From: Sporobolomyces roseus
Lineage: Eukaryota > Basidiomycota > Microbotryomycetes > Sporidiobolales > Sporidiobolaceae
DNA length: 64,000 bases
Assembly (NCBI GenBank): GCA_016617785.1
Contig: JADILM010000011.1
Location: 248,001 to 312,000, forward strand
Reading direction: 5' to 3'
A program made the translations under genes and the position numbers. The notes beneath the pieces are model-generated. The model did not search any database. It saw only the letters and a list, made by a program, of their open reading frames with translations, and was not told the origin of the DNA. Below, one piece after another: positions 1 through 64,000 of this stretch (position 1 is the stretch's first letter; the number at the start of each line of letters is the position of its first letter).

Positions 1-1133
1 CTCTCATCTGACTCGCCGTTGGCCAGCAAGTATGGTCAGTCGCTCAAGGTCGCAGTCAAGGTTCAATTCCCAGGAGTTCGACAGTCAATCTCGAGCGACC
101 TCTCAAACTTGAAATGGCTCTTACTCGCAACTTCGGTTCTACCTCGAGGACTCTATCTCGACAATACGCTCAAGGTACTCGAGCGTGAACTCGTCGACGA
201 ATGCAACTATGAAAGGGAGGCAGATTTCGGTCATCGAATGGGCAAGCTCGTTCAATCTTCGAAACTCGCTCGGGATTTCGCCGTACCCAAAGTAGTCAAG
301 GAGCTGTCCGGCTCGATGGTTCTCACTACCGAAATGATGTATGGCAAGCCATTGAAGGCTGCATTGGATGTAGAGCAGGAGAAACGAGATTGGGTGAGTT
401 TCGCCTTTTCACGCCCCTTCTCGAAGTTTACCGTTCTAATCGGATATCGGAGGTTCTCGGTGTAGATCGGCACTCGAATTCTCGACTTATGTCTGCACGA
501 GCTGTTCAGTTTCCGGATCATGCAAACCGATCCAAACTGGAGCAATTTCCTCTATAACGAACGAACAAAAAAGGTGAGTCTCTGTTCTTTCGCTACTCCT
601 GTTCGCGTGAGTTGACTTGTACACGAATAGATCGAGCTTATCGACTTTGGAGCGAGTCAAGAATACAGCGAACGATTCATCGAAAACTATGGAAATCTAC
701 TTTCTTGCGCGGTTTCGGAAGACCGTGAAGGGTCAATAAGGTTCTCTCGAGAACTTGGGTACCTCACAGGAGAAGAGAATGAGGTGAGGATCTCGTGTGC
801 TTTCCCGCTTGACCTAGATCGCTACTGACGACACGCTTGATTTCCTCGACGCAGGAAATGATTTCGGCGCATCTCACTTCTCTATTCGCGCTCGCGCTAC
901 CGTTCCGTCAATCTTCGCCATCACCCTTTCCATTCGGTACTATGGGCCCACAGATCACCTCGACGGTTCGAAGTCAGATACCGATCATGCTCAAGCATCG
1001 ATTGACCCCTCCTCCGGAAGAAACCTACAGTCTGAATCGCAAACTCAGCGGAGCGTTCCTTCTGTGTGAACGATTAGCGGCTCGCGTAGACTCCCAAGGC
1101 ATGTATCGAAACGCTGTCGGACATACTCGCTGA
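1..1133 (+). CDS. COQ8: COQ8/ABC1-family atypical kinase, 5'-truncated
   Basis: C-terminal 310 residues of the ABC1/ADCK/UbiB-family protein that supports coenzyme Q biosynthesis at the matrix face of the mitochondrial inner membrane. Exons read 1-393, 466-573, 631-783 and 855-1133, all joining in frame. Visible family motifs are AVKVQFPGV (ATP-site lysine region), [20 protein letters not shown] (Asn/Asp catalytic and metal region), LIDFGASQ (DFG-like) and [14 protein letters not shown] near the C-terminus. The N-terminal KxGQ signature lies outside the window, so the gene is cut by the window edge rather than broken. Family membership is clear. Its place next to a pheromone gene fits red-yeast MAT regions, where ABC1 is a known neighbour. 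Confidence 0.93.
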
Positions 1134-1205
1134 TGCGTACGCGATCCTTCCTAGCCGCTGAAATCCGCAAGACTTCGTTTCGCACCGTAAAATGCAGAGG
1201 AAGCT

Positions 1206-1233
1206 AGTCGAGAGTCGAGAGTCGAGAGTCGAG
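1206..1233. repeat. 7-bp tandem repeat (AGTCGAG x4)
   Basis: Four perfect head-to-tail copies of AGTCGAG lie between the COQ8 stop codon and the outer edge of pheromone segment A. This is a simple microsatellite with no visible function. Confidence 0.9.
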
Positions 1234-1891
1234 TGCATATCATGAGCTTCGCCGTGTAGGCGCTCTCGCGACCAGTAGGCGCTTGAATCATCGATTGAAG
1301 TTCCCGCCACCGATGGCTCCGCGACTGGTTCTGCACAGTCCTTATACTCTCGCAGCATAGACGTCTAAAGGACATCAATATATTTGCGCGCTTTCCTCCG
1401 ATTCGTTGTTCGCATAGATACCCATTTGCAATTCTTCGTCTGTTTTCCTTTCGAAGCTGCAAAGCCTGCGATTTCTTTCTCCTTGCCGTTCGCCTTATTC
1501 CGCGTTCTGCGCTTCGAGAGAGAATTGAAAGAGAGCAGTATGACAGAGTGCTTCAAACGAGACGAGACGATGTCCGCCGAGCTGAAAACGGCTATAGGGC
1601 GAACGAGGGGAGAAGGAACGAAATAATAAAGATAGTTGCAAACTGCCTAGAACTATGCCACCGACGAACGAACAACATCAAGGTAGAAAGGTAAACAACG
1701 AGTAGGGACAGCAAGCGAGGGGAAGAAGTGGGAATAGGTGCGAAAAGAAGGAAAGATGCGATCCGGATGGAGGAGACTTCTGGGTCGAGTAAGAGACGAG
1801 TCAGCGATGGAGGGAAGCAACGACGATTGTGAGAGGTCTGAAGACGTACCGATTGAGATTGGGTAGCGAAGATCAGTCCTATCGACCGTCC

Positions 1892-2137
1892 TTAAGCGAC
1901 AACGCATCCAGGCATAGTGTGTCCAATGGTAGGGTAGCTCTTCGAAACGACACAGCCAGGCATGGTGTGACCGATGGTGGGGTACGCCTTGGAGATAGTG
2001 CAACCGGGCATAGTGTGTCCGATGGTAGGGTAAGCTTTAGCGACGACGCATCCGGGCATGGTGTGGCCGATAGTAGGGTAGGATTTGGAGACGACGCATC
2101 CAGGCATAGTGTGTCCGATAGTGGGGTAGGCGACCAT
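1892..2137 (-). CDS. RHA: Farnesylated mating pheromone precursor, five repeats (copy A)
   Basis: Single-exon 81-residue precursor. After Met-Val-Ala come five tandem units of the 11-residue core YPTIGHTMPGC. The first four are followed by five-residue spacers VVSKS, VVAKA, TISKA and VVSKS; the last ends in CVVA, a CaaX box for farnesylation. This is the layout of rhodotorucine A precursors in Rhodotorula toruloides: 11-residue peptides starting Tyr-Pro and ending in Cys, each internal copy with its own CaaX-like tail plus Lys. The Met at 2137 is chosen because it starts the repeat array and has a good upstream context; a longer in-frame ORF upstream is 5' UTR. It is transcribed away from STE20, with 584 bp between the start codons. 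The protein is identical to copies B and C. Confidence 0.95.
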   Translation of the reverse strand: MVAYPTIGHTMPGCVVSKSYPTIGHTMPGCVVAKAYPTIGHTMPGCTISKAYPTIGHTMPGCVVSKSYPTIGHTMPGCVVA

Positions 2138-2269
2138 GGTGTTCGAAAGTGAGAGGAGGAAGAGGAGGAACGAGTGTGGGAGTGAGAGAAGTGAGAGAAG
2201 TGTAGAATGAAGAATGAAAGGCAGTCGAACAACGACGACGGTTTTATCGAAGCGACAAGCAGGTGAGAC

Positions 2270-2371
2270 AACAAAGCACTCTTGGAACAAAGCAAGTCGG
2301 ACAAAGCAAGAAAGGAAGAAAGCGGCGAGACGGGACAAAGGTCGAAAGAAGAGAACAAGGGGACAAAGGGA
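2270..2371 (+). promoter_or_regulatory. Cluster of five ACAAAG (HMG-box/PRE-like) sites, copy A
   Basis: Five ACAAAG hexamers lie in one orientation at 2271-2276, 2287-2292, 2301-2306, 2335-2340 and 2363-2368. The last extends to ACAAAGGGA, identical to the pheromone response element bound by the HMG protein Prf1 in Ustilago maydis. The cluster sits 133-234 bp upstream of the pheromone start and 350-450 bp upstream of the STE20 start, so it could serve both divergent genes. Function is inferred from motif identity and position. Confidence 0.65.
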
Positions 2372-2721
2372 ATCAAACGCTCACATCAAATCCCCACTTT
2401 GCTGCCAAAGGCCGATCCGGGGAGTCTACGTATTAGCGATATCATTCAGTACGAGGCTTTCAGCGCAGTATAGGTTGAGAACAGGTGTCGAATTTTCGAC
2501 GAAGGACGTTGTTTGAAATCGATGAAGGTCTGTGTTGACGCTGCTCTATCATCTCACTCTGAGCACTGCCAACGATCGAGAATCGAAACCGTTCTGAGCT
2601 AGCTTGAGCAGCGAAACAACGCCGCCAGAGAAGTAGAGCGAGGATCGGGAAGGAAGCAGAACTGAAATATTCTCGAGACGTGTCTTCCGCACCTCCTGAG
2701 GGCACCACATCTTTCGTTACG

Positions 2722-5426
2722 ATGAGTCGACTACAGGGAGCCACAGGAGGATGGTCAAACTCACTCGGCGATTCGAGTACCAATTCCAACCTCACTCCTT
2801 CTCGACCCGCTCCTCCCGTACCCGACACCGCCTCTTCCCTCTCAGCATACAACTCGAATAGCGCTCGTCCAGCTCTATCAAACTCCAATAGCTACTCTTC
2901 TTCATTCTCTCCAGCTGTCAGCACGTCAAGTAGCGCTCAAACGATTGTTAGGAGAGGTTGGGTGAGTGTCAAGGAAGATGGATTGAGAGCGTGGATATGG
3001 TCAAAGCGATGGCTTATCTTACGAGAGCAATCACTGAGCTTCTACAAGAGCGAAGTAAGTCAATCCCATCACGCGATCAAGCTCTCCTTCGAGTCGATTT
3101 CGCTCCACCCTTTCACAACACGCGTTCCTCTCTTTCTGACTCCTTTTGCAAAATTCCTCTGATCCACAGACAAACACTACCGCAGCATCGAATGTCATAC
3201 AACTACACGACCTATCATCCGTCACTCGCGAAGATTTGAAACCCTTCTGCATTTCCCTCGTTACTTCGGCTCGAACCTTTTACCTCGCTTTGAAGTCGGA
3301 TGAAGAACTCTACGGATGGATGGACGAAATCTATGCTCGCTCACCCCTCATGGGAGTGTCGAGTCCGACCAACTTCGTTCACCAAGTTCACGTTGGCTTC
3401 GACCCTGTCAGCGGAGCCTTCACTGGTCTACCCGAGCAATGGACTCGACTCCTTACGAGCAGTGCTATCACGAAGGAGGACTATGCGAAGAATCCTCAAG
3501 CTGTACTCGATGTTCTCGAGTTTTACACAGACATTCAGAAGCGGGAAAGAGATGATTATGGCATGGGGACGACGGGAATGGGAATGACAGAAGTCGGTTC
3601 GACCTTGAGCTCTGCGACCGGAAACAAGGCGAATCCTCCAGCTCGATTTGGCGCCGGAACTGGTTTCGCTGGTAGAAGAGACGACGCTCCCGATTCTTCG
3701 CTTCCCTCTCGTCCTCCACCTCCGCATTCACAACCCTCGCAATCCTCTCTTTACAATTCTCCTTCTCCGCCTACCACATCCTCGCTGAACCCTTCTACTA
3801 TGCCTCCTCGTCCTCCACCATCGGCACCCATTTCGAGCTCCAATTTCGCGTCTTCGAATTACATTCCTCCTACTTCGATTTCATCCCCCTCCAATCCTTC
3901 TGCATCTCGATCAGCCCCAAATCGCCCCCATCTTGTCCCCGGTCGCGCTGCACCTCCAGCTCCTTCGTCGTCAGGTCCACCTCGGGAGGGATTGCCGTCA
4001 TCGAATGGTCTGAAACCCCTACTCACGAGTTCTGCATCTCGCTCGAACCTAAAGGAACCGTCTTCTTCCGCTCCCCGTTCCATTCCCGCCGATCGACCAG
4101 CTCTTGCCACGAAACCTCTCCAGCTCCCCACCTCCAACAACCGCACCGATCCCTCAGCGCCTCCCTCGTCGAACACTTCCCAAGCGAAACCTGTAGCTTC
4201 GGCTCCTGTGCACAAGCAGATCCAGTCTACGAAGAAGGCAGGAGAAGGAGAACGACGTATCTCATCAATGTCAGAGTCTCAGATCATGGCCAAGTTGCGA
4301 TCGGTTTGCTCGCGCGAAGATCCGAATTTACTTTACTCGAAGATCAAAAAAGTTGGTCAAGGCGCTTCCGGTTCCGTCTTTGTCGCCAAAGTACTCGCAG
4401 CGGGCACAAAGGTGGCAATCAAACAGATGGATCTCAGTCATCAGCCTCGCAAGGAGCTCATCGTCAACGAAATTCTCGTCATGAAGGAATCGCAACATCC
4501 CAATATCGTCAACTTCCTCGACTCTTTCCTCGTCAACGGTGCCGAATTATGGGTCGTGATGGAGTTCATGGAAGGTGGAGCTTTGACGGATATCATCGAT
4601 AGCAATTCACTCGAAGAGGAGCAGATTTCGAGCATCTGCAACGAGGTATGCCTCGCTCTTCCTTTCTTACGTAACGCTTAATCTCACGCAACTGATTCTT
4701 ACTCTCTCCCTCTTCTCGTATCTTGCCCCGTTCTTCGCCTGTCACAGACTTGCAAAGGACTACAGCATTTGCACGCTCAAAGCATTATTCACCGAGACAT
4801 CAAGAGCGACAACGTTCTACTCGATGCTGCGGGTCACGTCAAAATCAGTGAGCTCGCTGTTTCATCCATCACGGCTACCTCGCTTTTCCTACTTGTGCCG
4901 TGATCGCCGAAGCTGATTCGAACCTTTGTTCGCTTTCGCAGCTGATTTCGGATTCTGCGCCAAGTTGACGGACCAGAAATCGAAGCGAGCTACGATGGTC
5001 GGAACACCGTATTGGATGGCTCCAGAGGTCGTCAAGCAGAAGGAGTACGGAGCGAAAGTCGATATTTGGTCTCTCGGGATTATGGCCATCGAAATGATCG
5101 AGAATGAGCCGCCCTATCTCGACGAAGAACCTCTCAAGGCACTATATCTCATCGCTACGAATGGTACTCCAACACTCAAGAAACCGGAGAAGCTCAGCAA
5201 GGAGCTCAAGAATTTCCTCGCTGTTTGTCTCTGTGTCGACGTCAAGTCCCGTGCAACCGCTGACGAGCTCTTACAAGTACGTTCAACGTTCCGAGACCTC
5301 TCAAACCCTCTCAACTTGTCAGATCTCTGACCCTTACTTTTTGGTGAACAGCACGAATTCCTGAAGAAAGCATGTCCTCTATCAGGCCTAGCACCGTTAC
5401 TTCGTTTTCGTAACACACAGAGATGA
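2722..5426 (+). CDS. STE20: STE20/PAK protein kinase with PH and CRIB domains
   Basis: 772-residue p21-activated kinase. Exons: 2722-3054, 3170-4645, 4748-4847, 4942-5276, 5352-5426. A PH domain lies at about residues 77-167 ([24 protein letters not shown]). A CRIB Cdc42-binding motif follows at about 173-195 ([15 protein letters not shown]), then a long Pro/Ser-rich linker. The kinase domain runs from about 500 to the end, with GQGASG, VAIKQM (Lys529), HRDIKSDN (Asp620), DFG (638-640) and [10 protein letters not shown]. All catalytic residues are present, so it should act downstream of Cdc42 in the pheromone MAPK pathway. PH-CRIB-kinase is the Cla4-type layout; in basidiomycete MAT loci this kinase is called STE20. 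An upstream in-frame GTG-initiated extension is rejected; the first ATG is at 2722. Its first 35 coding bases lie inside pheromone segment A, and inverted pheromone segments flank it. Confidence 0.95.
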
Positions 5427-5784
5427 TTGTTGTCTATGTATGCTGGAATGGCAATGGTATTTGCGAGCGTTTCCTGGTCTCGAGAATATTTCAGTTCTGC
5501 TTCCTTCCCGATCCTCGCTCTACTTCTCTGGCGGCGTTGTTTCGCTGCTCAAGCTAGCTCAGAACGGTTTCGATTCTCGATCGTTGGCAGTGCTCAGAGT
5601 GAGATGATAGAGCAGCGTCAACACAGACCTTCATCGATTTCAAACAACGTCCTTCGTCGAAAATTCGACACCTGTTCTCAACCTATACTGCGCTGAAAGC
5701 CTCGTACTGAATGATATCGCTAATACGTAGACTCCCCGGATCGGCCTTTGGCAGCAAAGTGGGGATTTGATGTGAGCGTTTGAT

Positions 5785-5886
5785 TCCCTTTGTCCCCTTG
5801 TTCTCTTCTTTCGACCTTTGTCCCGTCTCGCCGCTTTCTTCCTTTCTTGCTTTGTCCGACTTGCTTTGTTCCAAGAGTGCTTTGTT
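5785..5886 (-). promoter_or_regulatory. Cluster of five ACAAAG (HMG-box/PRE-like) sites, copy B
   Basis: Same five-site cluster as in copy A, read as CTTTGT on this strand. The exact Ustilago-type PRE (reverse complement TCCCTTTGT) is at 5785-5793. The cluster ends about 133 bp before the pheromone start codon. Confidence 0.65.
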
Positions 5887-6018
5887 GTCTCACCTGCTTG
5901 TCGCTTCGATAAAACCGTCGTCGTTGTTCGACTGCCTTTCATTCTTCATTCTACACTTCTCTCACTTCTCTCACTCCCACACTCGTTCCTCCTCTTCCTC
6001 CTCTCACTTTCGAACACC

Positions 6019-6264
6019 ATGGTCGCCTACCCCACTATCGGACACACTATGCCTGGATGCGTCGTCTCCAAATCCTACCCTACTATCGGCCACACCATGC
6101 CCGGATGCGTCGTCGCTAAAGCTTACCCTACCATCGGACACACTATGCCCGGTTGCACTATCTCCAAGGCGTACCCCACCATCGGTCACACCATGCCTGG
6201 CTGTGTCGTTTCGAAGAGCTACCCTACCATTGGACACACTATGCCTGGATGCGTTGTCGCTTAA
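6019..6264 (+). CDS. RHA: Farnesylated mating pheromone precursor, five repeats (copy B)
   Basis: 81-residue intronless precursor identical in sequence to copies A and C: five YPTIGHTMPGC units and a C-terminal CVVA CaaX box. The start is the ATG of CACCATGG at 6017-6022, which fits a eukaryotic initiation context. A likely 3'-UTR intron follows the stop codon (GTACGT at 6307 to CAG at about 6376). The gene converges on KAP95, whose stop codon is about 610 bp downstream on the opposite strand. The predicted mature peptide is an 11-mer with farnesyl-Cys. Confidence 0.95.
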   Translation: MVAYPTIGHTMPGCVVSKSYPTIGHTMPGCVVAKAYPTIGHTMPGCTISKAYPTIGHTMPGCVVSKSYPTIGHTMPGCVVA

Positions 6265-6877
6265 GGACGGTCGATAGGACTGATCTTCGCTACCCAATCT
6301 CAATCGGTACGTCTTCAGACCTCTCACAATCGTCGTTGCTTCCCTCCATCGCTGACTCGTCTCTTACTCGACCCAGAAGTCTCCTCCATCCGGATCGCAT
6401 CTTTCCTTCTTTTCGCACCTATTCCCACTTCTTCCCCTCGCTTGCTGTCCCTACTCGTTGTTTACCTTTCTACCTTGATGTTGTTCGTTCGTCGGTGGCA
6501 TAGTTCTAGGCAGTTTGCAACTATCTTTATTATTTCGTTCCTTCTCCCCTCGTTCGCCCTATAGCCGTTTTCAGCTCGGCGGACATCGTCTCGTCTCGTT
6601 TGAAGCACTCTGTCATACTGCTCTCTTTCAATTCTCTCTCGAAGCGCAGAACGCGGAATAAGGCGAACGGCAAGGAGAAAGAAATCGCAGGCTTTGCAGC
6701 TTCGAAAAGGAAACAGACGAAGAATTGCAAATGGGTATCTATGCGAACAACGAATCGGAGGAAAGCGCGCAAATATATTGATGTCCTTTAGACGTCTATG
6801 CTGCGAGAGTATAAGGACTGTGCAGAACCAGTCGCGGAGCCATCGGTGGCGGGAACTTCAATCGATGATTCAAGCGC

Positions 6878-9800
6878 CTACTGTGTCGCTCGTCGAACCA
6901 TCTGATTCCGTCGTCATGTCAGCGAACTACTCGAGAGAACGACAACATATCGATAGTGCTTACCTCTCGAGCCCATTTCGTAACCTTCTTTGTCTCCGAA
7001 CCGCCCAACTTTGTTCTTCCCGCCTTCAAGATTTCCGCTACCCAGGGCGAGCTCAACGGTTCCTTCAGCTGACCGTTCGGGAACGCTTCGGCGAGATCAC
7101 CGATGACACCAATCGCAGAACGTAAGATGGCTTCGGTTCGATCTTGGTCGGTGAGGGCGAGATGAAGGAATCCGAACACGCCGCCGATGTAAGGCAGAAG
7201 GACATCGGCCTTCCCTCCAGTCTTGAACCCGCTGACGATGCTCGTGTACGCTTCCAGGATGCCTTCTCGCAAACCGTTGATGTAATCGACGAGATCGAAA
7301 TTGCTCTGCGAGAAAAGAACGGGATTAAGACGCAGGTTCCCGTAGTGTATGGACAAGGCCGAGAGAGTGCGAGAGAGAAGAGAAGAAATGACTGACTGGA
7401 TCTGCTCTCATAGCTCCAGCTTGTTGAAGTACGTTCATAGTCGTCTCCAGGAAAGGTTCGAAAGATGGACCAACGGCGAGAGCGACATCTCCGAAACAAC
7501 TGAGAATAGGTGGTTTGACGCTGCGATGAAGAACTGGGCTTTGTAGTGCGGTAAGGAGGACCTCCATGAAACCTTGACAGTAAGGGAGACTTTGCGGTCC
7601 TAACGCTCGGCAAATATCACCGACGAGTCCGACTGCGATCGAGCATAATTGATACTCTTCGTGCGATCCGAGTGCATTGGCGAGATAGGGTGAGAAGGAG
7701 TTGAGGTAAGGGTGGAAGGCAGCATCGAGTGCCGAGGTCATGGCCCCGATAGCCAAGAAAGCGTCTTCGACGACGGGAGATTGCTTGCCGGCAGTATCGA
7801 CGAGTCGTAACAGAAGGGACATGATACGATCCGCGAGAGGTTGGATCTCGGCACCGAGTCGACGTACAGTACTCTGCGAAGATCGTCACGAGTTCAGTAT
7901 TTCGCAAGACAACCGGAGATTGAGAAAGGTTGATTCGACTCACGGTGATGACGCTACAGATGTTGACCTGTAGCTCGTTATAGTTGTTGCGATCGTCGGC
8001 TCCGACTAGTTGTGGCTAGGGAAAACAAGTCGAGATTGGAGTCAGCAAACGAGGAACTTTGCAAACGATTTCAGAGAACTTGACGAACCTGCATACCGAG
8101 AAGCGCTTCTGATCGATCGAGAATGGAGATGACGAGCTTGGAAATAGCGGGAAGGCAGTCGGTGGGAGCGTGGGTGACTAGAGTTGAGAGAGCCTCGTAG
8201 GCGGACGTGCGAGAGTTGGATTCGTTCGAAGACCTGAGACAAGGAAAAGTCACGGTCAGCAAAGGGGACTGCCGGATCGAAGAGAGTGGTATGCAACTCA
8301 CTTCTCGGCGAGACGAAGGAGAGCGGTAACGATGGGGTCGTAGAAAGAACTGAGAGGGCAAGTTTCGGCAGCAGAATCGCCAAGTTGTTCTGCGAGATTC
8401 ATGATAGTCCAGCAGCAGTTGCTGACGATGCGAGGTGATTCATCGAGACTGCCGAGAAGAGAGTTGACGAGAGGAGGAAGGTGTGTGTCGAGCTTGATAG
8501 TCTTGACGAGAACGTCTGAAACTCGACCCAGAGTCCAGGCGGTGGTGTCGCGAACTTGGAGAGACGGGTCTCGCATCATCTCGATGAGTGTCGGTAAAGC
8601 TTGTGCGACGAGAGGAGCGAGAATCTTTTCCTCAGGTCCGTCGAGAATCGATCCGAATGCCATAACTGCAGCCTCGCGGTACCTCCAATCGGGATTCTTG
8701 ATGTTGGATTCGACGAAGGGAATGATGGGACCGACGATACCATCTCCGACACATTGAGCGAGAAGGGCGAGGCAGGTTCCGGCAGCCATTGAGACGTTCC
8801 ATTCGTCGTCCGAGGCGTCCTCATCTTGTTTCGTGAGAAGGAGGAGGAGAACTGGGAGAATCTCAGGAAGAGCAACGCGAGCGAAGTGCGAGGACTCTCG
8901 CTCTGGTGCTTCACTGTACTCGGCAGCTTCCTCAGCCTCGAGGGCGAGTTCGATCTCCTCGTCGCAAACCGTTGACCAGAATTCGACTGCTTGAAGTGCA
9001 ACGCTTTCGTCGGCGTGCTTCATTCCGAGTACGGTGAGCTATCTCGCGATGGGATGATGTCAGCGAAGGGTGTAGACAAGCTAAAGAACGGAAGACGCAC
9101 CCCGAACAGAGCTCGCTCCATGTAGAACTTCATGAAATCATAATACAAATGCATGATCTTGACGAGGCAAGCGAACGCAGATACTTGCACATCTGACGAA
9201 GGAGATTGCGTGGCCTCGCAGACGACTTGCATGATGTAGTTTCGCTCTCCCTGCACGACCCAAAAGTTCATTGCTGTGATCGGAAGACAAAGGTGGAGAG
9301 AAAAAGATAGTAGCTTACCTCGCGACTGAAGTTCTCGCGGACGAATTCGAGTGAGTTGTAAAGAGCGTTGATCGCTGCGAGCTGAACGTCGGCACTGTCG
9401 ACAGAGTGCAGGATTAGTTCTCGAATCGAGACACGTCGCGGAAGATGCGAAGAACAGGAGACTCGCCTCGTTTCTTCTTTACGCGCTCCCTGAACAACAG
9501 CAGTCAAGATCTCGTTCGACTGGGCTGCGAGAACTTCAGGTTTCTATCGATGCGCAAAGGTGCGACAGGAAAAGCGAAATCGATCAGTATTCGAGCGAAA
9601 AGAGTGAGAAAGTCGCGAGAGCTTACGATTCCTTCGCAAATGTAACCAATCGTCTGTAAAGTTGCTTGCCGTAAGTTTGGGTTGTCACCGCGACTAGCGA
9701 GTTCGAGAAGTTGAGCGATGAGATTGTTCCAGAGTCCCGCCGGAAGTTCGATTGCGGCGATAGCAGCGATTACTTGACCTGATACGTTTCTCGCTCCTCT

Positions 9801-10115
9801 ATCTTGTGCATCCAAAGTAGCGAGAGCATCGTGCTTGAGTTTGTCGCGAGTGGAAGGGTCGAGGGAATTCCATCTTGCAGCGTATTCCTCTTGACGAGGA
9901 GTTTCGCGTGCTGAAAGGGCGTTCTTGATAGCTAATCCAGCAGCGTTCCTGATGTGAGAAGGTGACTGGGGTTCGGCTAGGGCGTGAGAGAGAGTTAGGA
10001 GAAACTGAGATGGGTTGGATGAGAGTAATTGAGTGAGTTGTTCAGTGGCGGCTTGTCGTTCCTGCTGATTAGGAGATAGAGTAGCTGATAGTACTGCGTT
10101 GGCGTCCATCGTCAT
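6878..10115 (-). CDS. KAP95: Importin beta-1 (karyopherin 95)
   Basis: 862-residue nuclear import receptor that carries importin-alpha/NLS cargo through the nuclear pore; yeast Kap95 is 861 residues. Ten exons on the minus strand: 10115-9627, 9543-9467, 9394-9319, 9250-9101, 9038-8302, 8233-8089, 8015-7944, 7873-7397, 7305-6964, 6901-6878. HEAT-repeat family matches run throughout, such as [41 protein letters not shown] and [19 protein letters not shown]. The intron 9466-9395 starts with GC instead of GT (GC-AG type) and is needed to keep the frame. The last eight codons (MVRRATQ-stop) are a separate mini-exon whose final two codons lie inside pheromone segment B. KAP95 is a known resident of the red-yeast MAT region. 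Confidence 0.95.
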
Positions 10116-10289
10116 GAACCGAGGTTGTGGAAGGTGGAGGGAGAGAAAGGAGAGGTTTCGTTTTTGTATTCAATTCAATTCTTAGATTACACTCGCTCTC
10201 CTTCACCTCTCACAACTACTAGCTCTGTCAACTGAATCTACGCATACCAGATCTACTAAGGTTCCTTTATCAAGCTGTATACCAATTGA

Positions 10290-10986
10290 ATGAGCGCAGA
10301 CAATAGAGTGAGTCTCGCTTCCTCTTTCTTTTGCTCCCTTTTCGAACCCCACTTCTTCTCCTTAAATTCAGCTCTTCTTACTCTCGACTGACTCTACTCA
10401 TGTTGGATATGACAGGGACGCGGTCGAGGACGTGGCGGTAACAGAGGAGGTGCAGGAGCTGGGAGAGGAGGAAAGTCGGATGATCGCCCTCGTCGAGAAG
10501 CTATACTTGATCTGAGCAAGTACGTCGACAAGAAGATCCGAGTCAAGTTCACTGGAGGTCGAGAAGGTGAGCTACCCAGTTGTTCTCGAGGAAGGCGGCG
10601 GTTCAACCATGAATCTCGTTAACCTTGTTTCATTTTCCACAGTCGTCGGTACGTTGAAGGGATACGATCAGCTGCTGAATCTAGTTATGGATGATCTCGA
10701 AGAGACGCTGCGAGGTGAGATTCCCCTTCTGGCGAATCCGGTTTACGTTTTCTCAGTTCTCAAGTTTTCCGTTGTATTTCGCAGATCCAGAAACTGGATT
10801 GCCTTCGTCTCCACCGCAAACGAGGGCTCTGGGACTCGCAGTTCTACGAGGAACAAGCTTGGTCGTTCTGAGTCCGGTCGACGGGTGAGTTCTCCCTCGT
10901 CGATTCCTCACTCTGATCCTTCCCTGACGCTTCCTCCTCACTTCATCAGTTCCGAAGAGATTGCAAACCCGTTCGCAGCAGGCTGA
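10290..10986 (+). CDS. LSM7: U6 snRNA-associated Sm-like protein LSm7
   Basis: 125-residue subunit of the LSm1-7 (mRNA decapping) and LSm2-8 (U6 snRNA) rings. Five exons: 10290-10307, 10416-10566, 10643-10714, 10785-10884, 10950-10986. An Arg/Gly-rich N-terminal stretch precedes the Sm fold: DLSKYVDKKIRVKFTGGREV (Sm1) and LRGTSLVVLSPVDG (Sm2, with the RG signature). The first exon encodes only six residues. It is divergent from KAP95 with a 174-bp shared promoter region. Confidence 0.94.
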
Positions 10987-11135
10987 ATGCATCATAGATT
11001 TCCGTAATATGACTGAAGATTCGATGTGGTTGTGTCGCTTGCAACGTCCGAGATTTTTCAGAGAAATTGAAAATGATGAGATGCATGAGCGTGTCGCGAA
11101 AACCTCAGAAAACGTTATCTTCGTCACTTACTATT

Positions 11136-12683
11136 ATGCATCGGTGGCTCGTCGCAGCTGCGCACTGCATATTGCTCTACAGCTCGAATGCTCTTGGTTC
11201 GGCAGTTCTGGCAGCGGTGAACGAGGGATCCGCTGACTTCTCCTCATTTTGGCGAACTCTCGAAGGTAAGTCAGCCTACTCTCAAAGTGCTCTTGTGCTT
11301 AATATCTTGATTGGATGAGCTAGATTCCGGCTACCGCGTGAAGGTACAATCTTATGAGGGAGCAGCGGCAACTCTGAAGCAAGCAGGAGATGGATTTGAA
11401 CACCTCATCATTTTCGGATCTGCGGCCAAGTGTAAGCTCTCGGAAAGTATTAGATACGCTCGTATGAGCTATTCGTGCTGATCTAGATCCTCTCTGTAGC
11501 TCTCCCGGCGGAATTGAGCCCTCAACGCCTTTCCTCCCTCGTCAATTCTGGCACCAATCTTCTCCTCGCTCTTCCTCCCGACTCTGCTGAAACTTGGAGA
11601 GACTTCGCACGCGAGTTCGAAGTGGATATCGACGATCGAGGAACGCAAGCTATCGATCACTTCGCTTTCGACCTCGACGCAGACGACGGTTCACACACTT
11701 CCCTGGTTCTTCCCCTCACCGACGTTCCCTCTCCGTTCCTCTCTGCCTCCACTCGTAACGGTTCACCACTTCTCTTCAGAGGTGCTCTTCATTCCACGGG
11801 ACGAACTCCTCTTCTCTACCCGATTCTTTCGGTTCCAACGACGACCTACTCTGCTCACCTCGAATCTCAACTGGAAGACTTGAGGTCGTACGGCGCTCAC
11901 TCGACAGTCGCAAGTGCGTTTCAAGCACGCAACAACGCTCGCATCACCTTTGTCGGCTCCACCGATCTCTTCACGGACGAATCGGGTAGACTGCCTGTCA
12001 GAACTTTGCATCAAACGTGAGCTCATCGTCTGTTCCACCCACTCTCGGTCGTTGATTGACACAGAATGCCTCTCTCCTTACTGACACAACGAACTCTTTC
12101 TCTGCAGTTACTCGAAATCTGGAAATTCAGCATTCCTCAAAGACGTCGCTCGTTGGACCTTCGGAGCGACCGGTCAACGACGAGTTCTCGCAGTAGAACA
12201 CAAGCTTGCGAGTGGCGGGTCGGTGAATCCTCAAAGTTACCGAGTCAAAGATCGGGTGGTAAATTATTCTCGTCCATCTCGGCTTGATGTGAGAGTACTG
12301 ATATTATCTTTGCGTAGCATTACACTCTGGAGGTCGAGTCAGGAAACGAGTCGGCTCCTCAAGATCTACAACTCGAATTCACGATGCTCGACCCACATCT
12401 TCGAATCCCGCTCAATCAGACCGAATCAGAATCAGAATCAGGAAAGCAAAGATTCGAGGCAGACTTCATACTGCCCGATCGTCATGGCGTATTCACTATT
12501 CGAGTTGATCATCGCAGACCTGGCTGGAGCAACCTAGAAACCTCAACGGTCGTTTCGGTCACCCCTCCTCGCCACGACGAGTACGAACGATTCATTCAAG
12601 GCGCTGCACCTTACTATGGAGGAGCTCTCAGTGTCTCGATGGGAGCGGTACTCTTCATCTTCTTTTGGGTACTGCAGTCATAG
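11136..12683 (+). CDS. WBP1: Oligosaccharyltransferase 48-kDa subunit (WBP1/OST48)
   Basis: 423-residue ER-membrane subunit of the oligosaccharyltransferase that N-glycosylates nascent proteins. Exons: 11136-11265, 11324-11431, 11500-12016, 12108-12258, 12318-12683. A cleavable signal peptide (AAAHCILLYSSNALG) is followed by the DDOST domain (HLIIFGSAAK, SYRVKD, HYTLEVE, RPGWSNLETSTVVSVTPPRH). A single C-terminal membrane helix (SMGAVLFIFFWVL) leaves a very short cytosolic tail. Length matches yeast Wbp1 (430). The stop codon is 63 bp from that of the convergent EMC1 gene. Confidence 0.92.
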
Positions 12684-12746
12684 TTTCAATGAAACCAAAG
12701 AGCTCGTTTTAATCTATCTCAAGCTTCGGATTGTCGATTCCTTTTG

Positions 12747-15700
12747 TCAATCTGCCCACGCTATCGAAGTGTTTCGTGTGCGAGCCTGCGTGACAACAAA
12801 ATCAAGCATATGGTGATGGTCGGTTAGTGATTGAGCTGATAGAAGGAGGGGGGTTTGACCGAAAACTCACCGAGGATCGCGCGAAGACGAGAGAACAGAG
12901 GAGAACAGTGAGAACCGCGATGACTTGAGTTCGACTGAAAGTCTCGCCGAGAGTGTCGAAAGACCCTGAAGGCCTGAGAGTTGTCGAGAAGTTACGCGAA
13001 CTCGGCGAGAGAACGAAAGCCTCGGATTCTCGATGTCCTGGCTGAACAGAGATGACTTGAGTGTTTGTGAGCTGACAGGCGTCATTCGTCAGTAAAGAAG
13101 CCAGACAGACAATGTGAAAGAGAACGAAGACAAGAGGGAACTCACTTCTTGAGCCCTCCCGAGTACTTTAGCAGTAGGCAAATATTCGAGAGGATGGTGA
13201 TCCGTAACCTTTGATTTCGTGGCAGTTGAGGGTCTAGGAGAGAAAGGGTTCAAAGCTCGTCTCGGGAGAACGACGAGCTGTCCGAGACCATCGGAGACTG
13301 TCGAAACGAAGGACGTCAGAACGTCACGAAGCGGAAACGACTGAAAAGGAATGATACGGATGTGAAATCGAGACCTACGTATACAGTCCCTTGAGGCGAT
13401 TCCGAGTCTAGTTTGGGTGAAGCCCTCCACGTGAAACGCTCTTGGAGAAGCGAATATTCGGGTAATTGGCGAGACCTCACTGCGAATGCAAGCAATAGTT
13501 AAGCAGATGGCGGAAAGACGGAGGGGAAACCACTGTAAGAAGATGAACTCACTCGGAGTCGACAGTATGAGAAAGGTAGATCGATACGAGTATATGGGTA
13601 GGCACGTCGAAACTTGTTGTGCGGTAAGTGCAAACGATCCAGTCTTCCGCCATCGCAACTCCGACGGAAGACGAGAGGTCGACATTGAGAGGAAGCTGGA
13701 TCCGACTAGCTTCGTTGCCATTCTCGAGGTCGAGCAGACGAATCGATAGACTTGACGTCTCGAGCGAGGAAACGACTGCTGCGACCAAATTCGCATTTCG
13801 GTACTTGAGCACGGAAGATCTATCGACGCTGACCCGCCCTGGTGAAAGCATAGTATCTGTTTCGTCGGCCCCTCGGGAGCAAGGTCAGCAATGAAACCCT
13901 TTCTCCTAGAGGGACCGAATGGTTTTTACCTGAAGACTGCGTTGCGAGTCGCTCAACTCGCTCGCCTTTGTTCAATAGATGACGCCAAGGTCTCTGTTCC
14001 CGCTTTGCTATCAGTATGAAGCCTTCCGAGGCACTTTGTCAAGAACGGAACGAACCGAATTACTCCCTGAATTGGACGAAATCTCGATCGCTTGCGGAGA
14101 GGTCGAACTGATTTGAAGCGTTCTCATCTATGGGAGCAACAAGTCAGCTGTACGTCTGATAAAGCAGCTACTCGCGGCTCGAGCTCACCGCTTGGAGGAC
14201 TAACGAAGACTCTGAGACGTTCGAGTCGGTTCGCCACGAGAGCTTCGAGCCTTTCCAGGCTTGAAGTGCGCTGGTTGCCGTTGACACCACTACGGTGAAA
14301 TCGGGAAGTAGCTGTCGGGTTTTGAGAGCATAGAGAGCGAACTGTTTAACGTGGAGTGAAGTCGGGTGAGATTGGGAAGACCGAGCGAGGAAGAACGAAG
14401 TCGCACCTCGAAAGCTCCTCCTGTGGCTTGGACGGAAAGATCGAGCGGGAAGGTTTGACCACTGACAATCGGAGAAGAGGTCTGAGGTTCGGCAGATAGA
14501 GTAACGGTGTCGACAGTCGACAGCTGTAAAATCGAGAAACGATGTCAGATACTGCGAGACAAGGTAGAGCGTGTCTACTCACCCTGAGAGTGGTCGACCA
14601 TGATAGTCTGGCGATATGAGGGATCCCAGCACTGTCGAGTGAAGCGCTGAAACGGGAGGGAACGCTCTGTGGATGAAAGAACAGAAGAAAAAGGTTACGG
14701 TCTCGAATCTCCGAATAGTCGCGAGATGGCTCACTCCGGTTGGGTACTGCCATACTTGATCGAGGTCGCCATTCGATCGAAGTTGGAGAAGGGTTGAACT
14801 TCCGTCGCTCCGTCGGGCTAAACGAATTCCGAGCGAGTCGAGTCCGAGGTCGAGCAGATTTGTGTAGGAACCACCGATCACGGATTGTTCACCGAATGTT
14901 CCAGTCGTCGAGCATTCGAAGGTACGAAGGTGCGATCCGTCGAGCCAGATATACGTCGAGCGGTCTCCTCCGGCAGTCTTGAGAATTGCACCGAATTGAT
15001 GAGGCACAGAAGTCTTCGCCAGCTTGGCTGACACTCGAACCGAAGTAGAGCCATCTGTAGCATTGATATCGACGAGCGAAGCCTTGTTCGCCTCGAATAC
15101 CAGAGTTTCCAGGTGATCAAGGTTGTAACTGAGAGGGAAGGCATTCAAGCTTCTCGCGAGGCAAGGTAACGTCAGTTTTCGAGCTAGTAATGTGAGCAGA
15201 GCTAGGAATGGGACTGACGGGATCTTGGAAGACTCTGCAGAATCGCCGGTGTTCATCTCGAAACGATGCGCTTCTCCATCGACCACGGAAACGAGGAAAG
15301 GTGAAACCCCGCTTCCACACAGTAGTGTCGGACTGATAGCAGGATCTCGAGCGCTCGTTATTTCGTGAGACCAGAGTAGTTTGCCGGACACTGGCGAGAC
15401 TGCATCGAGAGTGGTCGTCGAGGAAAGGACAATCGCTAATCAACCGAAATCAGGGTGAGAATAAACCTCGCCGAGGTGCTGAGAAATAGGACTGACTACG
15501 ATCACACAGTCTCAGTTTCCCATCTACAAGATCCTCCTGTGCATAGCTGCGACTCCAGACTGTTGAAAGGGAGAGAGAGAGGGAATGTCATGATTCAACC
15601 TCACTTCGAAGAGCCAAGGAGCTAACTTACGAGCTTCTCCGGTATTCAGATCAATAGCTAAAAGTGTTCCATCTGCAGTGAGCGTAACCAAAGCTTGCGG

Positions 15701-15859
15701 CAAGTCTTGTGAAGTGAGGAAGAGTCTTGAATCGGCTGTACTGTTCGGAAGGAAGGAAGGAGCGAGAGGTCTGTCGAGTGAAGATGCTGAAGCTGTGGCG
15801 AGTATCGAGCCGAATGAAATGTAGCAGAGGAGATTCGACGAAGATGGTCGAAACCTCAT
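12747..15859 (-). CDS. EMC1: ER membrane protein complex subunit 1 (EMC1)
   Basis: Large multi-exon gene for the luminal beta-propeller subunit of the EMC insertase. The start at 15859 (MRFRPSSSNL) gives a signal peptide ending near ATASASSLDR; an in-frame Met at 15919 is possible. Family landmarks are the N-terminal PQQ-like propeller (ALVTLTADGTLLAIDLNTGE, SGKLLWSHEITSARDPA) and the DUF1620 region (ITRIFASPRAFHVEGFTQTR, GQLVVLPRRALNP). Near the end are TLRPSGSFDTLGETFSRTQ and a hydrophobic helix (VIAVLTVLLCSLVF). The last exon is uncertain: the chosen acceptor gives a stop at 12747, while an acceptor nearer the donor would leave an intron of only about 35 bp. Not every exon boundary was fixed. 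Confidence 0.85.
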
Positions 15860-16165
15860 GTTGAAGTTTAGCGAAGAAGACGAAAAAGCGAAACTGAATC
15901 GCATCGCAAACTCGCACAATCTTCTCGAGCCTTTTGCGAATCACTCTCGCTGCGTCACTCGACTTGGTCTGCATCAAAGGAGACCCATTTACAATACAAC
16001 AATTTCAAAGAGACCTTGGTACAAACTTTTCGACAGAAGGATTCCTGCTTTTCTCCGTCTCTAGTCGATCTATTGGCCTATCTACTCTTTCCTCCTCTGT
16101 TGCATCGACGTAAGGAATGAGTGAAAAGGAAGCAAGGAGGACAAGGAGGAAGATTCGAATCGAAC

Positions 16166-16589
16166 TCACCGACCGCGATATGGTTGTCGACTAGGAGCGA
16201 ATTCACCAAGTTTGTGTCCTACCATTTCGGGAGAGATGTGAACGGGAACATACTGTTTCCCGTTGTGTACGAGGAAGCGTAACCTAAACAAGCCGAACGT
16301 CAATGGACGAATTTCGAGGGAAAGGGCGGAAGCGAGAGGAGAGAAGGAGAAGGAACAGAGACTCACCCGATAAAGTTTGGTAGGATAGTGCAAGCTCTAG
16401 CAGAGGTTCTAATCGGTGTGTGAGTCTTGACAGCTTCCGCGATACCAGGGAAAGCGGTGAAGTAAGGTCCTTTGGTCGAGAGTTGAAAGAGAGTCAGCAT
16501 TCGACGAGGAACAAGCTACCGGTGCGAGAGGGAGCTTGTAGCATACCTTTCCAAGCTGCTCGAGCAAACAGCGGTCTAGTGAATAGCAT
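16166..16589 (-). CDS. RSM19: Mitochondrial small ribosomal subunit protein uS19m
   Basis: 87-residue uS19 protein of the mitochondrial ribosome. Exons 16589-16547, 16469-16367 and 16283-16166 join in frame. Matches are [46 protein letters not shown] and KLGEFAPSR, the classic S19 core. The short basic N-terminus suits a mitochondrial protein. The apparent stop overlaps a good donor (GTGAGT after CGCGGTCG). Splicing to the AG at about 16093 would change the tail from RGR to RGRGGKSR, ending at 16078; this option is unresolved. The gene lies upstream of and divergent from RPL20. Confidence 0.9.
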
Positions 16590-17297
16590 GAGCGACTGTA
16601 GTGGGTGAAGAAAGTGATGAGGAGTTCAACTTGAGAAGAATCAATCTCTTTCTTGATCTTTGGATCGATATGTTTTTGCGAGGATGGAGCAGGTAGATGT
16701 ACAAGTACCAGAAGCGAACTATCTGCTGCTATCGATAGAAGATGGAGAGATGGAAGAACATTGGAGAGAATCTCTCAAATTTCACTCGCTCGAACCAGAA
16801 ACAGCGAGGATTGAAACGATACAGCATTGAGTATTTCATCAAAAGAGCTACCATAGTGGGAGTATAACAAGTTGCGAGGGCGGAGAGCGGGAGAAGGATG
16901 AGGGAGAGGGGAGGAGGGAAAAAACTCTGAGCGACGGTCCCCTCTCCCTCTTCTCTCCCGGTTGTTGCTTGTTTCGTTCAGCATCCCCCTTATCGAGTAC
17001 GTAGCTATACAACTGGTATAACCCTGCTGTCCCCCTAGTCTCCCCCTTTAGACTAGTGTCAATTTTGCTGACTCTCTTTTCAATTTCTTCTCCCTTCAAC
17101 CTCAAACCCGTCAATCTCAACTTCAACCTCAACCCGATCACCTGAAACTACGCTCTATCACCTATTATCACCCTCTATTCTATTCTCCCTTCTTCCCATC
17201 ACCTCCTCGAATCGTTTCCATCCACTTTGATCACTCTTCTCCAAATTCCCATTTCATCAACTCTCTTCATCTCACTCGACTCGGCATCAATTCAGCA
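16590..17297. other. Divergent promoter region RSM19 / RPL20
   Basis: 708 bp without a supported gene. The half nearest RPL20 is strongly pyrimidine-rich on the plus strand (CT-rich runs from about 16920 to 17290), as is common in fungal ribosomal-protein promoters and leaders. A 6-bp inverted repeat CTAGTC/GACTAG lies around 17036-17057. No named element was recognised. Confidence 0.5.
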
Positions 17298-18143
17298 ATG
17301 GGACGCTTCACTGAGTACCAAGTCATCGGGCGCAAGTTGCCATCGGAGAAGGAGCCCCAGCCCAAGCTCTACCGCATGCGTATCTTCGCTCCCAACGATG
17401 TTGTCGCAAAGTCGCGCTTCTGGTACTTCTTGCGCAAGCTCCGCAAGGTCAAGAAGGCCACTGGAGAGGTTGTCGCCGTCAACGTCGTGAGTTGGATATT
17501 CGGAATTGATTTATCGCCTCAAATAGTTTCGATCGGATGGAGGGAGCGGGAGAGAGGGATGGCCGAAAGAGAATTGCGGCGATTATTCATGAGAGGGAAA
17601 TGGACATATCTCGAGGCGCGAGAAGCTGGATAGAAAATGGTGAGGATTCGAGGTGCAGTCAGAGAGAATGGAGTCATCGATGAACATGGGAGAAACTTCG
17701 CGGTCAATTGCAGAGGACTGACTCTCGTTCGTTTCTTCTTCCCTTCCTCGTAATAGATCAGCGAGAAGAAGCCCCTCAAGGTCAAGAACTTCGGTATCTG
17801 GCTTCGTTACGACTCGCGCTCCGGTACCCACAACATGTACAAGGAGTACCGTGAGCTCTCCCGTGCCGACGCTGTCCACGCCTGCTACCAGGATATGGCT
17901 GCTCGTCACCGTGCCCGTTTCCGCTCGGTTCAGGTTCGTCACTCTTATCCCAAAATCGCAAACGAGTCTGATCTTTTGCCCTTTTGACAGATCCTCCGAG
18001 TCGCTGAGATCGAGAAGACCGTCGATGTCCGTCGTCCCAACATCAAGCAGCTCCTCACTCCCAACCTCCGCTTCCCTCTTCCTCACCGCGTCGTCAAGAG
18101 CCGTGGTCTCTTCCTCGCCCACCGTCCCTCGACTTTCTACTAA
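17298..18143 (+). CDS. RPL20: 60S ribosomal protein L20 (eL20 / L18ae)
   Basis: 172 residues, the same length as yeast Rpl20. Exons 17298-17486, 17757-17933 and 17991-18143 are each a whole number of codons. Matches are [68 protein letters not shown] and the C-terminal [15 protein letters not shown]. It is a cytosolic large-subunit protein. Codon use is strongly biased to C/G-ending codons, as expected for high expression. The first intron (270 bp) is longer than its neighbours; no convincing snoRNA was seen in it. RibL18ae is a recognised member of red-yeast MAT regions. Confidence 0.97.
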
Positions 18144-18399
18144 GTAGTAATTGACAAGGCTCAGACTCGGCTGCAGTCTCTGGACTTTGCAATTATTTCC
18201 ATCTTTGACTTGCGTTCCTTCGTATTGAAAGCGATTGCAGCACGCGAGAGAAAATTCCCAGAGAGATCCGAAATATTCGGAGAAAGTGTTGCATCGTCTG
18301 TCGTTTGAGCGGCAATCATGGCGCTCTCGGTTGCGGCACGGAGTCGTGACGAACCGTCCTTCACAAGGCGAAGGAAACAAAATCTGAGAGACATACCTA

Positions 18400-18423
18400 C
18401 CCTTTGTTCTCCCCTCTTTGTCC
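18400..18423 (-). promoter_or_regulatory. ACAAAGGG (PRE-like) sites upstream of STE3
   Basis: CCCTTTGT at 18400-18407 (reverse complement ACAAAGGG) and CTCTTTGT at 18414-18421 (ACAAAGAG) lie 70-95 bp upstream of the receptor start codon. They share orientation and core with the clusters in the pheromone promoters, suggesting a common HMG-box regulator. This is an inference from motif and position. Confidence 0.5.
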
Positions 18424-18492
18424 TCCTCACAAAACGCTTTTTCTCGACGATGTTCTCTCTCTCTTTCTCTCCATCCACCTACGTTTGACGAT

Positions 18493-19781
18493 ATGTTTGG
18501 ACCGACCTTCACAGTGTTCTGCTTCCTCTCAATCCTCTTCCTCCTGCTCCCATCTCCGTGGCATTGGCGAGCTCGCAACACAGCCACCCTCCTCTACATT
18601 TTTTGGTGCTTTGTGAACGTCGTTCCTCTGGCGATCAACAGCCTGATTTGGCAGAACCGCTTCGACTTGGAGGCGCCTATCTATTGCGATGTAAGCACTC
18701 ATTCTGATCGCTCTTCTCGCAGGCAAGCACCGATTTCTTTTCTCGCAGATTGTCGCTAAGCTACGGGTCGGAGGCGAACTTGGAATCCCTGCGTCCATCC
18801 TATGCCTTACTCGTCAACTGGAGTCAATCGCTGCTGCCCGGCAAGCTTACTTCAACGCGAAGGATCGTCGCCGACGCCGATGGGAGGAGCTCGGATTGGG
18901 GTTGGGGTTCCCTTGTCTGGTGATGATCCTGCACACGATTGTACAAGGTCATCGCTACGATATATATGAGCGGGTCGGGTGTGTTGTCGCGGTTTATTGG
19001 AGTTTACCCTTGATTCTGCTGGTGCAGATCTGGCCGATTATCTTCTTGCTAGCCTCGTGTGTCTACGCTGGTGAGTTTGCACAGTCGATCGTCTGATGAT
19101 CTCATACTAACGTCGAGCAATAGGCTTGGCCGTACGACTTTTCCTCGCCCGTCGCAAGCAGTTCGCCAGCGTCCTCGAATCCTCCAAGAGCGCAATCTCG
19201 ACCAGTCGGTTCATACGTCTCATCGCCCTCTCCGCAACACAAATCGCCTTCACATTACCAATCTTGCTCTTTATCCGCATCTTCTCTTTAGTCAACATCC
19301 CTCTTCTACCATACGTCTCGTGGGATTACGTCCATGCTGACTTCGGAGGAATCCTGCATCTTCCGATAAAGTACGTGGAGGCCAACAGCACCAGGGCATC
19401 GACAGCTGTTATCGAGCTGGGCTATTGGCTGTACCCTGTGTCTTCCGCCCTCTTCTTCGTCTTCTTCGGACTCGGCGCAGAATCGGTCTCAAGCTATCGC
19501 GAGTGGACGCGGTCAGTCCGATCTGTACTTTGTCGAGGTAAAGCCAAGGGCAGTATGCAAGGCTCGTAAGTCTCCTCATTAGCCCACGAAATCGTCAGTT
19601 CCGCTCTGACGGCTGTTTCTGTATCAGCTCTCACCCGATACCAACAGCCATATCCCTTCCTCCTTATCCTTCAAGGGATGGTACGCTCTCGAAGGATGAA
19701 GATCTCGAAAAGTTCGACCTAGGAGCGGCAGTGCCGGGTATCTTTGTAACAGTAGAGCGGGATAATTTCACGTCTGTCTAG
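18493..19781 (+). CDS. STE3: STE3-type pheromone receptor (class D GPCR)
   Basis: 371-residue seven-helix receptor for the farnesylated pheromone of the opposite mating type. Exons: 18493-18690, 18749-19070, 19124-19565, 19628-19781. Hydrophobic segments are visible in order: FTVFCFLSILFLLL, TLLYIFWCFVNVVPLAIN, GIPASILCLTRQLESIAA, LGFPCLVMILHTIVQ, WSLPLILLVQIWPIIFLLAS, IALSATQIAFTLPILLFI and LGYWLYPVSSALFFVFFGLG. STE3 landmarks include LTRQLESIAAARQ and RHRRRW-like basic residues in the loop after helix 3. The cytosolic tail is about 70-75 residues. The first intron falls right after YCD. The start is the first in-frame ATG giving a complete helix 1; upstream sequence carries PRE-like sites. 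The stop codon is 2 bp from that of the convergent mitochondrial uL6 gene. Confidence 0.95.
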
Positions 19782-19783
19782 CA

Positions 19784-20598
19784 CTACTTCTTCTTGACTT
19801 CTTTACGTTTCACTTGTTCGTCTCCAACAAAGATACCTTTTCCCTACAAAGCATTGTCAGAGACTTTGCGTCAGCTATACGAACGCGTGGAGAGAAGAGA
19901 AATCGAGAGGACAGAATGCTTACATTGTAGGGTTCGGGAATTCGCCATCGTCTGATTCGAGCCGCAACTTCGCCAAGACGCTGCTTATCGATCCCCGAGA
20001 GCACGATAGTAGTCGAAGATGGAGTTGCGGCTTGTACGTCGGCGGGTAGGTGGACGAGGACAGGATGTGCGAACCCGAGTTTGAGGTTGAGTCTTTGACC
20101 CTTTCCTCCTTTCACACTCGAACTAGCCACCTCTTCCACCGCTGCGCGATAACCTACTCCGACGAGCCTCAACGATAAATCATATCCATCCGACACTCCT
20201 CGTACAGCGTTTGCGAGGAGAGAGCGAGTTAAACCCCAAGCCGCTCGTTGGTGTTTGATCGAAGCGTCTTGAACAGCGAGAGAGAGGAGAGTGGGAGAAG
20301 GGGGTGTGGAATTCGTAGGTACAGCGGAAGTGGGAGAGGAGAAGTTGAGTTGAACGAAGGGAGGAACGTTGATTTCGAGACGACCTTTGGGACCTTTGAC
20401 GGAGAGTTGAGTCGAGGAGGAAGAGAGGGAAGAAACGCTCGAGGTGTGACGGGGCAGTGATTCGAAGGTAACAGTTGATGGGAAGGGTATCGGTGCTGAT
20501 CCTACGTGAGAAGCGGTTCGGGAAGAAGTAGCGAAAGTTCGAGAGGAAGAAGAGAGGGAGATGGGAAGGAACCGGAAAGAGGAGTTCGCAAATGCCAT
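19784..20598 (-). CDS. MRPL6: Mitochondrial large ribosomal subunit protein uL6m
   Basis: 244 residues from two exons, 20598-19924 and 19843-19784. A Ser/Arg-rich N-terminus (FRFLPISLSSSSRTFATSSR) looks like a mitochondrial presequence. The uL6 domain follows (LSVKGPKGRLEINVPP, RSLLANAVRGVSDGYDLSLR, LVGVGYRAAVE, GIDKQRLGEVAARIRRWRIP, EPYNGKGI). The last exon supplies the conserved YNGKGI...E-V-KKK basic tail. It overlaps nothing but ends only two bases from the STE3 stop codon, so the two transcripts must share 3' sequence. Confidence 0.93.
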
Positions 20599-20760
20599 GG
20601 CGGTAAGAAGCTGTTGTATTCACTGGTAGCTATGTTCGTGATCTAGTCTGGTTCGAGTTGATGGTGAAGGAGAGAGAGACGTCTTTGATCAAAAAGTTGA
20701 AAGGGAAATCTTCCCTTGATCAACTACAACTCACTCCAAGATTCAATCACTGCTTGGGCG

Positions 20761-22336
20761 ATGTCTATACCAGCTCAGTCATACGATAGGAACCTCGTCA
20801 GGATAGGCAAAGAGCGTGTTGAGAGCGTGAGTCTCTTCTCTTCTTTCTCTTTACCAAACATCACCTCCCTCCCTTTCCACCTCTTCAAGAGCTCTAACTG
20901 AAGCTTGTACTCTATCAATGAATGATATCAGGTATCGAGTACGGACTTTCCAGGTCATTACCCTAAAGAATCGCATCATTGGGATCTTCAACACTTTCGC
21001 TCGCAGCTCACGGTCGTAGTCAACTCGCTCAGTCCGGAAGCAATCGAGTTCGACCTCGTAGGAGTAGATGCAAGCGTCGCAAACGCCATCAGACGAATCG
21101 TAATCGCAGAGGTAAGTGTTCATCTTGCTGTCCTCGATTCCGTTTCATTGACTTTTCCCGCTCACTCCTATTCGCTCTCTCAGGTTCCGACAATCGCTAT
21201 AGAGACAGTTTACGTATGGAACAATACTTCGATCATACAAGATGAAGTGCTCGCTCAACGTCTCGGTCTGATTCCGCTCGCTATCGATCCTCGTAAACTA
21301 GAACTCAAGAAGTGTTAGTTCTCTCAGTCGCGTTCTCATGTCCCGTGTGATGTCTCAGCTGATAGACGACGCTTGACTGGTCTCGCATCTACCAACAGCT
21401 GCCGATGAAGCGCCGACGGATCTCAACACTGTCGTTTTCGGTTTGGTCTCGAAGTGCGAGCGATTACGGGACGTCAAGAAGGGCGAGACAGATCCTAAAA
21501 AGATATGGAGCGGTACAGAAGGTTCGTCTACAATCCGTCTTACTCTCACACGCCGATCGCTGAACTCGACACTCATTTGCGAAACTTTTCGCTTTTTCTA
21601 GTCTTCTCCTCACAGCTGTCGTTCGATCCGAAAGGAGGTCAGGCTGAGCTGTTTGCTGCGCAACCTCCCCAGCCCGCGAATCCCAACATTCTGATTGCAA
21701 AGATGCGAGGCGGTCAGGTGAGTTGTCAACCCTATAGAGGAGAAACTGAAAAAGAGCTTTTCGCTGACGAGCTTTGTCAACTTCAACATTTTGCAGGAGA
21801 TTGTCGCAGAACTACATTGCAACAAAGGGATTGGAAAAGATCACGCAAAATGGTCTCCAGTCGGTAAGCAACTCTCGATTCTCCCTCAATCGATCCAAGG
21901 ACCTGATCGCTTTCTTCTCCCTTCATCTCTAGCGACGGCTTCGTACCGTTTGCTACCGTCAATTGAATTCCTCGCCGATATCGAGCCTAGCCTGCACCCC
22001 AAACTTCAAGCTTGCTTTCCACCGGGAGTGATCGATATTTCGGAAGGTCGAGTGCGAGTTGCTGATGCACGCAAGGATACCGTCAGTCGTGAAGTCTTAC
22101 GGCATGCGGAGTTCGAGGACAAGGTCAGGCTAGGACGAGTTCGAGATCATTTCATCTGTGAGTCGCATTCCAGCTGATCCTTCGACAGTTTCGCTGCTTA
22201 CCTCTCCTCTGCGATCACAGTCAATGTCGAATCTGCTGGTCAGTATCGACCAGAGGAGCTCGTACCTGAAGCTATACAGGTCTTGTTAGCCAAAGTTCGC
22301 GAGTTGAGGCGTTGTCTAGCAGAGTTGAAACATTGA
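20761..22336 (+). CDS. RPC40: RNA polymerase I/III subunit AC40
   Basis: 340-residue alpha-like subunit shared by RNA polymerases I and III; yeast Rpc40 is 335. Eight exons: 20761-20826, 20932-21111, 21184-21313, 21399-21521, 21602-21717, 21797-21863, 21933-22157, 22221-22336. Landmarks: [31 protein letters not shown] (alpha-motif), [40 protein letters not shown] and [17 protein letters not shown]. All junctions keep frame. Only 23 bp separate the stop codon from the STE20 fragment at the start of pheromone segment C, so the native 3' UTR has probably been replaced by segment sequence. Confidence 0.95.
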
Positions 22337-22359
22337 AGAGAAACGAAGACGTTGAAATC

Positions 22360-22394
22360 GACCATCCTCCTGTGGCTCCCTGTAGTCGACTCAT
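22360..22394 (-). pseudogene. STE20: 35-bp fragment of the STE20 5' coding end
   Basis: Exact antisense copy of the first 35 coding bases of STE20 (start codon complement at 22392-22394, residues [10 protein letters not shown] onward), followed on the same strand by the STE20 5' flank. No further STE20 sequence continues beyond 22360, where the 3' side of RPC40 begins. It is a passenger left by duplication of segment A and not a functional gene. Confidence 0.9.
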
Positions 22395-22744
22395 CGTAAC
22401 GAAAGATGTGGTGCCCTCAGGAGGTGCGGAAGACACGTCTCGAGAATATTTCAGTTCTGCTTCCTTCCCGATCCTCGCTCTACTTCTCTGGCGGCGTTGT
22501 TTCGCTGCTCAAGCTAGCTCAGAACGGTTTCGATTCTCGATCGTTGGCAGTGCTCAGAGTGAGATGATAGAGCAGCGTCAACACAGACCTTCATCGATTT
22601 CAAACAACGTCCTTCGTCGAAAATTCGACACCTGTTCTCAACCTATACTGCGCTGAAAGCCTCGTACTGAATGATATCGCTAATACGTAGACTCCCCGGA
22701 TCGGCCTTTGGCAGCAAAGTGGGGATTTGATGTGAGCGTTTGAT

Positions 22745-22846
22745 TCCCTTTGTCCCCTTGTTCTCTTCTTTCGACCTTTGTCCCGTCTCGCCGCTTTCTT
22801 CCTTTCTTGCTTTGTCCGACTTGCTTTGTTCCAAGAGTGCTTTGTT
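22745..22846 (-). promoter_or_regulatory. Cluster of five ACAAAG (HMG-box/PRE-like) sites, copy C
   Basis: Same five sites as copies A and B, with the exact ACAAAGGGA complement (TCCCTTTGT) at 22745-22753, ending about 133 bp upstream of the pheromone start. Confidence 0.65.
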
Positions 22847-22978
22847 GTCTCACCTGCTTGTCGCTTCGATAAAACCGTCGTCGTTGTTCGACTGCCTTTC
22901 ATTCTTCATTCTACACTTCTCTCACTTCTCTCACTCCCACACTCGTTCCTCCTCTTCCTCCTCTCACTTTCGAACACC

Positions 22979-23224
22979 ATGGTCGCCTACCCCACTATCG
23001 GACACACTATGCCTGGATGCGTCGTCTCCAAATCCTACCCTACTATCGGCCACACCATGCCCGGATGCGTCGTCGCTAAAGCTTACCCTACCATCGGACA
23101 CACTATGCCCGGTTGCACTATCTCCAAGGCGTACCCCACCATCGGTCACACCATGCCTGGCTGTGTCGTTTCGAAGAGCTACCCTACCATTGGACACACT
23201 ATGCCTGGATGCGTTGTCGCTTAA
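22979..23224 (+). CDS. RHA: Farnesylated mating pheromone precursor, five repeats (copy C)
   Basis: Third complete 81-residue precursor, identical to copies A and B at protein level and in the surrounding leader and 3' flank. It has five YPTIGHTMPGC units and a CVVA terminus. It lies about 3.2 kb downstream of the STE3 receptor stop and is transcribed in the same direction as STE3 and RPC40. Promoter and 3' sequences are intact, so it should be expressed like the other two. Confidence 0.95.
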   Translation: MVAYPTIGHTMPGCVVSKSYPTIGHTMPGCVVAKAYPTIGHTMPGCTISKAYPTIGHTMPGCVVSKSYPTIGHTMPGCVVA

Positions 23225-23741
23225 GGACGGTCGATAGGACTGATCTTCGCTACCCAATCTCAATCGGTACGTCTTCAGACCTCTCACAATCGTCGTTGCT
23301 TCCCTCCATCGCTGACTCGTCTCTTACTCGACCCAGAAGTCTCCTCCATCCGGATCGCATCTTTCCTTCTTTTCGCACCTATTCCCACTTCTTCCCCTCG
23401 CTTGCTGTCCCTACTCGTTGTTTACCTTTCTACCTTGATGTTGTTCGTTCGTCGGTGGCATAGTTCTAGGCAGTTTGCAACTATCTTTATTATTTCGTTC
23501 CTTCTCCCCTCGTTCGCCCTATAGCCGTTTTCAGCTCGGCGGACATCGTCTCGTCTCGTTTGAAGCACTCTGTCATACTGCTCTCTTTCAATTCTCTCTC
23601 GAAGCGCAGAACGCGGAATAAGGCGAACGGCAAGGAGAAAGAAATCGCAGGCTTTGCAGCTTCGAAAAGGAAACAGACGAAGAATTGCAAATGGGTACCT
23701 ACGCCCAACTCAATGCGAATCGTTCCGCTCTCCGTTTTGAC

Positions 23742-24728
23742 TCAGGCTCCGGAAGGCGACTCCTTGTTCCCCTGAACCATTGAGCTAACCTTTTCCCGTG
23801 CATCTCGCATCTGGGGAAAGTGAGCAGCTTCGACAGCCTTGAGCTTGCTCCATACGTTGGTTGCGGTATGCGGCAGGAAATAATCGAGTGAGAGAAGCAG
23901 GAAGGCTGGAGGCAGAGCTGCTCGGACGAGGATATTGCCTGAATAGCTGCAGATCTCGTCAGTTCTGGCAAAATATCTCCGAGAAAGCGTGACGCACGGT
24001 TACGGCCGAGGATTGAACCAGCGAGAGTCGCAATAGCAACGCTGCGAGACAGGTCCGTCGAGGAACGGTCAGTCGATTTTGTCAAGTTTGAAACTCGAAG
24101 CGAATCAGAACTCACTACATAGCTCCCGAATTGAGCTGATCTTTTGAAGAGACTACGCGTTGAACAGAGTCTAGATAACGAGACCATAAGGTTAGTTCTG
24201 CTGAATAAAGTGGAGTTTTCGAGAAACGCCCAACGTACCTTCTGCCCGACGCTCCCAATTGATCCAAGTAGCTCGACCATCGGCAGTTGAAATCCTGAGA
24301 CCCTGAGTTGCATCCTGAATGACAGCTCTGACTTGTGCGACTTCATCTTGGAAAGGACTCTTCTCCGGAACCAAAATGACGGGTTTTGGGGCTTCCTCGT
24401 AGAGATTGAGCTGAGGGGAGCAGAGTGATGATACACTGTCAGCTAATTCACTCGATACTAGGGTATGTGGTTGCGAGAAGAGGCCTACTTTTGATCGGTG
24501 CTGTTCGACTGATTCTGGACGAGGAAAGGCTTGACTCGGTTGTGCGGCTAGTGGCTTGCTTGATGACAGAGCGATACCGGTAGATGCAGTGACTAGTGAT
24601 GCACCAATGAGCTGAATCAGACGAAGTGTAAAGTGAAATGACGAGATGAGGAGAATTTCATCAGTGAACAGGGAGAGTGGAAATGATTGAGAAGGAAGCT
24701 GTACCTTTGTAGTGATAGAGAATGGCAT
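23742..24728 (-). CDS. MIC26: MICOS subunit MIC26/MIC27-like (apolipoprotein O family)
   Basis: Mitochondrial inner-membrane protein of the MICOS cristae-junction complex. The first exon is 24728-24705; further exons read LIGASLVTASTGIAL (first hydrophobic stretch), LNLYEEAPKPVILVPEKSP (family signature), AVIQDATQGL, then YVAIATLAGSILGRNR and NILVRAALPPAFLLLSLDYF (hydrophobic pair), VWSKLKAVEAAHFPQMRDAR and the C-terminus NKESPSGA. All links keep frame through canonical donors and acceptors. The family call rests on the LYEE-PKP motif and the two membrane segments; MIC26 versus MIC27 is not resolved. It is divergent from ASF1 with only 115 bp between start codons. Its stop lies 44 bp from pheromone segment C. 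Confidence 0.78.
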
Positions 24729-24843
24729 CGTGTATAGCTTGTCTTGCGTATCGAGAGTGGTGTTGAAGTGTGAGAGAGAGAGATTGAATCTCGCGTTCTC
24801 GTTCTTGATCTCTTCCTCCTCCCCAACCACCTCGACTATCACC

Positions 24844-25875
24844 ATGAGTATCATCAACATCTCGTGAGCACTTGTTAACTCTGTCGACGCGTTCTCCTCT
24901 TGTCCCCGTGTTGATCCAAGTCTTCCTCATCTCGTTCATCTTTGCTCCCTTTCATTCAGCGATATCACCGTACTCAACAACCCTGCCACCTTCATCGATC
25001 CCTATGTCTTCAAAATCACCTTCGAATGTATGGCTCCTCTCGAAGATGGTTAGTTTCGCTTGTTCCTCTAGCTCGAATTCGAAACCTGCAACTTTGATTT
25101 GCGAGTCACGGCTCTGCTCACTCTCGCGTTTCCTTCTCGTTTAACAGATCTCGAATGGAAACTTACTTATGTAGGCTCAGCGGAGAGCGAGTCGTTCGAT
25201 CAGGAGCTGGATACTTGCATGGTTGGACCCGTGCCAGTCGGAATCAACAGCTTCGAGTTCGAGGTGAGCCCGTACTCCTCTTCGACAGTGCTCTGCCACT
25301 GCGCACCAGAGCTCCTCGATCACCTGTCGATGTCGATTGAATGGGGCTGACATTAGAAGATCGGTTCGTTCACTGACGTTTCGAATGATACTTCTCGGAT
25401 TTACAGGCAGCTGCACCTTCTCCTGATCGAATCCCTTCGTCCGACCTCGTTGGTGTCACCGTGATCCTTCTCACTTGCTCCTACAACGAACAAGAGTTTG
25501 TGCGGATCGGTTACTACGTCAACACCGATTACGGAGACGCAGCTCTCAAGGCTCAGCACGAAGCTTCTCTCGAGGAGGACGCCGCTTCCCGTGGCATCGT
25601 CGCACCTGATCCATCCAAACACATCGACAAACTCGTACGCTCGGTTTTGGCGGAGAAACCGAGAGTAACGAAGTTCAACATCAAGTGGTACGCTGTTTCT
25701 TCTCTTCGGGTTCTCTCGATCGCTTCTGACGAGGGTCTCACTGAACGTAGCTGACTTCTCCGATGACTTGCACAGGGACTCGAGTTCGGCTCCGCAAGAA
25801 GTCGTTCAACCACAGCCACAGATTCTCAACGACATCGTTGCGTCCGCTCCTGCTCCTTTCGCATCGACGGCATGA
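24844..25875 (+). CDS. ASF1: Histone H3-H4 chaperone ASF1
   Basis: Nuclear chaperone that hands H3-H4 dimers to CAF-1 and HIR during nucleosome assembly. The first exon encodes only MSIINI plus part of a Ser codon (24844-24863). Later exons read [87 protein letters not shown] and [15 protein letters not shown]. This is the whole conserved Ig-like core. A short variable tail ([18 protein letters not shown]) replaces the long acidic tail of S. cerevisiae Asf1, and there is a small insertion between [10 protein letters not shown] and [10 protein letters not shown]. Confidence 0.95.
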
Positions 25876-25958
25876 ATTATCCGGTGCATATCACGCTTCA
25901 ACATCACCTCTCAAAGTTTTACGTTACAAGCTTGTTGTAAAGAAGAGTCCGCTGTAAA

Positions 25959-28900
25959 TTACAACCTGCTCACCTCCAGGGTACCGAGTTTGGCAAGATG
26001 ACCGAGATCTGGCAGAGTCGCCTTCAAAGCGTCTGCCAACGAACGAACATAGATGATATCAATCTCGTCGAGAACTCGCTGAGGGAGACCTGCGTCGATT
26101 CCTGCCACATCCTTGCGATTCTTGAACGGCAGAACGACGGTCTTGATACCGCTGCGGTGTGCCCCAAGGAGCTGTAGAGCAAAGGTATAAATGCATCGTC
26201 AGCGCTGAGATAGCCAACTACATGTGCAGCTTAGGGAACAAGAATTCACCTTCTCCTTGATGCCACCGACCGGAGTAATATCACCTCTCAGGGTAATCTC
26301 ACCTGTCATGGCAACTCGAGGTTTCGGTGGGATTCCCCTCACTGTGTACAAGCACGAGCAATCAGGTCGGAAGCGTAACGAGAATGTGGAGAGAACAAAA
26401 GAACGCACTGAGGGAAACGATGGCAACGACGATAGCGACGCCAGCGCTCGGTCCATCCTTTTTGACGCTACCAGCGGGGAGGTGAAGATGAAGATCGCAG
26501 TGCTTGAAGACGTCATCATCGACTTTCGTGGCAATTCCGAGCTCGAAAGCGTGAGATTTGACCCATGCGAGAGCGAGACGAGCGGATTCCGAAATGACTT
26601 CACCGAGTTGACCAGTGAGGTGAAAGCGGCCGGAACCAGGCATGAGAGTCGTCTCAATGTCTAGACATTCGACAGTATCGTCAGTCAAAGCTCTACTATT
26701 GTGGAGAGAAATCGATGTACGCAGCACTCCTCCGTTACCACTCCCTTGATAAGCCAATCCTGTCGCAACACCTATCTTCCCAATAGTATCCACTTCTTCC
26801 GCCTCATATTTTGAGTGACCAAGTAGAGACTCGAGATCTCCTGCTTCGACAACAGATCGATATCCGTTCGATGTGATCGCTTCGAGCTCGATCTTTCCTC
26901 GCTCCTCTTCACCTAATTGACCTCGTACTCCATCGCGAGCTTCGGCAAACTCGACCGCCTTTGCTCGACAGACTGCTCCAAGTTCTCGTTCGAGGGATCG
27001 CACTCCAGCTTCTCGAGTGTAATGCTGGATCAAGTAGAGCAAGGTCGAGTCGTTCATAGTGACCGAGGTGGGTTCGAGGGCGTTCGCGGCGAGTTGCTTC
27101 GGGAGCAGTTTCTGTCTTGCGATGAAGAGTTTCTCGTCGTGCTGAATCAATGGGTCGGAATCGCTCGAAAAAGTCAGTACAGAGTAATGGTCGCGGCAGT
27201 GCAACGAGGTGTCAGAGAAGAAGAGGGGAGCAGGAACGAACGATGTAACCGGAGAGCTCGACCGGTTCCATTCGGTCGTAAAGCGGATCCGAAATAGTGT
27301 CTAGAGAATTTGCGGTTGCGATAAAGAGGACTTGAGACAAGTCGATACTGTGATATCGGGAAGCGAGAGAGAGGATAAGTGTCTTGCTCGATGCGAGTGA
27401 GCATGAGAGTTGAGAGTTACGGTACACCGAGATAGTGATCCTCGAAACACCAATTTTGCTCCTGAAACGGTGCTCGAGAAAGTGGTAAGTGACTCTGAGA
27501 GAGCGTATATTCGAGTGAGCTGCGGCACAGCAGAGTTACGCACCGGATCGAGGACCTCTAACATCGCTGCACTCGGATCTCCGTGATGACTTGCCTGACC
27601 CATTTTGTCGATTTCGTCGCTGCGAAGATGTCTCAATGCGTGAGTGAGTGCTTCTCAACGGCGGCAGAGATCGCGATAAGCGAGATTACAAACTCACAGC
27701 AAGATGACCGGATTCGAAGTTCCAGCTTTCTTCATCGCCGCAACTATCTTTCCCGGCATCGCGCCTACGTAGGTTCTCCTATGTCCTCTGATCTCGGCTT
27801 CGTCCCTCACACCTCCGAGCGAGATTCGAACGAACTTCCTTCCCATCGCTTCGGCGAGAGAGCGAGCGATCGAAGTTTTGCCCGTCCCTGGAGGTCCATG
27901 AAGAAGGAGAATCGGAGACTTCGCCTTGAACTTGGTGGGTGAAGCAGCTGCAACGGATCTCTGTGGAACAGGAGGAGTGTAGGGAACGACGGCAGTCGAG
28001 GCAGAGATTGAGTGTTCAGTCGATGCCGCTACGACTGAATTCGAAGGTCGAGCAGTAACTGGAGCCGGTTCGAGTTCGGAAGCTTGCTCTCGTTGTAGCC
28101 GAAGTACTGCGAGCCATTCAAGGAGTCGTTTCTTGATCTTGACTGTAGTCACAAGCAAAGGAAAGAAAGAAGCGAACAAGAATCAGTTACTCGAAACGCT
28201 CAATTCCGAGCCAAAGTTGGAAAATTACTCACCCAAACCGTAATGATCTTGATCGAGTTTCGTTCGAGCTTGTGTGATGAAGTCTCGAGAGAGTGGCATC
28301 GTAGTCGCCTCTGCCGTTGTCCAAGGTATCGCAAGCAAAGTTTCAAGATAATTACCTAAAACACACCACTCGAGACTCTCGTCAGGCTCTGCACCTCGAC
28401 AAAGACGGGATCATCGCTCACGAATAACACCGTACTCTGCACCTTGTGGCGGGGTCTTCTTCAGCCTCTTCAACTCCCTCGTAGCAACGTTCCTCGCTTC
28501 TTCCGAGAACGCTTTCTCTGCAATCTTCTTTTCCAACTCGATCATCTCGTCTCCATCTTCCGCGTCATCCTCACCCGTCATAGCTGATATCTTGCGAGGC
28601 TTCCTGCCCCTGGCACCATCAGATGACGAGTTCGAATTGGAGGTTTCCGTAGCAGCGATTTGATCCAATTCTTGCTTGATCGCTAATAATTGCTGCATCA
28701 GAACATACTCCCTCTGTCTTCTATTCACCGTCTCGTCAACCTTTTCATCGATCGATTTCGTGACTCTGACCGTTTCGTTGATTCGCGAGAGAACTTCGAG
28801 TCCAAATTCGAGTCGATCGGCGGCAGCTGGAATCGAGAGAATCTGACATTTGGCGTAGTGATCGAGCGATGTGGCGGGCGAGACGGGAAGAGAAGAAAAG

Positions 28901-29862
28901 ATCGTATCGAGGAATGAGAGGCATGTCGAGGCCGAAAGACGTGAGAGTTGATTGCGAAGTCTGCGTTCGAAGAGAGGAGGAAGAGGAGTCGCCGAGTCTT
29001 GAAGTGTTGTCAATAGCGAAGTCGATACGTCTCTGAGGCGGATCAAGAGTGATGCATGTGAAGCTGGAAGAGAGGTTACGGTCGATAATGGCGAGATACG
29101 AGCCGTGTAGAAGGCAGAAAGCGAAGGAGGTGAAGGGTAGGTAGTCGGGTCGATGGAGATGCGAGAGAGTCCTTCAAGAACGGCTAGAAAGCCACCGGAC
29201 GAGAGTCGTTCTAGTCGGACTATACGAGCGGCGGTAGCGTCTTGAAACAACCAAGGAGGGTCAGAAAAGATGCAATGTGGGGGTCGAAAAGAAAGAAATC
29301 CTCGCGAAAGACCCTACTCACATTCGTAGAGCTCTTCGGGTAAAGGTCTGCCATCCGGTAAGCTCCCTGTGGCGACGCCCGTATCGCGATCGGAAGGGAT
29401 TCGAATGACTTTGAGGTTGCGATTCTCGTTCTTTGCGAACTTTCCATCGTCGGAAGTGGCGGAATCCTCTCCCTTCTGCTCTTTAGGGGTAGAGCCTTTC
29501 GGTTCGTCAGGAGTGAGCAGGTGTATGCCGTCTGGAGGGGTCGAATTAACTGGTTTGAGAGGTACGCAAGCGAGGACGAGTTTCGATGAACCGGAGGGAG
29601 TTTTAGCGGCTTCCTGTCTCGATGAAGCATGTTAGCGTGACGATACCACCAGTGTAGTAATGAATAGAGCTCACATTGACCACTGAGCGAATCAATGCGA
29701 TCCCATGTGTACTCTGAAGCTGAATCGAGATGAGCAGATTCGGAAAGAGGACAGTGTTGAGCGGGAGACTGTTCGAATGCGAATCGGTCAGCCCTAGCAG
29801 TCAACTGGTAGTGTATGTACTCACGGTAAGATTGGTAAGAACTCTGGAAGTGTTTGTGACAT
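25959..29862 (-). CDS. LONP2: Lon protease, peroxisomal type (C-terminal SRL)
   Basis: ATP-dependent AAA+ serine protease, multi-exon. The N-terminus [20 protein letters not shown] enters the LON substrate-binding domain at once, with no mitochondrial presequence. The N domain continues through RLEFGLEVL and [22 protein letters not shown]+ module: Walker [30 protein letters not shown], Walker B region VILLDEIDKMG, sensor [11 protein letters not shown]. Protease domain: [18 protein letters not shown] (catalytic Lys) and KKDGPSAG (catalytic Ser). The C-terminus is LGTLEVSRL, ending in the type-1 peroxisomal targeting signal SRL. Loss of the presequence plus PTS1 marks the peroxisomal rather than the Pim1 paralogue. 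A GTGAGC overlapping the last codons could be a donor, but the stop giving SRL is preferred. It converges on ASF1 and diverges from MDH. Confidence 0.92.
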
Positions 29863-30130
29863 GCGAAATCGAGTTGGTGTTGAATGAGGAGAGCAATTGA
29901 ATTGAAAGTGACCGAAAAATGTCCAATTTCCTCGTCTTTCGCACTGCGGGAACGGGATGGATTCCTGTATGGACAGACGAGAGCGACGATACAACGATAA
30001 GGGAATGAAAATTAACTTGGAAAATTGAGGATCGCGGAGGGAAACGGAGACTGGAGTTTCCGACTCGCTCCTTTCCTTTCTCTCTCCTCCTCTCACTCTC
30101 AAAAACTACTTCAACTTATACTCAGCAAAA

Positions 30131-32010
30131 ATGGTCAAGGCAGCATTACTCGGAGCCGCTGGTGGTAAGCTTCTCTGTCTCTCTCTCTCTCTCTCTCTTT
30201 CCCCTCACTGAAACCCCACTTCTCTCTCTCTCTCAACTTCAGGAATCGGTCAACCTCTCGCCCTCCTCCTCAAACAGGTACGCCTGATAGCCCAGTTTGA
30301 TTTTATGAGTCTCTATTGACCTCTCTCGCCAGCAAACAGAACCCAATCATCACTGAACTCGCCTTGTTCGATGTCGTTCCTCTCGTCAAAGGTGTCGCAG
30401 CCGATGTCGGTCACGTAGACTCTCCAGCCGTCACGAAAGGTTACACCAAGGAGGATGATGGTTTAAACCACGCTCTCACTGGTTCAGAGATCGTTATCAT
30501 CCCCGCTGGTGTTCCCAGAAAGGTGAGTTGTCAAATCAATCAATTTACTTTCATCAACATTTTTCTACACCACGTGGGATCCGGAGAGTAGTTGGATATG
30601 GATGATGGAAGTGACAGCGAGATGGAAAAGCTGGGGACAAGTGGCTAGGAAGCGTCGAACGCTGGAATCGCTCATCTGGGCGTTCAGAATCTCTCATCGA
30701 TCCCAACGAAACTTTGACCTTTTTCCACAGCTCGGGGCCGATCACATGTACAGCAGAAATGGACTCGAGCTGACGTTTATTTCTCTCCCTTCTCTCGCCC
30801 TCCGACTCCCATTCTTTCCCCTTCTTTCTTCGCTCCTTTCCCCCACACTCATCTTTTTCCAACTCTCAACCACCTCAAAACCTCTACGCGATTGCGATCC
30901 CTATTCCTTACTTCAATTCTCTTCCCATGAAATCAGCCCGGAATGACCCGTGATGACCTTTTCAACATCAACGCCGGAATCGTTCGTGATTTGATTCAAG
31001 GTGTCGCCGAACACTGCCCCAAAGCTTTCGTCTGCATCATCTCGAACCCTGTCAACTCGACCGTGCCCATCGCTGCCGAAGTTCTCAAGCAAGCTGGTGT
31101 CTTTGACCCCAAGCGGTAAGCTGCTCTCACGACTCGACTCGACTCGAGAGTTTCAAGTTAATTCACTGATTCCCTATTCTGATTGTTTCAGCGTCTTCGG
31201 TGTCACCACTCTCGATGTCGTTCGTTCGTCAACCATGTCCGCTCAAGCGATCGATAAGCCCACTTCAGCTCCCGAATACACCATTCCCGTTATCGGTGGT
31301 CACTCTGGAAAGACCATCGTTCCTCTCCTTTCACAATCGAAACCTTCCCTCCCCGAATCTCTATTCAACGACGAGGAAAAGTTGGCCGCTTTGATCAAGA
31401 GGATTCAATTTGGTGGTGATGAAGTCGTCGAGGCCAAGGGTGGAGCTGGATCTGCTACTCTTTCGATGGCTTACGGTGAGTACATGAGCCAAGAGCTGTC
31501 GCAATTTCGCACGAATCGACGGCATTCGTTTTGAGGCATTCTGCTGATACGATCGTTTTGCAAAACCTATTCAGCTGGTTACAAGTTCGCTTCCGACCTC
31601 CTCTCTGCCGCTTTCGACAACAAGTCCAACATCGTTGCTCCTTCTTACGTCTACGTCAAGGATTCTTCAGACCTCCAAAAGGAAATCGGTCAAGATGTTG
31701 ACTTCTTCTCGGTTCCCGTTCAGCTTGGCGTGAGTCTTTCAGCCCTTCTCCTCGATCATATAGCAGTAACGAGATACTGATTCGAGTAAATGCATAGCCC
31801 AACGGTGTTGAGAAACTCCTACCTCTCGGCAAGCTTTCTTCGCACGAGCAGAACTTGCTCAAGGACTGTCTCGGTGAACTCGGCGGATCCATCACCAGTA
31901 AGCTTTCGCGGTTCAACACCCACCCAGCTGCGCTAGCTGAGCGTACTGACGATGGCTCTGCTTCTTCTCCGCTCACAGAGGGTATTCAATTCATCCAACC
32001 CAAACTTTGA
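30131..32010 (+). CDS. MDH: Malate dehydrogenase (NAD), C-terminal PKL
   Basis: Interconverts malate and oxaloacetate. At least seven exons. The Rossmann start [16 protein letters not shown] is followed by [82 protein letters not shown] (catalytic His), [17 protein letters not shown] and the C-terminus GIQFIQPKL. There is no N-terminal presequence, so it should be cytosolic and/or peroxisomal. The last three residues PKL resemble a weak PTS1. The third intron (30522-30936, about 415 bp) is far longer than the others, and the first intron contains a (CT)n run near 30176-30198. It is divergent from the peroxisomal Lon gene with 268 bp between start codons. Confidence 0.94.
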
Positions 32011-32447
32011 CTTGCCGGCGGCAAGCTGTAGAACCCTGCTCGCCAATTGGAATCCGCACCTAGTTGATAGGTGCCACCCGAGTAGGCTTTCGTGTTCATA
32101 TCTGTCCTCTTTGTTCCGAAGTTTGTCCTTTTTGGTTTTTTCTTTTTCTTCCTTCCGTAGTCTTCCCCTCTTCCCCTCGTTCTCCCTTTCGTTTCGTAGT
32201 CGCAAATCAAAAGCTGTCAGTACCTTACTCCTGTCCGGCTCGAAGCGAGGGAGAAGCATGCCGCCCACTTTGCACCTTCCACTCGGGCCTCCTCTCCTTC
32301 AAACCGAATCCGATGGCTCCTGCTTCTTCATCTCCTCCCTCGAACTCTCGCGCTTCTCATCGATACAACATCGTATCTTGAGCGACGTTTGCGAGTATTT
32401 TTCCAGTCTGACCGGGGATCTCACGACCTCCACCTCTCTCGATCTTC
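32011..32447. other. Intergenic MDH to MSH1
   Basis: 437 bp with no supported gene. The plus strand is CT-rich (about 32090-32200), plausibly the MDH 3' end followed by the MSH1 promoter and leader. Overlapping ORFs here look like shadows without family similarity. Confidence 0.5.
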
Positions 32448-35400
32448 ATGCGGGTCCCTCGTGTTCCGCACCTCTTTGTTCGCTCTGCAAGGCCACTCAC
32501 CACATCTTCCAGCTATCAACTACCACCCACGATCACTAGAACGACTTTCAAGACTGGTCCAAAGGTTTTGTTGGATGAATATGGAAGAGAGAGAAGGCCT
32601 CTACCTCCTCTCGGGCTTGATGGGAAAGAGATCGTACCAGGTGAGTTGGATCAGATCCTCTCTATGCAACTCAAGTGCTAATGGATTCGTTGACAGGTGC
32701 TGCTTCTGAAACGCCTAAAGAAGTCACTCCTCTCTTACGAACCGTTAAACGGACAGAGACAGTCGAGGAAACGGAAGGGAGTGGACCAAAAGTGAGAGAG
32801 AAGAAGGAGACGGGCAAGAGGAGAGCTATGTCTGCCTTGGAAACGGCTGTTAGAGAATATTTGGAACGATATCCAGATGCGATTCTCCTTACTCAAGTTG
32901 GGTCTTTCTTCGAAGTGAGTGAACTCTACTTCCTCGTGTAGGTGTAGCTCACTGATGACGGTGTTGGTCGTTGACCAGTCGTATTTTGATCAAGCTCGAA
33001 TCGTCGCTTCAATCCTCGGAATCAAGTTGACCAGCAAACTCTTCGGAAAGGGACCCAGTCGAGTCAGAGAACCCTTTTGCGGTTTCCCTCTCTCCCACCT
33101 CGTCAAGCATGTCTCTACAATTGTCGAAGCCGGTCACAAAGTTGTCATCGTCGAAGAGTTCAAAGAAGCGGGAACTTCGGATGGAAATATCAAGAGAAAA
33201 GTCAGTCGAGTCGTAACACCTGGAACAGGGGTAGACGAGACTTTCGTCGAGATGGAGAAGATGAATTTCGTGCTGGCGTTGGGAGTAGTGGATGGAGGGG
33301 AAGGGAAGGAGATCGGGATGGCTTATCGTGACATCTCGACTGGAGCGTCTTTCACTCGAACCTCGACACTCTCTAGCCTTCGCGACAACATTCAGCTCGT
33401 ACGACCAAAGGAAGTCGTCATCAACGAGCGCCTGGAGATGACACTTATCGGAGAAGAAATCCTCACCCTTCTGAGAGGAGAACAACAACGAGAATCGCTT
33501 ATGGTCTCCGCCGTATCGACCGACGCTATCCCTTCATCGTCAACTTCCGCTCCTTCTTCTCAGTCAGCTGCCGAGGAGGTTCTCCTCGCGTATTTGGCCA
33601 GCACGCTCGTCGATCTCCCGCCTCCACGAACCCGGGCAACTTTCGTCGATCCAACTCAAGTCATGCAACTCGACGCAGTCACTCTCAAGTCACTCGAGAT
33701 TAGAGAGAGCTTGAGAGGTGGTGTCAAGGGTAGCTTGTTGTACGGGGTGAAGCGAACGGTTACTCCTGGAGGAACTCGTCTACTGAGTGAACGCTTGTGT
33801 GAGTCCCCGCTTACTTCATCTCGCCCATACAACCGATCTGACTCATCTATTCTACTCGCAGCGGCTCCTTCGACAAGCCTCGACGAGATACACTCCAGAC
33901 TCGCCCTCGTTTCCGCCTTTCACACGAATCTTTCCCCTTCTCGTTCCTTCCTCCGCGCACTCCTACGAACTCTCGACGATACCCCGCGACTACTCCAACG
34001 TCTTCATCTGCGTCGAGGAACTGCCTTCGATCTTCTAGGCCTCAAGAATACCATGCGTGCCCTTCAAACGATTCGACAAGATTCGGACGATCGACTTCCG
34101 CAAACGGGAGCATCGGACAGCATCCTCGCAGAATACGGTCTCACTCGGGAGGAGGTCGACGCAGTTCGCAAGCTCGTATCGAGACTAGGAAACTTTGATC
34201 AATTGGCGAATGAGATTGAGATCGCAATCGACGAAGAAGCTCTGATGGCTCAGACTCGGGCGCAGGAACGTAAAGCCATGGTCGCTGAAGAGTATGGAGA
34301 TCGGGCGAAAGAAAGGGAAGAGGAGGAAGAGCTAGCTGTACGAGCTGAGAGTGATGGTTTGTGGGGAGAGGATAAATTTTGGGTCATCAGAGACGAGTGA
34401 GTCTTGGCCTCGCTGCTATCGTTTCCTCTTGCTGACCGACTCATATCGTCTCTGATCCAGGTTCTCGCCTGCCATCAAGGAACTACACGACGAATTACGG
34501 ACTTTACGAGATCAAGCATTCAAGCTACAGACTGATCTACGAGATCGTTACTCTTCGAAGAACTTGACGCTCAAAGTCATGCCCAAGATTGGAGCTGCTG
34601 CCCATATCCTCTCGAGGGATGGAGTCATGAAGGTTGAAGAGGATCCGAGCGCTCATCTGTATCAGAAGAGCAATTCGACGAGAGCTTATGTCATTCGAGT
34701 CCGTTACGCCTCCACTTTCCCCCTTGTTGATCAAACGAGCTGACTCGCGCGGCCAGTAGGATTGGACTTTGTTGTGGAAGAAGTTGGAGAACGTCTCCTC
34801 TCGAATCCAAGAAATGGAGAAAGAAACGATGGCGATTTTGACGACTCGGGTATGTTGATCAATCTGTTTCTGCTCCACCTAGCTCTGCTTACGGTTAGCT
34901 CGCTCAGGTCCTCGACAACTACGACAGCTTGATCGATACTGCCAACGCTCTGGCTGAGCTCGATGTCGCTACCGCTTTCGCAGACTTCGCTCACGACAAG
35001 CACTGGACGAAGCCTGTCGTTGACGATAGGTGAGCTGCGACTAGCCTTCGCCCGAGCTTCAGTAACTCACCTTCATCTTCCCTTGTTAGCAAATCACTCG
35101 AAATTGTCCAAGGTCGACACCCCACCGTCGAAACCGCTTTGTTATCTCAAGGTCGCGAATTCACCCCAAATTCGGTCTCGTTTCATCATCCTGATGACAA
35201 CGCTTCGGATCCATCTCTGATTCACGTCGTCACTGGACCAGTGAGCCTTCTCCTGTTCTTCTCCCATCGACTTCTCTCTGAATCAATTTCATGAATCAGA
35301 ACATGGCGGGAAAGAGTACCTACTTGCGACAGACCGCTCTCATCACGATTCTCGCACAAGCAGGATCGTATGTCCCCGCTCGCTCGGCTCGTATCGGTGT

Positions 35401-36017
35401 ATTCGACAAGGTATACAGTCGTGTCGGAGCTCGAGACGAACTTGATCGGGATCGAAGTACCTTCATGATCGAGATGGACGAAGCTACGAGCATTCTCGAA
35501 GGTGCAACAAGCAGGTCTCTCGTCAGTCTTCTCTCTCACCGTCAACCCCGAGACGATGCTCATATCCTCGTTTGTTAGGTTTTGCTTGACGAACTCGGTC
35601 GAGGAACTTCTCCAATCGACGGTCTAGCGGTCGCCTACGGTGCTCTCGAACATCTCACTCACGTCAATCGATGTCGAACCCTCTTTGCGACCCATTATCA
35701 CCGTCTGGGAGACTTGCTCGGCTACGATGAAACCGATTCGAAAGGAAAGGGAGAATGGAAAGGAGTAGAATTCTGGTGTACAGACGTCGAGGAAGATGAG
35801 GTCAGTCTCTATCCCTTCCTTCGTCCTTTGCTGAAGCTCACCCTCAAGGTCGGGTTGTCGTTGTCTACAGAACTCGGTGCGATACATTCACGAGATTCGA
35901 AAAGGGCTCAACAATGATTCGGCAGGTCTCGTTATCGCTCGACTCGCAGGTATGCCAGCTCGAGCGATTCGAACCGCGAAGGATCTACGAGATCGTTTTT
36001 TGGCTGGAAATGTGTAA
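32448..36017 (+). CDS. MSH1: Mitochondrial MutS homologue MSH1
   Basis: DNA mismatch-repair ATPase acting on mitochondrial DNA. The start at 32448 gives a Arg/Ser-rich presequence ([20 protein letters not shown]). The first exons are 32448-32640, 32697-32914 and 32979 onward. MutS domain I reads [20 protein letters not shown] (the mismatch-reading F-x-E motif is VGSFFE). Connector and core follow ([56 protein letters not shown]). The ATPase has [20 protein letters not shown] (Walker A, split by an intron), [12 protein letters not shown] (Walker B), [20 protein letters not shown] and [12 protein letters not shown]. The C-terminus reads [20 protein letters not shown] and ends RFLAGNV. All ATPase motifs are intact. 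A GIY-YIG domain, as in plant MSH1, is absent. Confidence 0.93.
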
Positions 36018-36243
36018 TCGTTAGAACTGGACTATTGGGACAATTTTGTCGACAAGCGTCGTAAATTTTGCTTTTTCGTTCCTCGTCTTCGCTTCTGTCT
36101 GCTATTCTCAAACTCAAGCTCGACCTCAAACTGCTTCATAGTTCGCTCAGATTGACTCCAAATCCAATTCAAATCTTCCTTTCCCCCGGCCCTCCACTTT
36201 CGGCTCGAGGCAAGCATCTCCCTTCTTTCTCTCTTCACTCTCC

Positions 36244-37482
36244 ATGCTTCGAGCTGTGCCTCGATTTAGTTCACTCGCGACCACTCCAACTCGAACCATG
36301 GCAACCTGGTCACGTCTCGTTCGGTTTCAATCTCCATCTTCTCCAGTTGTTCGGATCGGAGAACCAGTAGATCAAGAACTCGACGTTGGACTCGCGACAT
36401 ACAGGGGAGCAGAAGCTGTAGAGGTGGAACTGTATGATGGGAAGAGTATTCTCAGTCCAGGGCAGAAGACGGGTGAGAAAGTAAAGGTCGAAAGGTTACT
36501 ATCCCCCCTCTCGGAGGATGAAGTCGGTACTATCCGTTGTAAGCCTTGATGTGATCATCTTCATATCTACGAGTGACGCTGACCTATTCGCGAGAGCGCA
36601 GGTATCGGTTTGAACTATAGGAAACATGCAGAAGAATGCAATCTTCCGATTCCAGACATCCCAGTCGTCTTCCTCAAGCCTTCAACGACTCTCGCTTCAC
36701 CTTATCCAGATTCTGTGATTGTTCCAAAGTTTACGCTCGAAGAGAAACCGATGCCTTCGGCGGATTATGAGAGTGAACTGGGAATAGTTATCGGGAAACA
36801 TTGCAAGGATGTCAGCGAAGATCAAGCTATGGACTATGTTCTGGGGTATACTGGTACGTCTCGACTTCGTCTCGCTCCACTTTCTGACATAGCTGGGCGG
36901 GACCACGTCGAATAAGCTGTTACCGACGATTCTTTGTCGAATAGCCACGAACGATATTTCATCTCGCAAGACTCAATTCGAAACATCTCAATGGTGTCGG
37001 TCCAAGTCCTACGACAAAGCTTGTCCAATGGGTGAGCTATCTGCCATCGGAATTGCCTCTCATCACCCGTTCTGCGTACTGACTCGATTCGCGAACAGGT
37101 CCTTGCATCGTCTCGACTCGAACAATCACTGATCCTTCGAAGCTACATCTCCGTGGGCTCAAGAATGACAAAGTAATGCAGGAGTCACCTTTAACGTACG
37201 TTTCCTGTCCAATTTCGTCAGTTGCTCAAACAGAAACTGATCGTCGATTTCTTCGATATCTTCTGTCCTCTCAGGGATCTCATCTTCTCCATCCCCAAGA
37301 TCGTCTCCTTCCTCTCACAAGGGACGACATTGAAAGCTGGAACCTTGATCCTTACGGGAACTCCGCACGGTATCGGAGCTTATTCGAATCCTCCAGAATA
37401 CTTCAAGGATGGAGATGTTTTCAGGGTCGAGATCTCGGGTGGGATCGGTAGTTTGATCAACAAGATCGAATACGAGAAGTAG
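36244..37482 (+). CDS. Fumarylacetoacetate-hydrolase (FAH) family enzyme
   Basis: FAHD1/FAHD2-like enzyme; members act as acylpyruvases or oxaloacetate decarboxylases. The start MLRAVPRFSSLATTPTRTMA resembles a mitochondrial presequence; an internal Met (TMATWSRLV) could give a cytosolic form. Landmarks: IGLNYRKHAEECNLPIP, VVFLKPSTTL, ADYESELGIVIGKHCKDVS (metal-binding Glu), GYTATNDISSRKTQ, and LILTGTPHGIGAYSNPPEYF near the C-terminus, ending KIEYEK. The first junction completes a Cys codon (36540 donor, acceptor at about 36600). Substrate cannot be told from sequence alone. Codirectional with MSH1 and GAPDH. Confidence 0.85.
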
Positions 37483-38089
37483 GGGGAGGAAGAAGTGAAG
37501 CGGATGTAGAAAGGATCAAAATGTAAACCGCTCAATCGCAGAACGAACCCCAAAGCATTCGTCGAGCCCATCTTTTTGGCTTGCGAGCAGCGTGCTTCGA
37601 GCCTTCTAACGAGCTATGTCCCTCAGCGGTAGAATGAGGCTCAGGGAGTTTCGTACGCCCCGAAAAAAGGTCGTCGAAGCTGTAACTTGCGATTGTTCCT
37701 ATGTTCCGGCTCGCGGAGTATCTCGCACGTCGCCTATAGCCCTATAACGACGATGCCCGAACGCTGAACAGTCCATCTCGAGGATCAGACGAGATCTCGA
37801 CGAATCGCACGTTTCGGATTCTTATCGATTTCTTGCGACGGGTAGAATTCGACTCATTCCGACTTGTTCCCACATCACTTGAACCCCTCGAAGCTTTGCG
37901 AGTCGTTTCTCATTCGTTCAAGATGCTTTCGGAGCTTCTCGGAGGAAATCGTTGCGAGAGTCCTTCCGCAAGTTCAGAAACGCAATATAAAAAGAATACA
38001 ATTCTAATCAAATTTGTTTGAAGTCTCTCAGCGGAGGGCGTTCCATCCCTCCAACTTCCTCACCTCACCCCTACTTCTCTCTAAACACT
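37483..38089. other. Intergenic FAH enzyme to GAPDH
   Basis: 607 bp without a supported coding region. The last 100 bases before GAPDH are CT-rich with a likely 5' leader (CACCTCACCCCTACTTCTCTC), typical of strong fungal promoters. No tRNA or other RNA gene was recognised. Confidence 0.5.
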
Positions 38090-40151
<2,062 letters not shown>

Positions 40152-41717
40152 TCAACGAGCTTCGACAAAGATCACTCGCTCATTCGGGTGACCTACCTTC
40201 GCCATGTCGACCTTGAGTTCACCCTGAACGTATCGCTCGCGAACATGACCACTTCCGCCCTTCTTGCGAAGAGTCTGTTGAGGAAGAGGAGGTTTTGGGA
40301 GAGTGAACATTTGAGATGTGGAGACGAGAGGCCATAGTTCTGGTTCGTGTGCTAGTGCGAAGGAGAGGGACGGCGAAGGGTTTCGAGAGAAAGAGGGCAA
40401 GCGAATGTGAGTGCGCTTGCGAAGATTCGGGTTCGAAGTAGATTCCGAGTAGGCGTGACCTGAGGTGGTCGAAGTCGTGTGAGGTACGGGAGGTACAGGG
40501 GACGAAGTGAGATGGGAGGTGAGAGGAGTGTGAGGAGTTCGAGGTCCCGACGAAGCAGATGAAAGGGTCGAAGATGAAGAATAGGAGGAATGAGAAGAGA
40601 GTCGACTGCTTTGATAAGGTGAAAGGAGATCTTCGAGAGGTGGCGATGAGAGAGGAGTTGTTGATCCAGGTCTTCGGTGTCGAGGGTATGAAATGCGTCG
40701 ACTGACGGAAGACGGTCGACGAGGAACCGGAGGAGGAGGAGGCGAAATCGTCGAAGGAGGTGCAGGGAGGGGACCTCGAGGACGAGCTCCAGGAGTTCGC
40801 TGATAGGCAGGAGTGAGTTGCTTTCCAGCTTCTCCGGTCTCGGTGGCGGCGAAGGCGGCAGCATCGACCGAGAAAATACGACCTCGAGAAACCACTTCGT
40901 CTCGTCGACCGTCCTCCATTCGAATGTCTTCTCGAGTAACGATATCCCTGAGGCTCGCCATAGACATACCGACGGGCATCGAGTTGCGTACTGAAGGTCG
41001 GTCCGGTAGATCAGAGGGAAGAAGGGGTTTAAGTACCGAGATGAGTTCAGCTTCGTCGAAACGGAGGTCAAAGTTGAAAATCGCTAAAAGTTGCATCTCC
41101 ATGAGGTTGATCTCGGCCAATGAGAACTCTGAGTAGCGAGCCCAGTGTTTGTTCATTGGGGAAGAGTCTGCGCAGAACACAGGAGGAGGAAAGTCAGCTC
41201 AAATGAAATCGAACGAACGACGACGCGAAACTGACCGTTTAGGTACTTGGCAGCGATCACAATAGCTGCGAGAGCACATCTGTGTCTCGTCGTTGGACAC
41301 CCTTGAGCGGTACTCGGTAGTCGACTTCGAAGTCGCTCGAGGTAGACGGCGGAGGCGAGTAAAGTTGGGACGTGACATCGAGATTTCTTGATAACACTCT
41401 TGATGAACGCTCCTAACGGCAGTAGTCCAGCGACAGGCTTCTTCGCTTCAGAACCAGGAGATTCGGGAGGTGTGAGGTAGTCGTCGGAAGGTCGACATCG
41501 AACAGCTTCGACAACTTTGCATGCGACGAAGTCTGCGAAAGAAAAAGTTCGGATCAGATTCGTTCACGAGAGTCAGACAAACGACAGTGAGCTTACTGAT
41601 CATTGAATTGTTCAGTCGAGAGCCAAGGAGATCGAGCAGACTGGCATCGTGCCAATGCGAAGGAACAAGTGAGCCCGGACAAACAGCGAAACGAGCTGGA
41701 GGTGGTGATGCTGCCAT
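40152..41717 (-). CDS. Pcl/Pho80-type cyclin
   Basis: Cyclin partner of a Pho85-like CDK. The start at 41717 (MAASPPPARFAVCPG) is followed by HDASLLDLLGSRLNN and, over an intron, FVACKVVEAVRCRPSDDYLT, GAFIKSVIKKSRCHVPTLLA, SAVYLERLRSRLPS, CALAAIVIAAKYLN, DSSPMNKHWARYSEFSLAEI and NLMEMQLLAIFNFDLRF. This is the cyclin box typical of PCL1/2/9. A long Ser/Pro-rich C-terminal region with many SP/TP sites follows and ends ERVIFVEAR. Length is about 480 residues, longer than yeast Pcl proteins because of this tail. A cyclin gene is also known near MAT in related red yeasts. The exact cyclin subgroup is not settled. Confidence 0.85.
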
Positions 41718-42673
41718 TTCGGAGAGAGTACGCTGGTCGACGAGAAGCGCTTTTGTTGAATAGGTCTAGGGAGGGAGGGAGGGAGGGAGGGGATTGAAGG
41801 AAGGAGAAGAGACTGGTGGATAAAGGTTTGGGAATAGGTCGAGGTTGTAACTTCGCAAGCCATCGATATCATGGAGCATATGTCAGAATCGAGTAACTCG
41901 AGACTTGCTCGAAGCTTTTCTCGGACAGAGTCGAAAGGATGCCGAGAGAGCGAAGAGGGTAAGTTCGCAAAGAGGCTGGAACTGAACGACTTCTCTGACT
42001 TGCAACAGAAGCTCCTGAGCGACTACAATACTCGTTGCGGATCCGAGAGACAGAATTAGAGATCTTCGCACAGCCTGTCAGTCAAAGGTAGATCGCGAAC
42101 GAGGCTTGACCAATTCTGTTGGCGCAAGCAACAAAGCTTTCTTGTTCGCAAGTGTCCGCTTGACGGAACATGTTACACTCTTTAGAGTATGAGCGCTAGT
42201 CACTGATTAGCTCGAAGACGACTGTAGCGGTGCAAAGAGAAGAAAAGTGGGAGCAAAGGAGGCGTTTCATTCATTTTGCGCAATGCTCCAAGTCAAAAAA
42301 AGGATTCGCGAGATCGAAAGTTCTTTTCCTATTTCAACTTACGAATGCTCCTTTGCTCTATTTGCGCTCGTGTGGTCAATCTTCTGTCTCGCTCAAACCG
42401 AATAAAGTAGCGTTCGAGCTTTCGGCATCTTTACGTTTTCGACGTTAATTCGACTTTTGTCTTTGTATCACCCTCTTTCCACGCTCACCTGTTGCCGCCG
42501 CCTGTCGTTGTTCGATCGACAGATCTTCCTTCTCTCGTCTCATCTATCGAGATCGTCCTTCCGCCGAGGTAGATCGCAAGATCCCCTCTCTCCCTCTCAA
42601 TCGCTCACAACGATTCTTCTCGACGGCGAGATATAAGTTCGATAGCGATAAGAGGGGAAGATACAATCAGTAA
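41718..42673. other. Intergenic upstream of the cyclin
   Basis: 956 bp between the cyclin start and the acyltransferase stop. Apart from the GGGA run I see no conserved reading frame, tRNA or repeat. Part is probably a long promoter or leader for the cyclin. Confidence 0.45.
41769..41792 (+). repeat. (GGGA)n run, possible G-quadruplex
   Basis: Five GGGA units plus GGGG lie 52-75 bp upstream of the cyclin start codon. The G-rich strand is opposite to the cyclin mRNA. The pattern G3-N1 repeated more than four times meets the usual G-quadruplex rule. Confidence 0.8.
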
Positions 42674-45097
42674 CTAAGCAAGTTTCACACCTCCTGAAGC
42701 TGTATCAGCCAGCCAACCCCATTCTTTGATTCTATTCCCTACTATTCTCGCTTTCCTCAGTGCTTCTTGACCAGATGGTGAACGAGTTCCATCTCCTCTA
42801 TCCTCAGCTTCGGGCAGGCGTTCGAATACCTGTCCATTCTCGTCTTCCTCTTCGGGTCCGAAGAGAGCTTCTCTCAGTGCCGCGACCGTTTCACTTCGAA
42901 GGGCGAGAAGTCGTCGAATGTCTCTAGCTCGAGTCCTCCTCCTTCGAGGCCCTCTCGGTCCAGGGAGTTCGCCTCCATCAGTCGAATTGTGCTGTCCGAA
43001 ATCGAATCCGCCGAGAAGTCGATCCGCCTCGGAAAAGAGTGCTGGACTCGGTGGTGCATTTCGATTCCTTCGACTACCGCTTCCTTCACTTTCTTCTCCA
43101 CCGCGTTCACCATTCCCATTGCCGTTCGCGCTCGTGAACGAAGCCGACATGTTGCCGAGATCTGTCTCGTCTTCGTAATCGGTTGTTTGATCGGAGAGGA
43201 AAGGAGTCGAGAAGGACGGGTGAACGGATCGCAACAAGTGTGACGCTTCGTCGTGAGCGACAGGAGACCACAACCCGAAGAGAACTCGCCACAAGGCGAG
43301 GAGGCGTTGGAACTTCCGATACTGATCGAGAGGTGAATGATCATTAGTGCAAGCTCGTCGCAAAAGTGGAGATGCAGGACTCACGTTGTCGTCGACCAAG
43401 CGATTGTGGTATGCAACAAAGGCAATCGTACCGGTGAGAGCAACGAGGATTGCTCCTCCGTAAGGTAGGGAAACCCAGAGAAGAGCGCAAGCGACTCCGA
43501 AGAAAGCGGCATACGAGCCAAGGGCGAGGACGAGACCGACTGCGACCTTTTTCTGCGCTTGATCCTCCTCCAGCGCACCAGACGATGCATATCGAGTGAA
43601 GAGGTAGATTGGAAGGTGGACGATGAGGGGAAGAAGGAAGAAAGGTAGGCGAAGTAGACAAGAGAAAGTCGAGAGGGAGATTGACGTGAGTACTCGAGCT
43701 CGCGTTGGCAGAGGGTGAGGTACTGAAGGGTCGAGAGTAGCGGGGAGAGGAAGCGTGGAGAGAGAGAGATGTGAGAGTGAACTAGCTTGTAGAGTGTCTC
43801 GATAGGCGTTCAATAGTCGTTTCAGTCGTCGCAAAGCTGGGGATGCTGAGGGAGAGGCGAAGAGGTCGATCATACTGTGAAATGAGAGAATCTGAGCGAT
43901 CCGCTCGCAGGTATGGTAAGCGAGTGAAAAGCGAGGTACCTCTGATCGATTTGTCGAAGGTGAGTTAGTGGTAGTTTGCGATCGTCAGGCCATAAGATCT
44001 TCCTAGCCATCGTGGCAGCGTTGCGAGATTCCCTAACAACGAGTGCATAGATGGTCAGCGCACAAGGCTCGCGAAATGGGAGACGGAACACTCACCAATC
44101 TGGCGCGTTCACGGTTACTTTGAGTAGTTCCTCCTTGATTCGTGCAGTGAGCTTTTTGACGGCAGCTTTCGGATCGATGTAGAACTCTTCGACGTAGGGC
44201 TCAACCGAAATACTTGGTCCGAATCTGCGAACAGGTTTGCGTGATCAGTTGAACTCGAATCGCACAACATCGAAAGCTTAGCTCACTCCAACACTGCACT
44301 GCTCCTGTACTTTGTCTTGTCGCTATAGCCGATCCCAGCAATACAGATCATCACATCTTGAGGTTCAGCACTTGTCGAATGTCCGTCTGAAGTCATTCGT
44401 CGACTCTGAGGGTCTCGGATGTTCTTCGCGTACTCCAAGGCAGCCCATGAAGCGCCATCTTTGAGGTCTGATAGATGTGGTACAGTCTCACTGTCAAGAT
44501 CATAGTGACGATCAGTAACGATGAAGGGTAGAATGAAGAGCTTTACAGCGACTTACCTTCCTCCCTCTCCGAAAACAGCTACAGCTTCTCCATGCTTGAA
44601 AGCATCAAAGGTTGCAGCGAAGAGTTTTTGATTGTCCTGCGGCAATAATAAGGTGAGCTTGCGTCGAAACGAACTGAACAAAGGAAAAGCTAGACCGACC
44701 TTGGTTTTCCTGTCGACTGGTAAGTTGCCAGCATCAAGAAGGATCTTCTTCGGGAGTCCAGGAGCGAACAGAGTCGATTTCGCCCAGTAGTGCAGCTTGC
44801 GATAGTGAGGGAAATAGATTGACAAGACTGCGACCTGAGAGCGAAGGAAATTCGAAGTGGGGAAGAGAGAAGAGGTTCAAATGAGGTTCAATGCAGGAAG
44901 AGGAAGGTGATAGTGGTACTCACATCTGCAGCAGAGTTCCAGTGATTCGCTACGACTATCATAGGAGTGCCTTCTGCAGGTACCACTTCCTCTGGATCTT
45001 TCCCATCAAACGAATGAACCTCGCATTTGTACCAGAACGATTCGAATGCGAAACCGGCTAGACCGCGTAGGAACGTGTGAGTTGGACCGAAGCCCAT
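42674..45097 (-). CDS. GPT2: Glycerol-3-phosphate / DHAP acyltransferase (SCT1/GPT2-like)
   Basis: ER-membrane enzyme making lysophosphatidic acid, the first step of glycerolipid synthesis. The start at 45097 (MGFGPTHTFLRGL) follows an AG acceptor; no Met exists upstream in the joined exon, suggesting a 5'-UTR intron. Acyltransferase motif I is IVVANHWNSAAD (equivalent to the HANQFVD box), motif II region is NLPVDRKTK, and motif III is AVFGEGGSETVPHL (FPEGGS-like, with Gly for Pro). Later exons carry DGASWAALEYAKNIRDPQS, VEPYVEEFYIDPKAAVKKL and, in the long last exon, two or more hydrophobic segments (LSTFSCLLRLPFFLLPLIV, VAVGLVLALGSYAAFFGVA), then an acidic, Arg-rich cytosolic tail. SCT1 versus GPT2 is not resolved. 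Confidence 0.86.
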
Positions 45098-45545
45098 CAG
45101 ATTGATCTTGTACCGTAACGCCTAGTTGTGGAGAGAGTGTTTGAGAGGTCGAAGTTGGGTTTGAGCGGGTCTAACTTGCGCTGAAGGTTCGATAGGGTCG
45201 TAGGCGAGTAGATAGCTATCAGAGTCGATCTAGATAGTCTTGTACGCGCTGGGAGGTGTTCTCGAGGTGTAGGGTCAGAGTTGAGATGATGAGTTTCAAA
45301 GTTGAAAGATAAAGATAATAGGCTGTTGTGCGCTCAAGAGGTCGTTCAAGGCGTGTCGTAGAGCGTAATATTTTGTACTGAAGTCGCGAGCGTGTGTTTT
45401 GTTTGGAAACAAGAAGCGAAGACTGCGAAAACGATTCAACCAAGTCCGATTCACCGCGAGGCGATTCTTGTATTTCTCTAACCAGATACGCCGATGTAGA
45501 AGCTACGACAAGACGATGGTAAACGCTAAGAACGAGATCCGAGAG
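45098..45545. other. Intergenic upstream of the acyltransferase
   Basis: 448 bp. The side next to the acyltransferase has no Met codon on the minus strand for over 200 bp and reads as a spliced 5' leader (an AG acceptor just before 45118). No independent gene was seen. Confidence 0.45.
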
Positions 45546-48530
45546 TCACCGCTTGCTTCGTTTCCTAGGTAAGCTCGATTCTTCGACGTAATCCGACAAA
45601 TCTCCCTCTTCCTCTTCTTCTGACGAACACTCAGTCTGTGTCATTCTCCTTGGTCGGCTTTTCGTATTTGCGACGGTCTTCCGTCGTCGTCGACTTTTGA
45701 TGAGCTCTCCCCAGTCATCCGAGGGACCTCCATAGGGTCGAGCGAAAACTTGCCATCCTTGCTGAACTGTTCACAGAACAGGAGAGTATCAGTTGACCAC
45801 AGACACTAGGCGAATTGGATAGAGAGCGTGCAAACTCACGCTCAATGGGCAGGAAATCGTCGAGGGATGCCTGTATTTGTTGCGAGAGCATCGAGTCGCT
45901 TTCAGAATCTGTGCGAAGAGTTGAATGAAGCTGTCAGTCTCTCCCCAGTACTCCTCATCTCGAGTGATAGCTTACACTTCGATAGAGGGACGTAACCTCG
46001 CCGTGTTTCGAGATGGTTCACTCCTCGAGTATCTTTCGAGAAAAGCACGACTGTCCAAGCATCTCGGATGGGACGATTTGGAGTGAGTCCTGCTTGACGA
46101 CGCTGGGCGTTGATAGTATTGCAGTCTTTCGTAATATGATGCGACAGTCGTTGGAGGAGCGTCGTGGAAGCATCGTAGGTGTCGCCGACTGAGGAAGGAA
46201 AACGACGGTCATTCACTTGCGGAAGATATAAATCCCAAAGCAGCTCACCAGAACCCATCGGCATCGATAAAGGAGTGAATAGCAAGCCTTGCTCTTCCTA
46301 TGAACATGGAAAGGCAGCGTGAGCTCGGGTAAAGCAGCCTATCGGCGATAAAGAAGAAGTAACTCACGTCGACCTCTATGATTGTGAAACCTGTCAGTCG
46401 CAGATCAGGTCGAAGTATCGAATCAGACTGATCGGACCCTTCGATAGATTGGAAACTGAACGATGGACTCTTGCGACTTGGCTTCGTCTTCTTGCGAGAT
46501 GTTTGTGTCGCGTATCTCAGGCCGAGGTAACGTCGCCGACCCTTCGTTGCGGTGTCCTAATTGTCAAGAGATGACCTTCAGTTGGGGTAAAGCGGCAGAG
46601 GAGACGAGATGCGACGTACCGGTCGAAAGAATGGATCGAAGTGAGCCCAAGTATCGACAGAAAGCTTTTCAATCTGGTCATAAGAGATCGCGATCGGACT
46701 TTCGGCTTCGAGTACGTCGGGTACAGCAAGGGCGGAGAGTAAGCTCGTTCGAAAGAATTCGAAGCAGATCGAGTTGAGACGTTCGAGGTCGTCCCTGTGA
46801 ATGGTCGAAAGAGAATGAGTATCGCTGTCAAAATTTGACACGATGGTGAGTATTGCTCGCGGAGTCAAATTTGGAAGGGGCATACTAGGTAAGATCGACG
46901 ATTGGGCCCATTCGAGCGTGCGAGAAAGAGCAATTCCTTCTTCCTTCGTCGAAAAGCTCTGCGTCCAAGAGAAGAGTCAGCGTTCTGTTCGTCTCAACGT
47001 TGGAGTAATGGTCTCTCACCTTTGCATCTCCACTTGCCGACGCTGCGCTCGGAGTCATTAAAAGGTGAGTCCGAGGTTGGGGGGCAAGGGAGAAAAAAGA
47101 GAAGACGACTCACCCTAATCTTCCCCCTCCACCTCCATCATCCGAGCATCGTCGATAGAGCGAGGTACAGTGAAGACAGATGACTTCGATAGTGAACTTG
47201 AGCGAGTCTTGTGCCTTGAGTGGTCGGAATCCTCCGGAAGCAATGTCATTTCTACAGCTGTCGCCTATAGACGGTTGAATCTCGAAGTCAGTATCGCGTT
47301 CTCTGATGAAGCGAGAGGAAGGAACTAACATGTGATAAGCTCGAGGGCTGGATCTCTTCGTCCAGCGCTAGCCTTCCGTACCCTCACACTTGACCCTGCG
47401 ACTCGGCGCCTTTGTTGAGTTCCGATCCCTTGCTCCCGATCGAGACAAGCCGAGATCGTTGCCTCGTACCCAACGCGTGTATCATGAGGAGGCTCGTAGT
47501 CGATAGGAGATCCAGCTAGATCCGGTCGACAGTCGAAACAAACGAAATCTTGTCGATATTCCACGTCGAGCTCGTTGCCTTTCCCTCGAAGTTGTAGTGT
47601 GGCGATACCGACGTTGCAATTCGAGCAAGAGATGGAAACCTCGTCGCGTGATAGTCGTGATCGTCCACCTCCGTTCGCTGCTCGAGCTTTGGAAGAGGTC
47701 AAAGGAAAGATTGAGGAGCAAGAGAGTGCTGGGCTAGCGAGGTAAGGGTTTCGGGCACGACGACGAGCGATTCCCGAGGAGATGACTCGTAGTAGGTGAG
47801 ATGATGGCGACGACGACGACGAGGGAACGTTTGGCGAAGGACGTGAAGCGGTAGTGGGCGGAAGGTCGAGGGGAAGTGGGTGCGAAGTGGGCGACAAGTG
47901 GAACGGATTCGAAGGAGGAAAGGTCGAGGGAGTGTTCGGAGGTAACGTTGAGGCTGAGACACCACTAGCCAAGGAAGCTGTCAACGGCGGCGGCGGCAAG
48001 TCTGTACAAGCTTTCCATTCGAGGTACGAATTCGACTGGTTCGAAGTCTTCGGTTCATCGATCGGTGGAGTGAGTGGGAAACTGTATCGGGAGAATAGAT
48101 TAGATGAACCGGACGAGGTCGAGGTCGTTTCGTAGAGTTGTAATCCGGGGCTAATTAGCGAAGGTGCCGAAGAAACGAGAGAGGGAGAAGGGAGATCTAG
48201 GTCGGTGACAGCTTCTCTGCAGGACAACTGATCGATCGAAGGATAGTGGTAAGAGTATGTCGAAAGGGAAGAGTTCGTAGAAGTAGGAAGGGGGAGAGAT
48301 GATGGGAAGTGCTGTCGATTCTGTTGATGCGAAGAGGGTTGTCGGATTCGGTCGAAAGGATTGAGACGAGGTTTCGGGGCTGAAAGGTAATGAGCTGGTT
48401 CTTGATAGAGTGCGTACGAAGGTAGAGGAGAGATCAAGTCGGGTGGGAGATGGTTTAAATCGTCGGCAGTTTGCAGGAAGTTTCCTTCGAAAGGAGTCGT
48501 TTCATCGTCGTAAGGTAGGAACGCTGCCAT
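45546..48530 (-). CDS. Conserved unnamed Cys-rich protein with GGGGGRLGVGKWRC motif
   Basis: One long multi-exon gene, not several. The first large exon encodes a Ser/Pro-rich disordered region (MAAFLPYDDETTPFEGNF; an in-frame Met at 48668 is also possible) and ends in ISCSNCNVGIATLQLRG and QDFVCFDCRPD. Splicing then gives ITCDSCRNDIASGGFRP, EVICLHCTSLYRRCSDD, GGGGGRLGVGKWRCKELFD and EGRRNCSFSHARMGPIVDLT. The C-terminal half reads THSLSTIHRDDLERLNSICF, AWTVVLFSKDTRGVNHLETR, RRGYVPLSKY and LQQGWQVFARPYGG. It finishes in acidic and basic stretches with nuclear-localisation-like clusters (KSRRRRKTV, PRKRSKR). Paired CxxC motifs suggest zinc binding. I recall this layout as a basidiomycete-specific family but know no function. 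Alternative reading as two genes is less likely because the frames join through good splice sites. Confidence 0.65.
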
Positions 48531-49522
48531 TCGTGTGTCTGCTGCTGTCGTCGTTGTCGTCGTCGTCCTCGTCGTCGAAGGAGATGAGAGTAAAGAGAAG
48601 AAGAGTGGGGTTGATCGCAGCAGGAAATGTCGGAAATGATGCGAGAAAGAAGCAAGAAAACCTTCCAACGGATACCGAGAGGGAAGTCTCTACGAGCATC
48701 AGCAGCAGCAGCTGAAACGATCCAGTACGTGCTGACAGTACTTTCCCACCCCTGCGAAATTCCGTTCCGATAGCTCATGATCGGGCAAAGAACCCGCGCC
48801 GGTTAAAGCTTTGAGAGCCTCCGGGACTTTCTTGCTTTTCGCTTCGAAGTATCGGGATCTGAGGGATGCCGGAACGAACGACATCCCTCGCAAGAAGGCT
48901 CGCGAATCCTCACATACTACGATACAAAGGTACTGTCTCGAAAGGGAATCAGCGATTGGTGTTCGAACGAGATCGAGCGAGAGGGAACACGAGTACCTTG
49001 CGAGAGATCCCAGTTCGAAATCACGTCAATGTCAATCGTGAAAGTCAAGTCGGTATCTAGTCCGTCTCTGAGAGCTCGAAAATGGTAAGTGAAGGTTTTT
49101 TCTTATCGGTCGATTCATGAGGGAAAGTTCTCTGGTTCGAATCGACCCTGTAGATCCAGCGACTGTCCGCGAGGAAATCTCATAAGCCATACTGTAGAGA
49201 AGAAATGGGACGCAGGACAGGCAGCGATAGAACGGGTCCATGGCATTCGAATCTTGACATTTCGCAGGGGTGTCTTATTAAGAGCTAGAATGGGTATCGA
49301 CATAAGAACGGGCGTTGATACACAACGAGGTACGAAGGTCAGGACGATCGGAGAAAACAGTAAAGCGAGAGAGAGAGAGAGAGACGCGAGAGATGAATAT
49401 GAAAACAATTGAACGAGTCGGGTGTGTTGCTGAGAATAGAATACTTGATGAAGTGGAGGCCTGAAGAGAACGTGCAATTGAATAAGAGACGAGCGTGGCG
49501 AGTTGAGAGGTTGTAAAGTGTT
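48531..49522. other. Intergenic upstream of the Cys-rich gene
   Basis: About 990 bp. It includes a 64-codon minus-strand ORF at 48699-48893 (MRGMSFVPASLRSRYFEAKS) without recognisable similarity, a GAGA run at 49370-49382, and a chance B-box-like GGTTCGAATC near 49135 without a partner A box. I support no gene here. Confidence 0.4.
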
Positions 49523-52500
49523 CTATCGGTCTGCGATGGTCGACAAACCTCCACTTCGAAGATTATTCGAACCTCTGCCGAGACGATTTCCTGCTCCTCC
49601 ACTATTTCGTTGCAATGTGCCACGTTGTGACTTGAGTTGTTGACGTTGAGCTTGTTCGTGCTCGAGTCTTTGAATCGTCGATAATTGAGTCGAAAGGAAA
49701 TCGGTGGTTCCGGGACTGTTCGCCATCGCAAGGAGGACAAACGAAGTCAGCTGTCTAATGCTTGGAGGCTTTGGCTTACTTAGTTTCGGCCGTAGCGAGG
49801 GCGAGAGACTGAACGAGGAGAATAGAAAAAAAAGAACGTACTACATCCGCAGGATTCGCAAAATCATTTCACCCGAACTCGTCACTTGCTGTTTCTTCTC
49901 GATCTTGCGCGCTCTGATCGTTCCAAGATTTCGTTGGGAGTATACCGACTTTGTGCGACCCAAGACTGAGTCTGATTTCGAAAGGAAATGCCGTTGCACT
50001 GAGAAAAAAGGGGTCTGAATCAGAACAGTGTCGGCGATGGGAGAGGCTGAGAGACGTAACATACTCGTTTCGACACTCGCTCTCATGAGATCATCAGGAG
50101 TCCATTCATAGTACATCCGAGCTTCGATGAGTTCTGCGCAATGCGAAAGAATGCAGGATCAGTTTGAGAAGCCAAAGCGGTTTTGCGAAAAGCTTACCGA
50201 GATACTTTGCGTTACGAAGATCTTCGAGGGGCACCCCCTCTCCCCCACCGTGAAAGAAGTTGACGAGGAACTGTACCGAAAAGGTCAGTCAGGATCATTC
50301 TTGGAGAAGATTGAGGAGAAAGTTTCGAAACTCACTCCAAGCCATTTGTAAACGACGTCGACTTCTTTCTCGCTCAGCGGTCTCATCTCGGTAGGTCGAT
50401 CACTCAGAGGAGGTACGAGGAGACCTTCGATAGTTGTCAAGATCTCCTTCCACAATCTCAACGAAACGAGGTGCCAAGCTGTACTTCCCAAAGTCGTAAG
50501 CCCTCGAAAACCAAAGTAAGACGAGAGGTCATGAAGGGCGTACCATCGGGAGTGAGAGATTCCTTGAGAGTAGCGAAAGTGACCTCAAAGTAATCGAGCA
50601 AGTCTCCAATCGCATTCTCGATTTCGATATCCGTCAAAGGTCCCTTTCCTTTCTTCTTCTGTTCGAGTCGTTCGAGAGTGACTGAGCTTGGAGCATTTGG
50701 ATCGTGTACTGGAGGAATCATGAGAGTATTGGTAGCAGAGTTGGTCGAAGAAGCGAGGGCGTCTCGAACGTAGGCGTTGAGGTTCCGAACGCCTTTGTCG
50801 AGATTTCCTCGTACTTTGTCGAGATCAGGGAGGTTGTATCGACCAGTGTTGAGGAGAGATTTCAGGTTCGAGTGAGAGATGTAGTGTCGAACAAAAGGAG
50901 ACATCTGTGAGTGGAAAACCGGTCGAAATCAGCTCTCAGTCTTGGTTAGGCGTCTGAACCCGAACGACAAACCTACCTTGTCAACCATTGTCCTCACCAT
51001 ATCTCCTTCAGCTCTCTTGAGACTCCTGAACGCTCTTCCAAAGTAGAATCTGATATCGTCCTTCTCTCCCTCCATCGAAATCCTCAACAACAATCTCGCA
51101 TCCAACGGTTGTCGATTCTGATCCTCCAACCTGAACCAAACATCCTTCGCCAAGAAGTCTGAGAACTTTCTCGGATCCAAATGAATGTAAGCACAACCAA
51201 CGTGGTCGTGATGATCCACGAGATTTCGGTGGTACACTGTCGCTCGTAACCACAAATCGCCCTTGACTGAAACGTCCAAAGTTTCATCCCATCTCGGATC
51301 GTTCGTTTCGTACAACGTTCGAGTCTTGGCCACCCTATAACCGGCAGGATCGGACAAGATGAGGAAAGGGTCGAGTTTCTTTGATCGAGAGTTTCCGGAG
51401 GGAGGAGAAAGGTTTTCGCAGAGGACGATTTTGACGGTGAAAAGGAAACGAGGTTGAGTCGGAGTGGCGCTAGGTGGTGGCGGCGGAGTGTTGAGCTCGA
51501 CGATACGGGAAACTTTGTCGGCGTCGAGAGTATTGTACATCGTATCGAGCAATCTTCGAGCAGCTTGAATGTTGTTCAACTTGATGCAGCTCTGGAAGGA
51601 TCACGTTTCTGGTGAGCATATTACCGGAGATCAGCCGGGTAGAGAAGGGATTCGTACAGCAGCTTTGAATTCGAAAGGTTCCACTTTCTTATCCCCTTGC
51701 ACGACCATCTTCGCTTTAGTCAACCAAGCACTCGGTCTCGCTACATCCTGATCCAACGCTTCTTCCGGTTTCCTCGGAAACATCTCATCAATGAACATGG
51801 ACTCCAATTGATTCGAAAATTGTTCAATCGATTTCGCGATCGTCTGCAATTCCTCTCAACTCGTCAATACATCGACTCGGAATAGCGAGAAGAGAAAAGG
51901 GAGACTCACCCGTGATAGACCAGTGAGGAACTTTGCATGACCGTATTCTTCAGGCCATTTCAACGACAAGATGAATTCAACTGGAGCTTTGCAACTTTCG
52001 ATCAAATCGACAATCGATGAAGAGTGTGTAGCAGTTTCTTCCGGTTCGAACTGGACGTTGAGGATCCGATCAGTACTCGGTGAGAGACGACTGATGAGAA
52101 GCGGTAGACGTACAGCATCTTTCGAAATTGCTCGATTGACCCATTCGCTCGTTTGAGTATCAGTCATCGCCAGCCATCTCCTCACATAAGGTTCAAACCA
52201 AGCAGAGAAATCAATCTCGAGCGTCTCCCTGCAATAGCTCATCTATGTCTCAGCAAGTTGTAAAGTGCGATGAAAGAGAGTGGAAAACGTACTCTGGACA
52301 AAACGCCTCGAACATTTCCAACAATTCCTTCACTCCATGATACAATTCCAATAACTCTCCATCCGTCACTACACTGCCACCACCATTCTCTTGAGGTTGG
52401 GGTTGAGTTGAGTTGTTCTCGAGAGGAGTCGAGACGGATGCTGAGATTGTCGATATTCTTGAATTGTTTAAATGATCGACGAATAGAGGTGCAGAAACCG

Positions 52501-54791
52501 ATAAGAACAAAGCTGGTGGATCCAATATCCTACATATCGCAAACTCTTTCATCAGTAACTGGCAGCGAGCTTGACATGAGATAGATCTCAGACTTACCCG
52601 CAAACTTTCTCAATAAAGCACCTATCGAACCCTCTAACTTCTTCCCTCACCCACTCGAGTACTCTCAACCACGCCCCAACCTCACTTCCTTCCCCTCTCA
52701 TTTCCTCCTCCAATACTTTCTCTTCCCAAGCCATTCTCACAAACTTCTTCATGCCTACCTCCAACTCCCTCAAGGTCAATTCCAAGTTCCCTCCAATGTG
52801 ACTCACGAACACTGGATTGTTCGAGACGGTTTCGAGGTGTGGTAAGAGGGAAGAGAAAGGGAGTTGTAAGAGTCCTTGAAAGATCTCAAAGAATCGAGTG
52901 AGGAGTGTATCGAATAATAAATTCAAAGCTTTGAACAAGATCCCTCTCTACACAACACACGAGTCGTTTTCAGTACCAAGCTTTGGAAGAGGGGGAGAGA
53001 GAAAGGGAATGCTTACGTCGATCAAAGGCCACCTCCAATACCTCCAATCTTTTTCAGTCCTCTCCAATTCATCCAACGCTTCTCCAACACATTCCTCGGG
53101 TACTCCCATACCTTTATACAAACCCGCCACTAAACCGACAAACACGGCACTCTTCAAAGTAGCTGGAATCCTCCATCGTTGCCTGATTGATTCGAGGAGT
53201 GATTCATGGAGTGGTGAAAGGATCGAGAGGGATACATCTTCGTCTGGTGGTAAGGAAGACATGAGGGAGTAATCGTGGTGTAGTAACAATTCGTACAATC
53301 GACGGAAATAATAGGTCGGATCAGCTGGAACGAACGTTAAACCACCACCACCACCACTTTCGACTGGGCCCGATTCTTCCTCTATTAAACTCGATCGACT
53401 ACTCCGTCGACTTTCGATCAGGGAAGAATAATTCTCGTTGTTGAGAGTCACTCCACCTTTGATACCGTTCTGAACGAGAAGAGGGTTTCGAACCGTCATG
53501 TCTAATAACAATTCTTGTAATTCGTCGGTTTCTTGTTTCTTCCAACTTGAGAATGCATCTGGGTTTTCGAAATCGCTTATTGAGTAGGGATAGGGAGGAC
53601 GGGGGTGGGTCGAACGAGTCGAGGGAGGTCGGAGGGAGGGAGGAGGAGGGGAAGACGTGGGGAGAGTGAGAGAGGCAGAGGTGTTGATCATTAGTTTTAG
53701 GTCGTTGAATGCTGCCTAGTTCATACGGAGAGCTCTGTCAGTGAGGAAGCGAGACAGAGAGAGGAGTTATTGAGCGTTACTTGTTCAGTACAGATTCTAA
53801 GTAAATTCGTGATATCCCTCTTGAGTTCTGTTTCATCCTTTCCGAACACCTCTCCCAAAGTTCTGACAAACGGCATTTCATTCAAATTGATCGGTGTAGG
53901 TGGTTGGGGAGCTTGATCGAGTGGATTTCGATTTGCTGCAGAGGAAGAAGTAGGGAGTGCTGGCGAAGGATGAGCTGAGGTCGAGGGTGCGTAAGACGGG
54001 TAAGAAGTGGAAGATGTTGAAGCTACTGATAAATGTCGATCGTGTACTGAAGTTTGAGGAGTTTGAGAAGTTTCAAGTTGGGGTTCCTCAAGTTTTGAGC
54101 AGTAAGTGTCTAACCGATTCACCAATTCCCCTGGAATCCTTCCACAACTCTTCAATCCATCTCTAATCACTCCGACGAAACTCGCCACTTGTTTATTCAA
54201 TTCCCTCTTCCACTCCCCCTCACTTCCCAATCTCTTTTTCAGAATCGCACTTGCGGTCGTGACAAACATGAGAATAACTTCTTCAATCTGTCTGTTCTCT
54301 TTCAATTTCTTCTGAAACGACGATTGCGCATAAGTACCATAGAACGCTCCGATGGTTTGTCGTAGTAATTGATCTTGATATTTCGAATCTGAACCTTTGG
54401 CGATCCTCTCCATTCTCACATCCAACACTTTGACAAACTCTTTTGGGAATCGGGAGGATTTTGAAGCTGAGGAAGAAGAGGAGGAGGAAGAGGTAGAAGT
54501 GTCTTTGAAAGTGTCTGCGAGAGATAAGAGGGCGTTTGTCCATCCTTCTTGGGGTCGAATCGAGGTGGTTACTGAATGACGAATTGAAGGTCGAGCCAAG
54601 GAGGATGCTGTTGTCGTCGTGTTGCTTCGAGTGAGAGTTGAAGGAATAGAGGCGGTGTTTGAGGAAGAGGAAGAGGAGTGGGAAATGACATGGTCGAGTA
54701 GAGCTACTCGTAACGAGTAGAGGTAGACGTCTTGATCTTCTCTTGGGATGTGAAAGGGGGAGAGAGAGGAAGAGGTAGACTTTGTCGTCAT
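49523..54791 (-). CDS. YNC13: Munc13/UNC13-like MUN-domain and C2 protein (Ync13 type)
   Basis: Large cytosolic protein (about 1,400 residues) likely to link exocytic and endocytic membrane traffic, as S. pombe Ync13. N-terminal exon: MTTKSTSSSLSPFHIPREDQ and DVYLYSLRVALLDHVI, followed by a Ser-rich stretch. The MUN region runs through AFYGTYAQSSFQKKLKENRQ, DFENPDAFSSWKKQETDELQ, ADPTYYFRRLYELLLHHDYS and WFEPYVRRWLAMTDTQTSEW. A C2 domain follows (FLFTVKIVLCENLSPPSG, DPFLILSDPAGYRVAKTRTL, YETNDPRWDETLDVSV). The second Munc-homology part reads MSPFVRHYISHSNLKSLLN, LLDYFEVTFATLKESLTPDG, VVYKWLG and NFFHGGGEG. The tail NRLGRGSNNLRSGGLS-IADR is basic. The C2 is inserted between the two Munc-homology segments, the normal order in this fungal family. 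Exons were linked by similarity; not all boundaries were fixed. Confidence 0.88.
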
Positions 54792-55440
54792 TTATTCGAT
54801 CAAAATAGCGACTAGGAGAGCGAGGAGGAGGGAAGAGGAGAGGGGGAGGTAGATTGGTCCCCTCTCTAGCTCGAGTCGTGTGTTGTGTGTGTGTGTGTGT
54901 CGTGTGAGTAGGTGTGGGATGAGCGAGTTGGATTAATGGAATCGGAAATAAGAATAGAATCGGAATTAGCGGTAAAGTCGAGTCTTCTCTTTGTTGACTG
55001 TTCGAGCTAGGCTGGACTGTAGTATGCTGAAGAGTGTCGTGTATGGTTATGAGAGTGAATGATTAATGGGAGAGAGAAGAGGAACTTGTTGACTACTATA
55101 GTTTACCCCTATTAACTCCCGGGTCTCTCGCTCTTGTTTCTTCTCTCACCTTCGCATTCAGATCAACTTGGACACTCTCTCAAGCTGAGGCATCAGCCGA
55201 ATCAAACACCAGAGGTGATCTTCAAGTTGATCTTGCCGTCATCTCGATTCAAACTTGTCAATCATCATCTACAAGCAGACATCGACCAACTCAACTCATA
55301 GGTACAGTAACTAGTCAGTCAGTCAGTGTATATAGATCACCCATCCGTGAGTTATCGTTCAACTCTAATCCCACACCGAACCTTCTCTCTTTCCCTTCCT
55401 CTCTTCCAATCATCTAGCTATCAACTCGACTCACCTCTCA
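54792..55440. promoter_or_regulatory. Divergent promoter region YNC13 / SEC2
   Basis: 649 bp between two divergent start codons. It contains a (GT)n run at 54884-54900 and an AGTC tetranucleotide repeat at about 55312-55327. A CT-rich leader precedes the SEC2 start. No named element was identified. Confidence 0.5.
54884..54900. repeat. (GT)n microsatellite
   Basis: Uninterrupted GT dinucleotide run, extended on the left by a near-perfect GTGTGTT. It lies about 100 bp upstream of the YNC13 start. Confidence 0.85.
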
Positions 55441-58400
55441 ATGGCTTCCCATCCCGATCCACCTCCGATCGCCTCGACTTCCCGTTCCCCTCCCTCTTCT
55501 TCATCTCGCTCACAGAATCCCTACCCATCCACTCTCTCCCACCCCTCCCAACCCGCTCGACCTCCTTCCATCCAGCGTACCCATTCACGTCGTCCCTCCC
55601 GAGCAGAACGCTATGAATCCCTCGTTTCGACAGCCCGAGAAACGCTCGAGAAGAGTCGAAGGTTGAGTGGAGTTCAGGTTCCTCAGGATCATAGGAGGTT
55701 GAGTTATACATCAATAGCGAGTTCGGGGGGAAAGAGGGGGAGTCTGAGTTTGATTGGTGAAGGATTGGGGTTGGGCGAGATTGGATTGGGATTGGGAATG
55801 GGAATCGGAGAGGAGGATAATAGAGGGAGGGAAAGGGAAGAAGAAGTGAGGGATAGGGAGTGGAGGGAAACTGTTAGGAATTTATTACTAGTCGTCGATG
55901 GAATGGTGAGTACCCCATCTCTTTTTTTCTGTCGTGGTGGGAAAGTAAGGTTGCTGATTTCAAGAGAGAGAGAATGAGTGTTTTTAGTCACAACAATTGA
56001 GTACGCATGATGAGTTGGCAGCTCAATTGAAGATTGCTCAGAGTAATTTGACGCTCGCTGAAACTCACTCTGAATTCTTGGAGGAGACATTGAGGAGGAG
56101 GGAAACTAGTAATGGAAGTAACTCGAACGGAACAGGGAGGAATAGTAGTAGTATGAATAGAGGAGGAGCGAGGGCGAACGCTCAAGACGAGATCGAAACA
56201 AGTAGTGGAGGTGGAGGAGCGAGAAGTTTCTTTCGATTACCTGGTGGAGGAACGACGAATTCTAGTTCGAGTTCGACCGGTTCAACGACTAGTTCGAACA
56301 GAAGGAAACCTACGATACCACCGACACCACTATCTTTCGTTTCTGCACATTCTACTCCGGGGTTGAGATCAGTCGCTTCTTCTCCTCGATTGGGAGGAGG
56401 GAGTACAAGTCCGATTCCTCCAAGCCCGATAGAATCTCAACCCCGTTTCTCAACCTCGACTATTTCATCCTTCGAATCGAACCACTCTCGACCTTCCTTG
56501 TCCCTCTCCCCAAACCCCTCAACTCAATCCCTCCCTCTCTCCCCGTCGAATTATCCTTCGCTACAAGATTTCACGAGTTTACAAACTGCGTTTCAACAAT
56601 TGGACGCAGAGTGTAGTGCTTTGAGGGTCAGTGAGGAGAGTATGAAAAGGAATAATGAAATGATGGTCAAGAAATGTGTCGACTTGGAAAAGACGAAAGA
56701 GGATTTGATGAGTGAGTTGGAGAATCTCAGTGTCGAATTGTTTAGTGAAGCGAATGCACTCGTAAGTCCCCACCCTCTCTCTCTTCTACACACGCGTCAA
56801 CCGAGCTAATGTCTGATGCGTATTCGTAGGTCGCAGAAGAACGTCGAGCAAGAGCTCGAGCAGAAACTCAACTAGAACAACTTCAATCCCAACTCTCAAC
56901 CCTCACATCCGAACTCGCCCTCCTCCGCAGTTCGATAGCACGTAAATCACAATTCGATCCCATGTCACCCGATCTTCCCGCAATCCCACGAAACAACTCG
57001 CTCACGTCCAACTCTCACCCCTCACCACTATCCTCTATTCACCCAACTCGTTCTCAATCAGCTTCTTCTTCGCCCAATCCAGATTACTCTCCTTCCCTCG
57101 TCGAAGTGAATGGACCGCGACCAGTCTCAACGGCAAGTACAGGGAGGAAATGGTTTTCTTTCGGAAGAAGTCCCAGTATCCCTCAAACTCAAACGGCACC
57201 TTCTGTCGCGAGCACCGAATCTACCGTTTCACCCAATCCATCGTTTTCGACTCCACCACTACCGTCTGCTCCGACACCGGTACAGAATGGAACGGGATCA
57301 GATCAGACGACTCCTTCTTTATCACTTTCACCTTACCTCAATACTCCGGTCGCTTCTTCTTCCTCCTCGTCTTCTCAGGGAATGAGTGTGTCGGTGGAAA
57401 GTGCTGGATTGAACGTACCGATGGAGAGGAATAACTCGGGAAGTAGCTTTGTCACGGCTAGGTCGGAGAGCTGGTTCGGATTCGGAGGAGGATTGAGTGG
57501 AAACAAAGGGAAGGAGAACGAAGTTAGTGAAGAACCGGAAGAGATAGTGGGAGTCAAGGATCAGGATTCAGTTGAGGAGATCAAAACACCGATTAGGAGT
57601 GAGTTTACGAAGGGAGAGACGGCGATCAAGAGGGTTTCACCTGTACCTCCAGAGAAGGAGGCTTCCCCTCGACGACCCTTATCGACCGCTCACTCGACTC
57701 GAACGCAAGATCCACATCGAGATTCAAGGTTCGATTTGAGACCTCCTTCACCTTCCCCTTCTCAGATGACTACAACCTCTACCATCTCGTCCTCAAACAA
57801 AGACTTACCATCAACTATGGCTTCCCCACCTCTACCTCCTTTACCCCCTGCGACACCTTCTGCCTCAGCACTCTCAACTCCATCACTCGAACAAGTCGAA
57901 ACTGATCCCACTCGACTCCCATTCTCTTCCTCGACTTCTTCAGCAGTTCCCACTACTCGCTCCCCGACCGCTCGAACCAGAACAGGTGCTATCCCTCGAC
58001 CACTCGCGATTCATGTGACTTCTTCCCTCCCCTCGAGTTCATCATCTATTCAATCCCCGATCGCTTCCTCTTTCCTCACCTGTCCATCACCTGCTCCATC
58101 TTCAGCAGCGACTACTCCGACCTCGGCAAGTTTCGTCGGTGGACCAAGTCAGGGGGAGATGACTGCTGGATCTCGCTCACCTAGGAGTCCAAACGAAGTG
58201 AGGTGGAAAGAAGCGGTTGGATCATTGGACCCTACTGCGAAGAGATCGAGGAGTCGAACGAGGTCCGGTCAGAGCGGGGGTAAAGAGAACCTATCGAGGT
58301 CTCGAGAACATTCTGGAGAACCTAGTCCTGCTCCTCACGTGAAAAAAGAAGTCTTACCACCTAGTTCCCCTCCACCTCCTGCTCGAATTCAAAATCTCGA

Positions 58401-58923
58401 AGGAGTTCCTAACGGTCGCAAACCTCTCCCACCGACGAAACCTTTCATAGCTCCTTCATTACCGGCCAAACCACCCTCGATCATCAACGGACTCCGAATC
58501 GATACTACCACCTCCTCCTCTTTTTCCGTCACTTCCTCCCCATCCCTCTCTTCTCCTGGTCAACAGTCATCCATAACCCCTCGTCCGACAGACAAAGGTC
58601 CTAAATCCGCACAACCTCTCTCTCTCAATCCCTCCTCACGCCCAAACTTGTTCCGTCATCATTCTTCTTCTTCCCACCACAACGTCAAATCCGGCCTCAC
58701 TCCCTCGAGTTCATTACAGTCCATCTCGTCGATGAGGAGCGATTCGTCGACGGGTCATTCGAGTAACAGTGAGAGTCAAGCATTCATGAGAGATAGGGGT
58801 AGGAGTTTGAGTCCGGATGGAACGAAAGCAGTGGAGGATCTGGATAGGTTGATGGAGAGTATGATGGCTATGATGGAGGGGAACGATGAAGAACGAGGAG
58901 GAATGGGGAATAGACAGAGCTAG
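55441..58923 (+). CDS. SEC2: SEC2-type Rab guanine-nucleotide exchange factor
   Basis: 1,110 residues from three exons, 55441-55905, 55988-56761 and 56830-58923, all phase 0. The Sec2p GEF coiled coil is clear across the second junction: CVDLEKTKEDLMSELENLSV, ELFSEANALVAEERRARARA, ETQLEQLQSQLSTL. This region activates Sec4/Rab8-type GTPases for exocytosis. The rest is low-complexity Ser/Pro-rich sequence with many SP and basic SRSRTRSG-like sites, and a short C-terminal helix (AVEDLDRLMESMMAMMEGND). It is longer than yeast Sec2 (759) because of the disordered linker. It diverges from the MUN-domain gene, another exocytosis protein. Confidence 0.86.
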
Positions 58924-59292
58924 ATAAGAGTTTTAAGATTTGGAGCGGTATTTTTTGGCAATATAGCTTGAGAGTTGTCAGAGTCTTCTTCTCGAGAGGC
59001 CATTACATCCTGCAAGAGAGTAAAGAGAGACTATGCTGATACGACAAGCTGTCGAAGGCTGAGCTTGCTCGATCACGCCTGATTCGTTCAAGGGAAGAAA
59101 AAGTTTCGTCGGTTTTGCCGTTTCGCAATTGTCACCCTGCTCTCCGACTCAAGTATCGCTCGAGGTTATGTGCGCAGATGGGTGGTATCCTCTACTGAAA
59201 CTCTCCACATGTTCTCCACATGTAACGCTGCAAACATGGCACAGAACTAAATTTTCTCGATTTCCTCTCTTTTCAAGCTTTGCCCCTTCTCT
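58924..59292. other. Intergenic, convergent SEC2 / CsbD-like 3' region
   Basis: 369 bp between convergent stops with no supported gene. A direct repeat TCTCCACATG occurs twice at about 59202-59222. Confidence 0.5.
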
Positions 59293-59939
59293 CTAACCTT
59301 GAGTCCACTCTGCCTTCTCCGCCTTGATGTTCCCTTGAGTCTGTTTCTGTTCATCTCCCGTGACCATTCCTACCGCACTCTCTACTTTCCCAGCCAACCT
59401 CTCTTTACTGGGAATCGGAAGTTGCCCATCTGCGATCGACGATTTGAATTCTCCCTTTTCAGCTCTCAGGTTCCCCTCAGTTTGTTGTTCTTGATCTCCC
59501 GTGATCATTCCGTATGCACTATATTTCTCCTCAAAAAACCAATCTCAAATCAGTTACTGTAGTTGTCTTTCGCACGACACTCGAGAAATCTACTATTTCC
59601 AGTTCTCGTTCTCTCGCTCTACCTCTAGGTAGTAGAGTGATTGAATAACGTACGATTGAGCTTTACCCGTCACTCTATCAGCCATCGCTTCACCTTTAGC
59701 TCTCGCCCTCGCTTCTTCACTTTCCCTCTCGGCTTCTTTAACCATTTCCTCCCCCTGTTCCTTCCAAGTAGGATCACTAGAAACTGCTCCTACTGCCTAA
59801 TCGTAGTCATTGAGTCAGCTTTCTCTCCTCGGAAGGGAGTGGGGAGAAGGGAAGAAGAAGGGAAGAGGGGTACTTGATAGACTTGACCTTGAACTGATTT
59901 CAAGGTAGAGGAGAGTTGAGTGGGCTGCTCTGAGGACAT
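59293..59939 (-). CDS. CsbD-like stress-response protein
   Basis: Small soluble protein from three exons. The N-terminus is MSSEQPTQLSSTLKSVQGQV. The middle exon encodes an Ala/Glu-rich helix (AERESEEARARAKGEAMADR, VTGKAQS). The last exon holds two CsbD-type units, AYGMITGDQEQQTEGNLRAE and AVGMVTGDEQKQTQGNIKAE, separated by a spacer, ending KAEWTQG. CsbD proteins are general-stress proteins in bacteria and are also widespread in fungi, with unknown molecular role. The donor is GTACGT just after KAQS; the acceptor precedes the AYGMI unit. Start at 59939. Confidence 0.8.
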
Positions 59940-60458
59940 TGCTCAAAGTTGGGAAGTGAATGGGAGAAAGGGAGAGAGAGGAAGGAAAAGATGACAAACC
60001 GGGTTGACCTCTCACCAACAACGCTACAGCTTTGATTTGACTCCCGACGGATACTAGAGGAGTGAGAAAGATATCAAAGGAGATCACGAGCTAGATAAAG
60101 AGTTCACGAAGTTAGGGGAAAGAAGGAATCAAGAGTTCATCAGAGAATAGGTAAATCTCGATCAACATCACTTGGAAGGCTACTGTGTTGAGGTCAGAAC
60201 CGAGGTTGAAGGACTATGAGGATTGTGTGTGCGCTCGAAGTGATTACAGAATGAAATGGACGAGTGAGAGGGACGTTTTGTTGAGTCGAGAATCTTGTTT
60301 CTTTGAGGGAGCAGGAAAGACCGAACGAGGTCCTGAGATAGCTGGATGAGGTAGAAGGGGAATAAGGCCCATCAGACTGATTGAATGAGCACCAGATGTT
60401 GACCCTTTGACCCGCTTCGCAAAAAACAGATCCTCTCATCTCTTCCCCTTCTCTCACC
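59940..60458. promoter_or_regulatory. Divergent promoter region CsbD-like / GAA1
   Basis: 519 bp between divergent start codons. No named motif was found; the GAA1-proximal end is CT-rich. An overlapping minus-strand ORF at 60194-60556 has no recognisable similarity. Confidence 0.45.
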
Positions 60459-62824
60459 ATGGCTTCGCGCCTGAAAGCTCTCTTCACCCGACCCTCGACT
60501 CCGCTCACTCCAGAAGAATCCGTCCGCAAAACTCTGATCAGACGCAACAAGATCACTTCGAAACTCCTAACTTTCGCACCTCACCTCCGATCCCTCCTCC
60601 TCGTCGTTGGTCTCATCTACACTCTAGCACTACCGCACAAAGATCTAGGGAGGAGACATTATATCAGTGAGAATGCATTACAACCTGCTCAAGTAAGCCT
60701 CTGTTCTCGAGGGGATTTCACAACAGGAGGGACAGCTGATAACAGATTTGGGTGAGGAGGAAATCAGGTTAATACATATTGGAGTTGGGCAGATGTACAT
60801 ATCGCAGATTTATTCGCTGTGGACGTCGAAAGATGGAGTACTCAAGGAGTTTCAGTTGAAAAGTGAGTCGTTTTTGTTCGATTCTCGCTTTTTACTCCAC
60901 TTCTCCGAATCTTACTGTTACCCCCTCCTTCACTCAGACGGACTAGATCTATACAATCAGCATTCGAGAAGTTAGGTTACACTACCGCTCGACAACGGTA
61001 TACTTTCTCACTCTCTTCAAACTCCGTTAGTCCCTTTTTTTATTTAGAACCTCTTCGGAAAGCTCTCTCGGTTGACCCCATTCCGGCTATAATAGAGTGT
61101 TTCGGGAATCAACACGTACGCGATTTTAGCCGCTCCAAAGACGGACGGTGCGGAAGCTTTAGTACTCGGTGCGAGTTGGTTGAGTCGTGCGAGGGACGAA
61201 GCGGGTGAGAGGAGGATCAACGAGAGAGGAGTTGCGACTGTGTTGGCTCTCGCTAATTACTTCAAGAGTGCGTCTTATCCTTCACTCTTCATCGTTAGAA
61301 CGAAGCTGATCAAGGTGGTGGTAATGTACAGAGTACTCGATGTGGTCGAAAGATATCATCTTTTTGATTTCGGATGGACATTCGGAAGGTTCTCAGGCTT
61401 GGTTGGACGCTTATCATGGATATGGACAATCTAGTACGTCTCCTAAGTCTCATCAGACGGCATCGAAGAGCTGATCTGAAGCTTTCTGTAATGCGTAGAT
61501 CTCGAAGCGGAAAAGTTGAGTTTGACGACTGGACCGATTTGGGCCGCACTCAATCTGGATTACCCTCATCATTCGTTCGGTCAGATGGGGATCTACTACG
61601 GTTAGCTCTCTGGTCTCTTGCATTTCGAATAGACGACTGACGATTCTCTAATCTCTCGACCAGAGGGCGCAAACGGACATCTACCAAATCTCGACTTTAT
61701 CAATTCCGCCTCTCGGATTCTCCGTCATGTCGGTATTCCCACCCTCCTACGTTCCTCAAACCCCTCAGACCCTCCTTCGTGGTTCTCCTACATCCCTTTC
61801 GCCTCTTCTACTCCTCAAATCGCACAGTATCTGCATGCAGCAAAGAACTTGTTTGGACAATTGGCGATTGGTGCGGATGGGAGGATACAGGGTCCCGAGG
61901 GGTGTTATGGGAAATATAGGATTGATGCGATTACTTGGTTTGCGATTCCTGCTGAAGGTCCTCATGGATTTCATTCTATCGGACAGTAAATAGCTCTTTA
62001 CCTCCATAGAACGTCATCTGAGAGCTCGAGCTGACTTTGACCTCGACTGTAGAGCTACGGAATCCACTTTCAGATCCCTCAACAACCTCCTCGAACGATT
62101 CCATCAATCCTTCTTCCTCTACATCATGACCTCGATCGATTCATTCATCGCCGTCGGGAATTACTTGGCCGCACCGATCCTCATAGGAGCAGGCCTCACG
62201 ATCTCAGGGTTGATGACTTGGTCGGAAGCTGGCAAAAAGACGAAACGAGATCGACCTATTCTCAAACTTCTCACTGTTCTAGGATTCTCAATCCTCGCTG
62301 GAGCATCCGAGCTGTATCTCATCCTCAGAATCGATCCTGTATTCGACTCGACAACTATTCAAAGTTGGCTCGAATTTTACCTCTCCTCCCTCATCCTCCT
62401 TCTCCACCTCACCGTTCCCCTCGTCCTCTCAGCAATCCTTCCCGCTCGTAACGAATCCCTCCTCCTCTCTCAAACTCTCCAATCCTCCTACCTCCTGCTC
62501 TCGGGTCTCCTGATCTCAATCACCGCAACTCTCAATTTCGGACTCTCAGTACTCCTCTCCCTCTCCCTCTCCTCTTCCCTCCTCTTCGCCACTCGCTACC
62601 CACTGCGCTCAATCACACGTAGAAGATCTCAACAACTGTTGTTGGCTTGCTTCACGCCAGGAGGGATTTGGGGGTTGTGGAGAGTCGTAGCGAAGGATAA
62701 GGCGGAGGCATGGTTGAGAGTTTTGATTGGGGATTGGAAAGTTGGTGGAGGATGGAGCTTGCCGATTGCGATGGTACTCGTCACGCCGTTGCAATTGCTG
62801 CTTGCGACGAGTGTCGTGCTGTGA
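60459..62824 (+). CDS. GAA1: GPI transamidase subunit GAA1
   Basis: ER-membrane subunit of the complex that attaches GPI anchors to proteins. The start MASRLKALFTRPSTPLTPEE is followed by the first membrane helix (LLLVVGLIYTLALPHK) and the luminal M28-peptidase-like domain over several exons (RHYISENALQPAQVNTYWSW, LGYTTARQRYTFSL, LGASWLSRARDEAGERRINE, IIFLISDGHSEGSQAWLDAY, YYEGANGHLPNLDFINSASR, IQGPEGCYGKYRIDAITWFA). The last exon has a series of membrane helices (LAAPILIGAGLTISGLM, LSSLILLLHLTVPLVL, LPIAMVLVTPLQLLLAT) and ends TSVVL. Catalytic metal ligands of true M28 enzymes are not expected in this family. Confidence 0.9.
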
Positions 62825-63192
62825 TTCGAGGGAGAGGGGAGGGCATCAGAAAAGGCTTGAATTGCTTGTTGTATCATATTGCAAGCCTCTTCATTCTCGT
62901 CAATAGATCACTGTGAGCTGATCATACTCTTCGTTCGCAGATAGATCGCTCTCTGCAACGAAACTCGATTCAGATTTCGAACCCACTCTTACCGTTCCGA
63001 TTCCTGCGGGATTGCACTGATCGCACAAAGGGACCGCTACGTCATCCTGTCGCAACTCCGGACGGTCACGGGAATAGAAATTCCGATTTCCGGGTCTCAG
63101 CGATTTCGGGTTTAGACAAACGAGGAAAACTTCACTCCTGTGGCTCGTCTCCTCTTCTTCCCTCTCTATTCGACATCAGATCGCACACGATC
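62825..63192. other. Intergenic GAA1 to last gene
   Basis: 368 bp with no supported gene; it serves as 3' end of GAA1 and promoter of the next gene. A CT-rich leader precedes 63193. Confidence 0.5.
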
Positions 63193-64000
63193 ATGTCTTC
63201 CACTCAAGTAGTCAGCTACTACCCAACTGTACAAGAGGTCGCAGAGAAACTTCCCCTCGTCCAGACTCGTCTCGAGAAAATCGGTCTCCCTTTGTTGTCA
63301 TTGACTGGACAACTCGCTGTATACCTACATGCTTTCTCTGGCATTGACCAGCCACCTGTTGAGGTCGAAGATATCCTCTGCGAAGTTTCGTTAACTAGGA
63401 GGGTTTTCGTGAGTGCTGATCTTCACAATTCTCACTTGCGAATCTTTCACTCATGCTTCTGCTTGCTCAGGCAATCTTATACTCAGGGGACGAGGCGCTC
63501 CTCCATCGGAAAGATGCTGACATCAGGAAGCTCGAAAAGGAACTACTCGAGTACGTCCTCCCTCGCTGTTCCCTTTCCTCCCCTGCGATTCTCAGCGAGC
63601 GGTGTTGACCTATCTAGTTCGCTATATTCAGCAAGTATAAAGTGGTACTTCACGTAGCGCAAGACCAGACACCTCTCGGGACCTGCACGCTATATCGCGA
63701 TTCGAAGCGATACCAGGTTGTGGAAGGAATTCACCTCCTCGTGGACCTGATTAGAACCTACCACATCTCCCTCACTGGTTGGAATGACAGCACCGCGAAG
63801 CCTGTCCGACAAAGAACATCGATCGTCTTCATCCTCATGCTCTACTGCACTCACGAGCTCATTCTGTTCGGCCGTCGTTCGCTTCAACACGGGTTCACAA
63901 CGGGCGAGCCCTTCGACAACCCTCGACACGTATCGCTCGACCACGATTTACAGCTTCACCTCGACGCCAGGGTTCAATCAGCTGAAAGAGCTCTCCACTG
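63193..64000 (+). CDS. Unknown protein, 3'-truncated by the window edge
   Basis: Not recognised. Exon 1 (63193-63408) encodes MSSTQVVSYYPTVQEVAEKL and a Leu-rich stretch. Exon 2 (63471-63550) encodes ILYSGDEALLHRKDADIRKL and EKELL. Exon 3 is best read from 63632 (AG at 63630-63631), giving KYKVVLHVAQDQTPLGTCTL and an open frame without stop to the end of the window. An alternative acceptor before 63617 would stop at 63659 and give a short protein of about 113 residues. The open frame of over 360 bases favours the first model. Visible composition: charged, helical start and no obvious signal peptide. Confidence 0.5.

Follow-up and report, generated by a model that had tools for sequence, protein, structure and literature searches.

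Three identical pheromone genes in repeats at a probable MAT A1 pheromone/receptor locus of Sporobolomyces roseus

Introduction

How do several pheromone genes of one mating-type locus come to be identical, and what keeps them so? The question is raised by a 64,000-nucleotide stretch of Sporobolomyces roseus DNA (hereafter the window), in which three pheromone genes, one STE3 receptor gene and a PAK kinase gene are interspersed with housekeeping genes between positions 1892 and 23224. The MAT amplicons of Cryptococcus likewise hold several pheromone genes of identical sequence, in repeats that are often inverted; in one allele such a repeat has taken up the terminal part of an adjacent gene, and gene conversion together with inversions has been proposed (available text of PMC526376 and PMC12510652). 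Gene conversion has also been proposed for the red yeasts of this group. The locus described here is read as the MAT A1 pheromone/receptor (P/R) locus of a haploid Sporobolomyces, with pheromone copies homogenised by gene conversion, a joint reading to which a probability of about 0.85 is assigned.

Results

Gene content and order of the locus

All genes that an earlier note had named within positions 1-24000 were recovered, and coordinates are now given for each (Table 1). The ABC1/COQ8-like kinase fragment, the S19 gene and RibL6 were absent from that list. For EMC1, the C-terminal piece alone was matched, and other open reading frames (ORFs) of the region, four in one Pfam search and two in another, gave no match. 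No RNA families or tRNAs were detected within the 64-kb window.

Table 1 Features of the locus, with positions counted from the first nucleotide of the window.
Feature	Position	Strand	Description
ABC1/COQ8-like kinase fragment	~1-1133		Pfam match on 19-462
Repeat copy 1	1273..2756	-	pheromone gene plus flanks
RHA1 precursor	1892..2137	-	81 aa; five identical YPTIGHTMPGC units, CAAX-like tail after each
Five ACAAAG boxes	2271..2368	+	upstream of RHA1, divergent RHA1/kinase promoter; one is ACAAAGGGA
PAK kinase ('STE20' in the literature)	2722..5426	+	772 aa; between RHA1 and RHA2; exons 2722-3054, 3170-4645, 4748-4847, 4942-5276, 5352-5426
Repeat copy 2	5477..6883	+	inverted relative to copy 1; begins 50 nt past kinase stop codon
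RHA2 precursor	6019..6264	+	identical to RHA1
KAP95-like importin beta-1	6919..10115 (approximate ends)	-	three ORFs with importin-beta family matches
LSM7-like LSM-domain protein	10290..10986	+	125 aa; spliced model, Pfam match
WBP1/OST48 subunit	11130..12683 (ends by eye)	+	one ORF, 11514-12020, matches OST48_N
EMC1	12700..15860 (ends by eye)	-	EMC1_C match on the C-terminal piece, 12805-13167
Ribosomal protein S19, probably mitochondrial	~16160..16620 (ends by eye)	-	Pfam match
RPL20 / RibL18ae	17298..18144	+	spliced model, Pfam match (Ribosomal_L18A)
Two ACAAAG boxes	18402..18421	-	upstream of STE3
STE3 pheromone receptor, A1-like	18493..19781	+	371 aa; four exons
RibL6	19810..20598	-	family match (Ribosomal_L6)
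RPC40 / RNAPOL	20761..22336	+	340 aa; spliced model, Pfam match
Repeat copy 3	22360..23697	+	oriented as copy 2; begins 23 nt past RPC40 stop codon
RHA3 precursor	22979..23224	+	identical to RHA1 and RHA2

The gene orders RibL18ae-STE3-RibL6-RNAPOL and kinase-RHA2-KAP95 equal those published for Sporidiobolales MAT A1. The comparison set consisted of the MAT A1 P/R regions of Sporobolomyces sp. IAM 13481, Sporidiobolus salmonicolor and Rhodotorula toruloides, as given in the available text of PMC2916851 and PMC3236058. In that text, as here, STE3.A1 lies between RibL18ae and RibL6/RNAPOL, the RHA genes lie within inverted repeats with RHA2 flanked by STE20 and KAP95, PAN6 shares the receptor scaffold and isocitrate lyase shares the HD scaffold. 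The same sources place HD1/HD2 far from P/R in MAT A1, and the Sporidiobolales arrangement has the two loci at a distance on one chromosome; here, an HD2 gene (Homeobox_KN) and a divergent HD1 are located near 1,184 kb of contig C8, whereas the P/R locus is on contig C11. This placement on two contigs differs from the single large bipolar locus of C. neoformans. No repeats were found in the 9 kb examined at the HD locus. Fourfold exact TTAGGG arrays, sought as marks of chromosome ends that would place HD and P/R on different chromosomes, are present at the right ends of contigs C2, C4, C5, C6 and C12 (27 matches with overlaps counted, none on the opposite strand), and a short CCCTAA run opens contig C6; neither C11 nor C8 has a fourfold array, or a shorter one in its first 160 or last 400 bp. 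The locus is a clean, well-preserved new example of the Sporidiobolales A1-type arrangement, which itself is known.

The STE3 receptor

The STE3 protein shares 73-74% identity with the receptors of S. ruberrimus and S. blumeae and is the single STE3 match across the 22.4-Mb genome in a search that used no A2 receptor as query. Among its best 11 matches, ten are named as Sporidiobolales genera and five were deposited as a1/A1 receptors. In an 18-row receptor tree, which has very long outgroup branches and includes no A2 row, the query and its best 11 matches form one 12-row group (98/99). Because of this composition of the tree, the A1 label is based on sequence identity, gene order and the names given to the deposited receptors, which together suggest that this A1-like STE3 belongs to the A1 allele class. 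As such, it would sense pheromone from A2 partners. The receptor's relatives, along with the design of the precursors and the gene order, uphold the earlier note's description of a Sporidiobolales pheromone/receptor mating-type region.

Pheromone precursors and their repeats

The three RHA genes are each 246 bp long and identical letter by letter. Each encoded unit is putatively excised, farnesylated at its cysteine and secreted. The unit YPTIGHTMPGC is unlike rhodotorucine A, which is YPEISWTRNGC, and the multi-unit design differs from that of Cryptococcus, whose pheromone precursors are single-unit. For relatives of the precursor in the protein collection, there were three candidates, none at E <= 10. 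Within one gene, any two of the 33-bp stretches that encode the units (ten pairs) differ from each other at 3 to 6 of 33 sites and leave the peptide unchanged, yet every one of these differences is common to all three genes. The unit codes have therefore diverged within the gene while remaining the same among genes, indicating that the units are old and that the three genes either were copied recently or have been homogenised. Such divergence among the units of otherwise identical genes provides an internal clock, and its reading fits homogenisation.

The identity extends beyond the coding sequences. Since the identical precursors lie inside repeats of 1.3-1.5 kb, their identity is not a chance product. 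Copy 1 is composed of a core common to all three copies (1419-2679), a segment common to copy 2 only (1273-1418) and a segment common to copy 3 only (2680-2756), the last of which takes in 35 nt at the start of the kinase coding sequence. At the start of copy 3, positions 22360-22436 are correspondingly a duplicate of the kinase 5' end, with the same 35 nt of coding sequence and the sequence upstream of it. Across the 1,261-bp core, copies 2 and 3 agree at all sites, and copy 1 differs from them at two sites that are two bases apart. The kinase is flanked by the inverted repeat formed by copies 1 and 2. Base-level borders of red-yeast pheromone repeats are thereby given inside one 891-kb contig; the exact borders, the relic of the kinase 5' end in copy 3 and the ACAAAG arrays described below are not mentioned in the available text of PMC2916851 and PMC3236058.

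Origin of the copy identity

The best account of why the copies are identical is gene conversion between the repeats, a reading that is drawn from the copies within one genome rather than from nucleotide sequence of relatives. Conversion would keep all three pheromone copies identical, promoter included, and the repeats would supply repair templates for the pheromone genes. An unlikely alternative is that a very recent duplication in this lineage, and not continuing conversion, made the copies identical. The presence of just two differences in the core agrees with such an event, as does the kinase 5' fragment in copy 3, which would be expected of fresh copying from copy 1. However, three pheromone copies sit at the same places in S. 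salmonicolor, R. toruloides and Sporobolomyces sp. IAM 13481. MAT A1 pheromone genes have also been described in conserved inverted repeats of S. salmonicolor and R. toruloides, and RHA1, RHA2 and RHA3 have been named for IAM 13481 (available text of PMC3236058), so the layout looks old, which argues against a duplication confined to this lineage. Short kinase contigs in S. ruberrimus (3133 bp), S. phaffii (3064 bp) and S. johnsonii (3895 bp) weakly hint that flanking repeats occur in relatives as well. Among the nine kinase matches of the Sporobolomyces clade, the longest contig is below 4 kb in five (two of them metagenome rows) and 20.3-24.4 kb in four. S. ruberrimus JCM16303, the only listed Sporobolomyces isolate with both genes, has its kinase on a contig of 3133 bp and its STE3 on one of 17033 bp; in the window, the corresponding distances between repeats are 2797 bp and 15470 bp.

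The sequencing method is unstated for this assembly, and repeats as long as these are a well-known source of assembly error. Nevertheless, that an assembly or polishing artefact is partly responsible, with diverged copies made to look alike, is very improbable: borders and flanks differ between the copies, copy 1 has its private pair of differences, and all three copies are contained in one 891,505-bp contig. The locus opens the published suggestion of gene conversion in these yeasts to a direct test, for which sequence from a small number of strains would suffice.

A more tentative proposal is that the repeats are promoter-plus-gene cassettes that repair one another and also serve as recombination switches. 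Under this proposal, a crossover of copy 1 with copy 2 would invert the kinase, and one of copy 1 with copy 3 would invert a 20-kb block that includes the receptor. If true, strains of this species may differ in structural form, and repeats of this kind may have brought about the A1/A2 rearrangements of red yeasts.

The PAK kinase and its linkage to mating type

The kinase between RHA1 and RHA2 contains a PH domain (residues 76-165, E 2.5e-13), a PBD (174-230, 1.4e-24) and a kinase domain (500-752, Pkinase 9.2e-74). The earlier note's "STE20 PAK kinase" is thus a PAK kinase, and STE20 is its label in the literature, but the PH domain gives it the layout of Cla4. That note had further pointed to expanded MAT regions of Sporidiobolales in which neighbouring genes can become linked to mating type; a 42-row kinase tree gave no support for such linkage here. 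This tree, in which no row is known as A2, groups by genus: the query and S. ruberrimus (A1) fall within Sporobolomyces, R. babjevae and R. glutinis JCM8208 (A1) form a pair, and all five R. toruloides rows cluster together. Mating-type linkage of the kinase may have arisen within species, outside the reach of such a tree. A rival view, that the entire block, kinase included, is an ancient stratum specific to mating type, with alleles older than the species, is unlikely. The kinase does sit between two pheromone genes, and the conserved P/R core described for Cryptococcus and Kwoniella includes STE20 (available text of PMC12510652). Against an old stratum, A1 rows too follow their genera, which is a weak test in a tree with no row known as A2, and the drop in GC content that would mark long-suppressed recombination is not seen (0.509 in 1-24 kb versus 0.498 in 24-64 kb).

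ACAAAG boxes in the promoters

Clusters of five ACAAAG per 200 bp are present at all three pheromone promoters and nowhere else in the window. None of 200 simulated windows reached five, although the simulation yields too few ACAAAG overall (68 seen against 33 expected). Genome-wide, a triple-box pattern has 13 matches (nine when reversed), of which nine lie in the three pheromone promoters and represent one promoter present three times. A putative HMG-box factor acting on these boxes probably co-induces the pheromone genes, the receptor and the HD genes, and the pheromone promoter boxes are open to experimental test. The STE12 profile PF02200 gave no matches, but 14 of 14 controls were likewise silent, so this negative carries no information. 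The exact sequence ACAAAGGGA occurs seven times in the window, with none at STE3 and three at the pheromone genes.

Gene content of the pheromone/receptor locus

The first 24 kb of the window hold a genuine MAT A1 pheromone/receptor locus that appears to be complete. In order, it carries an ABC1/COQ8-like kinase fragment, RHA1 (-), a PAK kinase (+), RHA2 (+), KAP95 (-), LSM7 (+), WBP1 (+), EMC1 (-), ribosomal S19 (-), RPL20/RibL18ae (+), STE3 (+), RibL6 (-), RPC40/RNAPOL (+) and RHA3 (+). The earlier note had proposed a mating-type region with interspersed housekeeping genes, and all genes that it named were located here. WBP1 and EMC1 were identified from one Pfam-matched piece apiece; several further pieces of the EMC1 region had no family match in the Pfam scan. 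The locus is ordinary for its order and its repeat anatomy is unusually clear (literature used: PMC2916851, PMC3236058, PMC6476726, PMC526376, PMC12510652, PMC3248468).

STE3 was found as three exon matches in a single place, with none elsewhere in a genome-wide search (22.4 Mb, 15 contigs). The spliced product of 371 aa is 73% identical to the protein of S. ruberrimus JCM16303 and 74% to that of S. blumeae JCM10212. The protein search returned 35 proteins at E <= 0.001; Sporidiobolales genus names stand on 10 of the 11 best matches, five of these ten being deposited as a1/A1 receptors. In an 18-row tree built from the query plus 17 of these 35 proteins, with no A2 receptor among its rows and with long outgroup branches, a single group of 12 rows (support 98/99) unites the query with these receptors. 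Based on these identities and this tree, the source yeast is a Sporobolomyces close to S. ruberrimus, S. blumeae and S. pararoseus.

Features of the locus and its right flank (window coordinates)
Feature	Position	Strand	Basis
Repeat core, copy 1 (RHA1)	1419-2679		1,261 bp common to all copies
Repeat core, copy 2 (RHA2)	5477-6737		1,261 bp common to all copies
Repeat core, copy 3 (RHA3)	22437-23697		1,261 bp common to all copies
Gene resembling a mitochondrial MICOS-type protein, right of RHA3	23705-24750	-	by eye
Candidate histone chaperone ASF1, right of third pheromone repeat	24846-25876		by eye
Lon protease pieces	26365-27300; 28414-29313 (just below cut-off)	-	family scan
MutS-family ORF	32919-34397	+	family scan
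Glyceraldehyde-3-phosphate dehydrogenase C-terminal piece	39072-39818	+	family scan

Right of the locus (26365-39818), six of ten scanned ORFs had no family match; a Pfam scan of one ORF in the MICOS-like gene region (24192-24860) likewise gave no family.

Three pheromone repeats in a recent common state

The three RHA genes encode one common 81-aa precursor, resembling rhodotorucine A, in which YPTIGHTMPGC occurs five times, each unit being followed by a CAAX-like tail (in order CVVS, CVVA, CTIS, CVVS, CVVA). Their 246-bp coding sequences are identical. Over the repeat core copies 2 and 3 are the same, and copy 1 deviates at two sites, two bases apart; a whole-genome search gave only these three places and no fourth. 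Downstream of the core, copies 1 and 2 match for another 146 bp; upstream of it, copies 1 and 3 match for another 77 bp, in both cases with zero differences. The 77-bp extension corresponds to the 5' end of the kinase gene and takes in 35 nt of its coding sequence. Because copy 1, which is divergent from the kinase, carries both extensions, it is the likely source of copies 2 and 3.

Within one RHA gene, each of the 10 pairings of the five unit codes shows 3-6 differences over 33 sites, and every between-unit difference is the same across RHA1, RHA2 and RHA3. The unit array is old, with the gene copies sharing a recent common state. The repeat data, drawn from one genome, agree with gene conversion; a very recent re-duplication of the repeats could also account for them. 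Copies 1 and 2 form an inverted pair that flanks the kinase; copies 2 and 3 are direct, with KAP95 to RPC40 between them. Some of these intervening genes are essential in baker's yeast. A crossover between copies 2 and 3 would delete them together with STE3, which is why exchanges that delete nothing are expected to predominate between these copies.

In S. salmonicolor and R. toruloides, the pheromone genes of MAT A1 are reported to lie in conserved inverted repeats, and intra-allelic gene conversion has already been proposed; RHA1, RHA2 and RHA3 are gene names used for Sporobolomyces sp. IAM 13481 (PMC3236058). Gene conversion was likewise proposed in Cryptococcus, with one pheromone repeat that had picked up the end of an adjacent gene (PMC526376), as were inversions at pheromone genes (PMC12510652).

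ACAAAG boxes at mating genes

The window holds 68 ACAAAG boxes versus 33 expected from first-order simulation. Five boxes per 200 bp occur within it only at the three pheromone promoters, and in 0 of 200 simulated windows. Genome-wide, three same-strand boxes in close array gave 13 matches (reversed control pattern, 9); nine are the pheromone promoters, with three overlapping matches each, and the other four are single matches elsewhere. One box per pheromone promoter is an exact ACAAAGGGA, the sequence that mapping in smut fungi identified as a pheromone response element (PMC3248468). This 9-mer occurs seven times in the window, four of them away from the pheromone genes. Upstream of STE3 are two ACAAAG boxes, neither the exact 9-mer. 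In 9 kb around the homeodomain (HD) genes, ACAAAGGGA occurs twice: one copy sits in the interval from the HD2 to the HD1 start codon, the other, read by eye, inside HD1. Boxes at all three gene classes suggest that one HMG-box regulator may serve pheromone, STE3 and HD genes. Among the open-licence papers listed, none concerned pheromone response elements in red yeasts, a weak basis for calling the arrays unreported.

HD genes and mating system

The single Homeobox_KN match in the genome is HD2, on contig C8 near 1,184 kb. A divergent HD1 adjoins it, with a three-exon model open over 445 codons and a homeodomain region that, read by eye, carries WFANQRQRR; the last HD1 exon had no Pfam match. 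C11, which holds the window at 248001-312000, has pantoate ligase (PAN6) matches at 192.9-194.2 kb, and C8 has isocitrate-lyase family matches in two places, 577-579 and 833-835 kb. This is consistent with the S. salmonicolor/S. roseus scaffold assignment, in which PAN6 and IsocL appeared linked (PMC2916851). Should C11 and C8 be joined in accordance with that linkage, at least about 1.4 Mb would separate the pheromone/receptor locus from the HD locus. Pseudo-bipolar, bipolar and tetrapolar mating behaviour are all compatible with these data. Read by eye, the left end of C8 (positions 1-560) resembles the last part of a retrotransposon-like polyprotein whose tail is chromodomain-like.

The PAK kinase

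The kinase, labelled STE20 in the earlier note, has PH (76-165), PBD (174-230) and kinase (500-752) domains by Pfam, the Cla4 layout. Several relatives among the matches listed are deposited as CLA4, and two more PBD matches lie on contigs C4 and C2. A 42-row tree was built from the query and 41 of the best 120 of at least 1,494 matches (from at least 7,993 candidates). Its grouping is by genus, with separate clusters for Sporobolomyces (10 rows, query included), Rhodosporidiobolus (7) and Rhodotorula (17). The five R. toruloides rows fall together, and the A1 strain R. glutinis JCM8208 pairs with R. babjevae. Kinase alleles that predate the genera would be predicted to produce a different tree, but with the query, S. 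ruberrimus and R. glutinis as its known A1 rows and no row known as A2, this tree is a weak test of such alleles. NP11 is presumably an A1 strain.

P0036 and P0050, two metagenome kinases, have 93% and 92% identity to the window kinase, across 89% and 69% of its length respectively. Close relatives of this yeast thus occur in metagenomes; the closest STE3 protein found is 74% identical.
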